DNA of 64,000 bases, taken from the IMG/VR virus record IMGVR_UViG_3300046492_000458, positions 1 through 64,000 of that record; one strand, 5' to 3'. Every line of letters starts with the position of its first letter. The stretch's first letter is position 1. Positions 1 to 64,000 of the stretch are shown here, one piece after another. The position numbers and the translations under genes are program-made. The notes below the pieces were generated by a model. The model had not been told where the DNA came from, searched no databases, and saw nothing but the letters and a program-made list of their open reading frames with translations. This stretch comes from a virus.

Positions 1-809
1 CCCCGCACTGGGATCCGGACCTGGCCGGGCGGGCGCTGGGGGATGAGGGGCTGTCGCTGGATGCGTGGTCGTCGTCGTCTGAGGATGGCGGGGAGCCGCA
101 GAAGGACCGTCTGGCGCGGGAGCGGGCTGCGAAGGCGGTGTGCGCCCGGTGTCCGATCGTGGACGCCTGCCGGGTGTACGCGAACGCGGAAACTGCGGAC
201 GGGAAGCTGACGGAGCCGGATGGGATCTGGGGCGGGGAGTTGGCTCTGGACCGTCATCGAACACTGATTGCCCGCCGTACGAACGCTCCGCTGCCTGCCC
301 GGAAGGATTTGGCGGAGGCGCGCACCGTACAGAAGCAGGCGGTGTTGGCGGCGTTGGCGCGGGAGACGGATGAGGAGCTGGTGGCGTACCGGGCGGGCAT
401 GGATGTCCGGACGGCGAACTGGAACCGGTCGGTGTTGTGCACGCTGCTGGGGTTGAACAAGGAGACTGCGACCCGGGAGCAGCTGCTGCAGGTGGCGGCC
501 GCGCATGATCTGCTGCCGCGCCGGTGCCGGATTGTTCCGGATGGCCAGTGGCCGGTGGCGGCGGCGCCGACGACGGACGGGGCCCGGCAGCGCCGGATTG
601 CCGCGGGCGCCCCGCAGCAGCTGGTGCTCAACCTGTGGCCGGGCCAGCCGGCCCCGCGTCGCGGGCCGAGGCCGCGCCACACCCCGTCCGCCGCGGCCTC
701 GGCGCGCCGCTCCCCGCGTCCGAGACTCCGCCTCGTCGCTCCGTACGTCGCTGAGCCGCTTCCCTTCCCCACCACCATCCGTACCGCACGCCTGGAGGCC
801 GCAGCATGA
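1..809 (+). CDS. WhiB-family regulator, 5' end cut by the window
   Basis: The frame is open from base 3, so the start lies outside the window. The visible part carries a CxxCxxxxxC cluster (CARCPIVDAC, about residues 46-55 of the visible reading) and the turn GIWGG about 20 residues later. This is the hallmark of WhiB-like iron-sulfur DNA-binding regulators; the first of the four cysteines must lie upstream. The C-terminal 120 residues are longer than in a usual WhiB protein and are rich in Arg, Pro and Ala, with one short helical stretch ending in LLGLNKETATREQL that could be helix-turn-helix-like. It overlaps the next gene by ATGA. WhiB proteins are common on actinophages and plasmids. The family call is firm; target genes are unknown. 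Confidence 0.8.
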   Translation, partial: PHWDPDLAGRALGDEGLSLDAWSSSSEDGGEPQKDRLARERAAKAVCARCPIVDACRVYANAETADGKLTEPDGIWGGELALDRHRTLIARRTNAPLPARKDLAEARTVQKQAVLAALARETDEELVAYRAGMDVRTANWNRSVLCTLLGLNKETATREQLLQVAAAHDLLPRRCRIVPDGQWPVAAAPTTDGARQRRIAAGAPQQLVLNLWPGQPAPRRGPRPRHTPSAAASARRSPRPRLRLVAPYVAEPLPFPTTIRTARLEAAA

Positions 810-1246
810 GCCAGATCCCCACCCCGTCGTCTTCCGTCGCCTCCACCAGCTCGAGCGCCTCGGCCGCCGAGCCGCCGGCCGGGTCGGCGGTGGACTTCGT
901 GCTCGCCGGGCGGGCGGTGTCGACGGGCGCGCATATCGCGGGGCTGATCGCGGCCGCGCAGTTGGACACGGTGGGCACGCCGCGGAAGCTTCCGGCGGAC
1001 TTGTTCCCGGGGGTGGATCCGGCGGTGGTGCAGGAGATTTGGGATCGGGCGCTCGTGGTGGGGGTGCGGGCGGGCCAGTTGATGAACGCGCCGCGGTTCA
1101 ACCGGGACAAGCTGGCGCGTCTCCAGGGGCAGTTGACGGAGGCGGGGTTCCTGGCGATGGGCGGGATGGCGGGCCAGTCGCGGGTGGCGGCGGAGCGGGC
1201 CCCGGAGTGGCATCCCGCGGACGGCGAGGACGGCCGTGAGCACTGA
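806..1246 (+). CDS. Hypothetical protein, 146 aa
   Basis: ATG overlaps the stop of the WhiB-like gene (ATGA) and has a GGAGG about 6 bases upstream. A Ser-rich, probably disordered N-terminus (residues 1-27) precedes a helical domain (VDFVLAGRAVSTGAHIAGL..., residues 29-130). No cysteine cluster, signal peptide or catalytic motif is visible, and I do not recognise the family. Overlap with the WhiB-like gene implies co-translation. Confidence 0.65.
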   Translation: MSQIPTPSSSVASTSSSASAAEPPAGSAVDFVLAGRAVSTGAHIAGLIAAAQLDTVGTPRKLPADLFPGVDPAVVQEIWDRALVVGVRAGQLMNAPRFNRDKLARLQGQLTEAGFLAMGGMAGQSRVAAERAPEWHPADGEDGREH

Positions 1247-1459
1247 ACTCCGGTGTGACAAGTCGGACTAGAGACACGGGGGAAGAGGGTGGGACAAGTG
1301 GCAGGGTCAACGGATAGGCTGCGCCTAGCACCAGACGACCATTCAGGTCAGGCTGGGGCTCACAAGACAATAGGAACGGCCCCGCAGTATCCCGGTGCAG
1401 CGAACACCAGGTGCGGGGCCGGGCCGACACCACGACCCTTGCGAAGTAGAGGTGCCGAC

Positions 1460-1576
1460 ATGGCAGAGCGTACCCGGACACCCGGGCAATCAGACAGTCG
1501 AACCCCGGACACCGCCGTGAAGATCACACCGGCGATGCAGACGGGTCCTGTCACTTCAACCCACAGCACACGATGA
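1460..1576 (+). CDS. Small hypothetical protein, 38 aa
   Basis: A short reading frame beginning MAERTRTPGQ, with GAGG about 7 bases before the ATG; its stop overlaps the ATG of the next gene. The overlap and the ribosome-binding site are the only support. A longer in-frame GTG at 1289 exists, but the extension looks like non-coding sequence. It may simply be a translated leader of the gene at 1573. Confidence 0.35.
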   Translation: MAERTRTPGQSDSRTPDTAVKITPAMQTGPVTSTHSTR

Positions 1577-2247
1577 GCCCCCGGGGCTATGCCGCCCGTC
1601 CGTATGACGAGTGGTCCCCCGACGAGCAGGACACCACCGTCGTCACGGCCGCCGAGATTGTCCCCGGCACCGTGGTGGCGTGGAACTACAAGCCGCTGCT
1701 CATCGTCCGCACCGAGGAAATCAACCTCGCCAACTGGAAGACCAGCTTCGTCCAGGCCTGGCAGGCAGCCGGTGAGCCTGACCATGAGACGTGGAACGGT
1801 CGCCCGCTGTACATCCATAACCGGACCGACCGCACCAAGGACCCGCTGAAGGTGGGGACCGCCCCGGCGTCCTGGAAGTACCTGGTTCTCCCCAAGCACT
1901 ACGCGGTGTGCAGCCACTGCGGCGACCTGCCGCCCTGCCGCGAAGTGTTCATGGACCGCGTGATGGCCATCGAGGGTAAGCGGATTGACTTCGAGATGCG
2001 GCTGGTCCACGGCGCCTGCCACGGCTGCGGCCAGGCCGTAACGCCCCGGGAGCACAGCATGTTGTTCCCGGGAGACAACCTGATTCGTCCCGACCTCGGG
2101 TCCAACACCGCCGTGTTCCACACGCGGCACAGCTGCCTGCCGCTCGCCCTGGCCTACCAGGAGCGGTGGCTGGCCGCCGATGACTCCCGTACCCCGCGCC
2201 TCGGGGACGGTGCTCGACAACCACGAAAGAGAGACCAGATGACGTAG
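1573..2247 (+). CDS. Hypothetical zinc-binding protein, 224 aa
   Basis: ATG start overlapping the previous stop. The protein has CSHCGDLPPC (around residues 116-125) and CHGCG (around 152-156), a layout that suggests one bound zinc ion. It is otherwise a compact alpha/beta sequence with several Trp residues (WNYKPLLIV, WKTSFVQAW). I do not recognise the family. A 229-base untranslated gap separates it from the Rep-like gene downstream. Confidence 0.7.
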   Translation: MSPRGYAARPYDEWSPDEQDTTVVTAAEIVPGTVVAWNYKPLLIVRTEEINLANWKTSFVQAWQAAGEPDHETWNGRPLYIHNRTDRTKDPLKVGTAPASWKYLVLPKHYAVCSHCGDLPPCREVFMDRVMAIEGKRIDFEMRLVHGACHGCGQAVTPREHSMLFPGDNLIRPDLGSNTAVFHTRHSCLPLALAYQERWLAADDSRTPRLGDGARQPRKRDQMT

Positions 2248-2476
2248 CGCTTTCTGGGCGGGAGATTCCTCGACCGCCTGGCCGCGTCCCGGACTGGTGC
2301 GCCAAACACCTCCGGGCCTCTGCGGCCCTCGTACCACGGATCAGCACGCCAATGCCGATCTAAGGCCCGCCGGGCGCCAACCCGAGCGAGCGGACTAACA
2401 GGTTCTCCACGAACCACTTCACCGCCACCGAGGGCTTTTGCGTTCCCGCAAGGCCATCAACGAAGGCAGGTACATA

Positions 2477-3958
2477 GTGCAGCACCGCACCCCTTCTTGT
2501 CAGCTTGGCAACTCCACCGTGGGCGATTCGCGAGGAATCTCCCCCCGGTCGGGTGGCACCCCGTGCACCGAATCCACCCCGGACACGCACGCCCCTACTG
2601 TCGAAATCGAACGCGCGTACGACTACAGTGCAGGTCAGACCGGTCGTGGCGCGCGCCTGCTGGTGACCGCAGCTAGCCAGTGGCTGCACGCCACGACCGG
2701 CCGCATCGCCACATGCGCCCACTCCTGGATGCAAGCCGTCCACTGGGTCGCCGGGAGCGGCCTCTACACGCCCTCCCGCAGCCACGGCCCGCGGTGGGGT
2801 GCAACGACCCTCGCCATCGCGCAGGAGATCGCCGCGCTGAAGGAGTGCCGGCCCGGGATCGACTACCTGATGCGGAAGCTGAAGGCGTCGGAGCGCACCA
2901 TCCAGTACCACCTGTCGATGCTCCGCGAGGCCGGGCTGCTCGTGTACCGGGTGAAGGGCACCCGGCTCTCCTCGCAGCCGAACCAGGCGTCCGTGTTCGA
3001 GCGGGTCATCCCCCTCGAGTTCGATGAGGCGCTCGGGATCCGCACCGTCGGTGCAGGGGTGCAACGGCGCCCGGTCGGGGCCGCCCCGGAGCACCGGAGC
3101 CTGCTCGGGAAGCTCGCGAAGAAGGCCGCCCGGAAGACCCGCCGCCGCCCCCGTCGGACCCCTGTTTCGGGTCGGGCGCGTTGCACCCCAATGGAGGGTG
3201 GTACCTCAGCGTCTTCTTCTGCGGCTAACACTTACTCCCCCCCTGAGAGCAAGCTCGCAAGCGGGGAAGCGAAGTCCCCCACCCAGAAGAAGTCCAACCG
3301 CGGGCCGAAGAAGCTGAACAAGACCGGCCGCCGCTACCAGCTCGCCCGCGAACTCATCCAGCTCGTGCCGTGGCTCAAGGACGCATCCATCCCCCGGATC
3401 GCCTGGATCATCCGCCACGCCGCTGATGCCGGGTGGACGGCCCTCGAGGTCCAGGCCATCGCAGAGCAGGAACGCCCGATCCTCGCCGCCCAGGTGCGCC
3501 GCCCGTCCGGGCTGCTCGCCGACCGACTCGGCAACCTCCACCTGCTGTACACCACCCCCGAGCGCCGCAAGACCGCCGTACTGGCGTGGCAGGAGTCCCG
3601 CGTGCAGGAGCAGGCCCGGCACACCGGCTACGACGAAGTCCACGGCGGCGACCGGCGCCCGGCCAGCGTGAGCGTGCAGGATCTCGTCCGGGAAGCGTTC
3701 CGCCGCAACCAGGAGATCGCCGCGGGCCCGGTCCCCGCCGGGGAGTGCTGGGACATCACTGAGGACACCCGCACCGAACTCGAGGACCTGGACCGCGAAC
3801 TGATCAAGGCGGTCCGCGCCGAAGCATCCGCCGACCTGTCGCTGATCACCAGTGCCCTCGCCAACGGCATGACCGAGCGGGACGCCCGCCGCCTGTACAC
3901 CAACTGGCTCGTCGACCAGGCCCTCGCCGCCGACCGCCGACTCACCCCCGCCTTCTGA
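2477..3958 (+). CDS. Winged-helix replication-initiator-like protein
   Basis: About 493 aa. GTG 2477 is chosen because AGGCAGG lies 6 bases upstream; a TTG at 2438 would extend it but has poor spacing. Around residues 85-175 (SGLYTPSRSHGPRWGATTL, then an ERTIQYHLSMLREAGLL helix-turn-wing) is a winged-helix DNA-binding domain of the type found in actinobacterial plasmid replication/HTH proteins. A basic Lys/Arg-rich linker follows (about 215-300), then a second helical domain containing RYQLARELIQLVPWL and a C-terminal Asp/Glu-rich helix. It is followed by a small gene and a DciA-like gene, which supports a role in replication start. It could instead be a transcriptional regulator; the family call is from memory. 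Confidence 0.6.
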   Translation: MQHRTPSCQLGNSTVGDSRGISPRSGGTPCTESTPDTHAPTVEIERAYDYSAGQTGRGARLLVTAASQWLHATTGRIATCAHSWMQAVHWVAGSGLYTPSRSHGPRWGATTLAIAQEIAALKECRPGIDYLMRKLKASERTIQYHLSMLREAGLLVYRVKGTRLSSQPNQASVFERVIPLEFDEALGIRTVGAGVQRRPVGAAPEHRSLLGKLAKKAARKTRRRPRRTPVSGRARCTPMEGGTSASSSAANTYSPPESKLASGEAKSPTQKKSNRGPKKLNKTGRRYQLARELIQLVPWLKDASIPRIAWIIRHAADAGWTALEVQAIAEQERPILAAQVRRPSGLLADRLGNLHLLYTTPERRKTAVLAWQESRVQEQARHTGYDEVHGGDRRPASVSVQDLVREAFRRNQEIAAGPVPAGECWDITEDTRTELEDLDRELIKAVRAEASADLSLITSALANGMTERDARRLYTNWLVDQALAADRRLTPAF

Positions 3959-3969
3959 CAGGAGTCCCG

Positions 3970-4206
3970 ATGGCACCCGCCGACGAACTTCGTGCCGCAG
4001 CCCAGACCCTCCGCGATGTCGCCCCTGAGATCACCGGTCGCCTGGCTGGACTCGCCGACCCGGTCGCCGAATGGCTGGAGCACGAAGCGGAGATCGATCG
4101 CACCGCCCACCTCTACACCGAGCGCGAACCGTGCGCCTGGTGCGGAAGCCCGGCCAACCATCACGCCCTCACCGTGGCCCGCGCCCTCTTGGGAGGCCAG
4201 TCGTGA
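3970..4206 (+). CDS. Small zinc-knuckle-like protein, 78 aa
   Basis: ATG with a good AGGAG 6 bases upstream; its stop overlaps the GTG of the DciA-like gene. It is mainly acidic helix (EITGRLAGLADPVAEWLEHEAEID) followed by CAWCG...NHH, a possible CxxC/His metal site near the C-terminus. The position between a Rep-like and a DciA-like gene suggests a part in the same replication operon; the function itself is not recognisable. Confidence 0.65.
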   Translation: MAPADELRAAAQTLRDVAPEITGRLAGLADPVAEWLEHEAEIDRTAHLYTEREPCAWCGSPANHHALTVARALLGGQS

Positions 4207-4994
4207 CCGACACTCCGCAGTTGTCCGGCCGGGACCTCGCCCGGCAGGCCCTCGCCGCCTACAAGAGCACCGCCCGAACCGCACCCACCAACACCCCGAG
4301 CCGACCCAAGACGCGGCGCACCGCCCGTACCGGCTCCGGCCGCGACCCCATCAGCCTGGCCTCCGCCATCGCTGGTCTCGGTGCCGACATCCACCTCGAA
4401 GCGGGCGTCGCCGGCGGCAGCGTCATCGACCAGTGGCCCACCCTGTGCCCGCAGTACGACGGCTTGGTGCAGCCCATCCACTACGACGAGAACACCGGCC
4501 GCCTGGACCTCCGCCCGGGCAGCCACTCCTACGCCGCGCAACTCCGCCTCCTCGGCGGCCAGCTCGCCAAGCAGATCAACGACAAGATGGGCCGCCCGGT
4601 CGTCCGGACGATCCGCGTGCTGCCGGTCGGGAACGTCGCCACGGCAGAACAGCAGGCCGCGGCACCGGAGTCAGCCGCCCCCGAGGCGCCCGTGCGGACC
4701 CGGGAGACCGCATCGGCCGGCTACCGGCGCACCCTCGAAGCACACCAGGCGGCCCAGGCCGACGGCGAGCCCACCAACCCGTACGTCGTCGACGCCATCG
4801 AGCGCCAAGACCGGATGCTGGCCGACCCCCACAACCGGGAACCGGAGACCGCGTTCACCGATGCCGTCGCCGAGCTCGAGCGGCTCACCGCCCCGACCGT
4901 GGATCGCGCCGAGATGATCCGCCGGGCCGCGATCGCCCGCAAGCGCGGCGGCAGCGATGCGGCACCGGTACGCCGCGCCTTCGACGTCGCATGA
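4203..4994 (+). CDS. DciA-like (DUF721) protein, possible replicative helicase loader
   Basis: 263 aa from a GTG overlapping the previous stop. Residues about 5-20 (GRDLARQALAAYKSTAR) and 45-140 match the layout of actinobacterial DUF721/DciA proteins: RDP.SLASAI, then VIDQWPTLCPQYDGLVQPIHYD, then L.L.PGSHSYAAQLRLLGGQLAKQIND..GRPVVRTIRVL. In bacteria lacking DnaC/DnaI, DciA helps load the DnaB helicase. The C-terminal 110 residues are an acidic, probably disordered tail not usual in chromosomal DciA. Placement two genes after a Rep-like gene fits a role in recruiting host helicase to the plasmid or phage origin. Family call is from sequence recall; activity is inferred. Confidence 0.72.
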   Translation: MTDTPQLSGRDLARQALAAYKSTARTAPTNTPSRPKTRRTARTGSGRDPISLASAIAGLGADIHLEAGVAGGSVIDQWPTLCPQYDGLVQPIHYDENTGRLDLRPGSHSYAAQLRLLGGQLAKQINDKMGRPVVRTIRVLPVGNVATAEQQAAAPESAAPEAPVRTRETASAGYRRTLEAHQAAQADGEPTNPYVVDAIERQDRMLADPHNREPETAFTDAVAELERLTAPTVDRAEMIRRAAIARKRGGSDAAPVRRAFDVA

Positions 4995-5437
4995 ACACCG
5001 CTACCGCGCACCTTGCGCTCATCCTGCTGACCAGCTCGAGGAAGTGGCCCGATCCGCAGTTTCTCGAGGACACGCTCCTCGACGTGTGGCACGACGCCCT
5101 CCAAGACGGCTACGACGGCATCGAGCTGATGCACGGCACCGCCGAAGGCGGAGACACGATCGGCGACGCATGGGCCATCCGCCATGAAGTTCCCCGTCGT
5201 CGCCGGCCCGCCGACTGGAACGGCCCCTGCGCGCCCACCTGCCCGCCGGGACACCGGCGCATCAACCGCCGCGGCCTCGAGTACTGCCCCCTCGCCGGAC
5301 ACCGCCGCAACCAGGGGATGGTCGACGAGGGCCCCCTTCTGTGTGTGGCCGCCTCGTACCAGAACTCCAGCGGCACAGCGGACTGCATGCGCCGGGCGAA
5401 GAAGGCCGGGATACCCGTCCTTCGGATCACCGGCTGA
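4991..5437 (+). CDS. SLOG (DUF2493-like) nucleotide-binding protein
   Basis: 148 aa, ATG overlapping the DciA-like stop. LILLTSSRKWPD near the N-terminus and ELMHGTAEGGDTIGDAWAI around residues 36-54 match the SLOG/YspA-type Rossmann motifs (a G/S-S-R strand-loop and an HG...G.D...WA loop). The C-terminus, ADCMRRAKKAGIPVLRITG, is typical of the last helix and strand. SLOG domains bind nucleotides or ADP-ribose-like ligands and occur in stress and conflict systems. The middle contains extra CxxxCPPGH...C residues that may bind metal. Role on this element unknown. Confidence 0.7.
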   Translation: MNTATAHLALILLTSSRKWPDPQFLEDTLLDVWHDALQDGYDGIELMHGTAEGGDTIGDAWAIRHEVPRRRRPADWNGPCAPTCPPGHRRINRRGLEYCPLAGHRRNQGMVDEGPLLCVAASYQNSSGTADCMRRAKKAGIPVLRITG

Positions 5438-5505
5438 GCGGAGGGAACACCCGGCAAGATCTGCGGGAGCCTGTTCGCGATCACCCCGCACGAACGGAGC
5501 CGCCC

Positions 5506-5652
5506 ATGCTGGACACCCTGCCGCACCCTGCGCTCGAGGACACCGACGCGCCCGCCGAGTTCACCCCCGAGTGGCACCGGCAGCAGGACCGCGAGGAACG
5601 GGCCTGGCTGGACGACTTCGCCCGCGCCCAACACCTCGTCACCGCCGCCTGA
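5506..5652 (+). CDS. Small acidic hypothetical protein, 48 aa
   Basis: ATG with CGGAG about 8 bases upstream. Acidic and helical in its second half (WHRQQDREERAWLDDFARAQHL). No recognisable family. It lies co-directionally after the SLOG gene with a short gap. Confidence 0.45.
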   Translation: MLDTLPHPALEDTDAPAEFTPEWHRQQDREERAWLDDFARAQHLVTAA

Positions 5653-5660
5653 GGAGCCCG

Positions 5661-5813
5661 ATGCCGCAGACCGCCACCCCGCCCCACGTTTCCGCCTCGC
5701 CTCGGCAGGTCGGGCCAGCGCCCGCGTGGGAGCGGCACAAGCTGTTCCAGGAGCCCGCCTACACGACGGTCCTCGAGGAGCCCGCGGAGGACGAAGAAGA
5801 CGGGGAGTGGTGA
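5661..5813 (+). CDS. Small acidic hypothetical protein, 50 aa
   Basis: ATG with GAGGAG 6 bases upstream. Pro/Thr-rich start and very acidic end (EEPAEDEEDGEW). Its last codons run into the first parS-like palindrome, so it is the last gene of the rightward operon before the partition locus. No family recognised. Confidence 0.45.
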   Translation: MPQTATPPHVSASPRQVGPAPAWERHKLFQEPAYTTVLEEPAEDEEDGEW

Positions 5814-5876
5814 CCACGTGGTCACCACCTTTGGGTCAGACAGACGACAAGGTGGTGACCACGTGGTCACCACCTT
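5807..5876. repeat. Two long perfect palindromes, putative parS centromere
   Basis: Two copies of GGTGACCACGTGGTCACC extended by further palindromic bases: the first spans 5807-5828 (22 bp) and the second 5849-5876 (28 bp, flanked by AAGGT/ACCTT). Their centres are 45 bp apart, close to four helical turns. There is no loop, so these are protein-binding DNA sites rather than terminators. They sit directly beyond the 3' end of the parB-like gene, which points to a centromere bound by that protein. Confidence 0.75.
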
Positions 5877-5900
5877 GAGACGTCGACACCATCGCGCCCG

Positions 5901-6824
5901 CTAGGCCTGCTCCTCCAGGTTCCCGGCCAGCTCTTCCAGCAGTTCACGCACCGCGCTCTCGAGTTCCTCCGCCTCCCGACGCGCCCGGGCGAGGTCGGTC
6001 TCCGCCAGGGCGCGGATCCGTTCCACCGCCTTCAGTGACTCGCTCGGCGTGAGCACCTTCGGCCCCGTCTTCTTCTCCGCCTCCTGGGTGAGCTCCTTCG
6101 GCGGGCCGTAGCCGAGGAAGTTTGCGGCATCCCGCAGCGTCTTGTCGATGACGTTGCCGTGCCGGGCCGCCTCCAGCCACGTCTCCCGCACCGCCTCGGT
6201 GCCGTGCGTCTCGAGGATCGGCACCAGAATCCGCAGGGGGCGTTCCTTCAGCTCCTGGGTGGTGATGTCCTCGAGTGCCTGCGCCACCGGCATCACTCGG
6301 ATGATGTTGTTGGCCTGGTGCTTCTTGATGCCGAAGCGGGCCTCGGCGAGCTCCCCGAACGTGTCGTGTCCGGCGACCTTGTGCAGCTCCTCCACCTTCA
6401 TCGCCCGCAGCCGGAGCCCGAGCCCGATCAGTTTCTGCTGTTCGGCCCGTTCGTGGTTGGCGCGGGCCGCGTACTGCACGGCGAGGATGCCCCGCGCATA
6501 GAACTCCAGCCGGGTGGCCGGGTCGTCGCTGTCCGGCTCGGTGAAGTCCGGCATCGGCAGGTACCCGGTCGCCGCGGTCCTGACGGCCGGCACAGATTCC
6601 GTTCCCGCCGATTCCGTCTCCGCGGGCTCCGCTACGGCCAGAACGGCGGCCGGGGGTGCGGCAGGTGCCGGGACCTGCGCCACCACAGCCGCGGGCGCGG
6701 CATGCTGCTCGCGTAGCTTGCGCTGGCTGTCCTCCCACTGCCGCAGCTGGTCCTCGCGGGACTGGTCACCGCTTCCGCCGGAGCCGACGACCGGGATGAC
6801 GGGGGCGACCTTCTTCGAGCTCAC
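5901..6824 (-). CDS. parB: ParB-like centromere-binding protein
   Basis: 307 aa, GTG start overlapping the parA stop. The N-terminal 100 residues are Ala/Pro-rich and likely disordered. Residues about 105-215 are helical and contain TFGELAEARFGIKKHQANNIIRVMPVAQALEDI, a plausible helix-turn-helix. A C-terminal coiled coil follows (KAVERIRALAETDLARARREAEELESAV). It lacks the GERR box of chromosomal ParB, so it is the plasmid-type partner of ParA. The palindromes at 5807-5876 lie 25 bases beyond its stop. Identity rests mainly on operon position after parA and on the HTH plus coiled coil. Confidence 0.7.
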   Translation of the reverse strand: MSSKKVAPVIPVVGSGGSGDQSREDQLRQWEDSQRKLREQHAAPAAVVAQVPAPAAPPAAVLAVAEPAETESAGTESVPAVRTAATGYLPMPDFTEPDSDDPATRLEFYARGILAVQYAARANHERAEQQKLIGLGLRLRAMKVEELHKVAGHDTFGELAEARFGIKKHQANNIIRVMPVAQALEDITTQELKERPLRILVPILETHGTEAVRETWLEAARHGNVIDKTLRDAANFLGYGPPKELTQEAEKKTGPKVLTPSESLKAVERIRALAETDLARARREAEELESAVRELLEELAGNLEEQA

Positions 6825-7966
6825 GCCGCCAACTCCTTGGCCAGGGCGCGCATGACCTGCGCCTGACCGGAGTCAGGGGCGTGCTCGAGCAGCGGGATCT
6901 GGTAGTCGGATGCCTCGCGGCCCTCGATGGCGTCCTTCAGGGTGGCCAGCACACCGGGTGTGGTGAGCTCGCTCCACCCGTCGTAGAAGGCGCGGGTGAC
7001 AACGCCCTTGCGGGAGTCGTAGGCGTTCACGACGAACCCGAGCTGGTCGACGACCGCTCCGGTCATCCGGCTGTGGGTGTCGATCTGCTCGTTCAGCATC
7101 TCGTAGGCGTCGAACGAGGAACGGTCCGACCAGACGGGCATCAGGATTCCGGAGTGGTCGATCAGCTCGCCCGGGCGACGCTGGACGTAGTTGATGGCGA
7201 GGTCTATCGCCAGCCCCAGGTTCGGAGGGCCGTCCAGGACGATGACGTCGTAGGAGTCCTCGACGGGGGCGAGCGCGCGGGCCAGGCAGGTGTCGCGGCC
7301 GACCTGGAGGAGCGCCAGCTTGGCGTCCATCAGGAAGGCGTCCTTGCTCGCGGGCAGAACGTGGAGACGGCCGCCGAACCGTTCGTGGGGGAGCGCGACG
7401 AGGGAGCGGGCCAGGTGCTTGTCGGCCTCGCCGAGCATGTGCGTGAGGAGACTGTCGGACCCGGTGGGAAGGCCAGGGATCTGCAGGCGGCTGGTGAGGT
7501 GCCCTTGGGGGTCGTAGTCGACGAGGAGAACGCGCAGGCCGGCCTCCGCCATGGCCTGGGCGAGTCCGGAGGCCACGAACGTCTTGCCGACACCACCCTT
7601 CTGGTTGCCCACCAGGATCCGCTTCACGGGCTGGGCGACGAGGCGCTCGTCGGGGGATGGGTGGGCCTTCAGCCACAGGGTGATGGCCTGGGCCATGCCC
7701 TGGACCTTCGTCAGACTGCGGGAATCGCACTCGCTTGCGAACCGGTGCGGGCCCCCAGCGGGAAGGAACACGCCCCACGACTTCGATCCCCTGGTCTCGA
7801 TGTCCGGGGAGCCCGGGGTGTCGTACCAGAGACTGAGGGCGGAGGCGACGGCGTCCTGCATGTTCAGCCCGTGCTCGGCTGCCCTGATGCGCAGGTCACG
7901 GCGTAGCTCAGGAGTCAGGTTAACGAGCAACTTTTCGCGCGCTTCTTCGGCGCCTGGGTGGGTCAT
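6821..7966 (-). CDS. parA: ParA partition ATPase with an N-terminal DNA-binding-like extension
   Basis: 381 aa. The deviant Walker A motif GNQKGGVGKT is at about residues 118-127, followed by LLVDYDPQGHLT (Walker A' region) and VIVLDGPPNLGLA (Walker B). This is a ParA/Soj ATPase that segregates plasmids by interacting with ParB. The first 60 residues (LTPELRRDLRIRAAEHGLNMQDAVASALSLW) look like a ribbon-helix-helix or HicB-type element and could mediate autoregulation. ATG 7966 is preferred to a TTG at 7975. A TAATTT -10-like hexamer (7972-7977 on the complement) is so close to the ATG that the message may be leaderless. Confidence 0.93.
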   Translation of the reverse strand: MTHPGAEEAREKLLVNLTPELRRDLRIRAAEHGLNMQDAVASALSLWYDTPGSPDIETRGSKSWGVFLPAGGPHRFASECDSRSLTKVQGMAQAITLWLKAHPSPDERLVAQPVKRILVGNQKGGVGKTFVASGLAQAMAEAGLRVLLVDYDPQGHLTSRLQIPGLPTGSDSLLTHMLGEADKHLARSLVALPHERFGGRLHVLPASKDAFLMDAKLALLQVGRDTCLARALAPVEDSYDVIVLDGPPNLGLAIDLAINYVQRRPGELIDHSGILMPVWSDRSSFDAYEMLNEQIDTHSRMTGAVVDQLGFVVNAYDSRKGVVTRAFYDGWSELTTPGVLATLKDAIEGREASDYQIPLLEHAPDSGQAQVMRALAKELAA

Positions 7967-8691
7967 GGCGAGCAAATTACCAGGCGATCATGTTTTGTGA
8001 GGCGCACGTGGCGCGGCCCGACCGCCTGCGCCACCCGAACGGGCCTGCCAGGCAAGGGAGATGGCTCGGGAACACTTTGCCCGCGAGGTAAAGAGCGGGG
8101 CCTCGTCATGCGCCGACCAGATTCGGTCGAATACGTGCCGGATGACGGGGTTTATCTGTCACCCACCTGAGTGATCCCTGTGCAAGCCCCTTCCCGGAGT
8201 GCATATATGCGCCTTGGGTGGGGGGTGCTGCCGGTCCCCACGGCCGGCGGCTGCACGGCCGGGGACAGCCCCTTGTGGATCGCAGCCCTCCGGGGGCGGC
8301 CCGGCCGCGCTGGGCACCCGGCCCGTACAGAAACCGGGGGAACGCATCTACCTGCGTGGGGAGTTCCCGGATTAGACTGCCGTCAACGAACGGGCATGCC
8401 CGGGAGGAACCGATCGGCCCCTCGAAGTGCCTGACCATTTGGCGCCCGCAGGGGCTGTTCCCGTATCTGGATGTAGCCTCTCCGTCACCCTCTGGCCAAA
8501 ACCGTATCGAATGCATGTCAGTAGGTGGTCAATACCCGGCAGTGTCTTACCGACCGCCTGGTATCGATGCCACAGTGACAAGTCCGAGCGTCTGGACTGG
8601 CAGCCGGACGTGCGGGGGGCCCGGGCGGAGCCGACACCGACCGGGCGTACGAGGACCCTTCCCACTTCTGCCGGAGGAGCGGAGACGCCCC
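7967..8691. other. Divergent intergenic region upstream of parA
   Basis: About 725 bases with no convincing gene. It contains the parA promoter region, a short AT-rich palindrome GCATATATGC near 8198, and an imperfect inverted repeat between about 8335 and 8371 (CCGGGGGAAC / GTTCCCGG) followed by a TAGACT -10-like hexamer near 8374. These could form a rightward regulated promoter for the gene at 8692. Nothing in it resembles an RNA gene. Confidence 0.4.
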
Positions 8692-9060
8692 ATGTCCGCA
8701 GCAGAGCCCCTTGACCCCGGGCCGGACGGTGGCCACGGCCCCGGTACCGTCATTTCGTTTCGTCAGGGCCCTTCCAAGCGCCGACGCAGGCGCAGGGAGG
8801 ACACCGTGCCGAACCCCAGGGAACCAAGCGACCCGTCAGCGTCCCCGCACCAGAATCTCGCCAACAGTGTCGAGGCGCGCTTCCTGAAGTGCGAGCGCAC
8901 TCTCACCGACCCGGATACCGCAGAGGCCTACCAGATCACGCTGGACCTGGTGAGCACCATGCTTGCGGGCGCCCACGTGAACGGGGTCGTGGACGATGAG
9001 CAGCGCCGGGAACTCCACGCCATGATTGACGGGATGAAGGCGGCGCCCGGCCTCCTGTGA
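8692..9060 (+). CDS. Hypothetical protein, 122 aa
   Basis: ATG with GGAG about 8 bases upstream. A basic patch (KRRRRRREDTVP, around residues 26-37) precedes a helical acidic domain (SVEARFLKCERTLTDPDTAEAYQITLDLVSTMLAGAHVNGVVDDEQRRELHAMIDG). The layout of basic arm plus helical bundle suggests nucleic-acid or protein binding, but no family is recognised. Confidence 0.55.
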   Translation: MSAAEPLDPGPDGGHGPGTVISFRQGPSKRRRRRREDTVPNPREPSDPSASPHQNLANSVEARFLKCERTLTDPDTAEAYQITLDLVSTMLAGAHVNGVVDDEQRRELHAMIDGMKAAPGLL

Positions 9061-9153
9061 AATTGTCTGAATATGCCGGGGGTTGTTTCATCTTCACAAG
9101 ATGACCACCCCTCAACACTGATGCAACCAGCAATGGTTCTTTCTAACGGAACG

Positions 9154-9182
9154 TTCACGTCCCCTCACTCACATGCCATAGT
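9154..9182 (+). promoter_or_regulatory. Putative promoter, TTCACG-17-CATAGT
   Basis: TTCACG and CATAGT are separated by 17 bases, with TG one base before the -10 (extended -10). The string CATGCCATAGTGGG recurs with one small change on the other strand near 27360. The predicted start is about 100 bases before the gene at 9292. A small inverted repeat CATCTT/AAGATG sits upstream at 9090-9104. Confidence 0.4.
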
Positions 9183-9291
9183 GGGGCGTCCGGAAACAGC
9201 CCGGAATCACGCTTTCCGGCCACCGGCGCGCGCCCCGACATATGTACGGACGTCCCGCGCCCCGGGGGCCGCCCGAGGGGACGGGGACACC

Positions 9292-9828
9292 ATGGGCCGC
9301 GACACAGAAGACGCCGCATCTCGGCTCCACCTGCTGGCCACCCACTACCGCGAACATCCCCAGACCGGCCCCTCCGAACGCCGCTCCCCCAGCGTCACCC
9401 CCGGCGCCCCCCTCAACCTCGGCATCGTCGACTACATGTCCCGCTGCGTCGACGAAGTCGTCCAGCATGCCCGTGACGAGGCCGCCGGCGACATCGGACC
9501 GCTCCCGGCCCGCGTCCGCGACGTCTACGCCTGGTGGGAGGAACAGACCGAGGACGCCCCCGCTGAAGTCCGCCAGCGCCGCGACATCGTGATCTACCGT
9601 CAGAGCCTCGAGCACGCCATCGCGCTCGGCGACCACGACGTCGTCTGCGCGCACCCCTGCCCCCGCTGCACGACATGGGGCCTGCAATGGCAGCCCTATA
9701 CGCGGCGGGCCATGTGCCTGAACATCGACTGCCGTGGACGCGACGGAATGTCGTCGGCATGGACCCTGGCCCGCCTGGCTACTCAGTACGTGACGCAGAA
9801 AGAAATCTTGAAAATCCGCGCAACCTGA
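9292..9828 (+). CDS. Hypothetical zinc-finger protein, 178 aa
   Basis: The ATG has only a weak GGGG-rich ribosome-binding site. The protein has a helical middle (DYMSRCVDEVVQHARDEAAG, VYAWWEEQTEDAP) and a C-terminal treble-clef-like CPRCTTWGLQW...CLNIDCRGR, around residues 123-150. A partly similar arrangement, zinc protein then small HTH protein, recurs in actinophage genomes, and the next gene here is such an HTH gene. Function unknown. Confidence 0.65.
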   Translation: MGRDTEDAASRLHLLATHYREHPQTGPSERRSPSVTPGAPLNLGIVDYMSRCVDEVVQHARDEAAGDIGPLPARVRDVYAWWEEQTEDAPAEVRQRRDIVIYRQSLEHAIALGDHDVVCAHPCPRCTTWGLQWQPYTRRAMCLNIDCRGRDGMSSAWTLARLATQYVTQKEILKIRAT

Positions 9829-9949
9829 CTGCCAGTCCGCCTGTCTACAGAACAACAACCGCACACAAAGCACACGAACGGATTCCTCGAATCCGCCCGT
9901 CATCGGCCGCCGGAGCTGCGAACTGTGGCCGTCGATCATGGGAGGCCGC

Positions 9950-10180
9950 ATGGCCATCACGTCCGCTGTCCCGAACATCGCCGGCATCCCCGATCCGGTA
10001 ACTCTCGATGAGGCTGTCGCGCTGTTCCAGCGAACCGGCCATCCGGCCCCGAAGAGCACCCTGGAGAACTGGATCCGCCAGGAGGGCATCAAGAAGGTCC
10101 GCCGCGGCAAGACCAACTACTTCTCGTACACGGCCCTGTTGAAGATCCACGCCGTGAAGATCAGAGCCCGCGACGCCTGA
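9950..10180 (+). CDS. Small MerR/excisionase-like HTH protein, 76 aa
   Basis: ATG 9950 is preceded by GGAGG at 4 bases spacing. VTLDEAVALFQRTGHPAPKSTLENWIRQEGIKKVRRGKTNYFSYTALLKIH shows a winged-HTH of the MerR/excisionase type, in which a helix pair is followed by a Arg/Lys-rich wing. Such proteins bind DNA as recombination directionality factors or small repressors. No integrase is in the window, so a regulatory role is likelier. A terminator follows at 10201. Confidence 0.65.
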   Translation: MAITSAVPNIAGIPDPVTLDEAVALFQRTGHPAPKSTLENWIRQEGIKKVRRGKTNYFSYTALLKIHAVKIRARDA

Positions 10181-10200
10181 ACGCCCCGTCCCGCCAGTGA

Positions 10201-10237
10201 AGCCCTTGCCCCCAGACCTGTGGGGCAGGGGCTTTTC
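10201..10237 (+). terminator. Rho-independent terminator
   Basis: AAGCCCTTGCCCC pairs with GGGGCAGGGGCTT across a short loop and is followed by TTTTCTC. It closes the transcript of the HTH gene and insulates the promoter that begins 16 bases further on. Confidence 0.8.
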
Positions 10238-10252
10238 TCATCCCCTCGCACT

Positions 10253-10289
10253 CTTGTATTGCGTACGTAATAGAAGATGGGTTACGGTG
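10253..10289 (+). promoter_or_regulatory. Conserved promoter/operator, copy 1
   Basis: The palindrome-like TATTGCGTACGTAATA is at 10258-10273. It contains the -35 TTGCGT (10260-10265); an 18-base spacer leads to -10 TACGGT (10284-10289). A 28-base block is identical in copy 2 and, on the other strand, in copies 3 and 4, while the flanks differ, which marks it as a selected regulatory element. It fires rightward into the gene run starting at 10357. Confidence 0.85.
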
Positions 10290-10356
10290 GTCACACAGCC
10301 CAGGACCCGCCCCAACAGGCAGTCCTCGCACCCTTCCTGACCTCCCGGAGCCCGCC

Positions 10357-10690
10357 ATGGCCGTGATGACGCACGCCCGAAAGGCGCCCACCAGCGTCGA
10401 CTACCGCGACCTCACCGACGCCCAGCAGGCCCGCCTCGACCACGTCCTCGAACTCGCCGACAGCACCAGCGACGCAGGCGAATACAACGCCCTGATGCTC
10501 GGCGTCGCCGCCCTCGCCGGCATCCACATCGCCTACGGCGGGCGAAGTCCTCCGCTGCTCCTGCACTTGCGTCTGCCCGGTCGTCTTCGACAACGCCGAC
10601 CCGGACGCCCGAACCATCGAAGAGTCCTGCGGCTTCAACCTGCCGATCCGACAGTGCCCCACCTGCGCCGACCGGCACCCCGCCGCCTGA
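10357..10690 (+). pseudogene. First gene of the rightward run, apparently frameshifted
   Basis: From ATG 10357 the frame reads MAVMTHARKAPTSVDYRDLT... to IHIAYGG (about residue 62) and then becomes Arg/Pro-rich nonsense. One frame over, sensible protein continues to a TGA at 10688-10690 with a cysteine cluster (CSCTCVCP ... CGFN ... CPTCADRH). Removing one G in the GGG at 10540-10542 joins the two. Either a sequencing error, a real pseudogenising insertion or a programmed frameshift explains this. The intact product would be about 110 aa with a zinc-ribbon C-terminus. Confidence 0.6.
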
Positions 10691-10706
10691 AAGGGAGGAG
10701 ATCCCG

Positions 10707-10874
10707 ATGAACGAGCCGACAAAGATCGACATGTCCGCCCCCAACGGCGAGGCAATCCGAGTGACATCCGAGAGCGGTGGCCACCTGGAGCTACACGACT
10801 CCACCCGGCCCGACGTCGCCCCGATCGTCCTGGACGACTTCCTGATGGCCGTTATGCGCGGCGAAGTCGCCTGA
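10707..10874 (+). CDS. Small hypothetical protein, 55 aa
   Basis: ATG preceded by AAGGGAGGAG, a strong ribosome-binding site. It reads MNEPTKIDMSAPNGEAIRVT and ends FLMAVMRGEVA. Acidic, beta-rich, family not recognised. The good ribosome-binding site is the main support. Confidence 0.5.
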   Translation: MNEPTKIDMSAPNGEAIRVTSESGGHLELHDSTRPDVAPIVLDDFLMAVMRGEVA

Positions 10875-10947
10875 CACCCGCCAACTCCCCGGCCGCGCAC
10901 GACCACGCTCTGCGCGCGCCGGGTGAACACCACCAGGGGAGACCCGC

Positions 10948-11568
10948 ATGCTCAGCACCGGCCGCATCCTCCGCAAGATGGCCACCGTCATCAACACCGA
11001 CGGCCTCCACACCGGAGAACAGTTCGGCCACCGCGGCGTCATCGACCAGTTCGACATCTGCGCCCTCGCGTACATCGTCGCCGAGGACAAGCCCGCCCCC
11101 GACGTCTTCTTCACCGACCAGGCCGCCTCCATGGAGCTCCTGGAGCGCAGCGAGCCCGCCATGCAAGCCCTGCGCGTTCTCTCCGCCTCCATCGCCGACT
11201 ACGAAGTCCCCGACACCGCAGGCCAGCCCGACGTCATCGAGCACGTCTTCAACTGGACCGCCGCCCCCGGCATCGGCCAGAAGACCCCGCCCACCACAGC
11301 CGAGATCGTCGGCCGCCTCATCCGCGCCTCCGAGACGCAGAAGCCCGACACCTACTGCACCGGCGACCGCTGCGCCGACTGCACCCCCGATGAGGAGTGC
11401 TGCGAAGCCACCTGCGGCTGCTGCCCCCGCGTCGACGAGCACGACCACTGTCGGCTCGCCCCCGGCAGCGAAGAGGACTCCAAGTACTGCGACCAGCACG
11501 GCGAGGGCTGGCTGTTCGACCGCTCGCCCGAGGCGGAGCGCAAGTACGAGCTGCTGCGCCGCGCCTGA
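10948..11568 (+). CDS. DUF6197-like protein with C-terminal cysteine cluster
   Basis: 206 aa, GGGGAGA upstream of the ATG. Residues 1-130 have a layout like DUF6197: an LRKMATVI helix, FDICALAYIV, then DVIEHVFNWTAAPGIGQKTPPTTAEIVGRLIRASE (compare the usual W-N-D..GRT..EV..L..A ending). The second half has eleven cysteines (TYCTGDRCADCTPDEECCEATCGCCPR ... KYCDQH), which should bind zinc. Two further genes here (19240, 46321) share the N-terminal layout. Function unknown. Confidence 0.65.
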   Translation: MLSTGRILRKMATVINTDGLHTGEQFGHRGVIDQFDICALAYIVAEDKPAPDVFFTDQAASMELLERSEPAMQALRVLSASIADYEVPDTAGQPDVIEHVFNWTAAPGIGQKTPPTTAEIVGRLIRASETQKPDTYCTGDRCADCTPDEECCEATCGCCPRVDEHDHCRLAPGSEEDSKYCDQHGEGWLFDRSPEAERKYELLRRA

Positions 11569-11603
11569 CCACCATTCCGCTGACACCGAAACGGACTCCC
11601 GCC

Positions 11604-11909
11604 ATGACGACCATGACCTTCGCCCCGGCCGACAACGCCTTCGCCCGCGACCCGTTCTACGCCCTCGGAGTCGCCGACGCCTACGACGAATACCAGGCCG
11701 GCGAGACCATCGACACCCTCAAGCGGCGCGCCAACGAGCTTCTGGACGCCGAGTACCCGAAGACCCAGAACATCCAGCCCGCCGAGCTGTACCGCCTCGG
11801 CTACGCCACCAGCATCGCCGGGATCCTCAACGGACACATCGCCACCGTCAACGCCCAGGCCGACGTGTCCCAGAAGTGGTGGGCGCGCAAGAACGGGCGC
11901 AAGGCATGA
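11604..11909 (+). CDS. Hypothetical protein, 101 aa
   Basis: ATG with only a weak ribosome-binding site. Helical protein (DPFYALGVADAYDEYQAGETIDTLKRRANELLDAEYP) ending in a basic KWWARKNGRKA tail. The stop overlaps the ATG of the next gene, so the two are translationally coupled. No family recognised. Confidence 0.6.
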   Translation: MTTMTFAPADNAFARDPFYALGVADAYDEYQAGETIDTLKRRANELLDAEYPKTQNIQPAELYRLGYATSIAGILNGHIATVNAQADVSQKWWARKNGRKA

Positions 11910-12055
11910 GGGCCCGGGTAGCTCAGATCGCGTTCACCCTCACCCTGATCGCCGCCGCAGTCCTCGCCGCCCCCGGCCGCGCCCACCCCACCGCCCCGGC
12001 CACCGTCCGGCCCGCCTGGACGACATCCGCGCCCGCGGCGGTGAAGGCGCGGTGA
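11906..12055 (+). CDS. Small secreted or membrane peptide, 49 aa
   Basis: ATGA overlap with the previous stop. The start MRARVAQIAFTLTLIAAAVLAAPGRAH reads as a short signal peptide or membrane anchor with a possible cleavage after APGRA; the rest is Pro/Ala/Thr-rich. Next to it lies another tiny membrane protein, so the pair may act together in the envelope. Confidence 0.5.
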   Translation: MRARVAQIAFTLTLIAAAVLAAPGRAHPTAPATVRPAWTTSAPAAVKAR

Positions 12056-12180
12056 CCTGGCCGGACGGCATCGCCGCCGCCGTCCTCACCGCAATCGCAC
12101 TCCTCATCACCCGCCACCAGCACAAGCCCCGGAGCACCACAGCCCCACCCAAGAACCCGCAGGACGGAGAACAGCAATGA
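12052..12180 (+). CDS. Small single-pass membrane protein, 42 aa
   Basis: GTG overlapping the previous stop (GTGA), and its own stop overlaps the next ATG. One membrane helix (GIAAAVLTAIALLI) is followed by a basic, Pro-rich cytoplasmic tail (TRHQHKPRSTT). The overlap on both sides is strong support that it is translated. Function unknown. Confidence 0.5.
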   Translation: MTWPDGIAAAVLTAIALLITRHQHKPRSTTAPPKNPQDGEQQ

Positions 12181-12812
12181 CCACCAGAACACGCGCTGCG
12201 CAGGCCACCACCCCCGCACCGGCCCCGAAGCCCACCGCCAAGAAGACGGCCGCGAAGCGCACCAGCACCCGGCCGGCCCGCAAGACAGCTCCGAAGCCCG
12301 CCAACCGGCCCGTGTCCCTCGCCAAGCGCCCGCGTGTCTCCCTGGTCAAGCCGCCTGCCCCGCTCCTCGTCCGCAAGTCCGAGTTCATCACCGAACTGCA
12401 GATCGCCGCCTACTACGCCGCCCGTACGCACAACCTGCCCGCCGGCCTCATCCGCGACTGGCAGGAACGCCCCGACGGCACCGTCACCCGCTCCTTCCCC
12501 TCCGGAGCCCTCCTCGCCTACACCCCCGACGGCAACTCCGCCGCCCCCTTCCACACCTTCACCCCCTGCGCCCAAGGCGCCCACCACTGCGAACCCATCC
12601 ACACCCCCAACGGCCTCCGCGCCGCCGTCGCCCACGCCGTCCACTGCCACACCCGCCACTACACGCCCAAAGCGCTGGCGCTCGTCGACGGCATCCAGGC
12701 AGCGAAGAAGACCACCGCGGACACCGAGCCGCTCTCCGTCACCACCATCGCCGCCGGCCTCGCCGCCCGCGCCGCCGACACCGAGACCCCGAAGGGACAC
12801 CCCGAGCCGTGA
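12177..12812 (+). CDS. Hypothetical protein with Lys/Ala-rich N-terminal arm
   Basis: 211 aa, ATGA overlap. Residues 1-60 are a basic Ala/Pro/Lys arm resembling histone-H1-like tails (KPTAKKTAAKRTSTRPARKTAPKPA), likely to bind DNA or RNA. Residues 65-170 form a folded domain with FITELQIAAYYAARTHNLPAGLIRDWQERPDGTVTRSFPSGALLAYTP and a His/Cys-rich stretch (CAQGAHHCEPIH). Family not recognised; it ends with a helix that overlaps the next gene. Confidence 0.6.
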   Translation: MTTRTRAAQATTPAPAPKPTAKKTAAKRTSTRPARKTAPKPANRPVSLAKRPRVSLVKPPAPLLVRKSEFITELQIAAYYAARTHNLPAGLIRDWQERPDGTVTRSFPSGALLAYTPDGNSAAPFHTFTPCAQGAHHCEPIHTPNGLRAAVAHAVHCHTRHYTPKALALVDGIQAAKKTTADTEPLSVTTIAAGLAARAADTETPKGHPEP

Positions 12813-13228
12813 CCGAGACGACGCCCGGCTTCGCGGCCGCCCTCGCCGCAGCCGAACACCACGCCACCATGCAGGCCCTCCGAGATCCCGCCTACATCGC
12901 CCAACTCGTCGCCCAGCTCGAGCAGGCCGTGGAGTTCCACATCCCCTGCCCTGGCCATCCCTACGGGCACCACGCCGACCTCCGCGTCAAACGCCGCCTC
13001 GACGGCCGCGCAGACGGATGGGCCGTCCTCAACGACAACCCCGGCAACGAACACGCCTGGACCGGCACCCAATGGATCTACCGCGGCGAACTCTCCCGCG
13101 AGCAGATCTACCGCTACGACCGCCAGACCGCCCTCGACGAAGCCACGCGCATCGCACCGCTCGAGATCGCCGCATTCCTCAAGCACGTCGGCCGCCTCCG
13201 CGCCGAACACCAGGAAGGAACCGCCTGA
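12809..13228 (+). CDS. Hypothetical protein, 139 aa
   Basis: GTG overlapping the previous stop. It contains an HHATMQALRDPAYIAQLVAQLEQAVEFHIPCPGHPYGHHADLRV segment and a WAVLND...TGTQWIYRGELSREQIYRYD segment. No motif allows a family call. The stop abuts the DUF5131 gene (TGATG), so the two are coupled. Confidence 0.6.
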   Translation: MTETTPGFAAALAAAEHHATMQALRDPAYIAQLVAQLEQAVEFHIPCPGHPYGHHADLRVKRRLDGRADGWAVLNDNPGNEHAWTGTQWIYRGELSREQIYRYDRQTALDEATRIAPLEIAAFLKHVGRLRAEHQEGTA

Positions 13229-14340
13229 TGGCCACCGACACCAGCATCGAATGGGCTGACAAGACATGGTCACCGATCATCGGCTGCGACCGGGTAAGCC
13301 CCGGATGCGACTCGTGCTACGCGATCAGCACCGCCCGGATCCGCGAGGGCAACCCGCACCCGCGAATCGCTGCGGCGTTCGCCGGCACCACCCAGCGCAC
13401 CGAAGCGGGCGTCGACTGGAGTGGTCGGATCAACCTCCTCGCCGACCGCCTCACCGAGCCGTTGCGATGGAAGACGTCCCGGAAGGTGTTCGTCAACTCT
13501 CTCTCCGACCTCTTCCACAAGAACGTCCCCGACGACTTCATCGCCAAGGTGTTCGCCATCATGGCGCTCACCCCCCAGCACTCCTACCAGCTGCTGACCA
13601 AGCGGCACGCACGGATGCGGTCCGTCCTGAACGACCACTGCACGTGCGGAAACGGCCACGTCCCCGGCGTCCACTTCCGATCCGCCATGGCCTGGGCCGT
13701 CTCGAAGGCCAACCCCGAGCGCATCCCCGGCGTACCCGACGACGCCGAACAGCGCGTCTACAACGCCCCGTGGCCCCTGCCGAACCTCCACCTCGGCGTG
13801 TCCGTCGAAAACCAGCACTGGGCCAACATTCGCATCCCCGCCCTCCTCGACACCCCGGCCGCCGTCCGCTGGATCTCCGCCGAACCCCTCCTCGGCCCGA
13901 TCCGCCTCAGCGCCTCCTGGATCCCCATCCCCGCCGACTACCGGCCTGTGGAACTCGCCGACATCCTCGGCATCGGGCAGCCGGAACGTCTGAACTGGGT
14001 TGTTGCAGGCGGGGAGTCCGGTCCGAAAGCCCGCCCGGCACACCCCGACTGGTTCCGCTCCCTCCGCGACGAATGCGCCGCCGCAGACGTCCCCTTCCTG
14101 TTCAAGCAGCACGGCAACTGGATTTCCCGGGACGACCTCGACGCCGACGCGAGGGCCTCCGCCTGGAACGAGAAGCGCGTCCTCTACGTCCACCCCGCCG
14201 ATGGCCGCACCCAGACCCACGGCCAGTGGGGCATCAACGACCACCTCGAGGGATGGGCCTGCGTCCAGCGCGTCGGCAAGAAGAACGCCGGCCGTGTCCT
14301 GGACGGTCGTACCCACGACGCGTTCCCCACGGTCCCGTGA
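13228..14340 (+). CDS. Phage Gp37/Gp68 family protein (DUF5131), three-Cys radical-SAM-like
   Basis: 370 aa. MATDTSIEWADKTWSPIIGCDRVSPGCDSCYA carries the family's C-x6-C-x2-C cluster, followed by KVFVNSLSDLFHKNVPDDFI, PQHSYQLLTKRHARM and WISAEPLLGPI, and ending with VAGGESGPKARPAHPDWFRSLRDECAAADVPFLFKQHG, all typical of phage Gp37/Gp68 proteins. The cysteine cluster is of the kind that binds an iron-sulfur centre in radical-SAM enzymes. The family is often seen with a partner called TcmP; none is visible here. Substrate unknown. Confidence 0.88.
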   Translation: MATDTSIEWADKTWSPIIGCDRVSPGCDSCYAISTARIREGNPHPRIAAAFAGTTQRTEAGVDWSGRINLLADRLTEPLRWKTSRKVFVNSLSDLFHKNVPDDFIAKVFAIMALTPQHSYQLLTKRHARMRSVLNDHCTCGNGHVPGVHFRSAMAWAVSKANPERIPGVPDDAEQRVYNAPWPLPNLHLGVSVENQHWANIRIPALLDTPAAVRWISAEPLLGPIRLSASWIPIPADYRPVELADILGIGQPERLNWVVAGGESGPKARPAHPDWFRSLRDECAAADVPFLFKQHGNWISRDDLDADARASAWNEKRVLYVHPADGRTQTHGQWGINDHLEGWACVQRVGKKNAGRVLDGRTHDAFPTVP

Positions 14341-14558
14341 ACGGCTTCCTCGCGGGCTGCTACCTCAAGACCGTCTTCCCCAGCCGCCGCACCGGACGCC
14401 GCAGAGCCCGGCAGATACGCGGCGAAGGCGGCCCCCGCCTCAACGACTACCGCTGCCGCTACTGCCTCGGCGTCCACATCGGACACAGCCACGGCGAAGC
14501 CACACACCTCCGCACCGGCCGCCACGGCCCCTTCCCCGTCCAGGAGTACGCCCAATGA
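14337..14558 (+). CDS. Small zinc-binding protein, 73 aa
   Basis: GTG overlapping the DUF5131 stop (GTGA). A basic N-terminus is followed by YRCRYCLGVHIGHSH, a CxxC/His cluster likely to hold zinc. Its stop overlaps the RusA start. The coupling between DUF5131 and rusA suggests a nucleic-acid role, but no family is recognised. Confidence 0.5.
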   Translation: MNGFLAGCYLKTVFPSRRTGRRRARQIRGEGGPRLNDYRCRYCLGVHIGHSHGEATHLRTGRHGPFPVQEYAQ

Positions 14559-15103
14559 CGCTCACCGATACCGCCCCCGCCATAGACCGGCAACTCTGCC
14601 TCACCATCGTCGTCCACGGCGACCCGGCCCCCCAGGGATCAAAGCGCTACGCCGGTCACCGCCGAAACGCCCGCTCCGGACGCGTCAGCGCCGTCCTCCT
14701 CGAACAGTCCACACGGGTCAGGCCCTGGCGGGAACGCGTGCACGCTGCCGCCCTGGCCGCCATACGGGAGTACCCGACCTGGAAGCCCCTCGACGGACCC
14801 CTCTCCGCAGACATGATCTTCGCCGTACGGACCAAACCGCAGTCCAAGCCCGTCTGGTGGCTCAAGGCCCTGCCCTGGTCCAAATACCTCTGGTGGCGCC
14901 CCGCATCATCCCCCGACCTCTCCAAGCTCCTCCGCTCCACCGAAGACGCCCTCACCACCGCCCGCGCCTGGAAGGACGACGCTCGAGTCGTCGAATACGG
15001 CCAACTCGCCAAGTACTACGCCGGCGACCCCAGCCACCCCGACGTCCTCACCGAACCTGGCGCGATCATCCGCCTCTACACCCTTCCCGGAGCCAACCGA
15101 TGA
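14555..15103 (+). CDS. rusA: RusA-family Holliday junction resolvase
   Basis: 182 aa, ATGA overlap with the previous gene. LTIVVHGDPAPQGSKR at the start, LDGPLSADMIFAVRTKP in the middle and the acidic catalytic region PDLSKLLRSTEDALTTARAWKDDARVVEYGQLAKYY (about residues 118-155) match RusA nucleases, which cut four-way junctions during phage recombination and packaging. The key Asp residues of the PDxxKL and DDA segments are present. The position beside WhiB, SSB and DUF5131 genes indicates the early phage replication/recombination block. Confidence 0.85.
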   Translation: MTLTDTAPAIDRQLCLTIVVHGDPAPQGSKRYAGHRRNARSGRVSAVLLEQSTRVRPWRERVHAAALAAIREYPTWKPLDGPLSADMIFAVRTKPQSKPVWWLKALPWSKYLWWRPASSPDLSKLLRSTEDALTTARAWKDDARVVEYGQLAKYYAGDPSHPDVLTEPGAIIRLYTLPGANR

Positions 15104-15561
15104 CCGCCACCGCGACCGAAACGCGCCTCCCTATGAGTCCTGCCGCGCCCGACACCGATTGGCGGACGGGCGCCGCCTGCCGGTACGTCGACCCCGACCT
15201 GCACTTCCCGACGGCCCACACGCCCGGCTGGCTGGAGCAAATCGATGATGCCAAGCAGGTCTGCGCTGGGTGCCCGGTAAGGAAGGCCTGCCTCGAGTGG
15301 GCGTTGAAGACCGGGCAGTCGGCCGGAGTGTGGGGCGGTCTGTCGGAACGTGAGCGCAAGGGCCTGCGCCAGCCGAGGGCAACATCCCTGGACAAGTGCC
15401 TGAGCCAGCGGGCATGGATTGAGAAGCAGCTCGACGCGGGGGTCACTCAGAAGTCGATCGCAGGCCAATTGGGCGTCGACAAGACGGCGGTATCGAAGGC
15501 AATCAGGCAGTTCAACGCAGAGCGGGAGCAGGCTGCTGCCGCACAGGGGGTGACGGTGTGA
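15100..15561 (+). CDS. WhiB-family regulator fused to a C-terminal HTH
   Basis: 153 aa. Cys27, Cys55, Cys58 and Cys64 form the C-x27-C-x2-C-x5-C iron-sulfur cluster of WhiB proteins, followed by GVWGG at residues 76-80. After a basic linker the C-terminus contains RAWIEKQLDAGVTQKSIAGQLGVDKTAVSKAIRQF (about 105-140), a clear helix-turn-helix. Chromosomal WhiB proteins normally act through sigma factor and lack such a domain, so this fusion may bind its own DNA site. Overlaps both neighbours. Confidence 0.85.
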   Translation: MTATATETRLPMSPAAPDTDWRTGAACRYVDPDLHFPTAHTPGWLEQIDDAKQVCAGCPVRKACLEWALKTGQSAGVWGGLSERERKGLRQPRATSLDKCLSQRAWIEKQLDAGVTQKSIAGQLGVDKTAVSKAIRQFNAEREQAAAAQGVTV

Positions 15562-16523
15562 CGAGGCGTCCCCCGAACAGCCGGGTACAGCACGGCAACG
15601 GGTCGTGCGCGGACTACGGATGCAAGCGGACCGAGTGCTTGGAAGCCCGCCGCAACCGCAGGAAGCGAAACAAGTTTCTTCTGGCCACGGGCCGTCCTGG
15701 CGATGTGGCCTCTGACCGGTCCGCTGCTCGCCTTCAGGCGTTTCGGCACGCCGGGTTGCTGGACAAGGAGGTCATGGCGCTGGTGGGCATTGCGCGTACC
15801 ACGTACTACCGGGCCTTGCGTGGCGAGCCCATTACGCGGGACTCGGAGCGAAAGATCATGTCGGTTCCTGTGCCGTCCCCCACCGGGATCATCACTACGA
15901 CGGCGATCGTGGACCGGGTTGGAACCCGCCGGCGGATTCAGGCTCTGATCTGGCTGGGCTGGCCGCAAGAAGTGCTGGAGGCGCGTCTGGGTGTCCATCC
16001 TGGCTGGATTGACCGGACCTTCCGACGTTCTGGGGTGCGGCTGACTGTGGCAGCCCGAGTGGGCCAGTTGTACAACGACCTGTGGTCGGTCCGTCCGGAG
16101 AATCAGGGCGTAGACGCGGAGCGCGCAGAAGAGACCCGCCAGTATGCGCGGAGTCTTTCCTGGAACGGCCCGCTGGCGTGGGACGACGAGACGATCGACG
16201 ACCCGAAAGCGCAGCCGCTCACGGACGTGGTGGAGCCGGTCGCGACCGAGGGCGGGAACGTCGCGGACCGGTGGCTGCACGGCGAGTCCGTCATCCTCCG
16301 CTCAGAAGACCGTAAGCAGGTCTTGCAGCACCTGTTCGAGTGGACCAACGACACCCCGGAAGAGATCGCCGCCCAGCTGGAGATGACGGTCGACGCGGTG
16401 TGGCAGACGTGGTCCCGCATCAAGAAGAAGGCCCGCCAGGAGGGCCGTACCGAGCCGTGGCGGCGCGTGTACGTGCCGCGTGAACGAGACCTGAGGCAGA
16501 ACCAGATGGAGGAAGCAGCATGA
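15558..16523 (+). CDS. Multi-HTH DNA-binding protein, 321 aa
   Basis: GTG overlapping the WhiB-like stop. The N-terminus has a CADYGCKRTEC cluster followed by basic residues, then LLDKEVMALVGIARTTYYRALRG (HTH, around residues 68-90), WLGWPQEVLEARLGVHPGWIDRTF (a second HTH, around 132-155) and DTPEEIAAQLEMTVDAVWQTWSRIKKKAR (a third, around 265-295). Several HTH units in a row recall sigma-like or terminase-small-like proteins. Likely a regulator or DNA-binding partner of the WhiB-HTH protein encoded just upstream. Confidence 0.7.
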   Translation: MTRRPPNSRVQHGNGSCADYGCKRTECLEARRNRRKRNKFLLATGRPGDVASDRSAARLQAFRHAGLLDKEVMALVGIARTTYYRALRGEPITRDSERKIMSVPVPSPTGIITTTAIVDRVGTRRRIQALIWLGWPQEVLEARLGVHPGWIDRTFRRSGVRLTVAARVGQLYNDLWSVRPENQGVDAERAEETRQYARSLSWNGPLAWDDETIDDPKAQPLTDVVEPVATEGGNVADRWLHGESVILRSEDRKQVLQHLFEWTNDTPEEIAAQLEMTVDAVWQTWSRIKKKARQEGRTEPWRRVYVPRERDLRQNQMEEAA

Positions 16524-17026
16524 GCACCACGATGACCTTGACCGGCCGGTTGACCGCGTCGCCTGAGCTTCGTTTCAGCGCGCAGGGAATGGCTGTAGCG
16601 GCGTTCACCATCGTTACGTCGCGGCGGGTGAAGGACCCGGCCTCTGGCGAGTGGTCCGACGCGGATACTACGTACTGGGACTGCAAGGCCTTCAAGCAGC
16701 TCGCGGAAAACATCTGTGAGTCCCTGGACAAGGGAATGGAGGTGGTCGCGGTGGGCCGGGCCGTGCAGGAGTCGTGGGAGGACAAGCAGTCCGGCCAGAA
16801 GCGTTCGAAGATTGCGGTCCGTATCGATGCGATCGGTCCGTCGCTTCGATCCGCCACGGCGAAGGTGACGAAGGCTTCGGGGAACTCGGGGCAGGGCCAG
16901 GGCCGGCAGGAGTTCCAGCAGGCCCGTCAGCAGCAGTCGGCGGGGTCGGGTGATCCGTGGGGTGCGGCGGCGCAGTCGGCGGGTCAGGCCGCGGGGTCGT
17001 GGGCTGGGGACGAGCCTCCTTTCTGA
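16520..17026 (+). CDS. ssb: Single-stranded DNA-binding protein
   Basis: 168 aa. Residues 1-112 form the OB fold (TLTGRLTASPELRFSAQGMAVAAFTIVTSRR ... YWDCKAFKQLAENICESLDKGMEVVAVGRA). A Gly/Gln/Ser-rich linker follows, ending in the acidic tip GDEPPF that recruits repair and replication proteins. This is a complete SSB. It is the last gene of the run headed by promoter copy 1 and is followed by a terminator, fitting early replication expression. Confidence 0.95.
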   Translation: MSTTMTLTGRLTASPELRFSAQGMAVAAFTIVTSRRVKDPASGEWSDADTTYWDCKAFKQLAENICESLDKGMEVVAVGRAVQESWEDKQSGQKRSKIAVRIDAIGPSLRSATAKVTKASGNSGQGQGRQEFQQARQQQSAGSGDPWGAAAQSAGQAAGSWAGDEPPF

Positions 17027-17045
17027 CCTGGTGAGGGCGTACGCA

Positions 17046-17076
17046 GAGGGGTCTGGCCTTCGGGTTGGGCCCCTTT
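17046..17076 (+). terminator. Terminator after ssb
   Basis: AGGGGTCTGGCC, loop TTCG, GGTTGGGCCCCT followed by TT forms a stable hairpin allowing G-U pairs. It separates ssb from the next promoter copy 20 bases downstream. Confidence 0.7.
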
Positions 17077-17095
17077 CGTGTGTGATCCTCCCGCA

Positions 17096-17132
17096 TCTTG
17101 TATTGCGTACGTAATAGAAGATGCCCTAGAGT
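17096..17132 (+). promoter_or_regulatory. Conserved promoter/operator, copy 2
   Basis: TATTGCGTACGTAATA at 17101-17116 with -35 TTGCGT (17103-17108), 18-base spacer and -10 TAGAGT (17127-17132). The 28-base core is identical to copy 1. It fires rightward into the gene run beginning at 17172. Confidence 0.87.
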
Positions 17133-17171
17133 GGACACACCGCACCAACCACCACCGTCCCTGGGGGACAC

Positions 17172-17708
17172 GTGAACCTGCGCCTTGTTGACCCGAACGG
17201 CCACACCGTCCCGGACTCCCTCCGCGAGAACGTGACCGCACAAGACGAAGAGAAGGTCAGCCAGGAACTCCTCACCGTCGCCGCCGCCAAGCACGCTGAA
17301 GAGTGGGCTGACTTCGGCTACAGGGTCCGTTATTACCGCATCGTTGCCGACCGACCCCACACCAAGCCCGTCCCCCCGACCGCCGACTTCCACGTAGCCG
17401 TGTCCCGCTTCATAGCGCTGCTCGAGTCCCGTCCTGGCCAGCGTGTCCCCGCCAGCAAGGGCCGGCGGCTGGCTTGGGAGGCCGTATACGGCGATCTGTG
17501 GACCCCGGATCGAGTCGGCGAGGTGCCCCCTGAGGGCCGACCCGCGCTTCGGGCCGTCGTGTCGCGAATCAATCGGCAGGCGTTTCCCGGCGGGGCGCGG
17601 GCTGCATCCGTAACTGCCGCCCACGTCAGGTCTCTCTGGCCGGACAGCTCGGCCTACATGACCCGGCAGGGCGAGCCCGACGACCCCAGCGACCACTACG
17701 ACCAGTAG
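17172..17708 (+). CDS. Hypothetical protein, 178 aa
   Basis: GTG start 40 bases after promoter copy 2, preceded by GGGGGA. VNLRLVDPNGHTVPDSL, a helical part (AAAKHAEEWADFGYRVRYYRI) and a C-terminal half with WEAVYGDLWTPDRVGEVPPEG and ASVTAAHVRSLWPDSSAY. As first gene of the run it may be an early regulator. No family recognised. Confidence 0.6.
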   Translation: MNLRLVDPNGHTVPDSLRENVTAQDEEKVSQELLTVAAAKHAEEWADFGYRVRYYRIVADRPHTKPVPPTADFHVAVSRFIALLESRPGQRVPASKGRRLAWEAVYGDLWTPDRVGEVPPEGRPALRAVVSRINRQAFPGGARAASVTAAHVRSLWPDSSAYMTRQGEPDDPSDHYDQ

Positions 17709-17719
17709 AGCCACCAGCG

Positions 17720-17824
17720 GCCTCCCTCCCCCCTCGGGAGGCCCTCCCCGGCCTCCGCCCCCTCGGAGGCCACCCCCCCCCAGGGTCCTGCCCCGCCCCC
17801 CCCGGAACCTCGGGGCAGGACCCC
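17720..17824. terminator. Three consecutive stem-loops
   Basis: Stems at 17720-17744 (GGCCTCCC/GGGAGGCC), 17751-17772 (GGCCTCCG/CGGAGGCC) and 17784-17824, the last with a perfect 13-bp stem GGGTCCTGCCCCG/CGGGGCAGGACCC. There is no T-tract. They lie between the first gene after promoter 2 and the rest of the run, so they may attenuate or protect the transcript rather than fully terminate it. Confidence 0.6.
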
Positions 17825-17859
17825 ACACCCCCCGGCCGACGCCTCACGGAGGACCGAAC

Positions 17860-18147
17860 ATGCAGAACGCCACCGTCATCACCCTCCCTGCCCGCATCGT
17901 CCGAGCCCTCCGCCAGTCGCTTCCCGCAACAACCGCCGGGCCGGAGATCGAGCTGGCCCTGCAGAACGCCCAGATGGACGCGGACACCGGCACCCACACG
18001 GTAGCCATCCCGTCCGGCCTGGTCTTGACGGTGCGCGGCCTGCTCCACGACACCGAGCAGCAGATGAGCAAGGAGGAGCCGGGGCACCGCATGCGGGTGT
18101 ACCGGCGCCTGTTCGACAAGGCGGCGCAGCGCCTGCTGGCCGCGTAG
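17860..18147 (+). CDS. Hypothetical protein, 95 aa
   Basis: ATG with GGAGG 7 bases upstream. Mixed helix and strand, with GTHTVAIPSGLVLTVRGLLHD then a basic C-terminal helix (GHRMRVYRRLFDKAAQRLLAA). No family recognised. It starts just after the triple hairpin. Confidence 0.6.
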   Translation: MQNATVITLPARIVRALRQSLPATTAGPEIELALQNAQMDADTGTHTVAIPSGLVLTVRGLLHDTEQQMSKEEPGHRMRVYRRLFDKAAQRLLAA

Positions 18148-18167
18148 GCGAAGTGAAGGAGCCCGAC

Positions 18168-18314
18168 ATGGACAACGAACAGGACTGGACCGAGACCGCT
18201 ACCGCTGAGGAGTTGGCGGACAGCCAGGCGCAGATGGACGCGCTGCGGCAGGCGCTCAGTCTTCCCCTGCCGGGGGCCCCCAACGTTCCGGCCGTAGGCC
18301 CTGGAACCAACTGA
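18168..18314 (+). CDS. Small acidic hypothetical protein, 48 aa
   Basis: ATG with AAGGAG 5 bases upstream. Reads MDNEQDWTETATAEELADSQ then DALRQALSLPLPGAPNV. Acidic amphipathic helix with a Pro-rich end. Family unknown; supported by its ribosome-binding site and codon use. Confidence 0.5.
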   Translation: MDNEQDWTETATAEELADSQAQMDALRQALSLPLPGAPNVPAVGPGTN

Positions 18315-18420
18315 CCGACAGTCCCACCCCCCACCACGATCGGGCCGCCCACCCAGACATCGCAGCCCGCGGTGGGCGGCCCTCACCCTTATGCGGACCC
18401 GAACTGCCGGAAGGCGCACA

Positions 18421-18834
18421 GTGAAGATCACCCTGGACCTGCCCGAGTCGGTGAAGTCCTTCGACGCGCCGTACGGCTGCCTCTGGTGTGGAACCGCGCA
18501 GGACTGTCACGGCCGTCGCTGGGCGCCTGCTCTCAGTGACACGCACACCTGGGAGAAGCCGGACCAGGCAACCATCCTGGGCCGGATGCTGCGGCGTCGC
18601 AGTGCCCGCCTGACCGCGGAGCCTGCGAAGTACCACGCCGCCACCGCGTGGGCTGCGGACCACACCGGTGAGAGCGCGGACCCGTACTGCGCGGACTGCA
18701 AGACCGACGTCTGCCACCCGTGGCTGCGCATCCAGGCCCGTCTGGACGAGCAGCGTTGGGGGATGCCGCGCCGCATCCGACGCGGGCGTACGGCTGTCGG
18801 GTTCGGCTGGGGAGATGGCGAGTCGCCGTGGTGA
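18421..18834 (+). CDS. Hypothetical zinc-binding protein, 137 aa
   Basis: GTG 18421 is used because GGAAGG lies about 7 bases upstream. Two cysteine pairs (CLWCGTAQDCH near residue 20 and YCADCKTDVCHPW near 92) suggest one or two zinc sites. Basic C-terminus (MPRRIRRGRTAVG). No family recognised. The next frame begins inside its last codons. Confidence 0.6.
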   Translation: MKITLDLPESVKSFDAPYGCLWCGTAQDCHGRRWAPALSDTHTWEKPDQATILGRMLRRRSARLTAEPAKYHAATAWAADHTGESADPYCADCKTDVCHPWLRIQARLDEQRWGMPRRIRRGRTAVGFGWGDGESPW

Positions 18835-18920
18835 CCGCGTTCCTGCTTCACGCCTCGCACCCTCCACTTTCCCAGACCTCGCGGATGAACCCGCCCCTAC
18901 GTCCGAAGGGCACCCCATGA
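18831..18920 (+). CDS. Coupling micro-ORF, 29 aa
   Basis: A GTG overlapping the stop of the preceding gene opens a frame VTAFLLHASHPPLSQ whose stop overlaps the next ATG. A near-identical start (GTGACCGCGTTCCTGCT) recurs at 19611. It probably carries ribosomes between genes rather than making a functional protein. Confidence 0.3.
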   Translation: MTAFLLHASHPPLSQTSRMNPPLRPKGTP

Positions 18921-19243
18921 ACACCCTCGCCGCCCTGCCCGCCCCATTCACAGCCAGGGTCACCAACCACCTCGCCCGCCTGGGCTGGGCAGCCACTGCC
19001 ACCCCCGACTACATCGAGGTCCGCATCCCCATCGAGGCCACCGGCCAGCAGGCTGCCGCGAAGCGCGGTGACCGCCTGTACGTGTGGCCGGCACCGGACG
19101 GTATGCGGTGGGAGATCCGGCCGCCTGGTGCCGTGCCAGGCCGCGGCGAGGTGCTGGCATTGCAGGGCCCGCACCACGTGTACCTGGTCGCGGAGGTCGA
19201 CCACCTGCTGAAGCCCCTCCATGAAGGGGAGTGCAAGCGGTGA
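18917..19243 (+). CDS. Hypothetical protein, 108 aa
   Basis: ATG 18917 near the end of the micro-ORF. Beta-rich domain: ARLGWAATATPDYIEVRIPIEATG, GDRLYVWPAPDGMRWEIRPPG, LQGPHHVYLVAEVDHLL. Looks like a compact strand-turn-strand protein. No family recognised. Confidence 0.6.
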   Translation: MNTLAALPAPFTARVTNHLARLGWAATATPDYIEVRIPIEATGQQAAAKRGDRLYVWPAPDGMRWEIRPPGAVPGRGEVLALQGPHHVYLVAEVDHLLKPLHEGECKR

Positions 19244-19614
19244 TCGTTCAGAACGTATCCGCGCCCACCACGCCTACCGACGCGGAGATCGCCGACGCCT
19301 GCGATAGGGCCCGCGCCCACATCGTCAGGTTCGGGTTCTACAAGCACTACCTGTTCAACACCCGGCAATTCAGGGACGGCACCCCGCCGGACCGGTGCGC
19401 GGTGGACCTGGACGGTGCGATCAACGTGGCCATGCACGGCACCCCCCTGCACCTCGGACGCGACCCGTTCACCCGGGCCGTAGTGGTGGCAGTCCTCGCG
19501 CGTACCAATGCGCCTTCCCTGGCCACCTGGTGCGACTACAAGGGCAACGGCACAGCCAAGGCGATCGCCCTGCTCCGTGACACCGCGGGCCGGCTGCGCA
19601 GGCGGACGCCGTGA
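19240..19614 (+). CDS. DUF6197-like protein, 124 aa
   Basis: GTG overlapping the previous stop. ACDRARAHIVRFGFYKHYLFNTRQF, CAVDLDGAINVAMHG and LATWCDYKGNGTAKAIALLRDTAGRLRR follow the layout of DUF6197: an opening helix, a C.l.GAI core and a W.D..G...A...LL..A ending. Related in outline to the proteins at 10948 and 46321. Function unknown. Confidence 0.55.
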   Translation: MIVQNVSAPTTPTDAEIADACDRARAHIVRFGFYKHYLFNTRQFRDGTPPDRCAVDLDGAINVAMHGTPLHLGRDPFTRAVVVAVLARTNAPSLATWCDYKGNGTAKAIALLRDTAGRLRRRTP

Positions 19615-19706
19615 CCGCGTTCCTGCTCTACCCACTGGCGGTCTGGCAGCTCACACCCCGAACCCTCCACCACCTCTACCGATGCGCGCGAAAGGCCGCC
19701 ACGTGA
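19611..19706 (+). CDS. Coupling micro-ORF, 31 aa
   Basis: GTG overlapping the stop of the gene before; the frame VTAFLLYPLAVWQLT ends at a TGA that overlaps the GTG of the methyltransferase. Its first 17 bases repeat those at 18831. The Trp- and Leu-rich content could span a membrane, but coupling is the simpler explanation. Confidence 0.3.
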   Translation: MTAFLLYPLAVWQLTPRTLHHLYRCARKAAT

Positions 19707-20458
19707 AGCCCTACTGGAAAGACACCGACACCGGGATAGCCCTGTACCTGGGCGACATGCGGGAAGTCCTGCCCGAGCTCGGAGTGCAGGCCGACTTGAT
19801 CGTGGCCGATCCACCGTATGCGGAAACCAGCCTCGCCTGGGACCGGTGGCCCACCGGTTGGCCGGCCCTCGCGGCTGCCGCCGCATCGTCGATGTGGTGC
19901 TTCGGCTCGATGCGCATGTTCCTCGACCGCGGACCGGAGTTCGCCGACTGGAAGCTCAGCCAGGACGTCGTGTGGGAGAAGCACAACGGCAGCGGATTCG
20001 CCACCGACCGCTTTCGCCGCGTCCACGAGATCGCCACCCACTGGTACCGCGGCAACTGGGCCAGCATCCACCGCGACGTCCCACGACTGCCGTCCACCTA
20101 CAACAGCAAGGGCCGCACCGTCAGCGCCCGCGCTGCCCGGCCCCCGCACACCGGGGACATCGGCGGCGCCACCTACAGCGACGACGGACTCCGCCTCGCA
20201 CGGTCGGTGCTGTACGCGAAGTCGATGCAGCGGGCTGCGATCCATCCGACGGAGAAGCCGGTAACCGGGCTTCTGGAGCACCTCATCGCCTACGCCTGCC
20301 CCGAAGGCGGCCTGGTCATCGACCCGTTCGCCGGAAGCGGCAGCACCTTGGACGCCGCCCGCCAGGCCGGACGCCGGGCGATCGGCATCGAAGCCCACGA
20401 ACCCTACGCGGAAGCCGCGGTGCGCCGTCTATCGGCGTTGACGCTGCCCGCCGCGTGA
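19703..20458 (+). CDS. DNA methyltransferase (DPPY class, N4/N6)
   Basis: 251 aa from GTG 19703, which overlaps the micro-ORF stop. DLIVADPPYAE (residues 31-41) is the catalytic DPPY motif; IDPFAGSGSTLDAARQAGRRAIGIE near the C-terminus is the AdoMet-binding motif, so the order is catalytic motif first. IHPTEKPVTGLLEHLI is typical of phage orphan methylases. No restriction enzyme gene is adjacent, so it may protect the element from host cutting or mark its replication. Recognition site unknown. Confidence 0.88.
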   Translation: MKPYWKDTDTGIALYLGDMREVLPELGVQADLIVADPPYAETSLAWDRWPTGWPALAAAAASSMWCFGSMRMFLDRGPEFADWKLSQDVVWEKHNGSGFATDRFRRVHEIATHWYRGNWASIHRDVPRLPSTYNSKGRTVSARAARPPHTGDIGGATYSDDGLRLARSVLYAKSMQRAAIHPTEKPVTGLLEHLIAYACPEGGLVIDPFAGSGSTLDAARQAGRRAIGIEAHEPYAEAAVRRLSALTLPAA

Positions 20459-20508
20459 TCCCGCACCATCCACCACCTCTACCGCTCCCTCACCCGCAGG
20501 AAGGCCTC

Positions 20509-20955
20509 ATGACCGATCCCGAGACTGTCGCCACCGAGAAGGACCACGCCGTGAAGGCCTGGTACCTGTTCACCAACCACCGCAACTTCAGGGCCCGCGT
20601 GCCCGACTGGCGTGAGACGAAGGCTCCGGACGGCTCACCGCGGCTGGTTGCTGAGGTGGTCGGCCCGGGTGCCGCGCATGCTCTGCGCCTGTTCGCGTCT
20701 GAGTACCCGCTTGTTCTGGGCGGCGTCGGCGATCAGCGGCCGGGGTTCGACTACAGCACGCCGGGCCGTGTGACGTGCGTGTGGCGGCGCCACGGCGTGT
20801 GGATCGAGCTGTGGCATCCCGACATCGTGACGGCGGTCCTCGAGCCCGCGCGTACCCCGTCCCGGCCGCCCGTACGGCGCATGTTCACGCGGCCCTCCGG
20901 CCGGCTCCCGTTCACCCGACGCTCTAAGACCCCGAAGGAGACCACCACGCCATGA
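20509..20955 (+). CDS. Hypothetical protein, 148 aa
   Basis: ATG with GGAAGG 6 bases upstream. VKAWYLFTNHRNFRARVPDWRETKAPDGSPR, VVGPGAAHALRLFASEYPLVLGG and GRVTCVWRRHGVWIELWHPD give a beta-rich core, followed by a basic Pro/Arg tail. No family recognised. Its stop overlaps the next gene. Confidence 0.6.
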   Translation: MTDPETVATEKDHAVKAWYLFTNHRNFRARVPDWRETKAPDGSPRLVAEVVGPGAAHALRLFASEYPLVLGGVGDQRPGFDYSTPGRVTCVWRRHGVWIELWHPDIVTAVLEPARTPSRPPVRRMFTRPSGRLPFTRRSKTPKETTTP

Positions 20956-21473
20956 CGACCGCCCTTGAGGATCACAAGCCCGAGCCATGGTTCTGGGAAG
21001 CAGGCGCCACGGAGTGCCCCCACGGGGCCGAGCCGAGGTACGAGTTCTTCGGCGACGCCTGGGATGCCTGGCGGGAACGACACCCGTCCAGCGACAGCGG
21101 ACCGATCTGCCTCGATGCACCAGCAGGCGAGGCGTGCGGCGCCTGCTCCGAGGAGTGCGGCGAGATGGTGCCGTGGGCCTCCTGCCGTGCCAGGAAGCGT
21201 TCCCTGCGCGACGGAGAGTCGAGGCAAGCTCCTCTCACTCACACCCCGGTCACCGTTACTGGAGGCGACCTGGAGTGCCTGGAGAAGGAGTGCGACGACT
21301 TCGTCGACGAAGACGGCAACGAGATCCCCGGCAAGGAGACCTGCTCGCACCTGAGCGAGATGGAGATCTGCGAGGCCTGTACCGGGCCGTGGGGAAAGGG
21401 CGAGTTCCCGCCTGTCGTCGCTTGGACGGACTGCGCTAAGCGTCTCGCCAGGGCGGGGGCGCATTCCGCATGA
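20952..21473 (+). CDS. Cysteine-rich hypothetical protein, 173 aa
   Basis: ATGA overlap. It has ten or more cysteines in repeated C..C pairs (CGACSEECGEM, LECLEKECDDFVDEDGNE, ETCSHLSEMEICEACTGPWG), all consistent with several zinc ribbons on an acidic scaffold. Function unknown. Confidence 0.6.
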   Translation: MTTALEDHKPEPWFWEAGATECPHGAEPRYEFFGDAWDAWRERHPSSDSGPICLDAPAGEACGACSEECGEMVPWASCRARKRSLRDGESRQAPLTHTPVTVTGGDLECLEKECDDFVDEDGNEIPGKETCSHLSEMEICEACTGPWGKGEFPPVVAWTDCAKRLARAGAHSA

Positions 21474-22015
21474 CGAGCACCCTCGAGGACCTGGCCGTCA
21501 TCGGCCGCCGTGTCGAGTTCGCGTACTACCGCAGCCTGCACGACGACTCCGAAACCCTGTACCTGCCGGGCATCATCACCGCCATCACCGACGACCCGGC
21601 CAGCCTGCGGGTCCGCCTGGACGGGCAGCGCTCCAACCTGCCCCTCCGCCCCGACTACGAGGGCCTGCGCTACCTCGAGCAGGTCGTGCCCGTCCCCGAC
21701 CTTCCGATGGGACGCTTCATCCCCACCGTCGACGACCTGGAAGGTGTATGGGAAGGCGTCCCGCTCTGTTCCATCGGTGAGGACGGTGACCTGATCGTCC
21801 TCACCGGCGACCGAGCGAAGGCCATCGCCGCGGCCCGCACCTACCTGGACGAGATGGGCGGCGTGGACCTCGACTACGTCGACTTCGACGACATCCGCGC
21901 GCACTGGGCGGTCTTCGAGTGGCAGCCCGAGGGCGCCGAGTGCCCGTGGCTCGTCGACTGGGACGCCGCCGAGGGCGACGACCAGGCCATCCGCATCCAC
22001 TACCTGCCCGCCTGA
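21470..22015 (+). CDS. Hypothetical acidic protein, 181 aa
   Basis: ATGA overlap. Two small beta domains seem present: GRRVEFAYYRSLHDDSETLYLPGIITAI...LRVRLDGQRSN (a barrel-like start) and CSIGEDGDLIVLTGDRAKAIAAARTYLDEM. The end is strongly acidic (DYVDFDDIRAHWAVFEWQPEGAE). DNA-mimic or regulator roles are possible but unproven. Confidence 0.6.
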   Translation: MTSTLEDLAVIGRRVEFAYYRSLHDDSETLYLPGIITAITDDPASLRVRLDGQRSNLPLRPDYEGLRYLEQVVPVPDLPMGRFIPTVDDLEGVWEGVPLCSIGEDGDLIVLTGDRAKAIAAARTYLDEMGGVDLDYVDFDDIRAHWAVFEWQPEGAECPWLVDWDAAEGDDQAIRIHYLPA

Positions 22016-22029
22016 GGAGGCAACCCCGC

Positions 22030-22545
22030 ATGACCGCCACACCCGAGACCGAGACCGACATTGAGATCCCGCAGACTCCCGAGCAGCTCCTCACCGACCT
22101 CGGCGAGCTCCACACCCGCACTCTCGTCTCCCCGCTTCCCAAGCATCCGGCCGCCATGGGCTGGCAGGCCATCGCCGGATCCATGACTGCCGGCTTCGCG
22201 CGAGCCCTGCACGCCCTGAACGAGGTCGACCCGGGCAAGGCTGCGGAGATCACCGTCTGGTTCCAGGGCCCGTTCGAGGACGGACCGGACCCGGAAGAGC
22301 ACACGGACTGGCTCGAGCGGAACGTCGCGAAGGACCTGGACGAGATGGAGCAGTGGGTGAAGGACGGCCGCCGTCTGGCGGAGTCGTCCAAGGCCTCCAC
22401 CGAGGCCCGCGAGGCACCGGACGTCCAGGCCGCAGCGCGCTGGCGTGCTGTGGAGCCGCTCATCACCGAGGCGCACGAGAAGGACACCGCCTTCATCGAC
22501 ACCGTCGACCTGGCTGCCGCGGCAGGCCTGGGCGGTGGCGAGTGA
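22030..22545 (+). CDS. Hypothetical helical protein, 171 aa
   Basis: ATG with GAGGAGG about 10 bases upstream. Mostly helical and acidic: LLTDLGELHTRTLVSPLPKHPAAMGWQAIAGSMTAGFARALHAL, then KDLDEMEQWVKDGRRLAESS and AARWRAVEPLITEAHEKDTAFIDTVDLAAAAGL. No family recognised. Confidence 0.6.
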   Translation: MTATPETETDIEIPQTPEQLLTDLGELHTRTLVSPLPKHPAAMGWQAIAGSMTAGFARALHALNEVDPGKAAEITVWFQGPFEDGPDPEEHTDWLERNVAKDLDEMEQWVKDGRRLAESSKASTEAREAPDVQAAARWRAVEPLITEAHEKDTAFIDTVDLAAAAGLGGGE

Positions 22546-22883
22546 CCACAACACCCAAGTTGAAGCCCCTCGCACCGCTCGCCCGCACGATCGCCGACAT
22601 CGTCCGCGACACCCCGATCCGGCTCGGCAGTCCTGACGGGGCGGCCGACCTGGTAGCCCAGCTGACGGTCAACGTGGCCGCCTACGCCGGTGCGCAGACC
22701 CTGCCGCTCATCGACGCTCTGCGCACCGTGTACAGCTCCATGGAGGCTTCCCGGCCTGACGAGTGGGCGATGGAGTGGCTCGGTGACGTGTGGTCGACGC
22801 TGCCACTGGATGTGCGGGCCGTTGCTGGTGACGAGGACGCTGCTGCCGAACTCGCCGCCCTGGCCTTGGAGCCGGTTCGATGA
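22542..22883 (+). CDS. Hypothetical protein, 113 aa
   Basis: GTG overlapping the previous stop. Helical: LAPLARTIADIVRDTPIRLGSPDGAADLVAQLTVNVAAYAGAQTLPLIDALRTVYSSM. Ends in an Ala/Glu-rich helix overlapping the next gene. No family recognised. Confidence 0.58.
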   Translation: MTTTPKLKPLAPLARTIADIVRDTPIRLGSPDGAADLVAQLTVNVAAYAGAQTLPLIDALRTVYSSMEASRPDEWAMEWLGDVWSTLPLDVRAVAGDEDAAAELAALALEPVR

Positions 22884-23326
22884 CCGCCCCGGTGCAGGTG
22901 GGCCCGTCGCCTCAGGGTGGCGGGCCCGTCCCGTCCAAGCAGAAGAACCTGCCGACCCTCGAGCAGCTCCTCATCCTGGTTGCTCGTGCTGAACGCAAGG
23001 GCGGTCTGGACTACATCGAGGGACGCCGGCTGCGTGACGGCATCCTGCAGTTCGCCGAGAGTCGGTCGGATGAGACGGACGAGGCGGAGCTGCGCAGGAA
23101 GTACTTGAACGCGCGCCAGCGGGCGTGGAAGTGGAAGCGGCGGGCTACCACGCAAGGTGTGGGGCCTGTCGGGCCGGCCGACCTTCAGCATGCCCAGCCG
23201 GTTGACGTTCGCGCCGAGGACTCCGTGCGTCGGGTGACAGAGCTGGCCACACGGTGGATGCACATTCCGGCGAAGCGCCAGGCAGGCCTTTCCGTGCTGG
23301 CCGCTCTGTCGGAACGGCAGCCGTAG
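22880..23326 (+). CDS. Hypothetical coiled-coil protein, 148 aa
   Basis: ATG overlapping the previous stop. TLEQLLILVARAERKGGLDYIEGRRLRDGILQFAESRSDETDEAELRRKYLNARQRAWKWKRRA forms a basic helical hairpin; the C-terminus has a second helix (RVTELATRWMHIPAKRQAGLSVL). Possible nucleic-acid binding. Family unknown. Confidence 0.58.
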   Translation: MTAPVQVGPSPQGGGPVPSKQKNLPTLEQLLILVARAERKGGLDYIEGRRLRDGILQFAESRSDETDEAELRRKYLNARQRAWKWKRRATTQGVGPVGPADLQHAQPVDVRAEDSVRRVTELATRWMHIPAKRQAGLSVLAALSERQP

Positions 23327-23424
23327 CCCGACTCAGTCAACGCAGCGTGACGAAATTCCGTTGAAAGTCTCCTCCGCCCCCAGGCGGGCAACTACCCACC
23401 GTCACACCAACCCTGGGAGGGCTG

Positions 23425-23652
23425 ATGCCTCCATGCCTTCGCATCCTGTTCGATCAGATCGGTCTCATCGTCGCCCTCGCCGGGGCGTTCGCCGGCGTGT
23501 GGATAGCCGTCACCGGTACGTACCGGCCGCCGATGTGGGTGAACCCGGTCGCCGCGGCCGGGGTGATGGGCCTGGCCACCGTGCTGGAGGCCATAGCCCG
23601 CTCCCGCCGTCCCCGGGTTGTCCCGGCCCGGCATCGGAGGACCGTCCGATGA
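23425..23652 (+). CDS. Small two-helix membrane protein, 75 aa
   Basis: ATG with GGGAGGG about 7 bases upstream. Two membrane helices (IGLIVALAGAFAGVWIAVTG and VNPVAAAGVMGLATVLEAIA) are followed by an Arg-rich tail (RSRRPRVVPARHRRTVR), implying a positive-inside C-terminus. Small phage membrane proteins of this type may affect superinfection or lysis timing; nothing here decides which. Confidence 0.6.
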   Translation: MPPCLRILFDQIGLIVALAGAFAGVWIAVTGTYRPPMWVNPVAAAGVMGLATVLEAIARSRRPRVVPARHRRTVR

Positions 23653-23846
23653 TTCGTATCCCGTGCCCGGTCTGCCACCGCGAGGTCGGCCTGTCCGCCC
23701 GCGGCCTGCTTTACCGGCACGGCGACTGCCCGAAGTCCGGGAGGCCGATCGGCCGTATCTGGCCCACCCGGCACCACGGGCGTCGTGTCCGCACGATCCC
23801 CGGCCCGGACACCTGGAACCCCTCATCCCTTGAAGGAGCAGCATGA
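23649..23846 (+). CDS. Small zinc-ribbon protein, 65 aa
   Basis: ATGA overlap. IPCPVCHREVGLSARGLLYRHGDCPKSGR holds a CxxC...H..C metal site, then a very basic tail (PTRHHGRRVRTIPG). Likely nucleic-acid binding. The stop overlaps the next ATG. Confidence 0.55.
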   Translation: MIRIPCPVCHREVGLSARGLLYRHGDCPKSGRPIGRIWPTRHHGRRVRTIPGPDTWNPSSLEGAA

Positions 23847-24652
23847 CCGACCAACCAGCGACCGAAGCGACCGAGCTGGACAAGGCGCGCCGCTACCTCC
23901 GTCCGGTGGCGGCCACGATCATCTCTGACGATCCGGATGGTGTGCACCTGGCCGTTTACTCGTGGCTGCCGATGTTCGACGAGTGGGCCACCGGTCCCGG
24001 CCTGTGTGGGGAGTCGATGCGCCAGGGGGCCCTGCCGGAGGGCACGGAGGTGACATGCCCGCGGTGTCTGGAGTGGCAGCCGAAGTATGAGCGGATGCTG
24101 GCGCCTGGCTATCGGCCGGAGGAAGACGACGCGGACGTCCTGCGGCAGCGCCTTGAGGAGTCCCAAGAGGAGACGAGGAAACTCAGGGAGCGTCTCCGAC
24201 TGACCACCGATGAGAAAATCGCGGATCTGGCCCGTCCGACCATCGACCTTCTCTATACGGAGATCGACCGCCTGAAGGCGGAGGTGGCGGCGGCCCGCAA
24301 GTTCGCGGGGGAGATGCGGGACTTCTGCTCCCCGCATGGTGTGTCTGTCGGCTACGCGGACCGGCTGCTCGAGGCCATGGACCGGGCGAAGGCGGCGGAC
24401 CCCGGCCCGCCAGGAACCGTCCGCGGGGCTGTTCCGGCCGAGTATGTACGGCTGAAGGGCCAACTCGAGGCCGATCTGCGCAAGATGACCGCCTGCGCTG
24501 CGCAGCCCCCGAAGCCGGGCGCGGAGGAGGGCCGGGTCGCGCAGGGAGGCATCGCTGCGGGCATCCGGACCTCCCTGGCGTGGGCCATCCACTGCTTCGA
24601 GGGCTCTGCGGCGCGGGAAGCGTTCCTGAAGAGGCTGGAGGGCGACCGGTGA
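23843..24652 (+). CDS. Coiled-coil hypothetical protein, 269 aa
   Basis: ATGA overlap. A start of unknown fold with CGESM ... CPRCLEWQPKYERM is followed by a coiled coil (VLRQRLEESQEETRKLRERLRL and LLYTEIDRLKAEVAAARKF, about 100-165) and a C-terminal helical part. A structural or scaffold role is possible. No family recognised; it overlaps the NERD nuclease gene. Confidence 0.6.
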   Translation: MTDQPATEATELDKARRYLRPVAATIISDDPDGVHLAVYSWLPMFDEWATGPGLCGESMRQGALPEGTEVTCPRCLEWQPKYERMLAPGYRPEEDDADVLRQRLEESQEETRKLRERLRLTTDEKIADLARPTIDLLYTEIDRLKAEVAAARKFAGEMRDFCSPHGVSVGYADRLLEAMDRAKAADPGPPGTVRGAVPAEYVRLKGQLEADLRKMTACAAQPPKPGAEEGRVAQGGIAAGIRTSLAWAIHCFEGSAAREAFLKRLEGDR

Positions 24653-25299
24653 GCGCCCCGCAGAACTCGGCGGCCGCGAAGGCTAAGGCGATCCGTGAGC
24701 ATGCCCGGCGGGGCGTGTGGCGGCGTGTCACCGCGTGGGCGGGCCTGAACCCGGCCGCGGCCCGCGCGGACGCCAAGGCGGCCCTGTGGGCGCACGGAGC
24801 CCAGGGCGAGGCCGCCACCGAAGCCCTCCTCGCACCCCTCGTACAGGCGGGCTGGACGATCCGGCACGACCTCCGATTAGCCGGGGCCCGGTGGAACGTG
24901 GACACGGTCCTCGTCTCCCCGTGCGGGACGGCAGTGGTGGTGCTGGACACGAAGGCATGGCGCCGGAACTGGCCCACCAGGCTGGTCCGCGGCCGGGTGT
25001 ACTGCGGAGACGAGGACCGGCACGGCCAGGTGGAGAAGGTCGCCGGATACGCGGAGCGGATATCCCGGGCGCTCGGCCTGCCGGGGGTGAAGGTGCTTCC
25101 ACTACTGGTGGTGCACGGCTCCCCGGTGGCCGGCGGGCACCTGGACGTCCGGATGCCCGGGATGACGGACCCGGTGTACGTGCTTGGCCCGGACTGGCTG
25201 GTCCCGACGCTGGCGGCCGCTCCGAAGGCCCGGGATCCTCGGCGTGCGGCCGCGGTGGCCGCGAGGGTGGACGCGGTACTTCACCCGTACAGGGAATGA
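24649..25299 (+). CDS. NERD-domain nuclease-like protein
   Basis: 216 aa, GTG overlapping the previous stop. GEAATEALLAPLVQAGWTIRHDLRLAGARWNVDTVLVSPCGTAVVVLDTKAWRR (about 47-102) has the NERD pattern: a G-E opening helix, an N-x-D strand and a D-T-K core as in PD-(D/E)xK nucleases. The rest, GQVEKVAGYAERISRALGLPGVKVLPLLVVHG, completes the fold. It carries a TTA leucine codon at 24877-24879, rare in Streptomyces and read only by the developmentally expressed bldA tRNA. Last gene of the run; a terminator follows. Confidence 0.8.
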   Translation: MSAPQNSAAAKAKAIREHARRGVWRRVTAWAGLNPAAARADAKAALWAHGAQGEAATEALLAPLVQAGWTIRHDLRLAGARWNVDTVLVSPCGTAVVVLDTKAWRRNWPTRLVRGRVYCGDEDRHGQVEKVAGYAERISRALGLPGVKVLPLLVVHGSPVAGGHLDVRMPGMTDPVYVLGPDWLVPTLAAAPKARDPRRAAAVAARVDAVLHPYRE

Positions 25300-25345
25300 G
25301 GCGTACGGTGCTGGTGCACCACATTGGGGGGCGCCCATACGAAGG

Positions 25346-25385
25346 CGGCCCGTCGTTCTCCGGAGCGGCGGGCCGTCTTTTTTTG
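25346..25385 (+). terminator. Rho-independent terminator after the second rightward run
   Basis: CGGCCCG pairs with CGGGCCG and is followed by TCTTTTTTTG, the longest T-tract in the window. It ends the run headed by promoter copy 2. Confidence 0.88.
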
Positions 25386-25402
25386 TGCCTACACTCGAAC
25401 AC

Positions 25403-25744
25403 ATGCACGATGATCTGCCGCCTGACCTGCCGCGACTCGAAGCGATCGAGACGTACCTGGCGCTCACTCTCGCGCGGGTGCGGGAGAAGAAGGCGGACCT
25501 GCAGCGCCGGGAGCAGGAGCGGCAGCGCGGTGCGGAGGCGCGGCCGCCGACACCGGACTGGCTGATCGAGCAGGCGCTGAGCCGGGACACGCCGCCCGTG
25601 TACGTGCACGTGGGCGGCTGCCACATGACGGGGAAGCGCTCGAAAGGCGTGAGGCGGGAAGCGGCGTTGCGAGCCCTGGTGGAGGGTGTGCCCGCGTGTT
25701 CGCATTGCCGTCCGGACTCGGAGCTCGGCTACCTCGAGGGATGA
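25403..25744 (+). CDS. DUF6233 family protein, 113 aa
   Basis: ATG 25403. LPPDLPRLEAIETYLALTLARVREKKADLQRREQER, then PPTPDWLIEQALSRDTPPVYVHVGGCHMTGKRSKGVRREAALRALVEGVPACSHCRPDSELGYLEG, is the pattern of DUF6233, a common small Streptomyces family of unknown role with a His/Cys-containing C-terminal half. A TACACT -10-like hexamer at 25390-25395 is only 7 bases before the ATG, so the message may be leaderless. Flanked by terminators on both sides, it is an independent transcription unit. Confidence 0.75.
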   Translation: MHDDLPPDLPRLEAIETYLALTLARVREKKADLQRREQERQRGAEARPPTPDWLIEQALSRDTPPVYVHVGGCHMTGKRSKGVRREAALRALVEGVPACSHCRPDSELGYLEG

Positions 25745-25748
25745 CGTG

Positions 25749-25811
25749 CCACAGCCTCTCATCCATCGACGGATGAGAGGCTGTGGTCCGCATCTCTTGG
25801 AACTGCGGACC
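25749..25811. terminator. Two strong hairpins between convergent genes
   Basis: A perfect 16-bp stem CCACAGCCTCTCATCC with loop ATCGAC (25749-25786) is followed by GGTCCGCA/TGCGGACC (25785-25811), with GTTTCGTG after it. It lies between the rightward DUF6233 gene and the leftward RHH gene and can serve as a bidirectional terminator. Confidence 0.8.
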
Positions 25812-25822
25812 GTTTCGTGCGT

Positions 25823-26302
25823 TCAGAGGCCGGCGACGATCAGGCGGCGGAGCATCTCTGCGCGGCTGACCCCTTCCTGCGCGGCGCGGTCGTCGACCTT
25901 CTTGATGTCGTCGGGGTCAAGGCGGGTCTCAACCTTGGGCCCCACCGTGGGCCTGCCTCCAAGGCTCGGACCGGATTCGTCGGGGGCGTCAGGGAAGTGC
26001 TCGGCCAGCACGGACTCCGCTTCGTCGCCTCCGCTCTTGATGACCCAGTCGCGGGCCTCGTCGTCGGTGAGGAAACTCCAGCGGTCGGGCCCGTTGAACT
26101 CGCGCCTGGCGTCACAGTGTTCAACCCAGCGTCCGCCCTTGGTGCGGTACAGGTCGGAGCGGGTGGTCTGGAGGCCGGACACCTTGCCGCGGTGGTTGCT
26201 GCCGTCCCAGTAGCTGTCCTCTTCCAGGATGTGGGTGGCGGCGTCCAGATCGAAGTAGCCCAGTCGGATGCCGTCGGCGTCGTGGATGGTGATGCGGTTC
26301 AT
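25823..26302 (-). CDS. Ribbon-helix-helix-like DNA-binding protein, 159 aa
   Basis: ATG overlaps the stop of the upstream gene (26302). The N-terminal 100 residues are beta-rich (ITIHDADGIRLGYFDLDAATHILEED ... WSFLTDDEARDWVIKSG). Residues 118-159 (PTVGPKVETRLDPDDIKKVDDRAAQEGVSRAEMLRRLIVAGL) match a MetJ/Arc ribbon-helix-helix: strand, helix, turn, helix. Probably a repressor co-transcribed with the HTH protein upstream; their shared operator may be the inverted repeat at 27181-27217. Confidence 0.7.
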   Translation of the reverse strand: MNRITIHDADGIRLGYFDLDAATHILEEDSYWDGSNHRGKVSGLQTTRSDLYRTKGGRWVEHCDARREFNGPDRWSFLTDDEARDWVIKSGGDEAESVLAEHFPDAPDESGPSLGGRPTVGPKVETRLDPDDIKKVDDRAAQEGVSRAEMLRRLIVAGL

Positions 26303-27150
26303 CAGTAGTCGCCCTTCAGTGAGGTGATGTAGGTGGAAGCCTCGGCCTTGGACAGTTCTTCGATTCCAGCGCGGTCGGTGGGGCCCTGGAAGAATCCGCC
26401 GCCCTCGCCGGTGCGGGCCCGCACGGTCAGGAGCTGGAGGATGTAGTCGACCTGTCGGGCGGTGGCCAGCTCGCCCTTGGTGCGGCGGGCCTCGGCGAGC
26501 TGCTCTTCGCGGGCCTCGCGGACGGTCGCTTCGGCGGCGGCGATGGCGTCCTTCTCCGCCTTCTCCGCGATGCGCTGTTCGGCGCCCGCGGCATGCTGAT
26601 TCGCCCACTGGATGAGGATGTCCACGACGGTGGTGCCGGCGGGGGTGTTCTTGCCTTCGGCGGTCCAGTCGGCTTCGATCCGCATCCGCAGGTCGCTCGG
26701 GTCGCCTTTGGTGGATCCGGTGACGACCCAGTAGGTGGTGCGGTCTATGCGGCCGGCGCGGGGCAGGGCCTTTTCGATGCGGAAGCCGTCGGGGGTGTTC
26801 TCGTAGAACTTGGCGTAGAACTTGGCGAGGTCCTCGGTGAAGAAGGGCTCGCCGTGGATGCGCAGGTCCTTGCCGGGACCGTATCCGGCAGGGGTTCCGT
26901 CGGTGCGGACGATGGAGTACGTGGTGCGGGCTTTGCCGTACTGGATGGTGCTTCCTTCTTCGACGCGGTACTTCGGCTCGTCGGTCATGCGGGCCTTCCT
27001 CTGGCCGATGGCAATGCGGGCGGCGAGGGAGGCGATGTCGATGATCCAGCGGCCGGCCTGCTTGACGGCGGCGACGGCTCCGACGCGGCACCAGGTGCGG
27101 ATGGTGGCGACGGTGACGTTGGCCTGGGTGGCTGCGGCGGTGGTGTTCAT
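26302..27150 (-). CDS. HTH protein with coiled-coil domain, 282 aa
   Basis: The first 45 residues (ATQANVTVATIRTWCRVGAVAAVKQAGRWIIDIASLAARI) are a MerR-like winged HTH. The middle is beta-rich (KYRVEEGSTIQYGKARTTYSIVR, IHGEPFFTEDLAKFYAKFYENT). Residues 195-240 (AEQRIAEKAEKDAIAAAEATVREAREEQLAEARRTKGEL) form a coiled coil. ATG with GGAGGGG upstream. It is transcribed from a strong promoter flanked by GCATGC inverted repeats, and its HTH is the natural candidate for autoregulation. Confidence 0.7.
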   Translation of the reverse strand: MNTTAAATQANVTVATIRTWCRVGAVAAVKQAGRWIIDIASLAARIAIGQRKARMTDEPKYRVEEGSTIQYGKARTTYSIVRTDGTPAGYGPGKDLRIHGEPFFTEDLAKFYAKFYENTPDGFRIEKALPRAGRIDRTTYWVVTGSTKGDPSDLRMRIEADWTAEGKNTPAGTTVVDILIQWANQHAAGAEQRIAEKAEKDAIAAAEATVREAREEQLAEARRTKGELATARQVDYILQLLTVRARTGEGGGFFQGPTDRAGIEELSKAEASTYITSLKGDY

Positions 27151-27180
27151 CAGGTTCCCCTCCCTGCAAGCGGATGTTTC

Positions 27181-27221
27181 CGCATGCGTTAACTATGACA
27201 GACGGTTAACGCATGCGTCAA
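27181..27221 (-). promoter_or_regulatory. Promoter with 12-bp inverted-repeat operator
   Basis: On the minus strand -35 TTGACG (27216-27221) and -10 CATAGT (27192-27197) are 18 bases apart. CGCATGCGTTAA (27181-27192) and TTAACGCATGCG (27206-27217) form an exact 12-bp inverted repeat with 13 bases between, flanking the -10 element and touching the -35. This is a textbook repressor site. It drives the HTH/RHH pair. Confidence 0.85.
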
Positions 27222-27233
27222 CCGTTTTGAGGG

Positions 27234-27356
27234 GAAACAAAGAGCCCCGACCCAGAAGGGCCGGGGCTAACCCCGCATCGGCGGGGACAACTCGAAGTAC
27301 TGAACTGGAACACCCCCGCAGCAGCGGGGAGCAAGGCCGGTGTGTCGCGCACCAGA
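27234..27356 (-). ncRNA. Putative small RNA with two CRISPR-repeat-like hairpins
   Basis: Reading leftward: a candidate extended -10 (TGCCATAGT on the complement of 27363-27371), then a unit at 27335-27307 with stem CCCCGC/GCGGGG between TTGCT and GGTGTTCC arms, 12 linker bases, a second unit at 27294-27265 with the same stem between CGAGTTGT and TTAGCC arms, and finally a terminator AGCCCCG/CGGGGCT (27268-27243) followed by CTTTGTTT. The second unit's 3' arm overlaps the terminator stem. Stem and arms resemble type I-E CRISPR repeats of actinobacteria as I recall them. No open frame of note lies within it. RNA identity is inferred. Confidence 0.5.
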
Positions 27357-27399
27357 CCGCCCACTATGGCATGCGGCACTGACAACGCCCTCGGACATG

Positions 27400-27435
27400 C
27401 CTGTGGCCCGGTCTCCCCAGAGACGCGGGCCACAG
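27400..27435. terminator. Hairpin downstream of the peptide gene
   Basis: CCTGTGGCCCG and CGGGCCACAGG form an exact 11-bp stem with a 14-base loop. It lies 140 bases beyond the stop of the leftward peptide gene and before the small RNA, so it may end or process that transcript. There is no clear T-tract. Confidence 0.55.
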
Positions 27436-27578
27436 GGTTCCCCGGGCGGCAATGCGGATTGCGGCCGGGAGGTGTCGGCTGGTGCCGCCACGGGGGACGT
27501 ACACGGCACCAGCGCCACGGCGAGTCTCCCACGCCACGTCAGGCGGACGGGCCGGTTCAGGCAGGGATCCGCGTGCCT

Positions 27579-27803
27579 CTATCCCCAGGTGGTGTCGAGG
27601 GGCGTGATGGTCGGCAGGTCGACGGGAAGGGTGACGGGAAGGTCGACAGGCTCGCTGCCCCACGTGGTGTCGTCCGCGGTGTCGGAGGCGCCCCAGGTGG
27701 TGTCTATGCGGGGGGCGGCGACGGTGTGGGTGATGACGGCGCCGGTCGCTGCGGCGGTGGCGAGGGTGAGGCCGGCGACGATGCAGCGGATGCGCTTGCT
27801 CAC
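27579..27803 (-). CDS. Secreted small peptide precursor with three DTTWG motifs, 74 aa
   Basis: GTG with AAGGGA 8 bases upstream. The first 30 residues (basic KR.R start, then IVAGLTLATAAATGAVITHTVAA) are a Sec signal peptide with likely cleavage after VAA. The remaining 44 residues contain DTTWG three times (PRIDTTWGAS, ADDTTWGSEP and the last five residues, DTTWG). The repeats and the exact C-terminal ending recall pheromone precursors cut into several copies. I recall similar DTTW peptides near LuxR-type genes in Streptomyces but cannot confirm. It is divergent from the LuxR-type gene at 28085. Confidence 0.7.
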   Translation of the reverse strand: MSKRIRCIVAGLTLATAAATGAVITHTVAAPRIDTTWGASDTADDTTWGSEPVDLPVTLPVDLPTITPLDTTWG

Positions 27804-28084
27804 GGGCGGGTCCCTTCTTGGGTTGTCCGGGGAACGATAACGGGGCGCCGTCCCGGTTTCCTCGTGCTCCATGTCCGCTGCGAATCCCGTTGCGTGTGGC
27901 GCGCTTTCTGGCAGTAGGCGCGTGTGGTGCGTGGGGAGGACGTGGAGTACGAGCGCCGGGGGACGCCCCGCAACTAAACTGCCGTAGAGTCTTTTCATCC
28001 TCAACCTTTGTGTGCTGCGTATCTACGCATTGCGTGTAAGCGCAGTGCAGGGCCGTATTTTTGACGGGGGATCAAGCTTTGGCC
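27804..28084. promoter_or_regulatory. Divergent control region between peptide and LuxR-type genes
   Basis: 280 bases serving both directions. Leftward, TATCGT near 27829 is a -10 candidate for the peptide gene. Rightward, overlapping inverted repeats stand at 28016-28041: TGCGTATCTACGCA (28016-28029), ACGCATTGCGT (28025-28035) and a third TGCGT half-site running into GTAA. TTGCGT at 28030-28035 has the same hexamer and 18-base spacing to a weak -10 (CGTATT) as the four conserved promoters. Confidence 0.55.
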
Positions 28085-29176
28085 ATGCATTTCGGATCGA
28101 GTGATCAGGGATTCCTGTCTGCTGATGATGTTCAGGTGTTTGGCCTGATCGCGGACGGTGGAGGGGTGCCGGAGGGGTGTGCGGATTCCGTTGCCCGGTT
28201 GGCCGACCTGGGGTTTGTGAAGATCGATTCCGGGGGTGGGGACAGACCAGTCGCCCTGAATCCCGAGGACATAAAGCAGCGCACCCTCGAGGCATTGCTC
28301 ACCGAGGCCGCCGAACGGGTCGCCAAAATGCGCACCTTGCACCTGATGTCGGAACAGCTGACCAAGGAGTTCGACCGCGGCCGCTCCCTGGCCGGCGGCG
28401 GCAGCGAGTACATCGACGACGCCGCAGTAGTGAACACCCGACTCGATGACCTGCTCAACTCCGCCCGCACGGAAATCCTCGCCGCCCAGCCCGGCGGACC
28501 CCGAACCAAGGAACAGCTGGAACGGTCAGTGGACCGCGACCGGGCCGCCCTCAACCGGGGGGTGTCCCTGTGCACCCTGTACCGGGACAGCGTCCGTCAG
28601 TCCTCCGCCATGGCCTCCCATATCGGGATGATGACCGGTCACGGGGCCGAGTACCGCACGCTGGTCGCCCCGTACGAGCGGGCCATCGTCATCGACCGCC
28701 GGCACGCGTTCGTGTCGGACTACGTGGTGGAGGGCTCACCCGCGCACGCGGCCTGGCATGTGACAGACCCTGCGGCGATCGGCTTCATCGTGGGCGCGTT
28801 CATGAACGCCTGGCAGCTCGCCCAGCTGTGGCGGGGAGAACCCAGGACGGAAGTCGCGGTCGAGTGGGACGGTGATACGCGCGGCGGGCACCCGGACGTC
28901 GACACCGTGTCAGGCCCGAGTGCCGGCTTGCGGACGACACCGTTGGAGCGGGTGATCCTGCGGGACATGGTCGACGGAATCCAGCAGAGCAGGACGGCGG
29001 CCCGGCTGGGCATCAGCCTTCGAACCCTGACGGATCACGTGTCGGTGTTGAAGACAAAGTTCGGTGCGGTGTCGCCGGCGCAGCTGGGCTGCAAGTTCGC
29101 CTTGGCGCCCGACTACCACTTCGATGACAGCGCCCCATTGGCCGACGTACCCAAGACCGGCCAGCCGACGGCCTGA
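28085..29176 (+). CDS. LuxR-type transcriptional regulator with TrmB/PLD-like sensor part
   Basis: 363 aa from ATG 28085 (a TTG at 28061 is possible). Residues 15-45 (SADDVQVFGLIADGGGVPEGCADSVARLADLGFVKI) form a winged-helix-like start as in TrmB-type proteins. A long helix follows, then an EYRTLVAPYERAIVIDRRHAFVSDYVVE region like the PLD-like ligand domain. The C-terminus (TTPLERVILRDMVDGIQQSRTAARLGISLRTLTDHVSVLKTKFG, about 284-330) is a LuxR/NarL helix-turn-helix. Streptomyces has many such orphan regulators. Next to a secreted peptide and central to four outward promoters, it is the best candidate for a master switch. Confidence 0.8.
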   Translation: MHFGSSDQGFLSADDVQVFGLIADGGGVPEGCADSVARLADLGFVKIDSGGGDRPVALNPEDIKQRTLEALLTEAAERVAKMRTLHLMSEQLTKEFDRGRSLAGGGSEYIDDAAVVNTRLDDLLNSARTEILAAQPGGPRTKEQLERSVDRDRAALNRGVSLCTLYRDSVRQSSAMASHIGMMTGHGAEYRTLVAPYERAIVIDRRHAFVSDYVVEGSPAHAAWHVTDPAAIGFIVGAFMNAWQLAQLWRGEPRTEVAVEWDGDTRGGHPDVDTVSGPSAGLRTTPLERVILRDMVDGIQQSRTAARLGISLRTLTDHVSVLKTKFGAVSPAQLGCKFALAPDYHFDDSAPLADVPKTGQPTA

Positions 29177-29180
29177 ACGG

Positions 29181-29699
29181 TCAGGACGGCCGTTTCCTGG
29201 TCGCGTTGGACGGCTGCACGCCCTTCAGCACGGCCAGCTCCCGCTGAACCTCGGTGAGCCTGGCGAGGTATTCGGCGGCCTGCGCTTGCCAGTCCGGCGC
29301 AGCGCCCGCTCGCACCCGCCCGGTCATGAAACGGTCCCAGCCCTCCAGGGCGTGCTCGAGGTCCCGGATGCGGCCGCGGAGGCCTTCCCGGTCCCGGTCC
29401 TTCCGCAGCTCGGCCACCTCGGCCTCGAGGCGCCGCACGTCCGCCGCGGTCCGGGCCTTCTGCCGCTCCCGTCCCTTGTCGTAGCCGCGGCCGAACGCCG
29501 CCCGCCGTTCCTCCCGCGGGCACTCCGCAATCCACGACATCAGGGCCTGGGCGGCATCCCGGTGCTCTTGTGCGCGCTCGGGGTCTTCCTGCTCGAGCTC
29601 GGCGATGCCGCGGTAGTCGTACTCGCGGGACAGCCGGTCGGCCAGGAGCGCCTCCCGGTCCGGTTCCGGCCCATCATCGGCGGGCTGTTGCGCGGTCAC
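29181..29699 (-). CDS. Coiled-coil hypothetical protein, 172 aa
   Basis: GTG overlapping the stop of the gene upstream. Long helices throughout (DPERAQEHRDAAQALMSWIAECP, KARTAADVRRLEAEVAELRKDRDREGLRGRIRDLEHALEGWDRFM, YLARLTEVQRELAVLKG). A structural or scaffold-like protein. Last gene of the leftward run started at promoter copy 3; it converges on the LuxR-type gene with a 4-base gap, so the two transcripts probably overlap. Confidence 0.6.
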   Translation of the reverse strand: MTAQQPADDGPEPDREALLADRLSREYDYRGIAELEQEDPERAQEHRDAAQALMSWIAECPREERRAAFGRGYDKGRERQKARTAADVRRLEAEVAELRKDRDREGLRGRIRDLEHALEGWDRFMTGRVRAGAAPDWQAQAAEYLARLTEVQRELAVLKGVQPSNATRKRPS

Positions 29700-30523
29700 G
29701 TTTCCTCCAGGCTGAGGCTGCTGATGGCACGCAGGCGGCCGCGGCGGACCGGCTGTGCGTTGTCCAGGGCCGGCCAGTCGTCAGCTGCCAAACCGTAGCT
29801 CGGGGGCTCCCAGCGGGGCCGGTAGTGCCGGTACACCTTCTCCCAGTCCGCGTTGAAGTAGCACGGCAACAGACCGCCGGTGTTGGGGATCGGCTCGGGG
29901 GCCTGCTCGTTCTGCTCCCGGACCTGCTCGGTGACGCGGTCGGCGTGGTCCTTGTGCCGCTTGCAGAACCAATGCGCAGTCACCCATCCGGTCCGCGGGT
30001 CCTTCTCCAGGACGCGGTGATGCGATGCGGCGCCGCATACGCCGTCTTCAGTCCGCCAGTCCCTGGGGGGCGTGTAGTTCGACAGCGACTCTTCTTTCAG
30101 AGCTGCCAGTTCTGGTGGCAGCGTGTACGGACGGATGGGGACGGGTGCGTCAGGGTCTGGTACGTACGGTACGGCCGGGTGTGGCCGATAGGGGCGCAGT
30201 CGCGGCGCCTCGCACGCCGGGACCGTGACGTGAGTGCAGCGTTCCTGCGCTTGGTCGGGGAGTTCGTAGCGGGGCGCGTCGTTGGCCACCAGCCGGTCGT
30301 AGCGGGCCTTGCGGTAGCCCTCCGTCCCCAGCTTCCGCCGGGCCACTTTCAGCGCGCTGACGCCGTGCTCACGCTTGGCGAGGTCCACCGCGTACGCGAC
30401 GGCCAGGAGGAGCTCGCGGGCTTCATGACCCACGCGCTCGTCTTCGTAGATCGCCGCCACGAGTTCGGGGAACGATCGCTTCGGTCGTTGTTCTGCGGCC
30501 GGGGCGGGTACGGAGTGCAGCAC
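29696..30523 (-). CDS. Hypothetical protein with cysteine/His site, 275 aa
   Basis: The N-terminal 80 residues are helical and basic (KRSFPELVAAIYEDERVGHEARELLLAVAYAVDLAKREHG), followed by a Pro-rich linker and a domain with DGVCGAASHHRVLEKDPRTGWVTAHWFCKRHKDHADRVTEQV (C...HH...C..H), likely to bind zinc. Family not recognised. Overlaps the coiled-coil gene downstream. Confidence 0.62.
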   Translation of the reverse strand: MLHSVPAPAAEQRPKRSFPELVAAIYEDERVGHEARELLLAVAYAVDLAKREHGVSALKVARRKLGTEGYRKARYDRLVANDAPRYELPDQAQERCTHVTVPACEAPRLRPYRPHPAVPYVPDPDAPVPIRPYTLPPELAALKEESLSNYTPPRDWRTEDGVCGAASHHRVLEKDPRTGWVTAHWFCKRHKDHADRVTEQVREQNEQAPEPIPNTGGLLPCYFNADWEKVYRHYRPRWEPPSYGLAADDWPALDNAQPVRRGRLRAISSLSLEET

Positions 30524-30524
30524 G

Positions 30525-30887
30525 TCAGGCCCCCTTCTTGCTGCGGCCGCTGTACCAAGGCAGGGCCAGGCCGTCGTTCTCCGCTCGAGGAACGAGGTGG
30601 ACGTGAAGGTGAAACACGCTCTGCGTCGCTTCCCGGCCGCGCGAGGTGATCAGGTTCATGGGCTGATCGGTCTCGGCTGCGAGTTCGGATGCCCGGTAGG
30701 TGGTGGTGGCGGACACAACCGGGTCGTCGGCGAAGTCGGTGACGTGCTCCCGCGGGATGACGAGGACGTGGCCGGGGACGACAGGGCCGCGCGGCACGAT
30801 GGCGATGACGTCGTCCCACTCGCGGATGAACGTGGCGGGCGCACGGCCTGCGGAGATCTCGCAGAACGGGCAGGGCTGCTCAGGCAC
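30525..30887 (-). CDS. HIT-family nucleotide hydrolase/transferase
   Basis: 120 aa from GTG 30887, which overlaps the region just past the upstream stop. CPFCEISAGRAPATFIREWDDVIAIVPRGPVVPGHVLVIPREHVTDF and the histidine triad FHLHVHLVPRAENDG (about residues 92-106) are diagnostic. HIT proteins cleave nucleotide phosphoramidates or dinucleotides such as Ap4A. On a phage-plasmid it may adjust nucleotide signals during infection; this is inference. Confidence 0.92.
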   Translation of the reverse strand: MPEQPCPFCEISAGRAPATFIREWDDVIAIVPRGPVVPGHVLVIPREHVTDFADDPVVSATTTYRASELAAETDQPMNLITSRGREATQSVFHLHVHLVPRAENDGLALPWYSGRSKKGA

Positions 30888-30889
30888 GG

Positions 30890-31822
30890 TCAGTCCTCCT
30901 TCGGCTTGTTGGCGTCTTCGATCTGCTTGGCGACCTTGATGGCGTTGGCGATCCACCAGCGGTGGTGGTTGGCCTGGATGGTCTGGTCGGTGGGGATGTC
31001 GTGCTGCTTTGCGAGGTCCCACAGGCCTTGGTCGCCGGCGCAGTCGATGTCGTTGTGGACGTGGCCGGGGGTGTCGTCTTCGCAGTTCGCGCCGACGAGG
31101 ATCGCGTAGAGGAGGGCGTCGACCTTGTCGGCGGTCCAGTCGCGGGAGTCGAGGGTGATACGGGTACGGAGGGCTTCGAGGGCGGTCTTCGCGCCGAGGA
31201 GGGCGGGGACGGCGGTCGTGTAGGCGAGGAAGCAGGACCGGGCGAAGTCTCGGAGGTCCTCGTGGTCGGCTTCGGCGTCCCACAGCCGGTCGTACAGCTC
31301 GGCGAGCGTGGCCTCGGTGTGCTCGGTGAGGGGGATCCGGTGCTCGGGGTCGGTGATCGGCGGGGCGGCTGGCAGCTTGCCGTCCACGGTGAGGAGGTGC
31401 TGCTCCCACAGGGCGCGCAGGACGCCGTGCCAGGTCTGCGGGGCTGGCGTCCACCCGCAGGCGCAGTCGACGCTCCAACGGTCGCTGGGCAGCTTCAGAC
31501 GGCGGGGAAAGTGGTCGGTGACCAGCTGCTTGTGGTCGGGGCAGATGTGGCCGCCGGCGGGAAAGACGCTGCCGGAGCCGAGTGTGGACCAGCCCTTCCC
31601 GGACCATTCGGGCCGCGGCGGGGTCTCACCGGTCATGGTGGAGACCGCGTCGTACTGGCGCATGCAGCCGGGCACCAGGCAGGTTCGGAGGGATGGCTGG
31701 TTCAGGATCGCTTCGCTGATGGCGTCGTCGACGGCTTGTTCGGGGCTGGTTCCGCGGTTCGCTGCGTCGGCCGCGCCAATCAGGTCCAGGAGCAGGTCCC
31801 GGGCCTCGGTCTTCCCACTCAC
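30890..31822 (-). CDS. Hypothetical protein with zinc-ribbon segments, 310 aa
   Basis: GTG start. CLVPGCMRQYDAVSTMTGETPPRPEWSG...GGHICPDHKQL holds C...C...C..H metal ligands around residues 48-100, and SVDCACGWTPAPQTWHGVLRALWEQHLL follows. The C-terminal half is helical and acidic (LYDRLWDAEADHEDLRDFARSCFLAY, DKVDALLYAILVGANCEDD). No family recognised. Confidence 0.62.
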   Translation of the reverse strand: MSGKTEARDLLLDLIGAADAANRGTSPEQAVDDAISEAILNQPSLRTCLVPGCMRQYDAVSTMTGETPPRPEWSGKGWSTLGSGSVFPAGGHICPDHKQLVTDHFPRRLKLPSDRWSVDCACGWTPAPQTWHGVLRALWEQHLLTVDGKLPAAPPITDPEHRIPLTEHTEATLAELYDRLWDAEADHEDLRDFARSCFLAYTTAVPALLGAKTALEALRTRITLDSRDWTADKVDALLYAILVGANCEDDTPGHVHNDIDCAGDQGLWDLAKQHDIPTDQTIQANHHRWWIANAIKVAKQIEDANKPKED

Positions 31823-32397
31823 GGGGTGGTCCTTTCGGGGCAGGTGGGGTGCTGGCGTTGCGCGTCGCCGATGGCGACCGGGTAGTCGTAGCCGCCGAGG
31901 AGCGGGCGGGAGCTCTCTCCGCGGGCCGGGCAGGACCGGCACTGCCAGTACTCGCCGTTCCGGTCACGCTGCAGGTCGAACTTGTCGTAGAACGGGAGCA
32001 ACTCGGCGGCACGGCGGGTGTAGATGGTGGTGCGCTGCTTGTAGTCCTTGTAGGTGGCGCAGTCCGGGGCTGGGCCGTCGATGTGCTCGTTCCAGGCCGG
32101 CAGGTAGTCGGGGTGCGTTCGGTAGAGGCGGGCGAGGCCGCGCATGGTCTGGCAGGGGACTCCGCTTCCGGAGACCGTGCAGGTGATGCACCGGCCTGCG
32201 GAGTCTCCGCGGGAGTCGATCCAGATGTTGTGGTCGGCGGCGATGAGGTAGAGGGAGTCGATGCGGTTGAGCTCGGCGGCCTGGCTGTCGCCGGGCGGCA
32301 TCTGTTCGGCGGCGGTCTGGGATTCGGCGAGGCGGGCGTACACGAAGTCCTCGCAGTGGAACTCCCACCGCCAGGCGGGATCGTCCGGGCCGGTCAC
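31819..32397 (-). CDS. DUF6221-like hypothetical protein, 192 aa
   Basis: GTG overlapping the upstream micro-frame. EDFVYARLAESQTAAEQM at the start and PCQTMRGLARLYRTHPDYLPAWNEH in the middle follow the DUF6221 pattern (F..aRL.E.e..A..., ...C.tlRlLA..Y..HPDY...W). A second part, YWQCRSCPARGESSRPLLGGYDYPV, adds a CxxC pair. Compare the clearer DUF6221 gene at 53397. Function unknown. Confidence 0.55.
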   Translation of the reverse strand: MTGPDDPAWRWEFHCEDFVYARLAESQTAAEQMPPGDSQAAELNRIDSLYLIAADHNIWIDSRGDSAGRCITCTVSGSGVPCQTMRGLARLYRTHPDYLPAWNEHIDGPAPDCATYKDYKQRTTIYTRRAAELLPFYDKFDLQRDRNGEYWQCRSCPARGESSRPLLGGYDYPVAIGDAQRQHPTCPERTTP

Positions 32398-32492
32398 GGT
32401 CGGGTCCTCTCGGGTGGGGTGCGGGTGCCGGGGTGGATCCAGTCGACGGTCGCGAGGTATGTGAGCCCCCACACCACTCCGGCGATACACAC
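32394..32492 (-). CDS. Putative single-pass membrane micropeptide, 32 aa
   Basis: A GTG opens VCIAGVVWGLTYLATVDWIHPG, one membrane helix with a basic, Pro-rich tail, and its TGA overlaps the GTG of the next gene. Coupled start and stop support it; the ribosome-binding site is weak. Confidence 0.35.
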   Translation of the reverse strand: MCIAGVVWGLTYLATVDWIHPGTRTPPERTRP

Positions 32493-32500
32493 GGCGGGGA

Positions 32501-32716
32501 TTACGGGGTGGTCGTCCCCTCTGCCGTGGCGGTAGAGCAGGTGCAGGGCTGTTCCTCGAGGTCTTCGCAGACCATGCAGAGTTGTTCGTCCTGGTCGACT
32601 TCGGGAGTGTTGGACACGTCTTCGCCGCAGAGCGCGAGGTCAGGGTTGCAGCAGTACACGTGGGTCAGGTCCAGGCTGGTACTGGGTGTGGTGGGTGCGG
32701 GTGCGGTGTCGAGCAC
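32501..32716 (-). CDS. Small cysteine-rich protein, 71 aa
   Basis: HVYCCNPDLALCGEDVSNTPEVDQDEQLCMVCEDLEEQPCTCST contains eight cysteines in pairs, likely a two-zinc knuckle in an acidic protein. One of several such proteins in the leftward run. Function unknown. Confidence 0.5.
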   Translation of the reverse strand: MLDTAPAPTTPSTSLDLTHVYCCNPDLALCGEDVSNTPEVDQDEQLCMVCEDLEEQPCTCSTATAEGTTTP

Positions 32717-32734
32717 TGGGCGCTCCTGTCGTCG

Positions 32735-32962
32735 CTATAGAGACCAGAGGGTCGGCTGATATTCGAAAAGGGCCAGGGCGTCTTGCCCGGGGAGGGCGTC
32801 TGGAGCGTGGGGCACGGGTGCGGGTCGGCGGGATCGGCGTGAGGTGGGCCCGGTCAGGCGGCGGGCGCAGACCGGGCCGATGTCGCCGCTGCTGCGGGGC
32901 AACGGGCGGTGGCATTCCCGGCACCGCTTGACGTCGCTCATCCGGTCGTCCGTCCCATTCAC
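32735..32962 (-). CDS. Small zinc-ribbon protein (DUF6011-like), 75 aa
   Basis: GTG overlapping the upstream stop. KRCRECHRPLPRSSGDIGPVCARRLTG has the C..C.RPL....S...G..C pattern seen in DUF6011-like ribbons, common in phages and plasmids of actinobacteria. The tail (YQPTLWSL) is short. Possibly nucleic-acid binding. Confidence 0.55.
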   Translation of the reverse strand: MNGTDDRMSDVKRCRECHRPLPRSSGDIGPVCARRLTGPTSRRSRRPAPVPHAPDALPGQDALALFEYQPTLWSL

Positions 32963-33492
32963 GCCTCCTTGGCGGTTGGAGCGGTCGGGAAGATGTCCGG
33001 GTGCGCGGCCTTCCAGTCGAGCCAGTGCTGCATGGGCCCGTCGCCGATGGTGTGACTGCGATCCATGACCTGTTCCAGCGTGAGCGGCGCGGGGGCGCCT
33101 CGGTCGGGGTGGTTCGGCCCCATGGGTACGTAGGTAGGCCCGTAGATCCAGGAGCAGCGGCGAAAGCCCCAGTCGTCGTTGGCGTACTTGATGAACACTG
33201 TCGTGTTGCAGCCAGAGTCGACGTCGAGCGGGCGTTCCAGCAGCTTGCCCTTGTACCAGTCGTTGAAGAAGTAGTTCTTGTACTCCTCGATGAAGCTGGC
33301 GATCATCGCGGCTTCGGCGTCGGTGGGGCGTTCCTTGCTGCCCCAGCTGTAGCGGCTGGTGTCGACGTCGATGTAGGCGGCGATGTACTTCCAGCCCGGA
33401 TTGAAGCTGTCGACGACTGGGATCCGTAGCGCGGTAAGGGGATCGTCCTGCTTGGCGTCGGTGCCGAACGGCCACGCGGTGGTGTCGGTCAC
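32959..33492 (-). CDS. Hypothetical protein, 177 aa
   Basis: GTG start coupled to the upstream stop. Aromatic-rich beta protein: PVVDSFNPGWKYIAAYIDVDTSRYSWGSKERPTDAEAAMIASFIEEYKNYFFNDWYKGKLLERPLDVDSGCNTTVFIKYANDDWGFRRCSWIYGPTYVPMG. It resembles a ligand-binding or capsid-like fold more than an enzyme; family not recognised. Confidence 0.6.
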   Translation of the reverse strand: MTDTTAWPFGTDAKQDDPLTALRIPVVDSFNPGWKYIAAYIDVDTSRYSWGSKERPTDAEAAMIASFIEEYKNYFFNDWYKGKLLERPLDVDSGCNTTVFIKYANDDWGFRRCSWIYGPTYVPMGPNHPDRGAPAPLTLEQVMDRSHTIGDGPMQHWLDWKAAHPDIFPTAPTAKEA

Positions 33493-33674
33493 GCGGACTT
33501 CCTTCCTGCTCGTTCCTCGCGGATGCGGCGTCGGATCGGCAGTTCGAACGCCCACAGTTCGTCTGCTGTCATGCCGGTGTCCCTGAGCTGCCAGCGTGTG
33601 TCAGTGAGGGCGATTCCCCGCCGTATGCGGCCTTCGAGTTGGCGCAGCAGCTTCTTCCGGGCGGCGGTGGCCAC
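33489..33674 (-). CDS. Small basic hypothetical protein, 61 aa
   Basis: GTG start. ARKKLLRQLEGRIRRGIALTDTRWQLRDTGMTADELWAFELPIRRRIREERAGRKSA: two basic amphipathic helices, suggesting nucleic-acid binding. Overlaps the next gene. No family recognised. Confidence 0.5.
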   Translation of the reverse strand: MATAARKKLLRQLEGRIRRGIALTDTRWQLRDTGMTADELWAFELPIRRRIREERAGRKSA

Positions 33675-33676
33675 GG

Positions 33677-34420
33677 TCAGGCCTCCTTGCCGGGCTGGGA
33701 CACGGCGGCGCCGAGGCACTGGCACGGGGGCCGCACGATGCCTGCCTCCGACGTCATGACCACGCCACAGCGGCGCCCTCGCCCCATGCAGGCGCGATGC
33801 CCGCACTGGCTGCACCCGCCCTGCGTCTCGGGCTGCTGCGCCTCGCCGGCCATGCGGCTCGGGCTGGTCCCGCAGTCCCGCTCGCACAGTTCGTGGTCGC
33901 CCTCGGCGTGGGCCATCAGCCGCTCGTGCGTGTCGCACGGCTCACCGCCCGGCTCGCAGCCTCCGGCGCTGCACGGGGTGGCCACGTACTCGGCCTCGTC
34001 TGCCTTGCGGAGGAACGTCTCCATCAGGGCGAAGGCCCCGCCAGCGTGGTCGTTGAGGGCGCGTGCCGTGTACGCGGCGCCCGCCTCGTCGCACTCGTCG
34101 GCGGCCTCGCGCAGGAGAACGGCCCGTACGGAACGCGGGTGGTGCTCGATGGCGAGCTTGCCCATCCAGTCTGGCCATTCGTCGGTGTCCCCGATGCGGT
34201 ATTCCTGGTCAACGGGCGCGTCGGTGAGTTCGCCGTCCTCGCAGACCCAGGAGCCGTACAGGTGGGCGTGGATGCCGTCTTGCCGGTAGGTGAAGATGAC
34301 GAGGCCGGGCCGGATACTGCCGCTGTCCCATTTGTACTTCACGTCGGGCTTGCCGGTGAGGAGCAGTTCGACGGACTGGGAGGCGACGGTCACGGTGGCC
34401 TCGGTGGGCTGGTCGGTCAT
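33677..34420 (-). CDS. Hypothetical protein with C-terminal cysteine region, 247 aa
   Basis: ATG start. Beta-rich N-terminus (VTVASQSVELLLTGKPDVKYKWDSGSIRPGLVIFTYRQDGIHAHLYGSWVCEDGE), then helices (VRAVLLREAADECDEAGAAYTARALNDHAGGAFALMETFLRKADEAE), then a Cys/His-rich tail with CELCERDC-like and CSQCGHRACMGRGRRC segments. Several zinc sites are likely. Unknown family. Confidence 0.6.
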   Translation of the reverse strand: MTDQPTEATVTVASQSVELLLTGKPDVKYKWDSGSIRPGLVIFTYRQDGIHAHLYGSWVCEDGELTDAPVDQEYRIGDTDEWPDWMGKLAIEHHPRSVRAVLLREAADECDEAGAAYTARALNDHAGGAFALMETFLRKADEAEYVATPCSAGGCEPGGEPCDTHERLMAHAEGDHELCERDCGTSPSRMAGEAQQPETQGGCSQCGHRACMGRGRRCGVVMTSEAGIVRPPCQCLGAAVSQPGKEA

Positions 34421-34516
34421 GAGACGGCTCCAGGGGCGGGGAGGCGGGTCCAGGTCCAGCCTGGCGTGGATCGGGCACGGCATTGCCCCGGCCTGAGTGG
34501 CCGGGGCAGGGGGCGG

Positions 34517-34810
34517 TCAGGTGTTCAATTCGCGGCGTGTGGTGACCGAGTACGGCTCGAGGGTGAGAACGTCGCAGCCGCCGGTGAGGAGGATGGAGCC
34601 GTCCTCTGCCGGGGTGACGTGGCGGATCCCGAACGACTGGTCGATCTTCTGGGCTTCGGTGACGAAGTCGCCGTGCGCGAGGTCGCGGTCCAGGTAGACG
34701 CCGACGATGCGGGCGCCTTCGCAGGCCTCGCCGATGGAGAGGATCCATACGGTCGGGCCGGCCGGTGCCGTGTGCTGGGCTGCCGTGGCGGCGAGTTCGA
34801 TGTCGGCCAT
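34517..34810 (-). CDS. Hypothetical protein, 97 aa, first gene of leftward run
   Basis: ATG 34810 lies about 32 bases downstream of the -10 of promoter copy 3. MADIELAATAAQHTAPAGPTVWILSIGEACEGARIVGVYLDRDLAHGDFVTEAQKIDQSFGIRHVTPAEDGSILLTGGCDVLTLEPYSV is a small alpha/beta protein. Family unknown, though the strand pattern is well formed. Followed after 96 bases by the next gene. Confidence 0.62.
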   Translation of the reverse strand: MADIELAATAAQHTAPAGPTVWILSIGEACEGARIVGVYLDRDLAHGDFVTEAQKIDQSFGIRHVTPAEDGSILLTGGCDVLTLEPYSVTTRRELNT

Positions 34811-34841
34811 CGGGTTCCCCCTGGGGTGTGGTGTGGGGGCC

Positions 34842-34877
34842 AGTCTAGCCATCTTCTATTACGTACGCAATACAAGA
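34842..34877 (-). promoter_or_regulatory. Conserved promoter/operator, copy 3
   Basis: On the minus strand TATTGCGTACGTAATA (34857-34872) contains -35 TTGCGT (34865-34870) and lies 17 bases from -10 TAGACT (34842-34847). The 28-base core is identical to the other three copies. It fires leftward into the run 34810 to about 29181. Confidence 0.87.
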
Positions 34878-34977
34878 GATGGGGAAGGTGGCCCACGACT
34901 CGGCAGGGCCCGCCATCTACCGCCCGCACGCCTCCCGCGGGATCCTCAAGGAACCCGACAACGCGAACCGAGGGACG

Positions 34978-35106
34978 GTGGACGCCGTGAACTGCACGAA
35001 GTGCGGAGGCGCCGGACAGCAAGGCCCTGACGGCTCGTGGCTGTGCCCTCTGTGCGGCCCCATCTCCGGTACCGCGCCCGCCCCGACGGTAGGGTGCCGC
35101 CCATGA
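34978..35106 (+). CDS. Small zinc-ribbon protein, 42 aa
   Basis: GTG with GAGGGA 3-4 bases upstream; an in-frame ATG at 34879 would make it longer but overlaps promoter copy 3. NCTKCGGAGQQGPDGSWLCPLCGP is a CxxC...CxxC ribbon. Its end overlaps the next small zinc protein. Translation level uncertain. Confidence 0.45.
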   Translation: MDAVNCTKCGGAGQQGPDGSWLCPLCGPISGTAPAPTVGCRP

Positions 35107-35303
35107 CAGCCACCCCACCCCCGCGCACGCCGGCTGCGGAGTTCCTGAGCGGGCAGGAGATCACCACGACGGACTGCCGCGGCTGCGGTACGCAGATCTC
35201 CGGCGTTAATGGGCGCTATTCCTGCATGTGCGGCTGGGTGAACCACTGGTCAGAGGGCCACACCGAGCTGCCGACCGCCGCGGACGACGACAACGCGGCA
35301 TGA
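35103..35303 (+). CDS. Small zinc-ribbon protein, 66 aa
   Basis: ATG overlapping the previous frame. TTDCRGCGTQISGVNGRYSCMCGWVNHWSEGH is a CxxC...CxC ribbon. Co-directional pair with the gene at 34978, running against the leftward neighbours. Function unknown. Confidence 0.48.
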   Translation: MTATPPPRTPAAEFLSGQEITTTDCRGCGTQISGVNGRYSCMCGWVNHWSEGHTELPTAADDDNAA

Positions 35304-35348
35304 AGACGCCCCCGGACCATCGCCCGGGGGCTGCGGTGAGACTCCCGC

Positions 35349-35579
35349 TCAGGACCCTGGGCGGAGCGTGTACTCGGGGCAACGTGTCGGATCCCCCCAC
35401 GACTGGGTGTGCGGCTGATCAGATCCGCACCACGGGCACGGCAGCACCGGGCTGAATGCCGCGCCTTCAATGCCGCAGTGCCCGGCATCACCGAACTGCT
35501 CCGAGTGGAAGATCGTGACGGCCTGCCGGCCGCAGGTGCACAGCTCGCCGGGTTCGGCGGGGCGCTGCTGGTCAGGCAT
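35349..35579 (-). CDS. Small zinc-binding protein, 76 aa
   Basis: ATG start. GELCTCGRQAVTIFHSEQFGDAGHCGIEGAAFSPVLPCPWCGSDQPHTQSW contains C.C...H...C...CxxC, a likely zinc site. Last gene before the zinc-ribbon pair on the other strand. Family not recognised. Confidence 0.52.
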   Translation of the reverse strand: MPDQQRPAEPGELCTCGRQAVTIFHSEQFGDAGHCGIEGAAFSPVLPCPWCGSDQPHTQSWGDPTRCPEYTLRPGS

Positions 35580-35645
35580 GGATGCTCCAGGACGTTGTCG
35601 GCGTGCCGCCCAGTCTTGCATCGGCAACCGACAGCCCGGGCTGGA

Positions 35646-36944
35646 TCAGGCGACCTCGGCTTCACGGCCGCTATCCGCCGCCATCTCCCGCAGCCGTTCC
35701 ACGACCGCCCGGCAATCCGAGACCGCCCGATGGTCTCCGCCGTACAGGGGCTGCCACGCGTAGTTCCCCCAGTAGTCGGACCAGTCCCCGTACCAGTCCG
35801 AGTAGGGGATCATCGCGTCCTCGAACCGAACGCTGTTCAGCCAGGATGCCGCGGAGGCTTCCGGGTCGGTGTGGCCGGCCTGCCGGTAGTGCACGGTCAG
35901 CTCGTGTCGGAGTCGGGCGGTGTCGTACGGCGAGTTGTAGATCAGGCAGCGGCGGCCGGCCAGCGCAGCAGTGAGACGCACAAGGATCTCCGCGAACGAG
36001 GGAGCATCGGCAACCTCCTCGTCGGTGATCCCGTGAATGTCAGTCGCGTCTGAGGGAATCGGCTGCCCCGGGTTGACGAGCGTGTCCAGCAGAACGTCGC
36101 CAGCCACGGTGATGACCGCGATGTCGACGATCCGCGCATCGTCCTCGAGTCCCGTGGTCTCCGTGTCGAGCAGCACCACCGTCGGGTCGTCCAGCGCGGC
36201 CGCGGCCCACTCGGACAGCTCCCGCACCTGCCGCACCCGGGCCGCCTCGGCGTCCCGTTCCGCCTGGATACGCCGCTGCTCCCGCTCGGCGCGCTCGCGT
36301 TCGTCCCGCTCCTTGCACGGCGGGCACCACCGCGGCGACCATCCCCACGACCGGAGAGCCTGCGCGGCATCCTCATCCCACCCGGCGGCGATCTCTTCGT
36401 CCGTCGCGGTCACTGTCGTGCAGTCCCGGCCGGGGCACGTCCGGCGCCACACGGCCAGGCGTTCCCCCTCGGCCTGCTTACGCAGCGCGTAGTGGATCCG
36501 GCAGTGCTCGCACGCCCACCAGCCGTGCACATCCTTCGGAAGCGCCGCTCCGGCCTGACGGCGGCACCGGTGGCAGGTACGGGCCTGCCGGTCCTGCGCC
36601 TCCTTCTGCGCCCGGCTACGGCAGTCCTCACACCGCTGGTACACCACGTAGCCGCGGACCTCGCGGCACTCCGGGCAGGTACGGCGTGCGGTCATCGCCT
36701 GCTGCTGCTTCCCCGACAGCGGCCGCATCTTCGCCGCGCCGGCCGGGTCGTACAGCGGGAACTCTCCCCAACCGTGACCCCGCCGGTACACCCGCAGAAG
36801 TGCGACCGGCTCCTGGCCGTCGGCGGGCTTGAGACGCTGCTCCTTCAGCTGCGTCATGGTCCGCAGGTGCTTCAACGCCTCCGGGACCTCCTTCCGTTCG
36901 TAGACGGGCAGAGACTCCGGCTTGGCAGACGTGGACGCGGTCAC
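35646..36944 (-). CDS. DnaQ-like 3'-5' exonuclease with N-terminal zinc-ribbon array
   Basis: 432 aa from GTG 36944. Residues about 254-425 carry the DEDD exonuclease motifs: VLLDTETTGLEDDARIVDIAVI (Exo I), DIHGITDEEVADAPSFAEIL with CLIYNSPYDTARLRHEL (Exo II) and GGDHRAVSDCRAVVERL (Exo III, H..xD). Residues about 85-215 hold at least four CxxC pairs (CPECREV, CEDCRSRAQ, CHRCRRQA, CEHCRIH, CPGRDC) and a coiled coil (ERERAEREQRRIQAERDAEAARVRQVREL) links the two. Such exonucleases proofread or trim DNA ends; the zinc array may direct it to particular DNA or to partner proteins. Confidence 0.87.
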   Translation of the reverse strand: MTASTSAKPESLPVYERKEVPEALKHLRTMTQLKEQRLKPADGQEPVALLRVYRRGHGWGEFPLYDPAGAAKMRPLSGKQQQAMTARRTCPECREVRGYVVYQRCEDCRSRAQKEAQDRQARTCHRCRRQAGAALPKDVHGWWACEHCRIHYALRKQAEGERLAVWRRTCPGRDCTTVTATDEEIAAGWDEDAAQALRSWGWSPRWCPPCKERDERERAEREQRRIQAERDAEAARVRQVRELSEWAAAALDDPTVVLLDTETTGLEDDARIVDIAVITVAGDVLLDTLVNPGQPIPSDATDIHGITDEEVADAPSFAEILVRLTAALAGRRCLIYNSPYDTARLRHELTVHYRQAGHTDPEASAASWLNSVRFEDAMIPYSDWYGDWSDYWGNYAWQPLYGGDHRAVSDCRAVVERLREMAADSGREAEVA

Positions 36945-37127
36945 GGGCACCTCCAGGCAGGTCGACGGTCGTAGAGATAGCACAGCGCACGCCACTGACA
37001 ATGCCGGGCGAACAGGGCGCCATGTGGTGCTGCTGGTGGGCGCTGAGGCGTTGAGCTGGCCTTGAGCGCCCGTGCGCCCCCGCAGACACCCTCCCGACGG
37101 TGTCGGGTACGTCGCACGGTCGAACGC

Positions 37128-37358
37128 ATGGGGGCTACAGGGGAGTTTGAGTGTGTGGGCCGCGGCGACGGCAGCAGCTGCCCGCACGGGGCGGTGCTGA
37201 CCGTGGATGCCGGGATCGAGTACCGGTGTGACGACTGTCGGCAGTACTGGGACCTGGACGCTACGGAACCGGGACGTCGGATGGTGGAGGACGATTCGCT
37301 GACCCGGCCGATGGGGGATCCGGGGGAGGCCGGCCACGGGAGCGGCACCGCGGCGTAG
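37128..37358 (+). CDS. Small zinc-binding protein, 76 aa
   Basis: ATG start, weak ribosome-binding site. MGATGEFECVGRGDGSSCPHGAVLTVDAGIEYRCDDCRQYWDLD holds C...CPH...CxxC, a probable zinc ribbon. It runs against its leftward neighbours, so it is less certain. Confidence 0.42.
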   Translation: MGATGEFECVGRGDGSSCPHGAVLTVDAGIEYRCDDCRQYWDLDATEPGRRMVEDDSLTRPMGDPGEAGHGSGTAA

Positions 37359-37410
37359 ACGTCAGAACCCCGAAAGTCCGGCCACCAGAGGTGGCGATGG
37401 CCGGGCCAGA

Positions 37411-39003
37411 TCAGGCGATGTCGCCGAACAGGGCAACGCTGTACGGCTCGCTGAGACGCTGAACGCACAGCTGCGCGTAGGGCTCGTGCTGCTCGATGCC
37501 GATTGCCGTCATGTCCTCGCGGAGGGCCGCGGCCAGCGTGGTCCCGGAGCCGGCGAACGGATCCAGGACAGTCCCTCCGGGCGGGGTGACGAGCCGTACC
37601 AGCCACTGCATCAGCGCGAGCGGCTTGACTGTGGTGTGCGCGGTGCCGTCGGCGAGGCGGGGGCGCTCGGACGCGCGGGCCTTGGCCTCGTACCGGAAGA
37701 TCGGAAAGTACCTAGAGGCCCCGCCCTCGTCCTGGTGTTTGACGTATGGCACGCGGCCCTTGCACTCGCCGTAGGTGTCGGTGAAGCGAGTACCTGGTTC
37801 GTTACCTGAAAGGTTCCCGCCTGTCCGACGAATGCCGCTCTGCGCGTCCATCTCCGCGACAGGGCACCCGGACTGGCAGTGCCCGCCGTCGATGCAGTCG
37901 GGACCGTGGCCGAGAAGGACATTGGTCGGCCAACGGCCCGTGTCGGTCTCGCCTGCGGCCCGGGAGCCTTGCAGCCCGTCCCCGTAGACCTCGTTGCCAC
38001 TGCGCCGGTTGGAGACCCTACGGGGGCGAGCGCCGGACTCGACGCGGCAGCCGTCGATGTTGATCGCCCCGGTGCCGTGTTCCAGTACGTTCGCGACGGT
38101 CGTGTCGAAACCGGTGGACTTGCGGGCCAGGATGATCGGCTCGTGCGCCGGGCGAAGCTGGGTGTTCCAGCCGTGCCACTTTCGGGCCGCGTCGGTAGCG
38201 GGGGCCGTCAGGTCGTAAGCGCCGGCGCTGACGGGGGCGAGTTGCACGTCGGACTCGCCACGCACCCGGAAACCCTGGCCGATCACCTCCCGCCGGGCCC
38301 ACGCCTCACCGATCTCACCCTTGCGGCCATTCAACTCGGCCACGAGCGGGCGGATCTCGGCATCGTCGAAGCCGAGCAGATCGCGCAGGCGGTCCCACTG
38401 CTCAGGTGTCGGCACGATTGCGGCCTTACCTGCGAGCGTCGTCCAGTGGCTAGCCATGCCGTTGAAGCCGAAGGTGTCGTCGATCTGTCGGTGAGAGAGC
38501 CCGGCGGCATTGCGGGCGGCGGCCAGGAAGGCGGTCACCTGCAGGACTTGCGCCCGATCGTCGCGCCGCTTGTCGATGGCCTTGCCAATGTTCTGCCCCT
38601 TCGGCATCCCGGACCCGTAAATCCAGTGCAGGGAGTCACGGATCTCGAAGCCGGCGAGGCGAATCGCCATACCCATCAGGTCGGCAGTGCGCGGCGCCGC
38701 GAACGCCACAAGGTGGCCGCCAGGCTTGAGGACGCGCCAGCATTCATCCCACGCGGCGGGCGGCGGCACGAACCGGTCCCACGAGCGGCCCATGAAGCCA
38801 GCACCCTCGGGGACGTAGGCGCGGTCACCGGACAGCCAGGCGGCGAGGGCTTCGGCTATGACCCGCGGGTGGTGGTCGGCGAGCCCGTACGGCGGGTCGC
38901 AGACCACGGCGTCGACCGAGTTGTCGGCGAGGGTGGGGAGGATGTCGAGGCTGTCGCCGAGGTGGAGGGTGACGCCGTCGGCGCTGTAGTAGGGGTCGGG
39001 CAT
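37411..39003 (-). CDS. DNA methyltransferase with an inserted HTH-like region
   Basis: 530 aa. VDAVVCDPPYGLADHH (residues 31-46) is the catalytic DPPY motif and VLDPFAGSGTTLAAALREDMTAIGIE near the C-terminus is the AdoMet site. This gives the same order as the smaller methylase at 19703, but the protein is twice as long. LKPGGHLVAFAAPRTADLMGMAIRLAGFEIRDSLHWIYGSGMPKG follows the phage/plasmid N6-adenine or N4-cytosine methylase pattern. Between about residues 155 and 220, AARNAAGLSHRQIDDTFGFNGMASHWTTLAGKAAIVPTPEQWDRLRDLLGF looks like a helix-turn-helix inserted in the target-recognition part. No cognate nuclease is nearby. Confidence 0.88.
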   Translation of the reverse strand: MPDPYYSADGVTLHLGDSLDILPTLADNSVDAVVCDPPYGLADHHPRVIAEALAAWLSGDRAYVPEGAGFMGRSWDRFVPPPAAWDECWRVLKPGGHLVAFAAPRTADLMGMAIRLAGFEIRDSLHWIYGSGMPKGQNIGKAIDKRRDDRAQVLQVTAFLAAARNAAGLSHRQIDDTFGFNGMASHWTTLAGKAAIVPTPEQWDRLRDLLGFDDAEIRPLVAELNGRKGEIGEAWARREVIGQGFRVRGESDVQLAPVSAGAYDLTAPATDAARKWHGWNTQLRPAHEPIILARKSTGFDTTVANVLEHGTGAINIDGCRVESGARPRRVSNRRSGNEVYGDGLQGSRAAGETDTGRWPTNVLLGHGPDCIDGGHCQSGCPVAEMDAQSGIRRTGGNLSGNEPGTRFTDTYGECKGRVPYVKHQDEGGASRYFPIFRYEAKARASERPRLADGTAHTTVKPLALMQWLVRLVTPPGGTVLDPFAGSGTTLAAALREDMTAIGIEQHEPYAQLCVQRLSEPYSVALFGDIA

Positions 39004-39085
39004 CCGGGGCTCCCGCAGGTTGGTGGGTGGGCGCACCTTCACGGTGCCGTGGAATCTGTCGCGCGTTCCCCCCGCTTACGAGGGA

Positions 39086-39115
39086 GGGCCCACCCGGGGG
39101 GTGACGGGTGGGCCC
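39086..39115. terminator. Perfect inverted-repeat hairpin
   Basis: GGGCCCACCC and GGGTGGGCCC form an exact 10-bp stem with a 10-base loop between the membrane micropeptide gene and the methyltransferase. There is no T-tract. It could weaken leftward transcription from promoter copy 4 before the methyltransferase. Confidence 0.6.
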
Positions 39116-39118
39116 TGG

Positions 39119-39280
39119 CTAGAGGCGGATGGCGAGTAGGGGGCTTGCCAGTGCGGTGAGGGCGCCGGCGTCTTCGGATTGTCCTCCCATGGTGCGGATG
39201 AGGAAGTAGAGGGCGGTGAGGGCGAGGGCTTGCAGGTAGGGGGTCGGGTTCTGGTCGATGTGGGGGCGGTCGTCGGTCAC
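39119..39280 (-). CDS. Small single-pass membrane protein, 53 aa
   Basis: VTDDRPHIDQNPTPYLQALALTALYFLIRTMGGQSEDAGALTALASPLLAIRL: one membrane helix in the middle. GTG 39280 has GGAG 8 bases upstream; a GTG at 39331 is also possible. It is the first gene after promoter copy 4. Function unknown. Confidence 0.5.
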   Translation of the reverse strand: MTDDRPHIDQNPTPYLQALALTALYFLIRTMGGQSEDAGALTALASPLLAIRL

Positions 39281-39415
39281 TTCGGGGCTCCAGGAGGGCG
39301 TGGTGGGGGCTTGTCGGGGATGCTGTGGCACGCCCGTCCTGGAGTTTGGGGAGGGTCCGGGGCCGGCCGATCCTGGCCTGCTAGCTGTGTTCAGCCGGTC
39401 CCGGGTACGTGTAAG

Positions 39416-39452
39416 ACACTAGCCCATCTTCTATTACGTACGCAATACAAGA
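39416..39452 (-). promoter_or_regulatory. Conserved promoter/operator, copy 4
   Basis: On the minus strand TATTGCGTACGTAATA (39432-39447) contains -35 TTGCGT (39440-39445), followed after 18 bases by -10 TAGTGT (39416-39421). The core matches the other copies exactly. It starts the leftward run 39280 to about 35349 and lies just after the replication gene. Confidence 0.87.
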
Positions 39453-39468
39453 TGGGGTGTGGTGCCCA

Positions 39469-40608
39469 TCACGCCCGAACTTCGCGGCGCTCCCGGCTCC
39501 GCTGGCACTGGGGGCACATCTCTTCGCCCTCCTTCAAAGGGCGCCCGCACAACCCGTCGTTGCCCTGGCACTCACCCAGGCGGACCCGCGGAACGATCGT
39601 CTCGGGATCCCAGGCCGCTGGAGTCGGCGTCGGCGTGTCCTTTGGCGCCCAGTCAGCCTTGAACTGCCCGACATGCGGCACAGGACCGGACAGAGCATCC
39701 CGCAACCTGCGGGCAACGATCGCGCCCACCGTCGTACGGATCGGATCGGGTAGCGGCCGCCCTGCGATGACCTGCCGGACCTGCTCCCGTGTCCAGCCCT
39801 GCATCAACATGCCGGCCACAGCCAGCCCTTGATCCTGGAGCGTCTTTCCCGTCAGGAGGAACTCCGGCTGCTGGGCACCGATCGCCTGAAGCAGATCGAC
39901 GCCTGGATTCCTTCCGATCTGATGGGGGACCGCTGAACCGTCCGTCCCTCCGTCCTTCCCGCTGCCAGCATCTGCCGCGGAAGGAAGGACGGGTTCTAGG
40001 TCCGGTTCATAAGGACTGGTTCGGGGGTCTTCAAGTCCCCCCGTTTGGGACTGAGAGTCCCCCCGTGGAGGACTGACAGTCCCCCCGCGGCCCCGCATGG
40101 GCCCCACGTCACGAGTGGACTGAGAGTCCCCCCGTTCCTCGGGCGGCTCGGCGGCGACGGCTTCGACCTCTTCAACCTGCGCCGTGGAGCGCTTCCTGCC
40201 CTTGTCGCTGCGGGTCTTCTTGGCTGGCGGAGGTGCGATCGGGGGACGGTTCTCGGGGGTCAGAGGCGTCTTGCCCCTTTCCCTCCGCTCCTTGTTGATC
40301 CGCTCGATGTTCGGGAACCAGTCGTACGGGATCAGCAGGTCCCACACGGGCGGCCGGCGGTCGGCACGGATGTACTCAGCCGCCTTCGGATCCCCAGGGC
40401 CGATCAACTTGCGTGCAGCGAGACCGGTCAGCGTGCGCTGGACGGTCTTTGGGTCCACAGTCGTCCGCTTCGCCACCGTTGAGCGGGCAGGGAAGGCGGC
40501 ACAGCCATCCGAATCGGCCTTCTCGGCCAACATGACCAGGATGGCGAACTCGTTGACGTTGGCGATCGGCGCGTCGCTCGTAGCCCAGAGGACAGCTTCG
40601 AAACTCAT
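39469..40608 (-). CDS. O-like replication protein with winged-helix domain
   Basis: 379 aa. Residues 1-105 (SFEAVLWATSDAPIANVNEFAILVMLAEKADSDGCAAFPARSTVAKRTTVDPKTVQRTLTGLAARKLIGPG) form a winged helix like that of phage O and plasmid replication proteins. The middle 100 residues are charged and disordered, and the C-terminal part has GLAVAGMLMQGWTREQVRQVIAGRPLPDPIRTTVGAIVARRLRDAL (DnaD-like or helicase-loader-binding helices) and a CxxC...C zinc ribbon (CGRPLKEGEEMCPQCQRSRE). The iterons at 40034-40134 lie within the disordered part, as in lambda O. An initiator role is therefore probable. Confidence 0.7.
   Translation of the reverse strand: MSFEAVLWATSDAPIANVNEFAILVMLAEKADSDGCAAFPARSTVAKRTTVDPKTVQRTLTGLAARKLIGPGDPKAAEYIRADRRPPVWDLLIPYDWFPNIERINKERRERGKTPLTPENRPPIAPPPAKKTRSDKGRKRSTAQVEEVEAVAAEPPEERGDSQSTRDVGPMRGRGGTVSPPRGDSQSQTGGLEDPRTSPYEPDLEPVLPSAADAGSGKDGGTDGSAVPHQIGRNPGVDLLQAIGAQQPEFLLTGKTLQDQGLAVAGMLMQGWTREQVRQVIAGRPLPDPIRTTVGAIVARRLRDALSGPVPHVGQFKADWAPKDTPTPTPAAWDPETIVPRVRLGECQGNDGLCGRPLKEGEEMCPQCQRSRERREVRA
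40034..40134. repeat. Iterons inside the replication gene, putative origin
   Basis: GGACTGAGAGTCCCCCCG occurs at 40048-40065 and 40117-40134, as GGACTGACAGTCCCCCCG at 40070-40087, and in part as AGTCCCCCCG at 40034-40043. Each full copy contains the inverted pair GGACT/AGTCC. The copies are read in all three frames of the enclosing protein, so the DNA sequence and not the amino acids is being conserved. Spacings are 22 and 47 bases. This resembles the lambda origin, where iterons sit inside gene O. Confidence 0.75.
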
Positions 40609-40845
40609 CAGAAGCCTCCAGCCGTGCGAGTGATCACGCTGAGGGTACTTGCGGGCGATGTGCCAACTGCGGGTAGTCTCGACACCGAGATGCCTACTCT
40701 CACGTGGTTGCTCTCACTGACCCAGCGGGCTGCGATCCGCTGGTCGAACTTGGACGGCCGGTATGAGGCGCTGCGACCTCTAGCCGGCCGTTCGTGTATC
40801 CGGGGCGATGAGGCTGCGATCTCAAAGCCCGGGTGACCGGTGTTG

Positions 40846-41106
40846 CTACTTGCGGCCGCGTCCGCCGCGGCGAGGGCCGTCCTTGAACATCTCGATGAAG
40901 ACGCCGGTCTCCATCGTTCGCGTCTTCCCGGCCATCACGTACGGCATCTGGCCTGGCCCGTCGCCGAATCTCCACCAGTCGGGGTTCGCGCGGGCGAGGT
41001 ATCTGAGTCCGTCGGGGGTGATGCTGTCGACCAGTTTCAGTTCCACAAGCAGCGCGGCGCCGGTTGTGAACGTGACGAACGGGGGCAGGTCGTCTTTCAT
41101 CGGCAT
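40846..41106 (-). CDS. Small basic hypothetical protein, 86 aa
   Basis: ATG 41106 (another at 41100). MPMKDDLPPFVTFTTGAALLVELKLVDSITPDGLRYLARANPDWWRFGDG, then a basic end (FKDGPRRGGRGRK). The LVDSITPDGLRYLARANPDWWRFGDG stretch could be a small winged-helix. It lies between the replication gene and the GntR gene and may regulate or assist replication. A 14-bp palindrome CCGGGTTAACCCGG (41237-41250) is in its upstream region. Confidence 0.5.
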   Translation of the reverse strand: MPMKDDLPPFVTFTTGAALLVELKLVDSITPDGLRYLARANPDWWRFGDGPGQMPYVMAGKTRTMETGVFIEMFKDGPRRGGRGRK

Positions 41107-41236
41107 ACACCGGTGACGGAAACTTCGGTCGAACGCGAGAATGTCGATAGCATCGACACGTGCAGGTCCTTCCTCCAAGTGGGGCGATCTGTGCTGCCGG
41201 GTCGTATTCGCAGTACGCCGGCGCGGGAACGGTCGG

Positions 41237-41250
41237 CCGGGTTAACCCGG
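41237..41250. promoter_or_regulatory. Palindrome CCGGGTTAACCCGG
   Basis: A perfect 14-bp palindrome, extended imperfectly by GGC.../...GCC, in the 197-base gap between the GntR gene and the small gene at 41106. Likely a protein-binding site upstream of the replication genes. Confidence 0.5.
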
Positions 41251-41303
41251 TTCGGCCGTTTCTGCTGCTCAGGGCGGGTCAGTCATCTGCTTCCACTCCT
41301 CAG

Positions 41304-42032
41304 TTACTCGTCGTCCGCTTGCCATAGGCCGACGGAATAGATGTCCTCCCAGTACTCCAACGGCCCATCCTCGTCGTGGAACACGTTCACCAGGACGAGA
41401 ACAGGTACGGGAACGTCCTCAGGTACTCGGACTTCCAGAAGGTCCAGCTCGTTCTGGGAGGCGAATCGAGCGGTTCGCCGCTCCGGCGACTTGGTGACCG
41501 TGCGCCCGGTCCGCTCCGTGTAGATCTCCTGCCAGAACCGGCCCATCGGCTCGGTGCTCAGCAGCTCCGGGACAGCGCTCAGCGCCCGGACATGGATGCA
41601 GGACAAGGCTGCGATCGTAGGAGTGTTGTCCCGCACGAATACCCGGGTGCGCAGCACGATCTCGTCGTGCAGATCGATCTCGAGCGCGTCCGCGACTGCC
41701 GCGTCTGCTGACCGGAGAGCTGCGGTGTGCTTGATGGACTTCTCCTTGTAGCCGTACGGGTCACCCGTGCGGCCAATCCTCTTCAGGCGTGCGGCGGCCG
41801 TCGTGGCGACGCGGGGGCGTTCGGCCACCACCGTGCCGACGCCGGGCTTGGCCACGGTCAAGCGTTCTGCCTTCAGGAGTTGGAACGCCCGGTTCGCCGT
41901 GGCGATCGCGACATCGAACTCCTCGCAGACCCTGTTCATGGACGGCATCTTGTCGCCAGGGGTGAGCGTGCCGTCCGCGATGAGCCGTCGGTAGTGGGTG
42001 GCGATCTCGGCATATCCAGCCTTGCCGCTCAT
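41304..42032 (-). CDS. GntR/HutC-family repressor (KorSA/TraR-like)
   Basis: 242 aa. Residues 1-70 (YAEIATHYRRLIADGTLTPGDKMPSMNRVCEEFDVAIATANRAFQLLKAERLTVAKPGVGTVV) are a GntR winged helix; residues 85-240 form the HutC/UTRA ligand-binding domain (IVLRTRVFVRDNTPTIAALSCIHV ... GRFWQEIYTERTGRTVTKSPERRTARFASQNELDLLEV). In Streptomyces conjugative elements such proteins (KorSA, TraR, KorA) repress transfer and replication genes. Its own promoter has a tight inverted repeat, suggesting autoregulation. Confidence 0.88.
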   Translation of the reverse strand: MSGKAGYAEIATHYRRLIADGTLTPGDKMPSMNRVCEEFDVAIATANRAFQLLKAERLTVAKPGVGTVVAERPRVATTAAARLKRIGRTGDPYGYKEKSIKHTAALRSADAAVADALEIDLHDEIVLRTRVFVRDNTPTIAALSCIHVRALSAVPELLSTEPMGRFWQEIYTERTGRTVTKSPERRTARFASQNELDLLEVRVPEDVPVPVLVLVNVFHDEDGPLEYWEDIYSVGLWQADDE

Positions 42033-42066
42033 GTGCCCGCCCCTTTCTTCATCGTCGTCTTGGTGT

Positions 42067-42090
42067 GAGCACTATAGTAGTGCTCTACTA
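42067..42090 (-). promoter_or_regulatory. Operator and promoter of the GntR gene
   Basis: Two overlapping inverted repeats: GAGCACTATAGTAGTGCTC (42067-42085) and TAGTAGTGCTCTACTA (42075-42090). The minus-strand -10 TATAGT lies inside the first. A weak CGTCAG -35 is about 17 bases upstream of it. Such AGTAG-type repeats are typical binding sites for GntR repressors of actinobacterial plasmids. Confidence 0.7.
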
Positions 42091-42152
42091 GCCCTGACGG
42101 GTAACGCACCGAGGAGTCCCAGGGGGGATGGCATGGCGATTCCGAACGTGGA

Positions 42153-42413
42153 TCATCCACTCGCATCCCCGTCCTGCTGCTTCTCCTCCAAGTCCGTACG
42201 CCGGCCCGGCTGGAGGACCCGCGTGTCGAAGTACTCGTCGACCGCATCGGTCGGGTACTTCAGGCGCGTCGTACCCGGCTCGATCACGGGCGTCGGGAAC
42301 TTCGGGTCGGAGCGGGCGATGCGGTGGACGCGCTGGCGGCTCAGCCCGCGATGCTCCGCAATCTCCGGAATGGTCATCAACTGCGGGACCTCCTTGTCTC
42401 TCTCGTCGCTCAA
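42153..42413 (-). CDS. AlpA/excisionase-like HTH protein, 86 aa
   Basis: TTG 42413 has GGGAG 7 bases upstream; ATG 42377 after AAGGAGG is an alternative (74 aa). MTIPEIAEHRGLSRQRVHRIARSDPKFPTPVIEPGTTRLKYPTDAVDEYFDTRV is a MerR/AlpA winged-helix. Such proteins regulate excision or transfer. It is transcribed away from the transfer operon; the region between holds a TTGACA promoter. Confidence 0.7.
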   Translation of the reverse strand: MSDERDKEVPQLMTIPEIAEHRGLSRQRVHRIARSDPKFPTPVIEPGTTRLKYPTDAVDEYFDTRVLQPGRRTDLEEKQQDGDASG

Positions 42414-42442
42414 TGAATCTCCCTCAGTATGGACGAACCCTG

Positions 42443-42471
42443 TTGACAATGTCCACCAGGTGGAGGACTCT
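42443..42471 (+). promoter_or_regulatory. Putative promoter of the transfer operon
   Basis: Perfect -35 TTGACA (42443-42448) with a weak -10 (GACTCT, 17-base spacing, or TCTAGT at 20). A 13-bp palindrome TCCACCAGGTGGA (42452-42464) sits in the spacer, where a bound repressor would block RNA polymerase. The HTH protein encoded on the other side or the GntR repressor could bind there. A CCCCGG/CCGGGG stem-loop (42493-42521) follows in the leader. Confidence 0.5.
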
Positions 42472-42600
42472 AGTACCAGCAAAACAACACGACCCCGGGC
42501 CAGCTCATCGCCAGACCGGGGCCGTGCGTCCCGGACGGTGTTCCCGCACCGAAAGGGACTTGGAACCGTCCTACCTGCGCTATCAGGAGGCCAGATCCGC

Positions 42601-42822
42601 ATGCAGGATCTCACGGCAAGCATTCCCATGGCACCGCACCCCGGTGACTTCGTCCACCAGGCGGCGCCGACCATCCTCGAGACGTTCCCCGCTGGTTCCC
42701 CGTACGGCAGCTGGCCGGCTGATGCGTTCGCCGCCGCCCGCCGCAACGAGGGCATCAACGCCGAGGTCGTCATGAACCTCGCCACCGACTCCTTCCTCGT
42801 CGTCGTGAAGGCCGGTGCGTGA
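42601..42822 (+). CDS. Small hypothetical protein, 73 aa, first gene of the transfer operon
   Basis: ATG with AGGAGG about 9 bases upstream. SIPMAPHPGDFVHQAAPTILETFPAGSPYGSWPADAFAAARRNEGINAEVVMNLATDSFLVVV: small alpha/beta protein. The stop overlaps the next start. Family not recognised; position suggests a role in transfer control. Confidence 0.55.
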   Translation: MQDLTASIPMAPHPGDFVHQAAPTILETFPAGSPYGSWPADAFAAARRNEGINAEVVMNLATDSFLVVVKAGA

Positions 42823-43229
42823 TGGCTGACCGTGACTACACGAACGAAGAGATGCGGCTGCTGGAGATGTACCACCAGCTCATCGCCCTCAGCGACGACA
42901 AGGACGTGGCGGGCAGGTTCATCCTCCTCGGCACCAACGGGGCGATCGTCGCGCACGGTTCCCTCGCCGCCCGCGACATCGAGGCCGCCACTCTCGCGCT
43001 CGCCGCGCTCAACGAGGCGAAGGCCGCCACGGAGGAGTCCACCGGACACGCCGTGTACGCCTCCCTCCCGAAGGTGCCGATCGACCAGGACCTCGAGAAC
43101 GAGCTTGAGGAGTACTGCATCAGCCTCGACACCGACCACCTGTTCGGCTTGGCCGCGCAGGACCAGGCCGCCGCGGTCGCCGAGTTCGACCAGATCACCA
43201 GCGATGTCGAAGGCGACGGGACCCTGTGA
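42822..43229 (+). CDS. Hypothetical protein, 135 aa
   Basis: ATG 42822 overlaps the previous stop (a GTG lies one codon earlier). NEEMRLLEMYHQLIALSDDKDVAGRFILLGTNGAIVAHGSLAARDIEAATLALAALNEAK is alpha/beta; the C-terminus is helical and acidic (DLENELEEYCISLDTDHLFGLAAQDQAAAVAEFDQI). Unknown family, coupled on both sides. Confidence 0.6.
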   Translation: MADRDYTNEEMRLLEMYHQLIALSDDKDVAGRFILLGTNGAIVAHGSLAARDIEAATLALAALNEAKAATEESTGHAVYASLPKVPIDQDLENELEEYCISLDTDHLFGLAAQDQAAAVAEFDQITSDVEGDGTL

Positions 43230-43645
43230 TGGCCGCGCACCCGGGCACGCACGTGCACCCCGCGGACAACGCGGTCCCGCCCCTGAACGACGACCTCGCC
43301 GGCCTCCTCGACGACCTGGTCGGTTTCCACCGCGGGCTGGACCTCATCGCCGACGGCGTACGGCTCCTGGCGCTGGACCGGCTGACGATCCCCCAGACGC
43401 AGACCGTCGTCACCATGCTCGCCGGTTCCACCGACCCGGCCGGCACGCAGATCGACGTGGCCGCCCTTATCGCCGCCCTCGTCGCCCGGCTCCTCAACGC
43501 CGACGAGAACCCGGCCCTCCGCACCCTCCCCGCCGACACCCAGGACCAGGCCCGCACCGCGGGCGCCGACTTTGCCGACCACGACGCCTACATCACCCCC
43601 CGCTCTGACATCGCCAAGACCGTCTACGACCTCAACCCGATCTGA
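43229..43645 (+). CDS. Hypothetical protein, 138 aa
   Basis: ATG overlapping the previous stop. LNDDLAGLLDDLVGFHRGLDLIADGVRLLALDRLTIPQTQTVVTMLAG and DVAALIAALVARLLNADENPALRTLPADTQDQA are helical. The end YITPRSDIAKTVYDLNPI is a short strand-helix. No family recognised. Confidence 0.58.
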   Translation: MAAHPGTHVHPADNAVPPLNDDLAGLLDDLVGFHRGLDLIADGVRLLALDRLTIPQTQTVVTMLAGSTDPAGTQIDVAALIAALVARLLNADENPALRTLPADTQDQARTAGADFADHDAYITPRSDIAKTVYDLNPI

Positions 43646-43738
43646 CCGCGCCCGGTGCCGGGTCAGCCACCACGGTGGCCCGGTGCCGAGTACGGCCAGC
43701 ACCATCCCGTCCCGCACCACCGGAAGGAGCACCACCCC

Positions 43739-43864
43739 ATGAAGAAGCAGCTCATCCGCCTGTGGCACCTGGTCGCGAACTCCGGCCAGTGCAACGTCTG
43801 CTCCGGCTGGTTCGACAACTGGCCCGGCGGCACCTGCGCCGCCTGCATCAACAACGGCTACTGA
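43739..43864 (+). CDS. Small zinc-knuckle protein, 41 aa
   Basis: ATG with GGAAGGAG about 9 bases upstream. MKKQLIRLWHLVANSGQCNVCSGWFDNWPGGTCAACINNGY: basic helix followed by CxxC...CxxC. Translation is well supported by the ribosome-binding site. Confidence 0.55.
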   Translation: MKKQLIRLWHLVANSGQCNVCSGWFDNWPGGTCAACINNGY

Positions 43865-43907
43865 CCCACCCCGACCACCCGCCTGCACCACCCGGAAGGA
43901 GCCCGCC

Positions 43908-44063
43908 ATGGCCGCCACCACCGACCAGACGACCACCACCACCGACGAGCCGCTGAACGGCCCCAAGTTCCGTGCCACCCACGGTGCAGAGGAGTGGAGC
44001 CCCGCCGAGATCGACGCCCAGCAGATCCTCGCCGAACTCGCCGCCTACGCCCCCGCCGCCTGA
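43908..44063 (+). CDS. Small hypothetical protein, 51 aa
   Basis: ATG with GGAAGGAG about 7 bases upstream. Thr-rich N-terminus (TTDQTTTTTDEP), then KFRATHGAEEWSPAEIDAQQILAELAAYAPAA. Unknown. One of a series of very small genes with the same leader pattern of CC.GGAAGGA. Confidence 0.5.
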   Translation: MAATTDQTTTTTDEPLNGPKFRATHGAEEWSPAEIDAQQILAELAAYAPAA

Positions 44064-44087
44064 CCACCGGAAGGACACCCGTACCCC

Positions 44088-44297
44088 ATGGCCAACGACC
44101 ACGTCCGCAACGCGACCCTCGCCCTCATCCCCCGCGACGGCTTCAACCGGCCCAGCGCCGGCCAGCTCCACGAGGCCGAAGTCCACGCCGCTCTCGCCAA
44201 GGCCGTCGAGCTGGGCCGGATCGCCGACGCGCTCGAGTCCCTCGCCGCCACCACCGCACTCGCGGACCTCGAGCCCGCCATCCACCACAGCCACTGA
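44088..44297 (+). CDS. Small hypothetical protein, 69 aa
   Basis: ATG with GGAAGGA about 9 bases upstream. RNATLALIPRDGFNRPSAGQLHEAEVHAALAKAVELGRIADALESLAATTALADLEPAIHH: helical. Family unknown. Confidence 0.5.
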   Translation: MANDHVRNATLALIPRDGFNRPSAGQLHEAEVHAALAKAVELGRIADALESLAATTALADLEPAIHHSH

Positions 44298-44340
44298 CCC
44301 CAGCCCATCCGCCCGAACCCACCGGAAGGACATCGATCCC

Positions 44341-44649
44341 GTGCTCGCCACCCTCTTCGCCCGCCGCCCCCAGCAGGACACCCCGACCCCCGAGACCCCC
44401 GCCACGGACACCGGCGCCGCAGAGACCAACCAGAACCAGCAGCCGGACCGTCCCGAGAACCTGCAGATCAGGTTCCAGACGGTCGGCGGATCCTACGTCG
44501 ACGTCACCGGAACCGAGTACCTCCAGGACAACCGGTGGCAGTGCCACGGCTGCAAAGCCACCTCGGAATTCCCCCAGCATGACTGGCTCAGCTTCATGCG
44601 CAGCAAGGCGAACAAGCACGCCAACGAGTGCCGCGCCATCCACCTCTGA
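44341..44649 (+). CDS. Small zinc-finger protein, 102 aa
   Basis: GTG with GGAAGGA about 11 bases upstream. A disordered Pro/Thr/Gln stretch, then a beta segment (LQIRFQTVGGSYVDVTGTEYLQDNRWQCHGCKATSEFPQHDWLSFMRSKANKHANECRAIHL) containing C..C...H...H...C, a likely zinc site. In Streptomyces transfer clusters such proteins occur beside DUF2637 genes; role unknown. Confidence 0.6.
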   Translation: MLATLFARRPQQDTPTPETPATDTGAAETNQNQQPDRPENLQIRFQTVGGSYVDVTGTEYLQDNRWQCHGCKATSEFPQHDWLSFMRSKANKHANECRAIHL

Positions 44650-44680
44650 CGATCCCACTCCAGGAAGGACACCGATCCCG

Positions 44681-46324
44681 ATGACCGCCACCCCGGCCCC
44701 CGGCACCGAGCCGACCCGCCCCGCCGTGGACGGCACCCTCGCGCCCACCGCGCCGGGGCAGCCCCCCATCACGCAGCCCCTCACCCGCACCCAGAAGACC
44801 CTCACCGGCGTCGTCGTCGGCGCCGTCCTCATCATCGCCACCCTCGGCTTCATCGGCTCCTACAGCGCCGTCACCCACCTCGCCATCCGCAAGGGCTTCG
44901 GCGAGTTCGCCCACGCCTTCCCCATCGCCGTCGACGCCGGCATCATCGCCTTCCTCGCCCTCGACCTCCTCCTCACCTGGCGCCGCATCGGCTTCCCCCT
45001 CCTCCGCTACACCGCATGGGGCCTCACCGCCGCCACCATCGCCTTCAACGCCGTCGCCGCCTGGCCCGACCCCGTCGGCGTCTCCATGCACGGCGTCATC
45101 CCCGTCCTCTTCGTCATCGCCGTCGAAGCCGCCCGGCACGCCATCGGCCGCATCGCCGACATCACCGCCGACAAGCACCTCGAAGGCCCCAACGCCTCCC
45201 GCTGGCTCCTCAACCCGGCCGGCACGTTCATCCTGTGGCGCCGCCAACGCCTGTGGAAGATCCGCCTGTGGGACACCGTCCTCGAGCTCGAGCGGGAGCG
45301 CCGCATTTATATCGGGCAGCTCCGCGGCACCTACGGCCGCGGATGGCGCCGCAAGGCCACCGCCGACCAGCTGCTCATCCTCCAGCTGTCCAAGGACGGC
45401 ATGAGCGTCACCGAGGCCCTCGCGCTCCCCGCCAAGGAGGCGGAGAAGCAGCGCGCCGAGGAGGACCGCATCAAGCGGAACCGGGAGCGCGCCGAAGCCG
45501 ACCGCCGCCGCCAGGCCGAGAACGAGCGCCGCGAGCAGAAGGAAGCCGACGAAGAGCAGGCCCGCCGCATCGAGGAGGAGCGCCTCGAACTCGAGCGCAA
45601 AGCCATCCAGGTCCAGCAGGAGAAGGACGAGGCCAACCGGCAGAAGCTGCTCGCCGACGCCCAGACCCGCGCCGACCTCGCCGAGATCCAGCGGCAGCAG
45701 CAGGAGAACGAGGCCGAAGCCGACCGCCGCCGCCAGGCCGCCCAGGACGAAGACGACCGACGCCGGCGCAACGAGCAACTCGAGCACACCCGCCTCATCA
45801 CGGCCGAGCAGGAGAAGGCTGCCCGAGCCGCTCAGGTTCGCCGCGAGAACGAAGAGCGCGCCCGGAAGGAAGCCGAGAAGAAGCTGGACGCCAGCACCCG
45901 CGCCGTCGAGATGCTCCGCCGCGCGGACAGTGCCAGTGCCAAGCAGGCGGCTGCCAGCCGCACTACCAGCCCTGCCAGTGCCAGCGCCGCACCTGCCACC
46001 CCGGCTGCCAACACCACGACTGCCAGTGCCAGCCCGGCACCTGCCAACGCCCCCCACCCTGCCAGTGCCAACAGCCCGGCTACCAACGCCAGTCCTGCCA
46101 GTGCCAGCGCTGCTACCACCTCTGCCAGCACTACCAACCCGATTGCCACCGACCACGTCGTCGCCACCTACCAGCTGCTGCAGGAGAAGGACGGCAAGGC
46201 CCCGTCCGACGCCAGGCTCGGCGAAGCCCTCGGCGTCTCCCGCTCCCGTGCCCAGCAGCTCCGCACCCAGGCCATCAACGACGGCCACCCCGAGCTGGCA
46301 AAGCCCCTCCGGATCGCCTCATGA
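44681..46324 (+). CDS. DUF2637 membrane protein of the transfer/spread cluster
   Basis: 547 aa. Residues 40-160 hold four membrane helices typical of DUF2637 (LTGVVVGAVLIIATLGFIGSYSAV, FPIAVDAGIIAFLALDLLLTW, YTAWGLTAATIAFNAVAAW, VIPVLFVIAVEAARHAIGRI), followed by WLLNPAGTFILWRRQRLWKIRLW. From about 250 to 410 is a long charged coiled coil (KEAEKQRAEEDRIKRNRERAEADRRR...), then an Ala/Ser/Pro-rich stretch (AASRTTSPASASAAPATPAANTT) whose codons form TGCCAGTG repeats, and a C-terminal HTH (DARLGEALGVSRSRAQQLRTQAI). DUF2637 proteins neighbour traB in Streptomyces conjugative elements and are thought to help intramycelial spread. Confidence 0.85.
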   Translation: MTATPAPGTEPTRPAVDGTLAPTAPGQPPITQPLTRTQKTLTGVVVGAVLIIATLGFIGSYSAVTHLAIRKGFGEFAHAFPIAVDAGIIAFLALDLLLTWRRIGFPLLRYTAWGLTAATIAFNAVAAWPDPVGVSMHGVIPVLFVIAVEAARHAIGRIADITADKHLEGPNASRWLLNPAGTFILWRRQRLWKIRLWDTVLELERERRIYIGQLRGTYGRGWRRKATADQLLILQLSKDGMSVTEALALPAKEAEKQRAEEDRIKRNRERAEADRRRQAENERREQKEADEEQARRIEEERLELERKAIQVQQEKDEANRQKLLADAQTRADLAEIQRQQQENEAEADRRRQAAQDEDDRRRRNEQLEHTRLITAEQEKAARAAQVRRENEERARKEAEKKLDASTRAVEMLRRADSASAKQAAASRTTSPASASAAPATPAANTTTASASPAPANAPHPASANSPATNASPASASAATTSASTTNPIATDHVVATYQLLQEKDGKAPSDARLGEALGVSRSRAQQLRTQAINDGHPELAKPLRIAS

Positions 46325-46527
46325 CTAGCACTGGCAACTGGCAGCCCACTGCCAATCGACCCGACCGACACCTGCCAGCACTGGCAGAGGAAGACGCGAT
46401 GGCAACCACCGACTGGCACACCCCTAGCACCCAGGAGCCCCGGCTGGCAGACCCGGCCGGGGTGCCAACCCGCGTCCGCCCCACCCCTGCTGGCAGCCGG
46501 CCACTGGCAACTCCGGTCCTGCCAGTG
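45931..46527. repeat. TGCCAGTG repeat cluster with orientation switch
   Basis: TGCCAGTG occurs on the plus strand at 45931, 45973, 46021, 46060, 46096 and 46520; its complement CACTGGCA starts at 46329, 46379 and 46502. Many shorter TGCCA/TGGCA half-copies lie between. Inverted pairs occur at 46372-46387 (CTGCCAG/CTGGCAG) and 46501-46528 (CCACTGGCA/TGCCAGTGG). Left of about 46150 the plus orientation dominates; right of it the complement does. The repeats force rare codons (AGT Ser, GCA Ala). This resembles the short direct repeats bound by Streptomyces TraB at clt sites. Confidence 0.7.
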
Positions 46528-46926
46528 GCACCCGACTGGCCGTCCCGCTGGCACCTCCTCGTCCCCCGCGGCGTACGCAACCTGGCAGAAGCGTGGGGGC
46601 TGTGGCAGAACCCGACCCCGCTCATCCCCTCCGACCACCTCACCCAGACGTTGGCCGTCCTCGAGCGCTATGGCTGGGCCCGCTCCCTCGACTTCAGCCC
46701 CACCGGCCGGATGTGCATCCGCGGCGGTCAGACCCTCCTCGAGCACACCGGACACGTCACCCCCGCCAACCGGGCCCGCGCCGTCGACTACATGCAGCAA
46801 ACCCTCCGCGAACACGGCGTCCACGAACCGTTCTTCGCCTGGAACGACCACACCGGCCGCACATTCCCGCAGGTCAAGCACCTCATCACCGCATCCGCCC
46901 ACGCCGCACGAAAGAACGGAGAATAA
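46321..46926 (+). CDS. DUF6197-like protein, 201 aa
   Basis: ATG overlapping the DUF2637 stop (ATGA). Residues 1-80 are low in structure and carry the right half of the repeat cluster. Residues 85-195 (VRNLAEAWGLWQNPTPLIPSDHLTQTLAVLERYGWARSLDFSPTGRMCIRGGQTLLEH ... FFAWNDHTGRTFPQVKHLITASAHA) match the DUF6197 outline of a helix, RMCI.GG, and a final WND..GRT..V..L..A. Compare 10948 and 19240. Function unknown; possibly transfer regulation. Confidence 0.6.
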   Translation: MTSTGNWQPTANRPDRHLPALAEEDAMATTDWHTPSTQEPRLADPAGVPTRVRPTPAGSRPLATPVLPVAPDWPSRWHLLVPRGVRNLAEAWGLWQNPTPLIPSDHLTQTLAVLERYGWARSLDFSPTGRMCIRGGQTLLEHTGHVTPANRARAVDYMQQTLREHGVHEPFFAWNDHTGRTFPQVKHLITASAHAARKNGE

Positions 46927-46929
46927 GCC

Positions 46930-47508
46930 GTGACTCCCGAGGAATTCGACCAGGAATTCGGCCCCGAATTCACCCCGCAGCCCACCATCGATCCCACCCC
47001 ATACGGCTTTTCCCCGCACGCCGTAAAGCCCGTGAAGACCGGTCTCACGCCGCGCGGAAAGGTTGCCCTCGCTATCAGCGCGGCCGCGATCGCCACGGGC
47101 GGCATCGTTGGTTACCAGGTGTATTCGGCAGACCAGGCCCAGAGTGAAGCCAAGGCGCAGGAAATCGCCTACAAGAAAGACCTTCTCGAGCTGGAAAAGC
47201 TGAAGGTGCAGAGCCAGGTCAACAAGACCCAGGACAGTGCTACCAGCGTCCGGCAGAAGCAGGTCGATGCCTGCGTCGCGAACAGCAAGGACCTCGTCGG
47301 CAAGTCCCTGAACAGCAGCTACCGGGACATCGTGGAGGCCTGTCAGGCCCAGTACACGGGCAGCGGCAGCGACGCCGACATGCAGACCGCGGCGTCCTCA
47401 CATGCCACCTCGGGCGGCGTCAACAGCGGGGTCTTCCTCGTGGGAGGCGTCTTCGTCGTCGGCCTCGTCGTCCTCGTCAGGAAGGGCACCAGGAGCAACG
47501 CAGCGTAG
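46930..47508 (+). CDS. Two-pass membrane protein of the spread cluster, 192 aa
   Basis: GTG start, weak ribosome-binding site (GAGAAT). VALAISAAAIATGGIVGYQVY (about 40-60) is a first membrane helix, a soluble part with coiled coil follows (EIAYKKDLLELEKLKVQSQVNKTQDSATSVRQKQVDACVANSKDLVG), and GVFLVGGVFVVGLVVLVRKGT is a C-terminal helix. Similar in layout to Spd-type proteins that bridge cell compartments. Family not certain. Confidence 0.62.
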   Translation: MTPEEFDQEFGPEFTPQPTIDPTPYGFSPHAVKPVKTGLTPRGKVALAISAAAIATGGIVGYQVYSADQAQSEAKAQEIAYKKDLLELEKLKVQSQVNKTQDSATSVRQKQVDACVANSKDLVGKSLNSSYRDIVEACQAQYTGSGSDADMQTAASSHATSGGVNSGVFLVGGVFVVGLVVLVRKGTRSNAA

Positions 47509-47546
47509 TTACTCCCGCCGACCCTTCCGACGGAAAACAGCAAGAT

Positions 47547-47592
47547 CCCCCCACGCCAGAACCTCATGATCGGTCTTCCTTCTGGCGGGGGG
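47547..47592 (+). terminator. Large hairpin within the transfer operon
   Basis: CCCCCC...GCCAGAA pairs with TTCTGGC...GGGGGG across a central loop of about 18 bases, between the membrane protein gene and the low-complexity protein gene. No T-tract, so it may be an internal attenuator or a protective stem. Confidence 0.5.
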
Positions 47593-47626
47593 CGTCCGGG
47601 AGGAACTACCCACAGTAAGGATTGAG

Positions 47627-49393
47627 ATGGCAAGCGACACCGCGCCGGCAGCCGTCCCCGACCCGATCGGCCAGCCCGCGACCGACACCTCAACCGGCCC
47701 GGCCACCGGGCCGGTTACCGGCCTGCTCGCCCCCATCGAACCCGCCCGGCCCACCTCTGCGGCCTTCAACCTGGACCCGTCCGCCGTCGCCCCCGACGCC
47801 GCCGGAAGCGTCGATCAGGCCCCCGCCAGCGCCTCCAGCTCCACCTACCAGAACGACACCGACATCACGGGCGCCAAGGACGGAAAGAACAGCAGCAACA
47901 AGCAGCAGACCGGAGTGATGCGCGCATTTGCACTGGCTGCTATCGAGCGGTGGAAGAAAGGCGCCGACGCACGCAACAAACGCCTCGACATTCAGAAGGC
48001 GAAAGCAAGTGCACACCAGACGAAGGAATCCCGCACCGTCAACCGGTCCGAAAAGTTTGCGGGCGGGTCCACGAATTCCGGCACGGCGTCCGGTAAGTCG
48101 CTGGATTCCAAGACGCACAAGGGTGCGGGCGGCTCCGGAAACGGCGGATCGAAGAACGGTTCGCAGAAGAACGGCGGGTCGAAGAACAGCAGCTCAGGCA
48201 ACGGTTCGGGGGGCGGTTCCCGGTCTGGCGGACGTTCCGGCAGTGGTGGCGCGTCGGGATCGGGAGGGTCCGCCGGTGGCCGCGGCTCGAGCGGAGCGTC
48301 CGGCCGCGGCGCCGCTGGGAACAGCAACAGCGGAACCTCCCCCAAGACTTCGAAGACCGACTTCAAAGGCCACAGCGGGTCCTCCCAGAACGGCACCGAC
48401 AGCAAGAAGAACGGCCGCAAGGACGCGGCTGGCACCAAGACGGACACGGCGACCTGCGGCGACTCCTCCGGGATCAGCCTGACCAAGGACAAGAAGAGCA
48501 AGAACCGCGACAACAAGTCCGACGCCCGGAAGAACGGTCGTACCGACACCACGGACGCCAAGGGCAGCAGCAAGGACACCACGTCCGGCAGGACCAGCAA
48601 CGGCAAGGGCGCGGACGCGGTCGGGTCTTCCGCCAAGCCGTCCAACGCCGGCGACACCAAGACCGGCAAGACCCGAAAGAGCAGCAAGGACAGCAACCCG
48701 GCCGCCAGCGGCACGCCGATCAACACCCAGCCGTCCCGCGAAGCCGGATACCGCGACGGATCCCGCACCGCCAAGGCCACCGCCCACGTCAAGGCCTACC
48801 GCGACGGCTTCAAAGACGGCCACCACGACACCAGCAAAGCCGCCGAACGAGAGAAGCAGCGTCTCGACGAGGCGCACGAGGCACGCAAGCAGCAGCGAGC
48901 AAAGGACCAGCCCGTGACCGCCTCCAGCGCCGACCACCAGCCCCAAGGCCCCCAGCCCATCGACGTCAAAGAGGTCACCGACACCCACGTCACCCTCGAC
49001 AGCGGGAAGACCTACACCCGCGGCGAGGTCCGCAACCTCAAGCAGTACGAACGCCGCATGGCCGTGAAGGCCACCAACATGGGCAAGGCCGCCGAAGGCA
49101 CCCGCCAGCTCGAGGCCCACGCCGAACAGCAAGCCGACAAGGCCTTCAAGTTCCTCGAGATGGCCAAGACCGTCGAAGGCGGCGACCGGTTCGTCGGCAT
49201 CCTCACCCGCCTCCACGAGGCCGCCACCATCCAGATCCGCGAAGCCCAGGAACTCCACAAGCGAGTCGTCCGCGCAGCTGAGAACACCCGCGTCGTCCTC
49301 GTCAACGTCGAGATCCGTTACGGCGGGATCTACAAGGCCGTCTGCGAAAGCCCCCTGACCAAGCCCGCCGAACTCAACTGGTACAGGAAGTAG
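47627..49393 (+). CDS. Low-complexity Gly/Ser/Lys protein of the spread cluster, 588 aa
   Basis: ATG with a weak AAGGAT ribosome-binding site. Residues 1-90 are Pro/Ala-rich. From about 150 to 370 it is almost entirely Gly, Ser, Asn, Lys, Asp and Thr (GGSKNGSQKNGGSKNSSSGNG, SGGRSGSGGASGSGGSAGGR), highly charged and disordered. Residues 405-588 fold into a helical domain with IDVKEVTDTHVTLDSGKTYTRGEVRNLKQYERRMAVKATNMGKAAEGTRQLEAHAEQQADKAFKFLEMAK and INVEIRYGGIYKAV-like strands. The ordered end resembles companion proteins of the DUF2637/TraB clusters. A scaffold role at the transfer site is possible. Confidence 0.72.
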   Translation: MASDTAPAAVPDPIGQPATDTSTGPATGPVTGLLAPIEPARPTSAAFNLDPSAVAPDAAGSVDQAPASASSSTYQNDTDITGAKDGKNSSNKQQTGVMRAFALAAIERWKKGADARNKRLDIQKAKASAHQTKESRTVNRSEKFAGGSTNSGTASGKSLDSKTHKGAGGSGNGGSKNGSQKNGGSKNSSSGNGSGGGSRSGGRSGSGGASGSGGSAGGRGSSGASGRGAAGNSNSGTSPKTSKTDFKGHSGSSQNGTDSKKNGRKDAAGTKTDTATCGDSSGISLTKDKKSKNRDNKSDARKNGRTDTTDAKGSSKDTTSGRTSNGKGADAVGSSAKPSNAGDTKTGKTRKSSKDSNPAASGTPINTQPSREAGYRDGSRTAKATAHVKAYRDGFKDGHHDTSKAAEREKQRLDEAHEARKQQRAKDQPVTASSADHQPQGPQPIDVKEVTDTHVTLDSGKTYTRGEVRNLKQYERRMAVKATNMGKAAEGTRQLEAHAEQQADKAFKFLEMAKTVEGGDRFVGILTRLHEAATIQIREAQELHKRVVRAAENTRVVLVNVEIRYGGIYKAVCESPLTKPAELNWYRK

Positions 49394-49398
49394 CCCCC

Positions 49399-49779
49399 AT
49401 GGCAGACACCCGCTACGAACAGTTCCTCCGGCTCGTCACCGACTTCGGCAACGAGATCATGGCCGACGCCGAAGCCCTCCGCGGCTGGTCCCAGTTCATC
49501 GACGGCGAATCCCGCGACACCGCCCACGTCGCCGACATGATCTCCGCGAAGCGCGTCGACAAGGACACCGTCGGCGAAACCCAGGAACTCGCGAAGATCA
49601 TGCTCGGGGTGTCCGAGCAGGCCATCCAATACGCCTCCGCCGGGGACACCACCACCCGCCTCGCCCGAGCCAGCCACGACGAAGCCGTCAACAGCCACCA
49701 GGCCATCAGCGAGCAGGTCAACGCCTCACCCGCAGTCGGCATCCACGACGTCGACAACGACTGGCTCACCCAGGAATAG
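49399..49779 (+). CDS. Helical companion protein of the transfer cluster, 126 aa
   Basis: ATG with AGGAAG upstream. Helical throughout: YEQFLRLVTDFGNEIMADAEALRGWSQFIDGESRDTAHVADMISAKRVDKDTVGETQELAKIMLGVSEQAIQYA. Positioned between the low-complexity protein and TraB; small helical proteins at this position recur in Streptomyces transfer clusters. Exact role unknown. Confidence 0.65.
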   Translation: MADTRYEQFLRLVTDFGNEIMADAEALRGWSQFIDGESRDTAHVADMISAKRVDKDTVGETQELAKIMLGVSEQAIQYASAGDTTTRLARASHDEAVNSHQAISEQVNASPAVGIHDVDNDWLTQE

Positions 49780-49828
49780 CCCCGCTACGCCCGCCCCCGA
49801 ACCCGCCGCACCCTCGAAGGAATCCCCG

Positions 49829-52120
49829 ATGAGCATCAACGCGAACACCACCAGCCAGCCCGCCGCCAGCACCACAGAACGCCGTATCGCCAGCATCACC
49901 AGCGCCGCCCCCATCGTCATCGGCATGGGCTCCCCCTTCCTCGACGGCAGCGCCGCCTTCCTCACCACACTCGCCTACGGCAGCGTTGCCGCCCTCACCA
50001 CCGCCAACTACATGAACCGGCTCCCACCCGGCCTGCAGAACCATCTCCCGGCCGCCGACATCCTCCGCGCCCACCGCACCCCCCTGGCCATCTCCACCCT
50101 CACCAGCGGCATGGCACTCGCCCTCGGCGTCCTCCAGGGCCCCGATGGCGCCGACGCCCTCCTGGCCGGCTTCCTGACCCCGCTCAGCGTGCCAGGCATC
50201 GTCTCCCTCGGCTGGTGGGCCGCCGTCGGCTTCGTCCCCCTCAAACTCCGCAAGGTCCTCGGCCGCGTCCGCATCCCCAAGCAGCCTGCTCCCGCGGCCG
50301 ATGCACCCAGCCCCACACCCGAACCCCTCACCCCCGCAGAGCAGATCGCCTACCGCTGGCACCAGATCGTCTCCAACCGGGAAACCGGCACCCACAGGGG
50401 CCAGAACATCGAGATCCGCACCCTGTCCACGATGCGCTGGCAAGGCACCATCACCGCCCCCGCAGGCCAGTCCGTCACCGTCACCGCCGACACCGTCTCC
50501 AGCGCCTACCAGTCCACCCCCTACCAGGTCCGCGCCGCCTGGATCCGCTTCGAGGACGGCGCCCACTCCGGCGAACGCCACATCACCGTCAACCTGGTCC
50601 CGCCCCTCGAACTCGACACCAACACCCTCCAAGGCGCCTGGCGCAAGTGGGCCGCACGCTCCGGCGGCGTCATGGCCGGCACCCACCTCGAAGACGTCCA
50701 GACCGACCCCAACACCGGCGGCGAAGTCGCCCACGTCACCGCAGGAGAGAACCTCGACAAGCTGCCCGTCCCCGACCGGGCCGCCCTCGCCGGCGCCCTC
50801 CGTACCAACACCCTCCTCTGCTCCTACGCCCCCGTCCCCGGAGACCCCCGCCGCGGCATCATCCGCCTGATGAAGCACAACCCCCTCAAGAAGGGCGTCC
50901 CGTTCCCCGGCACCCACGTCCTGAAGATCTCCAAGGGCGGCTACGTCCAGATCGGCCAGCACGTCTCCGGATTCCCCGCCCGCATCCAGTTCGTCGACCC
51001 CAAACTGGGCGCCAAGCACCTCTTCATCGCCGGGGTCACCGGATCCGGCAAGGGCGGCCTCATCCAGATCGTCGCCCTCGCCGACCACGTCAACGGCCAC
51101 GCCATCATCTACGCCGACCCCAAGGGCTCCTCCAACCCAGACGTCGAAGAGATGGCCTGCTACCCCGGCCTCGGCGAAGACGGCTGCATGGGAGCCCTGC
51201 GCGTCGCCTACGCCCTGCTGCAGTGGCGGATCGAAGAGTCCGCGCGGCTGAAGATGAAGAACTTCATCGCCACGCCCGAACGCCCCTGGGTCCGCGTCAT
51301 CCTCGACGAAGCCCACGTCCCACTGTCCGAACTGGTCCAGTACCGCAAGGAAGCCCGGATCATCGTCGAAGCCCTGGCGGCCAAGGCCCGCTCGCTCGGC
51401 ATCATCCTGACCGTCGTCAACCAGGCCGTGAACGCCGACAAGCTCGGCGGCTCCACCGCCTTGCGAACCAACGTCATCCAGGGCGGCTCCCTCGTCATGC
51501 TCCGCACCGACTCCGACCAGAGCAACCTCGTCACCACCGGCTTCGAAGGCGTCGACCCCGGCCAGATCCCCGCCGCCTGGGACGTCGACCGCCCGCTCAT
51601 CTACGACGAGAGCATCGCCCTCCAGGACCCCGAATCCACCTTCGGCCTCGGCTACACCCTCGGCCCCGGCGGAGCCGCCGAAATGATGCGCGACTTCATC
51701 CTCGAGTCCGCCGCCCCCTACATCGACGAGACCGCCATCGCCTACCCCGCCGACTGGCCCGACTGGGACAACCGGCACGAGATCGCCCAGACGTCCATCC
51801 TCGGCGACGACGAAGACGAGGGCATCGTCATGGAAAGCAGCACCGGCGGCAGCGCCACCCTGGCCGGCCCGCCGAAGGAACCCACCGCCGACGAGAAGAT
51901 CCTCGCCGTCCTCCAGGACGCCGCCGACCCGATGGGCGAAGAGGTCATCTACACGCACAAGGACGACATCGAGAAGCTCGCCGCGCTCACCACCTCCACC
52001 CTTGAGAACCGGCTTTCACGGCTGGTCAAGGAGGGGCGAATCCACCGCATGCCCGGCAGCGGCCAGGCCGTCCGCGGTAAGTACGGCCTCGGCCCCACCC
52101 CGAACGACGCCGCCGCCTGA
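49829..52120 (+). CDS. traB: FtsK/TraB-type conjugative DNA translocase
   Basis: 763 aa. Residues about 25-130 contain membrane helices (AAPIVIGMGSPFLDGSAAFLTTLAYGSVAALTT, GIVSLGWWAAVGFVPL). The motor carries Walker A GVTGSGKGG (about 402-410) and Walker B WVRVILDEAH (about 487-496), then IILTVVNQAVNADKLGGSTALRTNV with an LRTDSDQSN motif typical of FtsK-like translocases. The C-terminal 80 residues (DEKILAVLQDAADPMGEEVIYTHKDDIEKLAALTTSTLENRLSRLVKEGRIHRMPGSG) form a winged helix like the DNA-reading gamma domain. Such proteins move double-stranded plasmid DNA between mycelia. The Walker A ends in KG rather than the usual K-S/T. Confidence 0.9.
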   Translation: MSINANTTSQPAASTTERRIASITSAAPIVIGMGSPFLDGSAAFLTTLAYGSVAALTTANYMNRLPPGLQNHLPAADILRAHRTPLAISTLTSGMALALGVLQGPDGADALLAGFLTPLSVPGIVSLGWWAAVGFVPLKLRKVLGRVRIPKQPAPAADAPSPTPEPLTPAEQIAYRWHQIVSNRETGTHRGQNIEIRTLSTMRWQGTITAPAGQSVTVTADTVSSAYQSTPYQVRAAWIRFEDGAHSGERHITVNLVPPLELDTNTLQGAWRKWAARSGGVMAGTHLEDVQTDPNTGGEVAHVTAGENLDKLPVPDRAALAGALRTNTLLCSYAPVPGDPRRGIIRLMKHNPLKKGVPFPGTHVLKISKGGYVQIGQHVSGFPARIQFVDPKLGAKHLFIAGVTGSGKGGLIQIVALADHVNGHAIIYADPKGSSNPDVEEMACYPGLGEDGCMGALRVAYALLQWRIEESARLKMKNFIATPERPWVRVILDEAHVPLSELVQYRKEARIIVEALAAKARSLGIILTVVNQAVNADKLGGSTALRTNVIQGGSLVMLRTDSDQSNLVTTGFEGVDPGQIPAAWDVDRPLIYDESIALQDPESTFGLGYTLGPGGAAEMMRDFILESAAPYIDETAIAYPADWPDWDNRHEIAQTSILGDDEDEGIVMESSTGGSATLAGPPKEPTADEKILAVLQDAADPMGEEVIYTHKDDIEKLAALTTSTLENRLSRLVKEGRIHRMPGSGQAVRGKYGLGPTPNDAAA

Positions 52121-52122
52121 CC

Positions 52123-52472
52123 GGCCCGGGGGGAAGCGCCTCAGACAAACCCCCGCCCGTACGCCACCATCAGAACTGCACGGCCCGGAGCTCCGGAAGC
52201 GTCCCCCCGCCCCAAGCACCGCAAGCCGCGCAACACCCAGCTCGGACCAGCCCACCCCAGGCCCCCGAGCACAACGGCCCCGCCAGTCATCCCCAGACCG
52301 GCGGGGCCGACCCATACCCGCACACGGGACCGCCCGGGGGGAAGGCAGCTCAGACAAACCCCCCAACCTGCGACAGCATCAACACCAAGCCGAAGTGCTC
52401 CGGCCGCGTCCGCCCCAAGCACCCAGGCACACCACGGCCCCGCCCGCCCAACTTCCCCGGGCAGCGGGGCCG
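52123..52472. repeat. Tandem duplicated structured non-coding unit behind traB
   Basis: Two imperfect copies, 52123-52308 and 52331-52472. Each begins GCCCGGGGGGAAG, then CTCAGACAAACCCCC (G-run pairing with C-run), contains CCGCCCCAAGCACC and ends with a GGCCCCG.../...CGGGGCC hairpin. No gene lies across it. It directly follows traB, the position of clt in several Streptomyces plasmids, so it may be the TraB recognition locus; two copies of a structured RNA are an alternative. Confidence 0.7.
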
Positions 52473-52495
52473 GCCCGCAGACGAGGGAGCCGAAC

Positions 52496-53203
52496 GTGCA
52501 CGACCAGCCCACCGCGCTCGAGGAATACGACTGGCCGACCTGCAGCACTCCCCAATGCGGGCGGCAACTCTGGATCACCGAAACCGGACGCCAGGCCTGC
52601 CGCCCCTGCGAAGACGCCACCAGCCGCCGCATCACCGAACTCCCCGCCCTGTTCCGGCAGCTCAACACCACAGCCGCCCTCATGCGCGGCGCCAGCCGGA
52701 TAGGCGGCGGCAACTCCGGCAGCAAAACCCCGCCCATCCCGCCCCGGCTCGAAGTTCTCGCCCTCGTCGGCCCCGGCGGCGTCGCAGCCCGACTCCGGGA
52801 CATCGAGGACTCGTGGCGCAACGCGCTCGACTGGCCCATCGCTCCGTGGCGCGGCAGCCCGGCGCAGGCCGTCCCCGCCCACGCCAAGTTCCTTGCCGAC
52901 AACCTGCTGTGGGCATGCGGGTCCTACGAATCCGTCGGCCAGGACATCGACGACCTCCGTAAACTCCACGGCGAATGCACCGCCATCGTCAACAACGAAC
53001 GCCGACCCGGACGCGTCGCCATCGGCCTATGCCCCACCCGCACCAACGACACCCTCTGCGGACAGCCACTCACCGCCACAGCCGCCTCCCACCGCGTCCG
53101 ATGCGGCACCTGCGGAAGCCGCTGGGAAACCCTCGGAGAGTGGCGCCAGCTTCGCACCGCACAAGAGCAAGTGCTCGCTGAAACGGCAGGAGTCGCGGCG
53201 TGA
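52496..53203 (+). CDS. Hypothetical protein with terminal zinc ribbons, 235 aa
   Basis: GTG with GAGGGAG 6-7 bases upstream. N-terminal WPTCSTPQCGRQLWITETGRQACRPCEDATSRRI (C...C...CxxC) and C-terminal GLCPTRTNDTLCGQPLTATAASHRVRCGTCGSRWETLGEW are paired zinc ribbons. The middle is helical (LEVLALVGPGGVAARLRDIEDSWRNALDWPI). Proteins with this layout are common next to Streptomyces transfer genes. Function unknown. Confidence 0.65.
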   Translation: MHDQPTALEEYDWPTCSTPQCGRQLWITETGRQACRPCEDATSRRITELPALFRQLNTTAALMRGASRIGGGNSGSKTPPIPPRLEVLALVGPGGVAARLRDIEDSWRNALDWPIAPWRGSPAQAVPAHAKFLADNLLWACGSYESVGQDIDDLRKLHGECTAIVNNERRPGRVAIGLCPTRTNDTLCGQPLTATAASHRVRCGTCGSRWETLGEWRQLRTAQEQVLAETAGVAA

Positions 53204-53400
53204 CCGGCCGCTCCCTCCCGGTGCTGCAGCCCACACTCCGCATGTGGCAGATCCTCCGCCACTGCTACCGCGGCGAAGACCCCGTCGCCGTCCTCGGACG
53301 CGGCCTCGACATGCTCGCCCAAGCCGACGGCCACCTCCACCCCGGCGGCAGCATCAAAACCGGGATCGGCGGCAGGCCCACAGTCAGAAGGCAGCCGTGA
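53200..53400 (+). CDS. Small hypothetical protein, 66 aa
   Basis: GTG overlapping the previous stop. SLPVLQPTLRMWQILRHCYRGEDPVAVLGRGLDMLAQADGHLHPGG: helix-turn-helix-like small protein. The stop overlaps the GTG of the DUF6221 gene. Unknown. Confidence 0.5.
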   Translation: MTGRSLPVLQPTLRMWQILRHCYRGEDPVAVLGRGLDMLAQADGHLHPGGSIKTGIGGRPTVRRQP

Positions 53401-53762
53401 GCGAGATCGCCGACTTCCTGCGGGCCCGGTACACGGAAGATGGCGCAGCGATCCGCGCCAACTGGAATGCCAGCGGCATCACTTCGCAGCGGTATCAGGG
53501 CACCCCTATCGACCCGACGCGGCTCCTTGCCGACCTCGACGCCAAGCTCGCCCTCATCGACGACCTGCTCGCCGAGGGCCATCAGACGGTCGATGACGAG
53601 TGGTACACCTGCCCCGCCGTCGTCGACCAGCAACTGGGTTTCGAGTCGGGACGTGGCGGCCCCTGTGGCTGCGGACGTGACAGGCGCGTCAACCGGCGAC
53701 TCGCCATCCTTGCCCTGCCCTACGCCGGATACCCCGACTACCGGAACGAGTGGGCGCCGTGA
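53397..53762 (+). CDS. DUF6221 family protein, 121 aa
   Basis: GTG overlapping the previous stop (GTGA). EIADFLRARYTEDGAAIRANW, DPTRLLADLDAKLALIDDLLAEGH and the ending RRLAILALPYAGYPDYRNEWAP match DUF6221, a common small Streptomyces family of unknown role. It carries CGCGRDRRV before the last segment. Confidence 0.78.
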   Translation: MSEIADFLRARYTEDGAAIRANWNASGITSQRYQGTPIDPTRLLADLDAKLALIDDLLAEGHQTVDDEWYTCPAVVDQQLGFESGRGGPCGCGRDRRVNRRLAILALPYAGYPDYRNEWAP

Positions 53763-53832
53763 ACGAGCAGCCCAAAGCCGCCGCCGATCACCGATGAACA
53801 CAGCGGCCGAGAGGTGCCCAGGAGAGACGGGC

Positions 53833-53861
53833 TTGACAGATCGCCCATCTGTAAGTCACAT
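53833..53861 (+). promoter_or_regulatory. Promoter with inverted repeat in the spacer
   Basis: Perfect -35 TTGACA (53833-53838), 17 bases, -10 TCACAT (53856-53861). The inverted repeat ACAGAT/ATCTGT (53836-53852) lies between the two hexamers, so a bound repressor would occlude the promoter. The start is only about 35 bases before a strong hairpin, implying attenuation. Confidence 0.55.
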
Positions 53862-53897
53862 TCTTGATCGTGGCACACGAGTCACAACACGCTCCTT

Positions 53898-53935
53898 AAG
53901 CCCCCGCCGTGAACACACCGGTCGGGGGCTTTCTC
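53898..53935 (+). terminator. Attenuator-like terminator
   Basis: AAGCCCCCG pairs with CGGGGGCTT and is followed by TCTC. Located just after the promoter at 53833 and just before the gene at 53954, a premature terminator or leader attenuator. Confidence 0.75.
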
Positions 53936-53953
53936 GTACCACGAGGAGGTGAC

Positions 53954-54235
53954 GTGGTCGCCTACCCCAACCCAGACGGCATAGAAATCCACTTCGCCCA
54001 ACTCGAAGGCAGCCGCGACCTCGGCGACCTCTGGGAAGCCGCCCGCACCGCAGGCGTAAAACCCGGCACCATCCGCGTCTGGATGACCAGAGGAAAGATC
54101 GAACCCGTCCTCGACGGCCCAGCCGGCCAGTACTTCCACCTCCCCACCATCCGGCAAGCAGCAGCAGGCGGCGCCAAACACCGCCCCGCCGACCCCGCCG
54201 CAAACAGCCGCGGACCCCACGCCCGCGCCGCCTGA
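53954..54235 (+). CDS. Small HTH-like protein, 93 aa
   Basis: GTG 53954 after GAGGAGG (4-base spacing). VAYPNPDGIEIHFAQLEGSRDLGDLWEAARTAGVKPGTIRVWMTRGKIEPVLDGPAGQYFHLPTIRQAAAGGAK contains a MerR-like helix (LWEAARTAGVKPGTIRVWMTRGKI) followed by a wing. The tail is Ala/Pro/His-rich. Probably the regulator of this operon. Confidence 0.6.
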   Translation: MVAYPNPDGIEIHFAQLEGSRDLGDLWEAARTAGVKPGTIRVWMTRGKIEPVLDGPAGQYFHLPTIRQAAAGGAKHRPADPAANSRGPHARAA

Positions 54236-54409
54236 TCTCCCTGCGGTGGGCGCCGCAGGGACGGGCCTCGAAGCGCACCGCGCTCGGCCCACGTCCGCCC
54301 GGCCCTTGGGAAGGGGACCGGGCGGACACAAACCCCGAACGTCCCGCCGCCCAATCGGACCCCCGCCGAGGGCGGCGGGACTCGCCAACACCCCCACACC
54401 AGGAGAACC

Positions 54410-54649
54410 GTGCGCCGCCCCCTCATCACCGCCCTGTTCGTCGCCGCGTTCCTCGTCGGACCCGTCGCCTGCACCCACGACAACCCCAGCCCCGCACCCA
54501 GCACCACGACGGCAACACCGAGCAAGCCGCCGAGCACGGCGCCATCCACGACACTCCAGCCGACCCCGCCCGTGTCGCCTTCGCCCACGCCCACGCCGAC
54601 CACTGCACCGAGCGCGCCGAACCCCACACCCAGCGCCACCACGCCATAG
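54410..54649 (+). CDS. Small lipoprotein with Pro/Thr-rich tail, 79 aa
   Basis: GTG with AGGAG 5-6 bases upstream. RRPLITALFVAAFLVGPVAC is a signal peptide ending at a Cys that fits a lipobox loosely, so the protein would be lipid-anchored at the outer membrane face. The mature part (STTTATPSKPPSTAPSTTLQ...) is a disordered, probably glycosylated stalk. It lies just before the secreted GH16 gene, and the pair may act together at the surface. Confidence 0.65.
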   Translation: MRRPLITALFVAAFLVGPVACTHDNPSPAPSTTTATPSKPPSTAPSTTLQPTPPVSPSPTPTPTTAPSAPNPTPSATTP

Positions 54650-54662
54650 ACCTGGGGGTGCC

Positions 54663-55487
54663 ATGCGCCGCATCCTCACAACCGCCGCACTCGCCGCCGG
54701 CCTCCTGCTCGCCAGCCTCACCGCACCCACCGCGGCCGGCAGCACCCCGACCTGGCACCTACGCTTCACCGACGGATTCAACACCCCCGTCGCCAAGGGC
54801 CGTTTCACGGACTGCAATCACGCCGTGGACACCCCGAAGGCGTACTGCGGCGGCCTCACCGGCACCGTCCGCGCCAGCTGGTGGGCGTACCCCGCGGGCT
54901 GGCCCGACACCGCCACCCAACGCCACTATCCGGTCGGCGGCTACTACGACCCCGCCACCACCCTGTGGATCTCCGGTGGACAGCTCCACATCCGCATGTG
55001 GCGCGGCGCCTCCGGCCCCGTCCACTCCGCGACCGTCGTCCCCAAGGCCCTGATGGGCCAGCGGTACGGCCGGTACGAGGAACGATGGCGCGTCTCCAAG
55101 GCCGCGACCGGCTACAAGAGCGCGCACCTGCTCTGGCCCGTGACGGACAGCGCCTGCCCCAACTGCGAAATCGACTTCCCCGAAGGTAACTGGACGGGCA
55201 GCGTCAACGGCTACGCCCACCACCTCAACAGCATCGGCGGCGACCAGGACGCCTACGACGCCCGCGCAAAGTGGACCGACTGGCACACCACGGTGATCAC
55301 CTGGCAGCCCGGCAGCGTCACCCTGGCCATCGACGGGCGCACGGCCGGCCACAGCACCACGGCCGTCCCCAACACCGCCATGAGCTGGGACATCCAGAAC
55401 GAGACCGCCCTCGAAGGGCCAGCCCCGGCACCGAACACCAGCGCCCAGATGGACATCGAGTACGTTAAGGGCTGGTCGTGGAGCTGA
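54663..55487 (+). CDS. Secreted GH16-type beta-glucanase-like enzyme, 274 aa
   Basis: ATG 54663. Residues 1-25 (RRILTTAALAAGLLLASLTAPTAAG) are a Sec signal peptide. The catalytic centre EIDFPE at residues 169-174 matches the family-16 motif with nucleophile and acid/base glutamates. WHLRFTDGFNTPV, GRYEERWRVSKA, SAHLLWPVTDSACPNCEIDFPEGNW and WHTTVITWQPGSVTLAIDGR are typical flanks. Family 16 cleaves beta-1,3/1,4 glucans, agars and related polymers. On a phage-plasmid it could open host or fungal polysaccharides or alter the lysogen's surface. Substrate unknown. Confidence 0.85.
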   Translation: MRRILTTAALAAGLLLASLTAPTAAGSTPTWHLRFTDGFNTPVAKGRFTDCNHAVDTPKAYCGGLTGTVRASWWAYPAGWPDTATQRHYPVGGYYDPATTLWISGGQLHIRMWRGASGPVHSATVVPKALMGQRYGRYEERWRVSKAATGYKSAHLLWPVTDSACPNCEIDFPEGNWTGSVNGYAHHLNSIGGDQDAYDARAKWTDWHTTVITWQPGSVTLAIDGRTAGHSTTAVPNTAMSWDIQNETALEGPAPAPNTSAQMDIEYVKGWSWS

Positions 55488-55500
55488 CGTCGGAGGAAGC

Positions 55501-55686
55501 ATGACTACGCGCTATGTGCTGCTGCTGTGGCACCTGGACCGCTCCGGCATCCAGCAGGCTTTCGGGCCCTACGACAGCGAGGCTGAAGCCGAACGCGCTC
55601 GCGACGGACTCAAGACGTGGCCCGCACTCAACGCCGCCACAAACGCCGACTGCTGGACCATTCAGCCCTGCACGGCAACAGCTTGA
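55501..55686 (+). CDS. Small hypothetical protein, 61 aa
   Basis: ATG with GGAGGAA about 5 bases upstream. TTRYVLLLWHLDRSGIQQAFGPYDSEAEAERARDGLKTWPALNAATNADCWTIQP: ferredoxin-like or ACT-like small alpha/beta fold. Unknown. Confidence 0.52.
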   Translation: MTTRYVLLLWHLDRSGIQQAFGPYDSEAEAERARDGLKTWPALNAATNADCWTIQPCTATA

Positions 55687-55689
55687 CCG

Positions 55690-56193
55690 TCAGCCCAGCG
55701 ACGCGGCGAACTTCCCCGCCTTCGCTTCAGCCGACGACACGGTGACCTTCCCCCGGTGCGAGATCTCCACCTGGTAGAACTTCGAGCCCTCCGGGACACC
55801 CGGCACCTTCACGGCGAACACGCACGGAGCCGTCGAATCCTCGCTGGCGTATCGGCCAGCACCCAACGCGCCCGTACCGAGAACCTTCCCCTCAGCGTCG
55901 TACACCGTTACCCCGGCGCCCTGACGGATGTCGCCATAACCGTCCGACCCGCCGCACGCCTTGTGGTCGAAATCCAGCGCCGTCGGATCGGTCAACGTCA
56001 TCGACCCCCGCAGCGTGAACGTCTTCGGCGCGCTCGATCCGCCGTCGGACAGGCCCCACACCAAACCCACGGCGCCCGCCCCAACGACAAGACCGGCAAG
56101 CCCGGTCACCAGCGGACGCGGCCAACGCCTCCCTGCAGCAGGCGGATTCTCGGGCAACGGCGGCACGGCAGGCGCATCGGTCAGCTCAGACAT
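55690..56193 (-). CDS. Membrane-anchored extracytoplasmic protein, 167 aa
   Basis: ATG 56193 (MSELTDAPAVPPLPENPPAAGRRW). A Pro-rich cytoplasmic start and one membrane helix (LVTGLAGLVVGAGAVGLVWGL, about 28-48) precede an extracellular beta domain with two cysteines (FTLRGSMTLTDPTALDFDHKACGG ... TAPCVFAVKVPGVPEG). It faces the opposite way from its phage-gene neighbours. Proteins of this layout are common in Streptomyces; a superinfection-exclusion role is possible but unsupported. Confidence 0.62.
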   Translation of the reverse strand: MSELTDAPAVPPLPENPPAAGRRWPRPLVTGLAGLVVGAGAVGLVWGLSDGGSSAPKTFTLRGSMTLTDPTALDFDHKACGGSDGYGDIRQGAGVTVYDAEGKVLGTGALGAGRYASEDSTAPCVFAVKVPGVPEGSKFYQVEISHRGKVTVSSAEAKAGKFAASLG

Positions 56194-56270
56194 GCCGCGA
56201 ATGATGACAGCCCACACACAAGGCGTACACGCCAACGACCAGATCGTGACCAGCGCGGAAGGAGTTGACG

Positions 56271-56717
56271 GTGCCGTCCATCGTCCAGAACATCGCCCTC
56301 GGCAAGGTCGCCTACTACGCGTCCCTCCCCGCCGCCAACGACGCCCTCATCGCCGTGCCCATCGAAACCGCAGGCATCGTCTCCGATGCAACCATGCGGG
56401 ACTACCACGACCTGCAGACCCTCCTCGCCGGCGCGAGCAACGAGCAGACGACCATGGGCCGCAAGACTTTGTCGGGCGTGACCGTGACCGTCGACGACAC
56501 CAACGACCGCGTGGCTGTCGACTCCGCAGACATCGTCTGGACAGGTGCAACGGGCAACCCGATCAGCGCGATCGTCATCTGCTACGTGCCCGACAACACC
56601 GCACCGAACGACGCGACAACGATCCCGCTGACGAAACACGATTTCGCTTTGACCCCCGACGGCAGCGATATCGCAGCAACTGTTGCGGACTTCTACCGCG
56701 CCAACAGCGCCGCCTGA
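56271..56717 (+). CDS. Virion-associated-like protein, 148 aa
   Basis: GTG 56271 with AAGGAG 7 bases upstream. VQNIALGKVAYYASLPAANDALIAVPIETAGIVSDATMRDYHDLQTLLAGASNEQTTMGRKTLSGVTVTVDDTNDRVAVDSADIVWTG... is a beta-rich protein of the type found among actinophage structural genes, often called minor tail or decoration proteins. No catalytic motif. Followed closely by two more such genes. Confidence 0.65.
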   Translation: MPSIVQNIALGKVAYYASLPAANDALIAVPIETAGIVSDATMRDYHDLQTLLAGASNEQTTMGRKTLSGVTVTVDDTNDRVAVDSADIVWTGATGNPISAIVICYVPDNTAPNDATTIPLTKHDFALTPDGSDIAATVADFYRANSAA

Positions 56718-56743
56718 CCCCGGCCGCCCGGGAGGGATGAACC

Positions 56744-57592
56744 ATGGCGCTCATCTCCACCCTCGTCGACGACTTCAACGACGGCATCGTCGACCCCGCG
56801 AAATGGCCCAACAGCTTCGGCACATACTCGGAGGTCGGCGGCCGCGCCCGCGTCTCCTGCGACACCGGCTTCAACGCCTACAGCTCAGCCCTCGCGTACA
56901 CGCTCGCCGGATCCTCGATCTACCTGCGCGGCTACCCGCCCGCGGCAGGAGGCGCCACCACCGAAGCGTGGGCGCAGATCCTCATCAAGTCGAGCACAGG
57001 CGGCACGGACCTCGGCTTCGAGCTGAGAGCGTTGACCGGCGAACTCGTCATGTTCTCCCGCACCGGATTCTTCGACGCCGCAGCCGTGAACATCCCCTAC
57101 TCGCCAACCGCTCACGCGTGGCTCCGAGTACGGGAAACAGGCGGCACGGTCTCCTGGGACACCAGCCCCGATGCCGCGACCTGGACCACCCGGCGCACCC
57201 TCGCCAGTCCGGCATGGGTCGCCGACGCCAATCTTGAGTTCCAGCTCATCGCCCACCGCGACAGCGGCACCGCCGACTTCGCCGAGTTCGACAACGTCAA
57301 CATCACCGGAACCCGCGTCGCCCTCGGTACGGCCGGCGAGACGGACACCGCGCGGACGCTCGGCGCCCGGAAGACGAAGCTCCCGCCCCTCGCGACCGGC
57401 ATCGAGACGGCCGTCGCACTGGGCCGACGCAAGACCCACACCCTCACGCCAGCAGCCGAGATCGCGACGGCCGTAACCCTGGGTTCCCGCGTGGGTGACG
57501 ACGACATCGACGTCACCATCGGCCAGCCCTACAGCCCATGGACCGCAGGCCAACCGACAGGCGCGTCGTGGTCCGTGGGCGAACCGCATTGA
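56744..57592 (+). CDS. Putative tail-fibre-like protein with lectin-like fold, 282 aa
   Basis: ATG with GGGAGGGA about 8 bases upstream. VDDFNDGIVDPAKWPNSFGTYSEVGGRARVSCDTGFNAYSSALAYTLAGSSIYLRGYPPAAGGATTEAWAQILIKSSTGGTDLGFELR is a concanavalin/LamG-like beta sandwich. The C-terminal 80 residues contain three short repeats (ARTLGARK, AVALGRRK, AVTLGSRV), frequent in Streptomyces phage structural proteins. Host binding is a reasonable inference. Confidence 0.68.
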   Translation: MALISTLVDDFNDGIVDPAKWPNSFGTYSEVGGRARVSCDTGFNAYSSALAYTLAGSSIYLRGYPPAAGGATTEAWAQILIKSSTGGTDLGFELRALTGELVMFSRTGFFDAAAVNIPYSPTAHAWLRVRETGGTVSWDTSPDAATWTTRRTLASPAWVADANLEFQLIAHRDSGTADFAEFDNVNITGTRVALGTAGETDTARTLGARKTKLPPLATGIETAVALGRRKTHTLTPAAEIATAVTLGSRVGDDDIDVTIGQPYSPWTAGQPTGASWSVGEPH

Positions 57593-57604
57593 GAGGTGGT
57601 GGAC

Positions 57605-57904
57605 ATGCAACTGCCCGCCACCACCACCGAATACGTCCGCATCCCCGTCACCCCACCTGCCGGAGTCAACATCACCGGCACCCCACCGAAGCTCGCGTTC
57701 CTGCCCACCTCGAACCGCGGCAACCCGACGGTCACCGACTGGCAGACCGGGACGTGGGCCAACGGCACCGAGGCGCGGCTCCTCGTCGGACCCGACAGTG
57801 GCGCGCTCACCCTGGCCGCAGGCGACTACCGCGTCTACGTGTCCTTCGACCCACCCGGCTCCGAGAACATCGTCCGCCTGTCCGGCTACCTCGGCATCAC
57901 GTAG
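57605..57904 (+). CDS. Small virion-like protein, 99 aa
   Basis: ATG with GAGAGG 8 bases upstream. MQLPATTTEYVRIPVTPPAGVNITGTPPKLAFLPTSNRGNPTVTDWQTGTWANGTEARLLVGPDSGALTLAAGDYRVYVSFDPPGSENIVRLSGYLGIT is an Ig-like beta sandwich typical of phage structural or head-decoration genes. No other clues. Confidence 0.6.
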   Translation: MQLPATTTEYVRIPVTPPAGVNITGTPPKLAFLPTSNRGNPTVTDWQTGTWANGTEARLLVGPDSGALTLAAGDYRVYVSFDPPGSENIVRLSGYLGIT

Positions 57905-57916
57905 AGGGAGGATCGC

Positions 57917-58153
57917 GTGAGGAAGCGCAAGCCGCCGCACCGGCAGCCACGCGGGCCACGCGCCACACTCCCCACCGCGCGACCGCAGACACCAGGCCCG
58001 CCATGCGGACCCAACCTGCACCCCGAGATCAGCAGCGACCCGTGGTGGACCCACAACCACAACCTGTGCGGATGCTGGCACCAACACGACGAATGCCCCT
58101 GCGATCTCGTCGCCCACGTACCCGCCCACCTCGCAGCAGGCTGCACCTGCTGA
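57917..58153 (+). CDS. Small Cys/His-rich protein, 78 aa
   Basis: GTG with GAGGGAGG 6 bases upstream. Basic N-terminus, then PWWTHNHNLCGCWHQHDECPCDLVAHVPAHLAAGCTC, dense in Cys and His and likely to bind zinc. Just before an HNH gene. Confidence 0.52.
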   Translation: MRKRKPPHRQPRGPRATLPTARPQTPGPPCGPNLHPEISSDPWWTHNHNLCGCWHQHDECPCDLVAHVPAHLAAGCTC

Positions 58154-58172
58154 CCGCAGCGAGGAGGCCGCC

Positions 58173-58559
58173 ATGCCACGACGAACCGGCTGGCGCGTCT
58201 GCTCAACACCGCGATGCCCCGAGTTCACGGACAAGGGCGGCAAGTGTGACGGCTGCCGATCCGAGGCAGAGCAGCGACGTGGCACGGCACGGCAACGCGG
58301 ATACGGCAAGCAACACGAGCAGCGCTTCAGACCCGGCGTGCTGGCCCGCGATCCACTGTGCGTCTGTGCCGAGGAGAGCCACGGTCACGGCTCACCCTGC
58401 GGCCAACGATCCGTACACGCCGACCACTGGCCACTCAGCCGACGCGAGCTCACAGCCCAAGGCCTGGACCCCGACGACCCGAAGCACGGACGCGGACTGT
58501 GCCAGAGCTGTCATGCCAAGGAGACCGCCGTTGCCCAGCCGGGAGGATGGAACCAGTGA
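58173..58559 (+). CDS. HNH endonuclease near the packaging genes, 128 aa
   Basis: ATG start. An N-terminal zinc ribbon (CSTPRCPEFTDKGGKCDGCRSEAEQRRG) is followed by RGYGKQHEQRFRPGVLARDPLCVCAEESHGHGSPCGQRSVHADHWPLSRRELTAQGLDPDDPKHGRGLCQSCHAKET, the phage HNH type (A-D-H, then N/H and CxxCH). Such HNH proteins next to terminase are needed by many siphoviruses to cut concatemers during packaging. Confidence 0.82.
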   Translation: MPRRTGWRVCSTPRCPEFTDKGGKCDGCRSEAEQRRGTARQRGYGKQHEQRFRPGVLARDPLCVCAEESHGHGSPCGQRSVHADHWPLSRRELTAQGLDPDDPKHGRGLCQSCHAKETAVAQPGGWNQ

Positions 58560-58945
58560 CCGCGCTCGGCATCCTCCTCGCTCACCTGGTCGGCGACTAC
58601 CTGACCCAGTCCCACTGGATGGCAACCGAGAAGACCAAGCGCTGGTGGCCAGCATGGGCGCACGCCATCACCTACGGCCTGCCGTTCATCCTCATCACGA
58701 GGTCAGTGCCGGCTCTCGTTGTGATCGTCGCGACTCATGCAGTCATCGATCACTACCGGCTTGCTCGGCACATCGTCTGGGCCAAGAACTTCCTCGCCCC
58801 AAAGGCCTACTGGCACCCATGGTCAGAGTGCTCGGCGACGGGCTACCACCAGGACCAGCCGGCCTGGCTCGCCGTCTGGCTGATGATCATTGCCGACAAC
58901 ACCATGCACCTGGTGATCAACGCGGCGTCGGTGCGGTGGCTGTGA
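58556..58945 (+). CDS. DUF3307-like membrane protein, 129 aa
   Basis: GTG overlapping the HNH stop. LLAHLVGDYLTQSHWMATEKTKRWWPAWAHAITYGLPFILITRSVPALVVIVATHAVIDHYRLARHIVWAKN has the DUF3307 signature (HL.GDY..Q..WMA..K...W.A..H...Y.). Several membrane helices, ending in MIIADNTMHLVINAASVRWL. DUF3307 proteins occur on phages and conjugative elements; role unknown. Confidence 0.75.
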   Translation: MTALGILLAHLVGDYLTQSHWMATEKTKRWWPAWAHAITYGLPFILITRSVPALVVIVATHAVIDHYRLARHIVWAKNFLAPKAYWHPWSECSATGYHQDQPAWLAVWLMIIADNTMHLVINAASVRWL

Positions 58946-59150
58946 TGGTCACTCCCGGTGACGGAGGCTTGATCATCCCCACCCGGGGGACGGTCCAAGG
59001 TGATTCACTCTGGACCGCCGGGGAGGGACACAAGGTGTGCGTCAAATTCAAAACTTTCAGAGATCAACTTCGCCTTGATCGTTAGTCACGTACCGTGACA
59101 GTCCGGAGCAAGATCGGGAACAGTGGGCGGCCCGCGATCGTTGAATTGAC
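58946..59150. promoter_or_regulatory. Intergenic region with inverted repeats
   Basis: About 205 bases without a gene. GATCAA/TTGATC at 59062-59080 and GTCACG-TAC-CGTGAC at 59085-59099 are exact inverted repeats, and GGTCCA/TGGACC lies near 58992-59016. The second repeat is 50 bases before the HNH gene and may be an operator for it and the late genes. Confidence 0.5.
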
Positions 59151-59843
59151 GTGAGCAACTCCCGTCTCTGCCGCGGCTGTCAGCAGCCGTTCCCTATCGG
59201 TGCGCGCGAGCGCAACCCGCGTGTTTGGTGCAGCGACTCGTGCCGCCGGTGGGCGGGTCTTCATCCGGGCGAAGTACGATCCACGCAGCGAACCTGCATG
59301 GGGTGTAAGGCCGACATCTCCCATCGGCCGATGCAAGCCAAGTGGTGCTCGAAGCGCTGCTTCGAGACCGTCAAGGGGACGCGGCGAAGTACGCCACTGC
59401 TGGGCGCCATCTGCGCTCTCGCGGAGTGCGGAGCCCCTTTCCAGCCGAAGCAGGAAGGGCAGCGCTGCTGCTCGGAGAAGCACGGCAAGCTCCAATACAA
59501 CCGCGAGTCGCGCGCCGACGGACGTCAGAAGTCCTCGGTGTGGAACGACAAGCGCCGCGACAACTACCACCGCCGCCGGGCCTTGAAGAAGGCCACGGCA
59601 ACTGGCGAACCGGTGCTGTTCGCGGAGATAGCGGAGCGGGACCGCTGGCGTTGCTCCCTCTGTAAGAAGGTCGTGAATCCGGCGGTGAAGTGGCCGGACC
59701 CGAAGAGCCCGAGCCTGGATCACGTGGTGCCGCTCTCGAAGGGCGGCGCGCACGATCCCTCGAATGTCGCCTTGGCGCACCTGGGGTGCAACACGGCGAA
59801 GAACAACCGTGGCGGCGGCGAGCAACTGATGCTGATCGGCTAA
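59151..59843 (+). CDS. HNH endonuclease with zinc fingers, 230 aa
   Basis: GTG start. SRLCRGCQQPFP, WCSDSCRRW, CMGCKADISHRPMQAKWCSKRCFET and CALAECGAPFQPKQEGQRCCSEKH are four cysteine pairs (residues 5-120). The HNH core is SLDHVVPLSKGGAHDPSNVALAHLGCNTAKNNR near the C-terminus, with CSLCKK before it. Probably a free-standing homing-type or packaging endonuclease. Just upstream of the terminase genes. Confidence 0.85.
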   Translation: MSNSRLCRGCQQPFPIGARERNPRVWCSDSCRRWAGLHPGEVRSTQRTCMGCKADISHRPMQAKWCSKRCFETVKGTRRSTPLLGAICALAECGAPFQPKQEGQRCCSEKHGKLQYNRESRADGRQKSSVWNDKRRDNYHRRRALKKATATGEPVLFAEIAERDRWRCSLCKKVVNPAVKWPDPKSPSLDHVVPLSKGGAHDPSNVALAHLGCNTAKNNRGGGEQLMLIG

Positions 59844-59898
59844 GCACCGTGCGGGAGGATATGGCAGCCTCCCTGCGTTTCGCCTGCAGTACGACACC

Positions 59899-59924
59899 GG
59901 AGCCCCCGCATCGTCGGGGGTTCC
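59899..59924 (+). terminator. Hairpin after the HNH gene
   Basis: GGAGCCCCCG pairs with CGGGGGTTCC across a short loop, allowing G-U and A-T ends. No T-tract. It separates HNH from the late packaging genes. Confidence 0.6.
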
Positions 59925-59997
59925 GCCATGTCTGGACCGGCTGTGCGCAAGGCCAGCCGGGTGTGATCGCCGCAATGGCGTGATCAAGGAGTTCGAC

Positions 59998-60177
59998 ATG
60001 CAGTGGTTTCTGCTGGGTACGGCGCTGTGGCTTGTGCTGGGCGCCCTTTCCTCGGTGACCTCGGTCGGTAAGGAGAGGAAGCCGATCTCTGGAGGTACGG
60101 CCGCCGTAGGAGTGCTGATCCATGGGGCGTTGGCCGCCGGGCTGATCGTCGCTGCAGTGGGGTGGTCGCATGCCTAG
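59998..60177 (+). CDS. Small two-helix membrane protein, 59 aa
   Basis: ATG with AAGGAG 6 bases upstream. FLLGTALWLVLGALSSVTSVG and GGTAAVGVLIHGALAAGLIVAAVGW are membrane helices. The stop overlaps the terminase small subunit start. Could be a holin-like or spacer protein; nothing decides. Confidence 0.55.
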   Translation: MQWFLLGTALWLVLGALSSVTSVGKERKPISGGTAAVGVLIHGALAAGLIVAAVGWSHA

Positions 60178-60643
60178 CGGCGGTGCGCGTGCACGCTCCG
60201 GTCCTGCCCCTGACCCGACTGCGCTGCGGCGTGACCGGGATGCCGGCGAGTGGACGATCCTGCCTGCGGAGGGCCGACAGGGCGCAACGCCCGAGTGGCC
60301 GCTGACCGAGCAGACGATCCGTGAAGCCGACCTGTGGGGCGCCTTGTGGCGGAAGCCACAGGCGATCATGTGGGAGCGGTATGGCCAGGAGTTCGAGGTG
60401 GCGCTGTACGTGCGCCGCTTCTCCGAGGCCGAGTTGATGGACTCCCGGGTGAATCTGTCGACGCTAATCCGGCAGATGGCGGACTCGCTGGGTCTGACGA
60501 CGCCGGGGATGCGGGCGAACCGGTGGCGGATCGCGGTCGATGAGGTCGCGGAGCGCCGTGAGGGGGCCGGGAAGCAGCAGCCGGCCACGCGGCGCGCGGC
60601 TCGGGATCGTTTCAAGGTCGTGCCCGGTGACGGGGGCGAGTGA
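60170..60643 (+). CDS. Phage terminase small subunit
   Basis: 157 aa, start overlapping the previous gene. SGGARARSGPAPDPTALRRDRDAGEWTILPAEGRQGATPEWPLTEQTIREADLWGALWRKPQAIMWERYGQEFEVALYVRRFSEAELMDSRVNLSTLIRQMADSLGLTTPGMRANRWRI is the usual Streptomyces phage small-terminase pattern. It recognises the packaging site and hands DNA to the large subunit, whose gene overlaps its end. Confidence 0.85.
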   Translation: MPSGGARARSGPAPDPTALRRDRDAGEWTILPAEGRQGATPEWPLTEQTIREADLWGALWRKPQAIMWERYGQEFEVALYVRRFSEAELMDSRVNLSTLIRQMADSLGLTTPGMRANRWRIAVDEVAERREGAGKQQPATRRAARDRFKVVPGDGGE

Positions 60644-62264
60644 GCAGGTCGTCCAGTGGCCCACGCTCGGCTTTCTGATCGCGGACTGGGTTGAGGCGCA
60701 CTGCGTCATCCCGGACGGGTTCTCTGCTGGTGAGCCGTATGTTCTGACGGACGAGATGCTGTGGTTCTTCCTGAACCACTACCGGGTGAAGCCCGGGGCG
60801 ACGCGCGAGCGCTCGATGTTGTCGCCAGCGTCGGCGTTCCATTTCCGGCGTAGCCAGCTGGTCCGTCCGCAGAAGTGGGGCAAGGGACCGTTGACTGCCG
60901 CGCAGGTCTGCGTGGAGGGTGTCGGGCCTGCCGTGTTCGCCGGTTGGGCGGCTGGCGGCGAGGTCTACGACTGCCGGGTTCACGGCTGCGGCTGTGGCTG
61001 GGTGTTCGAGTACGAGCCGGGCGATCCGATGGGTATGCCGTGGCCGACGCCGCTGATTCAGATCACGGCGTTCTCGGAGGAGCAGACCGACAACATTTAC
61101 GGCGCCCTCAGGCCGATGATCGACAAGGGTCCGTTGTCGGAGCTGATTCCGAAGACGGGCGAGGAGTTCATCCGCCTTCCGGGTGGCGGCCGCGTCGACA
61201 CGGTGACGTCGTCGGCCCAGTCTCGCCTCGGCCAGCGCGTGACGTTCGTGCCTCAGGACGAGACTGGCATCTGGACGACTGAGAACAAGATGCAGAAGGT
61301 TGCCGATACGCAGCGGCGTGGCCTGGCGGGTATGGGTGGCCGGTCGACGGAGACGACGAACGGCTGGGACCCGTCGGAGAACAGCGTGGCGCAGCGGTCG
61401 TTCGAGGCGAAGGTCCAGGACATCTTCCGGGACTTTCGCAAGGCGCCGGCCGATCTGAACTACGCCAAGAAGACGGACCGTCGGAAGATCCATAAGGCGG
61501 TGTACGGCGACTCCTGGTGGGTCGACCTCGACGCGATCGAGGCCGAGGCCGCGGAGTTGCTGGAGCGTGACCAGGCGCAGGCGGAGCGGTTCTTCGGGAA
61601 CCGGATCACGGCCGGTACCGGTACATGGCTGGCCCGGGATCGTTGGGATCTGCGGGCGGTACCCCGTGAAGTCCCGGACGGTACGCCTGTTGTCCTCGGC
61701 TTCGACGGCTCGGACATCGACGACTGGACCGGCATCCGCGCCGAGACGCTGGACGGCTATCAGTTCACACCGGTGTACAGCTCGCTGGAACTGCCGACTA
61801 TCTGGGATCCAGCCGAGTGGGGCGGTCAGACGCCGCGGCTTGAGGTAGATGCGGCGGTGGATGAACTGATGCGTCGCTATCGGGTGGTGCGCATGTACTG
61901 CGATCCGCCGTACTGGCCAACCGAGGTCGATACCTGGGCGGAGCGGTACGGCGAGAAGCGCGTGGTCCGCTGGTACACGCACCGGGATGTTCAGACGCAT
62001 GCGGCCTGCGAGCGCCTGTTGACGGACGTGACAAAGGCCGACAGCGGATTCACGCACGACGGTTGCGAAGACACATCGGCGCACGTGGGGCACGCGCGGA
62101 GGGCGGCCCGCACCGCTGGCCGCTACGTGCTCCGGAAGGCCGCGCCCCATCAAAAGATCGACATGGCGATGGTGTCCATCCTCGCCCACGAGGCGGCGGG
62201 CGACGCAATCGCAGCTGGCCAGGCCCGGCCGAAGGTTTCCCGGAAGACGACTGTGATGCGCTGA
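60627..62264 (+). CDS. Phage terminase large subunit
   Basis: 545 aa from GTG 60627, overlapping the small subunit by 17 bases. RSQLVRPQKWGKGPLTAAQV (about 76-95) is the Walker A region, VTFVPQDETGIWTTENKMQKV (about 205-225) the Walker B and coupling region, and VVLGFDGSDIDDWTGI (about 354-370) with MYCDPPYW the nuclease centre. ATP-driven packaging and cutting of phage DNA is the known role. It starts the head-gene order terminase, portal, minor head. Confidence 0.94.
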   Translation: MTGASEQVVQWPTLGFLIADWVEAHCVIPDGFSAGEPYVLTDEMLWFFLNHYRVKPGATRERSMLSPASAFHFRRSQLVRPQKWGKGPLTAAQVCVEGVGPAVFAGWAAGGEVYDCRVHGCGCGWVFEYEPGDPMGMPWPTPLIQITAFSEEQTDNIYGALRPMIDKGPLSELIPKTGEEFIRLPGGGRVDTVTSSAQSRLGQRVTFVPQDETGIWTTENKMQKVADTQRRGLAGMGGRSTETTNGWDPSENSVAQRSFEAKVQDIFRDFRKAPADLNYAKKTDRRKIHKAVYGDSWWVDLDAIEAEAAELLERDQAQAERFFGNRITAGTGTWLARDRWDLRAVPREVPDGTPVVLGFDGSDIDDWTGIRAETLDGYQFTPVYSSLELPTIWDPAEWGGQTPRLEVDAAVDELMRRYRVVRMYCDPPYWPTEVDTWAERYGEKRVVRWYTHRDVQTHAACERLLTDVTKADSGFTHDGCEDTSAHVGHARRAARTAGRYVLRKAAPHQKIDMAMVSILAHEAAGDAIAAGQARPKVSRKTTVMR

Positions 62265-62282
62265 CGATGACGGGGGTGACCT

Positions 62283-63668
62283 GTGGCCCTCGACCTCGAG
62301 CCGGATGCCTGGCTGAAGCGGCTGATTGCGGCGCACGACAACGACCTGCCGCAGCTGCGGTTGATGGACAGCTACTACGAGGGCACGCAGCCTCTGTCGT
62401 ATCTGGCGCCGGAGATCCAGTCGGAGCTGTCGGACCGGATGCGGCAGCTGGTCATCAACTGGCCGCAGCTGGTCGTCGATGCGCTGGATGAGCGGCTGGA
62501 CGTCGAGGGTTTCCGGTACGCGGACTCGGAGACGACGGCCGAGGATCTGTGGTCGGTGTGGCAGGCCTCCGACATGGACGAGGGCAGTCAGCAGGCCCAC
62601 GTTGACGCGCTGGCGCTGAAGCGCTCCTATGTGATCATCGGTGCGAACGAGACCGACGAGTCGACGCCGATCATCACGGCCGAGTCCGCGCTGGAAGTCT
62701 TCGCCGAGCGGGATCCGCGGACGCGTCAGGTGATGGCGGCGATCAAGCGGTGGGATGAGCCCGCGGCGGCCGGGTCCGCTCCGGTGAAGTGGGCGACGCT
62801 GTATCTACCGAAGAAGCGGTGCACGTTCGAGCAGCAGAAGGGCGTCTGGGTCGAAGTCGACCGGGACGAGCACAACGTGGGCCAGGTGCTGGTGGTACCG
62901 CTGGCGAACCGGCCGCGGCTTCGGCATCTGGACGGCACGTCTGAGCTGCGTTCGGTGATTCCGATCTCGGACGCGGCATGCAAGATCGCCTCGGACATGA
63001 TGGTGTCTGCGGAGTATCACGCGATGCCGCGCCGGTGGGCGACGGGCATGTCCCGGGATGATTTCGCCGACGAGAACGGGCAGCCGCTCGGCGCAATGTC
63101 GTCACTGGCGGGCCGTCTGTGGGTGAACGAGGGCGAGAGCGTCAAGTTCGGCCAGTTCCCCGAGGCGCAGCTCTCGAACTTCCACGAGACGATCAACGTT
63201 CTTGCCCGGCTGGTGGCCGCCCTGACAGGCCTGCCTCCCGCGTTCCTCGGCCTGGCCACCGACCAGCCGCCGTCGGCGGATGCGATCCGTGCGTCGGAGG
63301 CCCGCCTGGTGAAGCGTGCGGAACGCAGGCAGCGGGCGTTCGGTGAGGCGTGGGAGAGGGTGATGAGGCTCGTTCTGCTCGTGCGGGACGGCGACTTGGA
63401 CCCGCGGACCCGCAAGCTGGAGACGGTCTGGCGGGACCCGGCGACGCCGACCTACGCCCAGAAGGCGGACGCGGTCGTCAAGCTGCACACCAGCGGCATT
63501 CTGCCGACGGAGCAGGCCTGGGAGGACCTCGGCTACTCGGCGGTGCAGCGGGACCGGATGCGGGGCATGCAGGATGAAGCCCTGACCCGTATGACCGCGA
63601 TGGATCTACAGCAGCTGTCTACGGCCCAGCCGGAGCCGCAGCCCTTCGAGGCCCCTCCGGGAGGCTGA
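62283..63668 (+). CDS. Phage portal protein (SPP1 gp6-like)
   Basis: 461 aa, GTG start. RLIAAHDNDLPQLRLMDSYYEGTQPLSYLAPEIQSELSDRMRQLVINWPQLVVDALDERLDVEGFRYAD is the SPP1-gp6 family opening; the C-terminus has LARLVAALTGLPPAFLGLATDQPPSADAIRASEARLVKRAERRQRAFGEAWERVMRLVLLVRDG, typical of portals. It forms the dodecamer through which DNA enters the capsid, and it follows terminase as expected for a siphovirus. Confidence 0.94.
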   Translation: MALDLEPDAWLKRLIAAHDNDLPQLRLMDSYYEGTQPLSYLAPEIQSELSDRMRQLVINWPQLVVDALDERLDVEGFRYADSETTAEDLWSVWQASDMDEGSQQAHVDALALKRSYVIIGANETDESTPIITAESALEVFAERDPRTRQVMAAIKRWDEPAAAGSAPVKWATLYLPKKRCTFEQQKGVWVEVDRDEHNVGQVLVVPLANRPRLRHLDGTSELRSVIPISDAACKIASDMMVSAEYHAMPRRWATGMSRDDFADENGQPLGAMSSLAGRLWVNEGESVKFGQFPEAQLSNFHETINVLARLVAALTGLPPAFLGLATDQPPSADAIRASEARLVKRAERRQRAFGEAWERVMRLVLLVRDGDLDPRTRKLETVWRDPATPTYAQKADAVVKLHTSGILPTEQAWEDLGYSAVQRDRMRGMQDEALTRMTAMDLQQLSTAQPEPQPFEAPPGG

Positions 63669-63669
63669 C

Positions 63670-64000
63670 GTGGCCGTTGTGACGCAGGCGCACCAGGAGG
63701 TCGCCGACGCCTACGGGCGGGCCCAGCAGCGGGCTGTCATTCAGACGACGGTCACGCTCGAGCGGCTGTGGAAGGAACTCGCGGCCACGGACCTTTCGCG
63801 GTCCTGGTTGGGAGGCTTGGGTGCGGCGATGGTCCGGGCTGTTTCCGTCGGCCAGCTGGTCGCGGCATCGACGGGTCAGCCGTACATCGAGGCGATGGTC
63901 CGGATGGACGGGCTGTCGAGCGACTACCTGGAGCAGGCGGCGCGTGTGGATGCCCGGTCGTTTTCGGGTGTCGCTGCGGACGGCCGGACGCTGGACTCGC
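63670..64000 (+). CDS. Minor head/maturation protein, 3' end cut by the window
   Basis: GTG 63670 one base after the portal stop. VAVVTQAHQEVADAYGRAQQRAVIQTTVTLERLWKELAATDLSRSWLGGLGAAMVRAVSVGQLVAASTGQPYIEAMV is the opening of the minor-head or capsid-protease-associated proteins that follow portals in actinophages. The frame stays open to the window edge. Domain assignment is by position and helical pattern. Confidence 0.7.
   Translation, partial: MAVVTQAHQEVADAYGRAQQRAVIQTTVTLERLWKELAATDLSRSWLGGLGAAMVRAVSVGQLVAASTGQPYIEAMVRMDGLSSDYLEQAARVDARSFSGVAADGRTLDS

Follow-up and report, generated by a model that had tools for sequence, protein, structure and literature searches.

Palindromic operators at the early promoters of Streptomyces phage-plasmids and a predicted ribbon-helix-helix protein as their candidate regulator

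Introduction

The phage-plasmid P1 carries C1 operators, asymmetric 17-bp sites, which are scattered over many of its early promoters. Among the regulators of the ribbon-helix-helix (RHH) type, Arc and Mnt of P22 are single-unit proteins acting at one locus, and TraY of F is a single-chain double RHH protein. In the Cluster A mycobacteriophages (L5, Bxb1) each genome possesses its own set of motifs, whose divergence tracks the divergence of the repressor and bears on heteroimmunity (PMC6550527). These stoperators are 13-bp sites of one prevailing orientation, occur up to 30 times per genome and lie mostly away from promoters (PMC6550527). In the excerpted text of the report on SPbeta, one recombinase-like master repressor, MrpR, binds to dispersed SPBRE repeats with a 15-bp motif in prophage promoters, and this text describes no covarying operator series (PMC10516654).

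The plasmids pZL12 (NC_013420) and pSLE1 carry the same gene families as the element analyzed here, including the RHH protein (pZL12 gp030), a 76-aa protein termed HTH76 (gp013), a 178-aa protein and ParAB. The operators described below are unmarked in the pZL12 record. The first-pass annotation knew of no described regulon with such an operator, and our literature searches, with the original pZL12 article outside their scope, likewise found no report of the regulon or the operator series. A description of lysogeny control in Streptomyces phage-plasmids was also not found in the literature searched.

Results

The analyzed window comprises 64,000 nucleotides of the 65.6-kb virus record IMGVR_UViG_3300046492_000458, a fragment of a Streptomyces phage-plasmid of the pZL12/pSLE1 type with a probable size of approximately 90 kb. 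Its relatives are plasmids of 86-99 kb, circular in nearly all cases. ParA and the conserved maintenance block of the window have homologues in pZL12, with 43.6% identity over 94% for the 178-aa protein. A total of 20 near-complete relatives was used as the main comparison set, while later tests were performed on 32 or 33 genomes.

Using TATTGCGTACGTAATA in a motif search, exactly four copies were found at 0 mismatches (chance expectation 0.01), and allowing 3 mismatches yielded the same four loci and no others. The identical block shared by the four copies is the 28-mer TCTTGTATTGCGTACGTAATAGAAGATG, and the sequences flanking them differ. Both searches and direct reading of the DNA thereby agree with the first-pass annotation, which had reported a 28-base block occurring four times with differing flanks. 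Three of its start coordinates (17096, 34850, 39425) were right, and the first copy was found to start at 10252 instead of 10253. Its arrangement of TTGCGT, a spacer of 17-18 bp and a TAnnnT hexamer was recovered on reading all four -35/-10 pairs, and gene calling placed a long co-directional run behind each site, as it had stated (Table 1). No further copy of the block was present in the last 1.6 kb of the record, and no degenerate extra sites exceeded background in the window. With the + sites at the left and the - sites at the right, the four promoters point inward and meet at about 25-29 kb, which contradicts the annotated orientation outward from a central hub; they point outward only if the remaining arc of the circle, with the late genes, the missing segment and parAB, is taken as reference. 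A scan of positions 9800-17300 with the sigma-70 consensus found no promoter and missed both P1 and P2, in keeping with -10 hexamers far from TATAAT. The terminator-like hairpin between HTH76 and P1 is longer when judged by eye (CCCTTGCCCCCAGACCTGTGGGGCAGGGGCTTTT) and may insulate HTH76 from P1; the total of the hairpin scan was close to the shuffled number, and this hairpin represents a consensus match only.

Table 1. Positions of operators, promoters and relevant genes in the window.
Feature	Position	Strand	Remarks
ParA and downstream partner	5901..7966 (ParA 6821-7966)	-	Maintenance genes; no operator in site catalogue
HTH76	9950..10180	+	76-aa HTH_17-like protein; ends about 80 bp before P1 operator; Pfam HTH_17, E=0.0065 (weak)
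Terminator-like hairpin	10217..10229	+	Between HTH76 and P1
P1 operator/promoter	10252-10279	+	-35 TTGCGT 10259-10264, 18 bp, -10 TACGGT 10283-10288; same place in relatives
Operon 1 (P1)	10357-17026	+	Gp37-like/RusA/WhiB/SSB and small ORFs; gene calls, Pfam
DUF5131 (Gp37/Gp68-like), operon 1	13228-14340	+	Pfam
RusA, operon 1	14555-15103	+	Pfam
WhiB, operon 1	15100-15561	+	Pfam
SSB, operon 1	16520-17026	+	Pfam
P2 operator/promoter	17096-17123	+	-35 TTGCGT 17103-17108, 18 bp, -10 TAGAGT 17127-17132
Operon 2 (P2)	17172-25299	+	16 genes including N6/N4 methyltransferase 19682-20458
Operon 3 (P3)	34810 down to 29181	-	10 genes including HIT-domain protein 30525-30887
P3 operator/promoter	34850-34877	-	-35 TTGCGT 34870-34865, 17 bp, -10 TAGACT 34847-34842
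Operon 4 (P4)	39280 down to 35646	-	Gene calls, Pfam
RNase_T-type exonuclease, operon 4	35646-36944	-
Methyltransferase, operon 4	37411-39003	-
53-aa protein, operon 4	39119-39280	-
P4 operator/promoter	39425-39452	-	-35 TTGCGT 39445-39440, 18 bp, -10 TAGTGT 39421-39416
GntR/UTRA protein	41304-42032		Clear GntR and UTRA domains

The motif search proposed in the first-pass annotation, which gave only the four loci in the record, was extended to the relatives. Operators are present at the same promoters in all 20 near-complete relatives, with a spelling specific for the respective genome; they are near-palindromic and located at promoters. Every complete relative was found to possess 2-6 strong sites at orthologous promoters, with 0-1 coding match per genome and the rest intergenic. 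The lowest site counts were obtained for the genomes W07 and W09, in which 13- and 14-bp cores occur side by side and are missed by the fixed-width matrix; the operators of L152, L154 and L163 were poorly resolved. A TAnnnT hexamer at a distance of 16-19 bp was found for 97 of 132 site-directions (95 of them at 17-18 bp), compared to 7 in shuffles. Operator half-sites double as -35 elements, and the comparison backs the earlier view of a block under selection which overlaps the -35 element. A fifth promoter was found in the relatives, where a double operator (O_a, O_b) is located upstream of one ubiquitous gene, termed the RHH gene after its predicted product. TTG was present on both strands in 20/20 cases at O_a, which belongs to the divergent RHH promoter, versus 18/76 at the distal sites. 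In most of 33 genomes, the 18-mer of O_b begins 22-25 bp ahead of the ribosome-binding site. Consequently, of the annotated regulon of four operons, the joint control of the SSB/RusA, methyltransferase and exonuclease operons was retained, while the number had to be corrected for the fifth promoter with its two operators. The operators of relative G001 are identical to those of the window, while different spellings occur among elements from a single host genus. The operators of pZL12 belong to a class different from that of the window: P1 and further sites carry a separate spelling, GTATTGCNNNGCAATAC, and the RHH gene has a close variant of it. In the 11.7-Mb genome of S. olivochromogenes, host of one relative, all four exact operator matches were on the phage-plasmid contig and none on the chromosome; wide chromosomal occurrence, named in the first-pass annotation as an argument against the regulon, was not seen there.

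The RHH gene is present in 20/20 near-complete genomes and in pZL12. It heads a recombinase operon that follows the two operators. For the window element it should be located some 2 kb to the left of window base 1, which rests on synteny because the gene is absent from the record. Its product is predicted to be a tandem RHH protein. The AlphaFold2 model (mean pLDDT 75.7) contains two strand-helix-helix units (E62-70/H71-77/H83-95 and E115-123/H124-141/H153-164). The best structural matches, both weak, were VirC2 (Foldseek E 0.17) and, at a Z of 7.3, chains of the F relaxosome, which are known tandem RHH proteins; judged by its size, the matched F chain is presumably TraY. Pfam Arc matched 6/20 members (best E 2e-4), and the PDB profile matches were 2kel and Mnt with weak E values of 0.2-0.6. 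The second unit contains an Arc-like x-L-N-V-R strand, and some of these proteins appear to be four-unit. PHROGs searches gave no clear function for the RHH protein and for HTH76.

Comparing the P1 (SSB/RusA) operator with the RHH-gene operator of the same genome, a match of 0.81 versus 0.61 after permutation was observed (0/20,000). Similarly, the RBS-proximal O_b paired with its own genome at 0.70 versus 0.585 (0/20,000), and newly drawn genomes and pZL12 mostly showed the same own-genome pairing. For W02, W09 and W10 the computed comparison gave no clear O_b match, with an O_b-like site of W10 visible by eye. Rank regression over 32 genomes yielded values of 0.23 for the RHH protein (p=0.002), 0.17 for HTH76 (p=0.016) and 0.08 for the neighboring 178-aa protein (not significant). 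In the 20-genome set, covariation with the operators was higher for HTH76 (0.39-0.50) than for the RHH protein (0.24-0.31), and Mantel-type tests of RHH versus HTH76 gave partly contradictory directions between genome sets. As far as these sequence comparisons reach, the reader of the operators cannot be narrowed down to the RHH protein by covariation.

Discussion

With a probability of roughly 0.6, the four blocks are operators of a phage-encoded, autoregulated repressor, most likely of the RHH type, which governs a regulon of early replication and recombination operons with immunity-group-like diversification. The sites with their promoter geometry and conservation, the genome-specific covariation and the position at the RHH gene were established by comparing the genomes; we infer that the RHH protein binds the operators, represses, and keeps the prophage/plasmid state. 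The RHH protein is probably the regulator. It would act as a single-chain tandem repressor whose symmetric complex binds a palindrome of about 30 bp with outer CAT..ATG arms and inner TTGC..GCAA. Because the inner half-site serves as the -35 element, binding would block RNA polymerase at four early operons, those of SSB/RusA/WhiB, of a methyltransferase, of the HIT run and of methyltransferase/exonuclease. At its own gene, binding to O_a on the symmetric divergent promoter and to O_b some 5 bp ahead of the ribosome-binding site would limit synthesis of the RHH protein and the cotranscribed recombinase (Rad52/ERF/RecA-like). The early regulon would be silent in the plasmid state, with the operator-free parAB and other maintenance genes on, and all five promoters would be freed at once if the repressor were lost. 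Since each lineage possesses its own operator spelling and a co-diverged regulator, the system should set immunity groups. The different spelling in each relative recalls related phages which shut out or do not respond to one another's control proteins.

The cotranscription of the recombinase with the RHH gene would also fit a down-regulator of the lytic phase. Hence, it is possible, at a tentative level, that the RHH protein binds the operators as an Arc/Cro-like down-regulator of early genes or as a governor of copy number, and not as lysogeny repressor; its place as first gene of the recombinase operon behind two autoregulatory operators is in agreement with this. However, lysogeny repressors, too, are commonly subject to negative autoregulation, and among the relatives we found no further regulator that is universal and has an operator. 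The first-pass annotation had sought the regulator among the LuxR-type and other helix-turn-helix proteins of the window. HTH76 does covary with the operators, while the gene of the best candidate is located outside the window. That HTH76, which adjoins parAB and is free of operator control, acts as the plasmid-state repressor, with the RHH gene merely a target or its product a second, Cro-like reader, appears rather doubtful to us. HTH76 is ubiquitous among the relatives and covaries with the operators about as well as the RHH protein and independently of it, covariation in the 20-genome set is lower for the neighboring 178-aa and 84-aa proteins, and the hairpin separates HTH76 from P1. Moreover, W06 and W08 have operators and HTH76 (88%) in common, while the identity between their RHH proteins is only 30%. 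Nevertheless, the own promoter of HTH76 is without operator and its domain match is weak. The class A genomes G001, G004 and W01 have nearly the same operators but strongly different putative recognition helices of HTH76, whereas W02, W04/W17 and W10-12 combine similar helices with three operator classes. In W13, HTH76 is frameshifted across the record start despite five operators, possibly an assembly artefact. We consider it unlikely that both proteins are involved, i.e., that an autoregulated lytic-side tandem RHH protein and a maintenance-side HTH protein read the same fast-diversifying operators in a CI/Cro-like switch of two folds, in which the half-sites are the -35 elements and their symmetry sets one-way versus divergent promoters.

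A host transcription factor or host promoter type would explain the coincidence of the sites with -35 elements. This is very improbable, since the spelling is specific to each phage-plasmid even within one host genus and exact copies were confined to the phage-plasmid contig of the host genome. The GntR/UTRA protein, by its clear domains the evident regulator of classical type in the window, is hardly conceivable as the reader of the operators. It was excluded because homologues are missing from the operator-bearing genomes G001, G003, G004, W01, W03, W04, W12 and W17, with the operators of G001 being identical to those of the window; furthermore, its own gene has no operator. Repeated palindromes on a ParA-encoding replicon might also be partition, packaging or recombination sites, to which we give almost no weight in view of the fixed spacing to the -10 hexamers, the promoter-only placement, the directional asymmetry and the RBS-proximal copy at one regulator gene.

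Compared to the described systems, the regulon resembles that of P1 C1 in its operators scattered over early promoters, with an unrelated protein. Arc, Mnt and TraY share the RHH fold predicted here, however, Arc and Mnt are without a five-promoter regulon. Dispersed repeats at prophage promoters and a proposed single master repressor are features in common with SPbeta. As in Cluster A, genome-specific sites diverge with the regulator. In contrast to stoperators, which are oriented, non-palindromic and mostly outside promoters, the phage-plasmid sites are palindromes at five promoters, all at the -35 element or beside one ribosome-binding site, and the repressor fold is unrelated. They rather behave as a dispersed-operator regulon, occupying several promoters of one element, being absent elsewhere in the host of one relative, and covarying in spelling with the regulator. 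The operator series allows a ready prediction of regulon, regulator and immunity groups. With about 35 natural regulator/operator pairs, specificity changes of tandem RHH proteins become directly testable, and the operator classes make testable which phage-plasmids can share a host. Using one marker, Streptomyces phage-plasmids were detected in 17 of 392 sampled Streptomyces genomes.

Putative Operators in the Window and Its Relatives

A total of four copies of the 16-mer TATTGCGTACGTAATA were found in the 65,644-base record of this virus fragment, all of them in the window (chance expectation 0.01), and a search allowing up to 3 mismatches yielded no further locus. The identical stretch comprised 28 bases at all four sites, with flanks unlike each other. 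At the four sites, the hexamer lying 17 or 18 bases past TTGCGT reads TACGGT, TAGAGT, TAGACT and TAGTGT. The first-pass annotation had proposed four outward-facing promoter/operators run by one regulator; the identical blocks with their promoter hexamers were recovered, but the orientation was not, as the left pair points rightward and the right pair leftward, converging at ~25–29 kb of the window.

The relatives comprise ~90-kb Streptomyces plasmids (PLSDB), one contig (G001, 93,191 bases) from S. olivochromogenes DSM 40451, and pZL12 (NC_013420), with which pSLE1 is reported to be highly syntenic (PMC4487206). In G001, the nearest relative, TATTGCGTACGTAATA also occurred four times, at promoters matching those of the window. 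Twenty near-complete relatives were pieced together from sequence stretches, and genes were predicted with a simple codon-based caller. The orthologous promoters of each relative bore a palindrome of the genome's own spelling (TATTGCGTACGTAATA; TATTGCGCGCGTAATA; CATTGCGYRYGCAATG; CATTGCCATGGCAATG; GCATTGCNATGCMATGC; TCCTATTGTGATCACCATGGGA; ACGTCTTGCTTAAGCAAGACGT; and others). Using per-genome matrices, 96 strong sites were detected in 21 genomes, intergenic almost without exception. W07 and W09 yielded only 2 and 3, respectively, since cores of 13 and of 14 bp both occur among the sites of these genomes. One relative, G003 (L053), carried a clustered second inverted repeat, GTATACCGCGGTATAC, at 11065-11230 and 13196-13221, unrelated to the operators.

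Operator positions and genes discussed (window coordinates)
Feature	Position	Strand	Remark
P1	10252-10279	+	recurrent operator position; between HTH76 gene and first gene of RusA/WhiB/SSB operon
P2	17096-17123	+	recurrent operator position
P3	34850-34877	-	recurrent operator position
P4	39425-39452	-	recurrent operator position; methyltransferase/exonuclease side
Fifth region			recurrent operator position; upstream of one further gene (RHH)
178-aa protein	9292-9828		adjoins HTH76
HTH76	9950-10180	+	76-aa HTH_17-like protein
Helix-turn-helix protein	26302-27150	-	annotation in relatives
GntR/UTRA protein	41304-42032		

The number of four did not hold for the relatives, which have a fifth region. 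By synteny with W01, where window 10257 corresponds to record position 20740 and the gene in question lies at ~32960-33600, the fifth locus of the element is predicted to lie ~2 kb to the left of the first base of the window, which explains why only four sites had been seen.

Promoter Logic and the Fifth Locus

A TAnnnT hexamer at 16–19 bases was found in 97 of 132 site-directions (95 at 17–18 bases; shuffles, 7); the distal sites of W14 and W15 have CATGnT instead. TTG was present on both strands in 20/20 O_a sites, the operators at the divergent promoter of the fifth locus, versus 18/76 distal sites, which mostly carry it on one strand. From these counts and the spacing, the half-site is predicted to be -35 element and operator at once, its symmetry tracking one-way versus divergent transcription.

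The gene behind the fifth site belonged to one family in 20/20 near-complete genomes, the candidate regulator RHH, a predicted tandem ribbon-helix-helix protein. It is preceded by two operators, O_a and O_b, the O_b 18-mer usually starting 22–25 bases before the ribosome-binding site. Similarity of O_b to the O_a of its own genome was 0.70 (permuted 0.585; 0/20,000 permutations); L155 showed an exact match, and in W02, W09, W10 and a small number of other genomes the match was weak or unclear. On the divergent side there is often a gene for a WYL-domain protein without evident HTH (L039:13694-14816, L054:1910-2341; family in 16/20 genomes), followed in W01 by a PP2C phosphatase. The recombinase downstream of the RHH gene is modular, being Rad52-like (Rad52/Sak-like), ERF or RecA-like AAA (AAA_24), as seen in L135, L039 and L051.

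Since the sites overlap the -35 and the second site adjoins the ribosome-binding site of the putative regulator gene, repression fits better than activation. We infer repression, lysogeny control and immunity from sequence. In its working, this predicted regulon would resemble the dispersed-operator immunity of cluster A mycobacteriophages (PMC6550527) and of SPbeta (PMC10516654). The C1 system of phage P1 offers a further parallel. A stoperator system was ruled out, as the sites are palindromic and placed at promoters. No description of this regulon was found in the open-access literature searched.

Candidate Regulators

The GntR/UTRA protein cannot be the common reader, because it has no homologue in G001, G003, G004, W01, W03, W04, W12 and W17. 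Reading by a host factor is improbable, since exact operator copies in one 11.7-Mb host genome, that of S. olivochromogenes, were confined to the phage-plasmid contig. A rival to RHH is HTH76, encoded beside P1. The P1 operator resembled the O_a of its own genome (0.81) more than those of others (0.61; 0/20,000 permutations, 19 genomes), and with further genomes from Streptomyces assemblies and pZL12 the same approach gave a clear operator common to P1 and the RHH gene in most. Rank regression of operator similarity over 32 genomes (L152, L154 and L163 omitted for poorly resolved operators) gave 0.23 for RHH (p 0.002), 0.17 for HTH76 (p 0.016) and 0.08 for the adjoining 178-aa protein (not significant). 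HTH76 outscored RHH in the first 20 genomes, and in W06 and W08 the operators and HTH76 agree while the RHH proteins are divergent; class A, the operator class including G001, G004 and W01, and the W02/W04/W10 group speak against HTH76. Given these conflicts, covariation appears to implicate both proteins, RHH being only modestly favoured. A stronger case for RHH comes from the two operators in front of its gene. Different parts of the 310-aa phrog_33896 were weakly matched by the 178-aa protein and by the HTH76 homologue of G003 (L053:6839-7081), so the two may represent a single protein in split form.

The RHH family is diverged (17–52% identity to the G001 protein). Pfam Arc matched 6/20 members (best E 2e-4), and the alignment profile weakly matched SvtR (2kel) and Mnt in PDB (E 0.2–0.6). 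AlphaFold2 (7 sequences, mean pLDDT 75.7) predicted a helical N-terminal part and two strand-helix-helix units, whose two strands could pair only with each other in the monomer. Foldseek ranked VirC2 first (E 0.17) and VIA-align F-plasmid relaxosome chains (Z 7.3, 88 residues, rmsd 3.0), the chain presumably being TraY, judging from its size. VirC2 and TraY are tandem RHH proteins; these scores by themselves would be insufficient proof of the fold. An Arc-like x-L-N-V-R pattern is present in the second strand, and the first is variable at the positions where DNA contact is expected. In several members there appear to be four units.

The N-terminal ~160 bp of coding DNA of the helix-turn-helix gene were up to 93.7% identical to otherwise diverged Streptomyces phage-plasmids. 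On one phage-plasmid (L028), a LexA-annotated gene (NZ_CP046906.1 17616-18299) adjoins a match to window 27004-27162, which suggests SOS-linked control in some members.

Follow-up and report, generated by a model that had tools for sequence, protein, structure and literature searches.

CRISPR-like RNAs with regulatory or inhibitory roles are known from both sides of the conflict between bacteria and phages. In CreR, a short guide with a match next to a PAM in a cas promoter is flanked by two repeat-like units (as summarised in PMC12737573 and PMC13131331 from Liu et al. 2023, Cell Host Microbe). CreA of the CreTA type also has two degenerate repeats; nucleotides 1–5 and 7–11 of its guide pair with the target, while the 6th and 12th take no part, according to the account of this rule in PMC8501985 (see also PMC9458426). 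On the viral side, Racrs are phage small RNAs that resemble CRISPR repeats. They have been collected as solitary repeat units with SRUFinder, which, as outlined in PMC10651486, rejects any candidate that has a second repeat less than 100 bp away. Thus, CreR and Racr are each already known. In the literature searched, which consisted of open-licence papers, we came across no CreR mimic encoded by a phage. Here we describe a putative small RNA of a Streptomyces virus that, from its sequence, appears to copy the host RNA switch lowering the CRISPR genes, so that the defence would be steered to self-silencing.

The window, i.e. the whole 64,000-nucleotide stretch of DNA that was analysed, belongs to a virus record of 65,644 bases that encodes a portal protein and also an ATPase of the ParA type. 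A first-pass annotation had pointed to two type I-E CRISPR-repeat-like hairpins on the minus strand, separated by 12 bases without a spacer, preceded by an extended -10 and followed by their own terminator. The element runs from 27371 to 27243 on the minus strand and comprises the following features.

27361..27371, minus: conserved TGCCATAGTGG box, extended -10-like, presumed from its conservation to be the small-RNA promoter
27335..27358, minus: leader from the box to the first repeat, with a weak possible hairpin by folding
27306..27334, minus: repeat-like unit 1 (psiR1), TTGCTCCCCGCTGCTGCGGGGGTGTTCCA, with the canonical stem CCCCGC-N4-GCGGGG
27292..27305, minus: 14-nt guide (psiS), GTTCAGTACTTCGA, with matches to a host guide and to the cas8e promoter of genome G379
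27263..27291, minus: repeat-like unit 2 (psiR2), GTTGTCCCCGCCGATGCGGGGTTAGCCCC, whose final bases overlap the terminator stem
27271..27313, minus: predicted mature 43-nt guide RNA (handle, guide, 3' hairpin), by analogy with known type I-E processing
27243..27268, minus: intrinsic terminator AGCCCCGGCCCTTCTGGGTCGGGGCT, then CTTTGTTT

Both hairpins are indeed present (27334–27306 and 27291–27263), and their likeness to Streptomyces type I-E repeats is upheld by real arrays with repeats such as GTGCTCCCCGCCGACGCGGGGGTGTTCCG. The terminator also proved genuine, with an 11-pair stem and a T-rich tail (27268–27243). The gap had been miscounted: with the repeat taken as 29 nt including its 8-nt 3' handle, it is a 14-nt spacer, and this inter-repeat stretch, supposedly no spacer, is a guide that matches a host guide over 12 nt. 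The final 8 nt of psiR1, GTGTTCCA, would be the 5' handle of the crRNA. The CCCCGC-N4-GCGGGG stem occurs twice in the 64 kb, both times inside the element, against a mean of 0.07 in shuffled windows, and two copies were reached in one of 100 shuffles. Folded separately, the 29-mers of psiR1 and psiR2 have energies of -14.5 kcal/mol (z -2.6) and -14.3 kcal/mol (z -3.4), respectively, and the terminator has -24.9 kcal/mol (z -5.3). The leader fold (27333–27360) is weak on its own (-10.5 kcal/mol, z -1.07, with 28 of 200 shuffles equally good). In the minimum-energy fold of the whole RNA, psiR1 pairs with psiR2 instead of forming two separate hairpins, which could happen for any pair of CRISPR repeats.

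The TGCCATAGTGG box lies 26 bases from psiR1. A consensus promoter scan called no promoter there, its sole call in this stretch being that of the next gene (27221–27192). Nevertheless, among 14 contigs retrieved for comparison, nine are family members with the box preceding their first unit, and the other five are unrelated (L009, L010, L012, L013, L014). A CCGCCGGGAAACCGGCGG-like leader hairpin and a TGTCAGTG element are also conserved around the box (in L003–L008, L011, L015 and L016). Rfam and tRNA searches of the window found nothing, and a distant blastn search with the element and its surroundings (351 bases) gave no match among 50,697 phage records.

Just past the terminator, at 27177–27221 of the window, is a promoter-like TTGACG-18-CATAGT sequence with an extended -10, set in a repeated, operator-like GTTAACGCATGCG sequence. 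The gene downstream of this site (26305–27150, minus strand) has no Pfam or PHROG match. Elsewhere, the window codes for a protein with a NERD nuclease-related domain (24580–25296), and the ParA-type ATPase (6824–7975) hints at a plasmid-like lifestyle.

Type I-E systems are common in Streptomyces, as Cse1/Cas8e is present in 65 of 150 sampled genomes. Taking one Cas8e as reference, we collected the 30 nearest cas8e loci of Streptomyces, which form one clade. In 24 of them, a repeat-like unit with the same architecture as the phage element is found divergently upstream of cas8e, and the site that its guide matches is on the same strand, 85–126 bases away from this unit and likewise upstream of cas8e. 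The 23 distinct guide-site pairs match at all ten of positions 1–5 and 7–11 in 22 cases and at nine in the other, with positions 6 and 12 free (each mismatched in 20 of the 23 pairs). AAN precedes the target in all 23 pairs (AAG 8, AAT 7, AAC 7, AAA 1). Because the sites were selected on the ten pairing positions alone, this PAM is independent evidence. We named these host units CreR-type, for cas-regulating RNA, after the CreR of Liu et al. No unit was found in six of the 30 loci (L266, L269, L271, L281, L282 and L283), the first of which belongs to a genome, G026, that has another kind of mini unit (L208). Real host arrays, for their part, have 61-base periods and unrelated spacers.

In an earlier scan, the whole cas region was taken as the target; 67 guides, compared with 40 regions that were at most 20 kb long, yielded mostly chance-level matches, and the pattern emerged when the search was turned to host units with their own target. 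From the list of host units with targets, 17 of the 30 rows (13 for L240, four for L246) were recognised by inspection as array or self matches and removed; a second such list contains similar rows. In a clade with contiguous cas3 and cas8e genes (L215, L221, L225, L230), other mini units were seen, with a matching site after AAC elsewhere in the cas region. They are likely the creR or creA of that clade.

The closest host counterpart of the phage guide is in genome G379. Its guide, GTTCAGTACTTCAC, and the phage guide, GTTCAGTACTTCGA, agree at all of the first 12 nt, even at positions 6 and 12, which do not pair; they differ at positions 13–14. The cas8e-promoter site of G379, AAT followed by GTTCACTACTTGCA, matches the phage guide at all ten pairing positions. 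Thus, relative to G379, the phage guide has its match in a cas promoter, next to a PAM (AAT followed by GTTCACTACTTG, upstream of cas8e). The PAM at this site is AAT, whereas the acquisition PAM of S. avermitilis is given as AAG in PMC4762764. The target overlaps TTGCAA, which could be the -35 element of cas8e. The 12-nt guide match is carried by only one of 392 sampled Streptomyces genomes, G379 itself, and the promoters of G152 and G112 match the phage guide at nine of ten positions. The Cas8e match of G379 has one in-frame TGA, and this copy may be broken.

Comparisons of 72-nt units showed that psiR1 of the window is identical at 22–23 of 29 positions to four of five phages and at 17 of 29 to G379. 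By contrast, its guide is identical to that of G379 at 12 of 14 positions, against 7–10 of 14 for the other phages. The simplest reading of these identities is a phage repeat scaffold bearing a host-matching guide. Among 14-nt units, the psiR1 stem is perfect in five of six from phages and in none of six from hosts. A search for the architecture pattern with at most one mismatch found it in six of the 392 Streptomyces genomes, always approximately 220–255 bp from cas8e, and a reversed-pattern control found it in none of the 392. All six loci were already among the cas8e units, so that what this search adds is that no other place in these 392 genomes matches.

Two host array spacers match the phage, at 50970 on the minus strand (AAT, two mismatches in 32) and at 51095 on the plus strand (AAC, three in 32). 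Thus, hosts with type I-E systems have met this phage or a close relative. The spacers searched, 1,670 distinct ones, came from loci of Streptomyces and other actinobacteria; over the whole phage set, they gave eight matches at E 1e-5, against one for reversed spacers.

Altogether, we consider it probable that the element is a phage-borne CreR mimic, using the host Cascade to repress host cas transcription. The RNA would be transcribed from the TGCCATAGTGG box to the terminator, and host Cas6e would cut both repeat-like hairpins to leave an RNA in which the 14-nt guide stands between an 8-nt handle and a 3' hairpin. Host Cascade would then load this RNA. The complex would presumably be a short one, because the guide falls 18 nt short of the normal 32-nt spacer, which amounts to three Cas7 footprints of 6 nt each. 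The loaded complex is predicted to bind the cas8e promoter beside the AAN PAM through positions 1–5 and 7–11, the site addressed by the phage guide being AAN-GTTCAnTACTTn. With only about ten pairs, the operon starting with cas8e would be repressed and the DNA not cut, as in the published behaviour of CreA and CreR. In this manner, the phage would turn the host's autorepression circuit on the host and occupy Cascade as well. Such Cascade-dependent repression works only where Cascade is still functional.

The first-pass annotation had proposed an RNA anti-CRISPR made of solitary repeats that sequester Cas proteins. An RNA counter-defence against type I-E remains the best reading, but solitary, Cas-sequestering repeats find no support: that class demands that no second repeat occur within 100 bp, and here the second unit starts 43 bases on. 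As the guide matches both the cas8e-side host guide (12 nt) and the promoter (10 positions), Cascade-guided cas repression is the more specific reading.

The element has relatives in other viruses. The repeat pattern alone identified four further viral contigs, each with 3–5 tandem repeat-like hairpins, and the two-hairpin tandem pattern was found in at least 119 viral stretches. Sorting by period set apart ordinary arrays (a period of 61 in 203 of the 226 periods among the matches listed) and left at least 33 arrays, including that of the window, with at least one period of 30–58. Related tandem units are therefore present in more than 30 other viral contigs, most of their targets being unassigned. 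With one contig added, the 34 arrays among the matches listed contain 69 spacers of 12–34 nt, including spacers of 20 nt (21 spacers), 21 nt (13), 32 nt (7), 14 nt (6) and 26 nt (3). Among these matches, 37 of the 69 spacers are 14, 20, 26 or 32 nt long, and the 13 of 21 nt break the 6-nt steps. The repeats have diverged within one element, yet spacers recur between phages, in particular a 14-nt class, GCTTGnTACTTn, two 20-nt classes, GATGCnCATGAnGAC and AGnCTnAGGGG, and a 32-nt class, GTTGAnGGCAC. Position 6 is the most variable: of the 131 differences counted across 12 positions in 45 pairs of related guides, which are not independent of one another, 27 fall there.

We then searched host DNA for sites that match 68 distinct phage 11-mers at nine or more of the ten pairing positions after AAN. 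In 31,620 bases upstream of cas8e there are 20 matches, against 3.8 expected from the 87 matches in 723,556 bases of flanking DNA; the 20 count G152, G082 and G035 twice, and 17 are distinct. Exact 10/10 matches upstream of cas8e number two, against 0.35 expected. Sixteen of the 20 matches fall at the targets of the host's own units and four elsewhere. Among the sixteen are matches of guides from two other contigs (L085 and L023) to cas8e promoters. No 10/10 host site was found for the GCTTGnTACTTn class, whose nearest host guides differ, for GATGCnCATGAnGAC, for the 32-nt GTTGAnGGCAC class or for most others. Judging from these matches, a cas-promoter target holds for the window guide and only some of its relatives.

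The array regions of L015 and L003 have no match in phage records. That of L008 aligned with the Streptomyces phages SF1 and SF3 at the terminator only, and was set aside, as the stretches concerned harbour no array. Four phage arrays (L015, L098, L114, L121) include extra units with CTCCGC/GCGGAG stems. Real arrays with this stem exist in Streptomyces (L134), and phages may thus address two type I-E repeat families.

Some host units near cas8e have a different kind of target. In genome G140, a unit between cas3 and cas8e has the guide AGCCTTAGGGGC, which, except at positions 6 and 12, matches the ribosome-binding region of a divergently oriented ORF for a small membrane protein. This ORF is found in the following loci.

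L294, L295 and L296 (G140, G231 and G254): small membrane ORF of ~72–91 aa, divergent, beside cas8e; the unit guide matches its promoter/ribosome-binding region after AAC

Close homologues (E below 1e-20) were found in three of 295 genomes, including G140. The other two are 66 and 68 percent identical and also adjoin cas8e, with equivalent units, one of them with a single extra mismatch. From this arrangement, the small ORF looks like a candidate guard gene repressed by Cascade, of the CreTA/CrePA type. Phage guides fit the G140 site at 10 of 10 positions (L098) or nine of ten (L002, L004, L008). At the small-ORF site of L222, the window guide has no match of 9/10 or better; at that level, it matches four cas8e-promoter entries, which come from three genomes. 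Next to the window element, no toxin gene was recognised among the flanking genes, themselves uncharacterised.

These observations suggest a broader scheme, which we put forward tentatively and as one joint claim. Actinobacterial phages might carry multi-guide RNA programmes that load into the host Cascade. One guide class would silence the cas8e operon, as a CreR mimic, and another would copy the host guide that represses the small membrane-protein gene, a possible guard toxin, in the manner of CreA. The defence could then be shut off without triggering its booby trap. By carrying more than one guide, a phage would be able to reach several promoter alleles as well as two type I-E repeat families, and the element of the window would be the minimal, single-guide form.

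Other explanations were weighed against the CreR mimic. The chief rival is a Racr-type sponge, and the two differ in whether the guide matters: crRNA-mimicking repeats would tie up Cas6e and Cas7 in dead complexes, and the 14-nt stretch would be targetless. There are precedents in RacrIE1 and RacrIE2, presented in PMC10651486 as tested and functional against type I-E, and the phage psiR1, with its mostly perfect stem (five of six, against none of six in hosts), is nearer the canonical repeat than the host psiR1. Nevertheless, we regard a sponge as unlikely, since the guide shares 12 nt with a host creR-type guide and fits the promoter site at 10/10, guide classes recur across phages with their variation concentrated at position 6, and guide matches are enriched in the DNA upstream of cas8e.

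A prophage might also repress cas genes in a lysogen, against its own targeting or host autoimmunity, and not during infection. This differs from the CreR mimic in purpose and not in mechanism, the molecular action being the same. The ParA-type partition protein (6824–7975) suggests persistence in the cell, but no integrase was identified among the proteins tested, which represent part of the genome, and we find lysogen protection quite improbable. We give still less credence to a virus-borne mini-CRISPR against competing phages, although such arrays are described from archaeal viruses in PMC6858448: the repeats have diverged in one element, most spacers are short, the spacer classes recur between phages and have host creR-type equivalents, and real host arrays differ in their 61-base periods and unrelated spacers. 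Lastly, it is hardly plausible that the hairpins are ordinary terminators in tandem, or attenuators, upstream of gene 26305–27150, for although the stems are G+C-rich and a true terminator is present, no T run follows either repeat hairpin, and the element agrees with host CRISPR elements in its handle sequence, spacing and guide.

If the CreR mimic is true, it represents a new mechanism of counter-defence, in which the phage does not block Cas proteins but supplies a guide through which Cascade represses the genes that encode it. It would also account for the presence in phages of tandem CRISPR-like repeats that are diverged and have short spacers. SRUFinder discards this class by design, and its 100-bp rule may be why these tandem units were missed earlier. 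A prediction is that each phage guide matches the promoter allele of its hosts at positions 1–5 and 7–11.

Comparison with known systems sets the element apart from each of them. With its period of 43 and diverged repeats, it is no CRISPR array, which would have near-identical repeats, a 61-base period and unrelated spacers. Like the viral mini-CRISPRs, in the description given by PMC6858448, it is a short viral array expected to rely on host Cas proteins, but its guide points to a host regulatory site and not to another virus. It shares with CreA the pairing positions and the two degenerate repeats; however, the window guide matches a cas promoter and not a toxin promoter, and other family members carry guides like that of the unit facing the small membrane ORF beside cas8e. 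As with Racrs, it is a predicted phage small RNA resembling a CRISPR repeat and expected to act via host Cas6 and Cas7. Unlike those described in PMC10651486, it has two repeats with a targeted guide between them, and SRUFinder would discard it. The closest system is CreR. In contrast with CreR, however, the element is phage-encoded instead of being located at a cas locus, it has its own TGCCATAGTGG box and terminator, and its first repeat keeps the canonical stem, absent from the six host units of the same architecture. Since it sits in a 65,644-base virus record, not in a cas locus, we call it a mimic and not a member of CreR.
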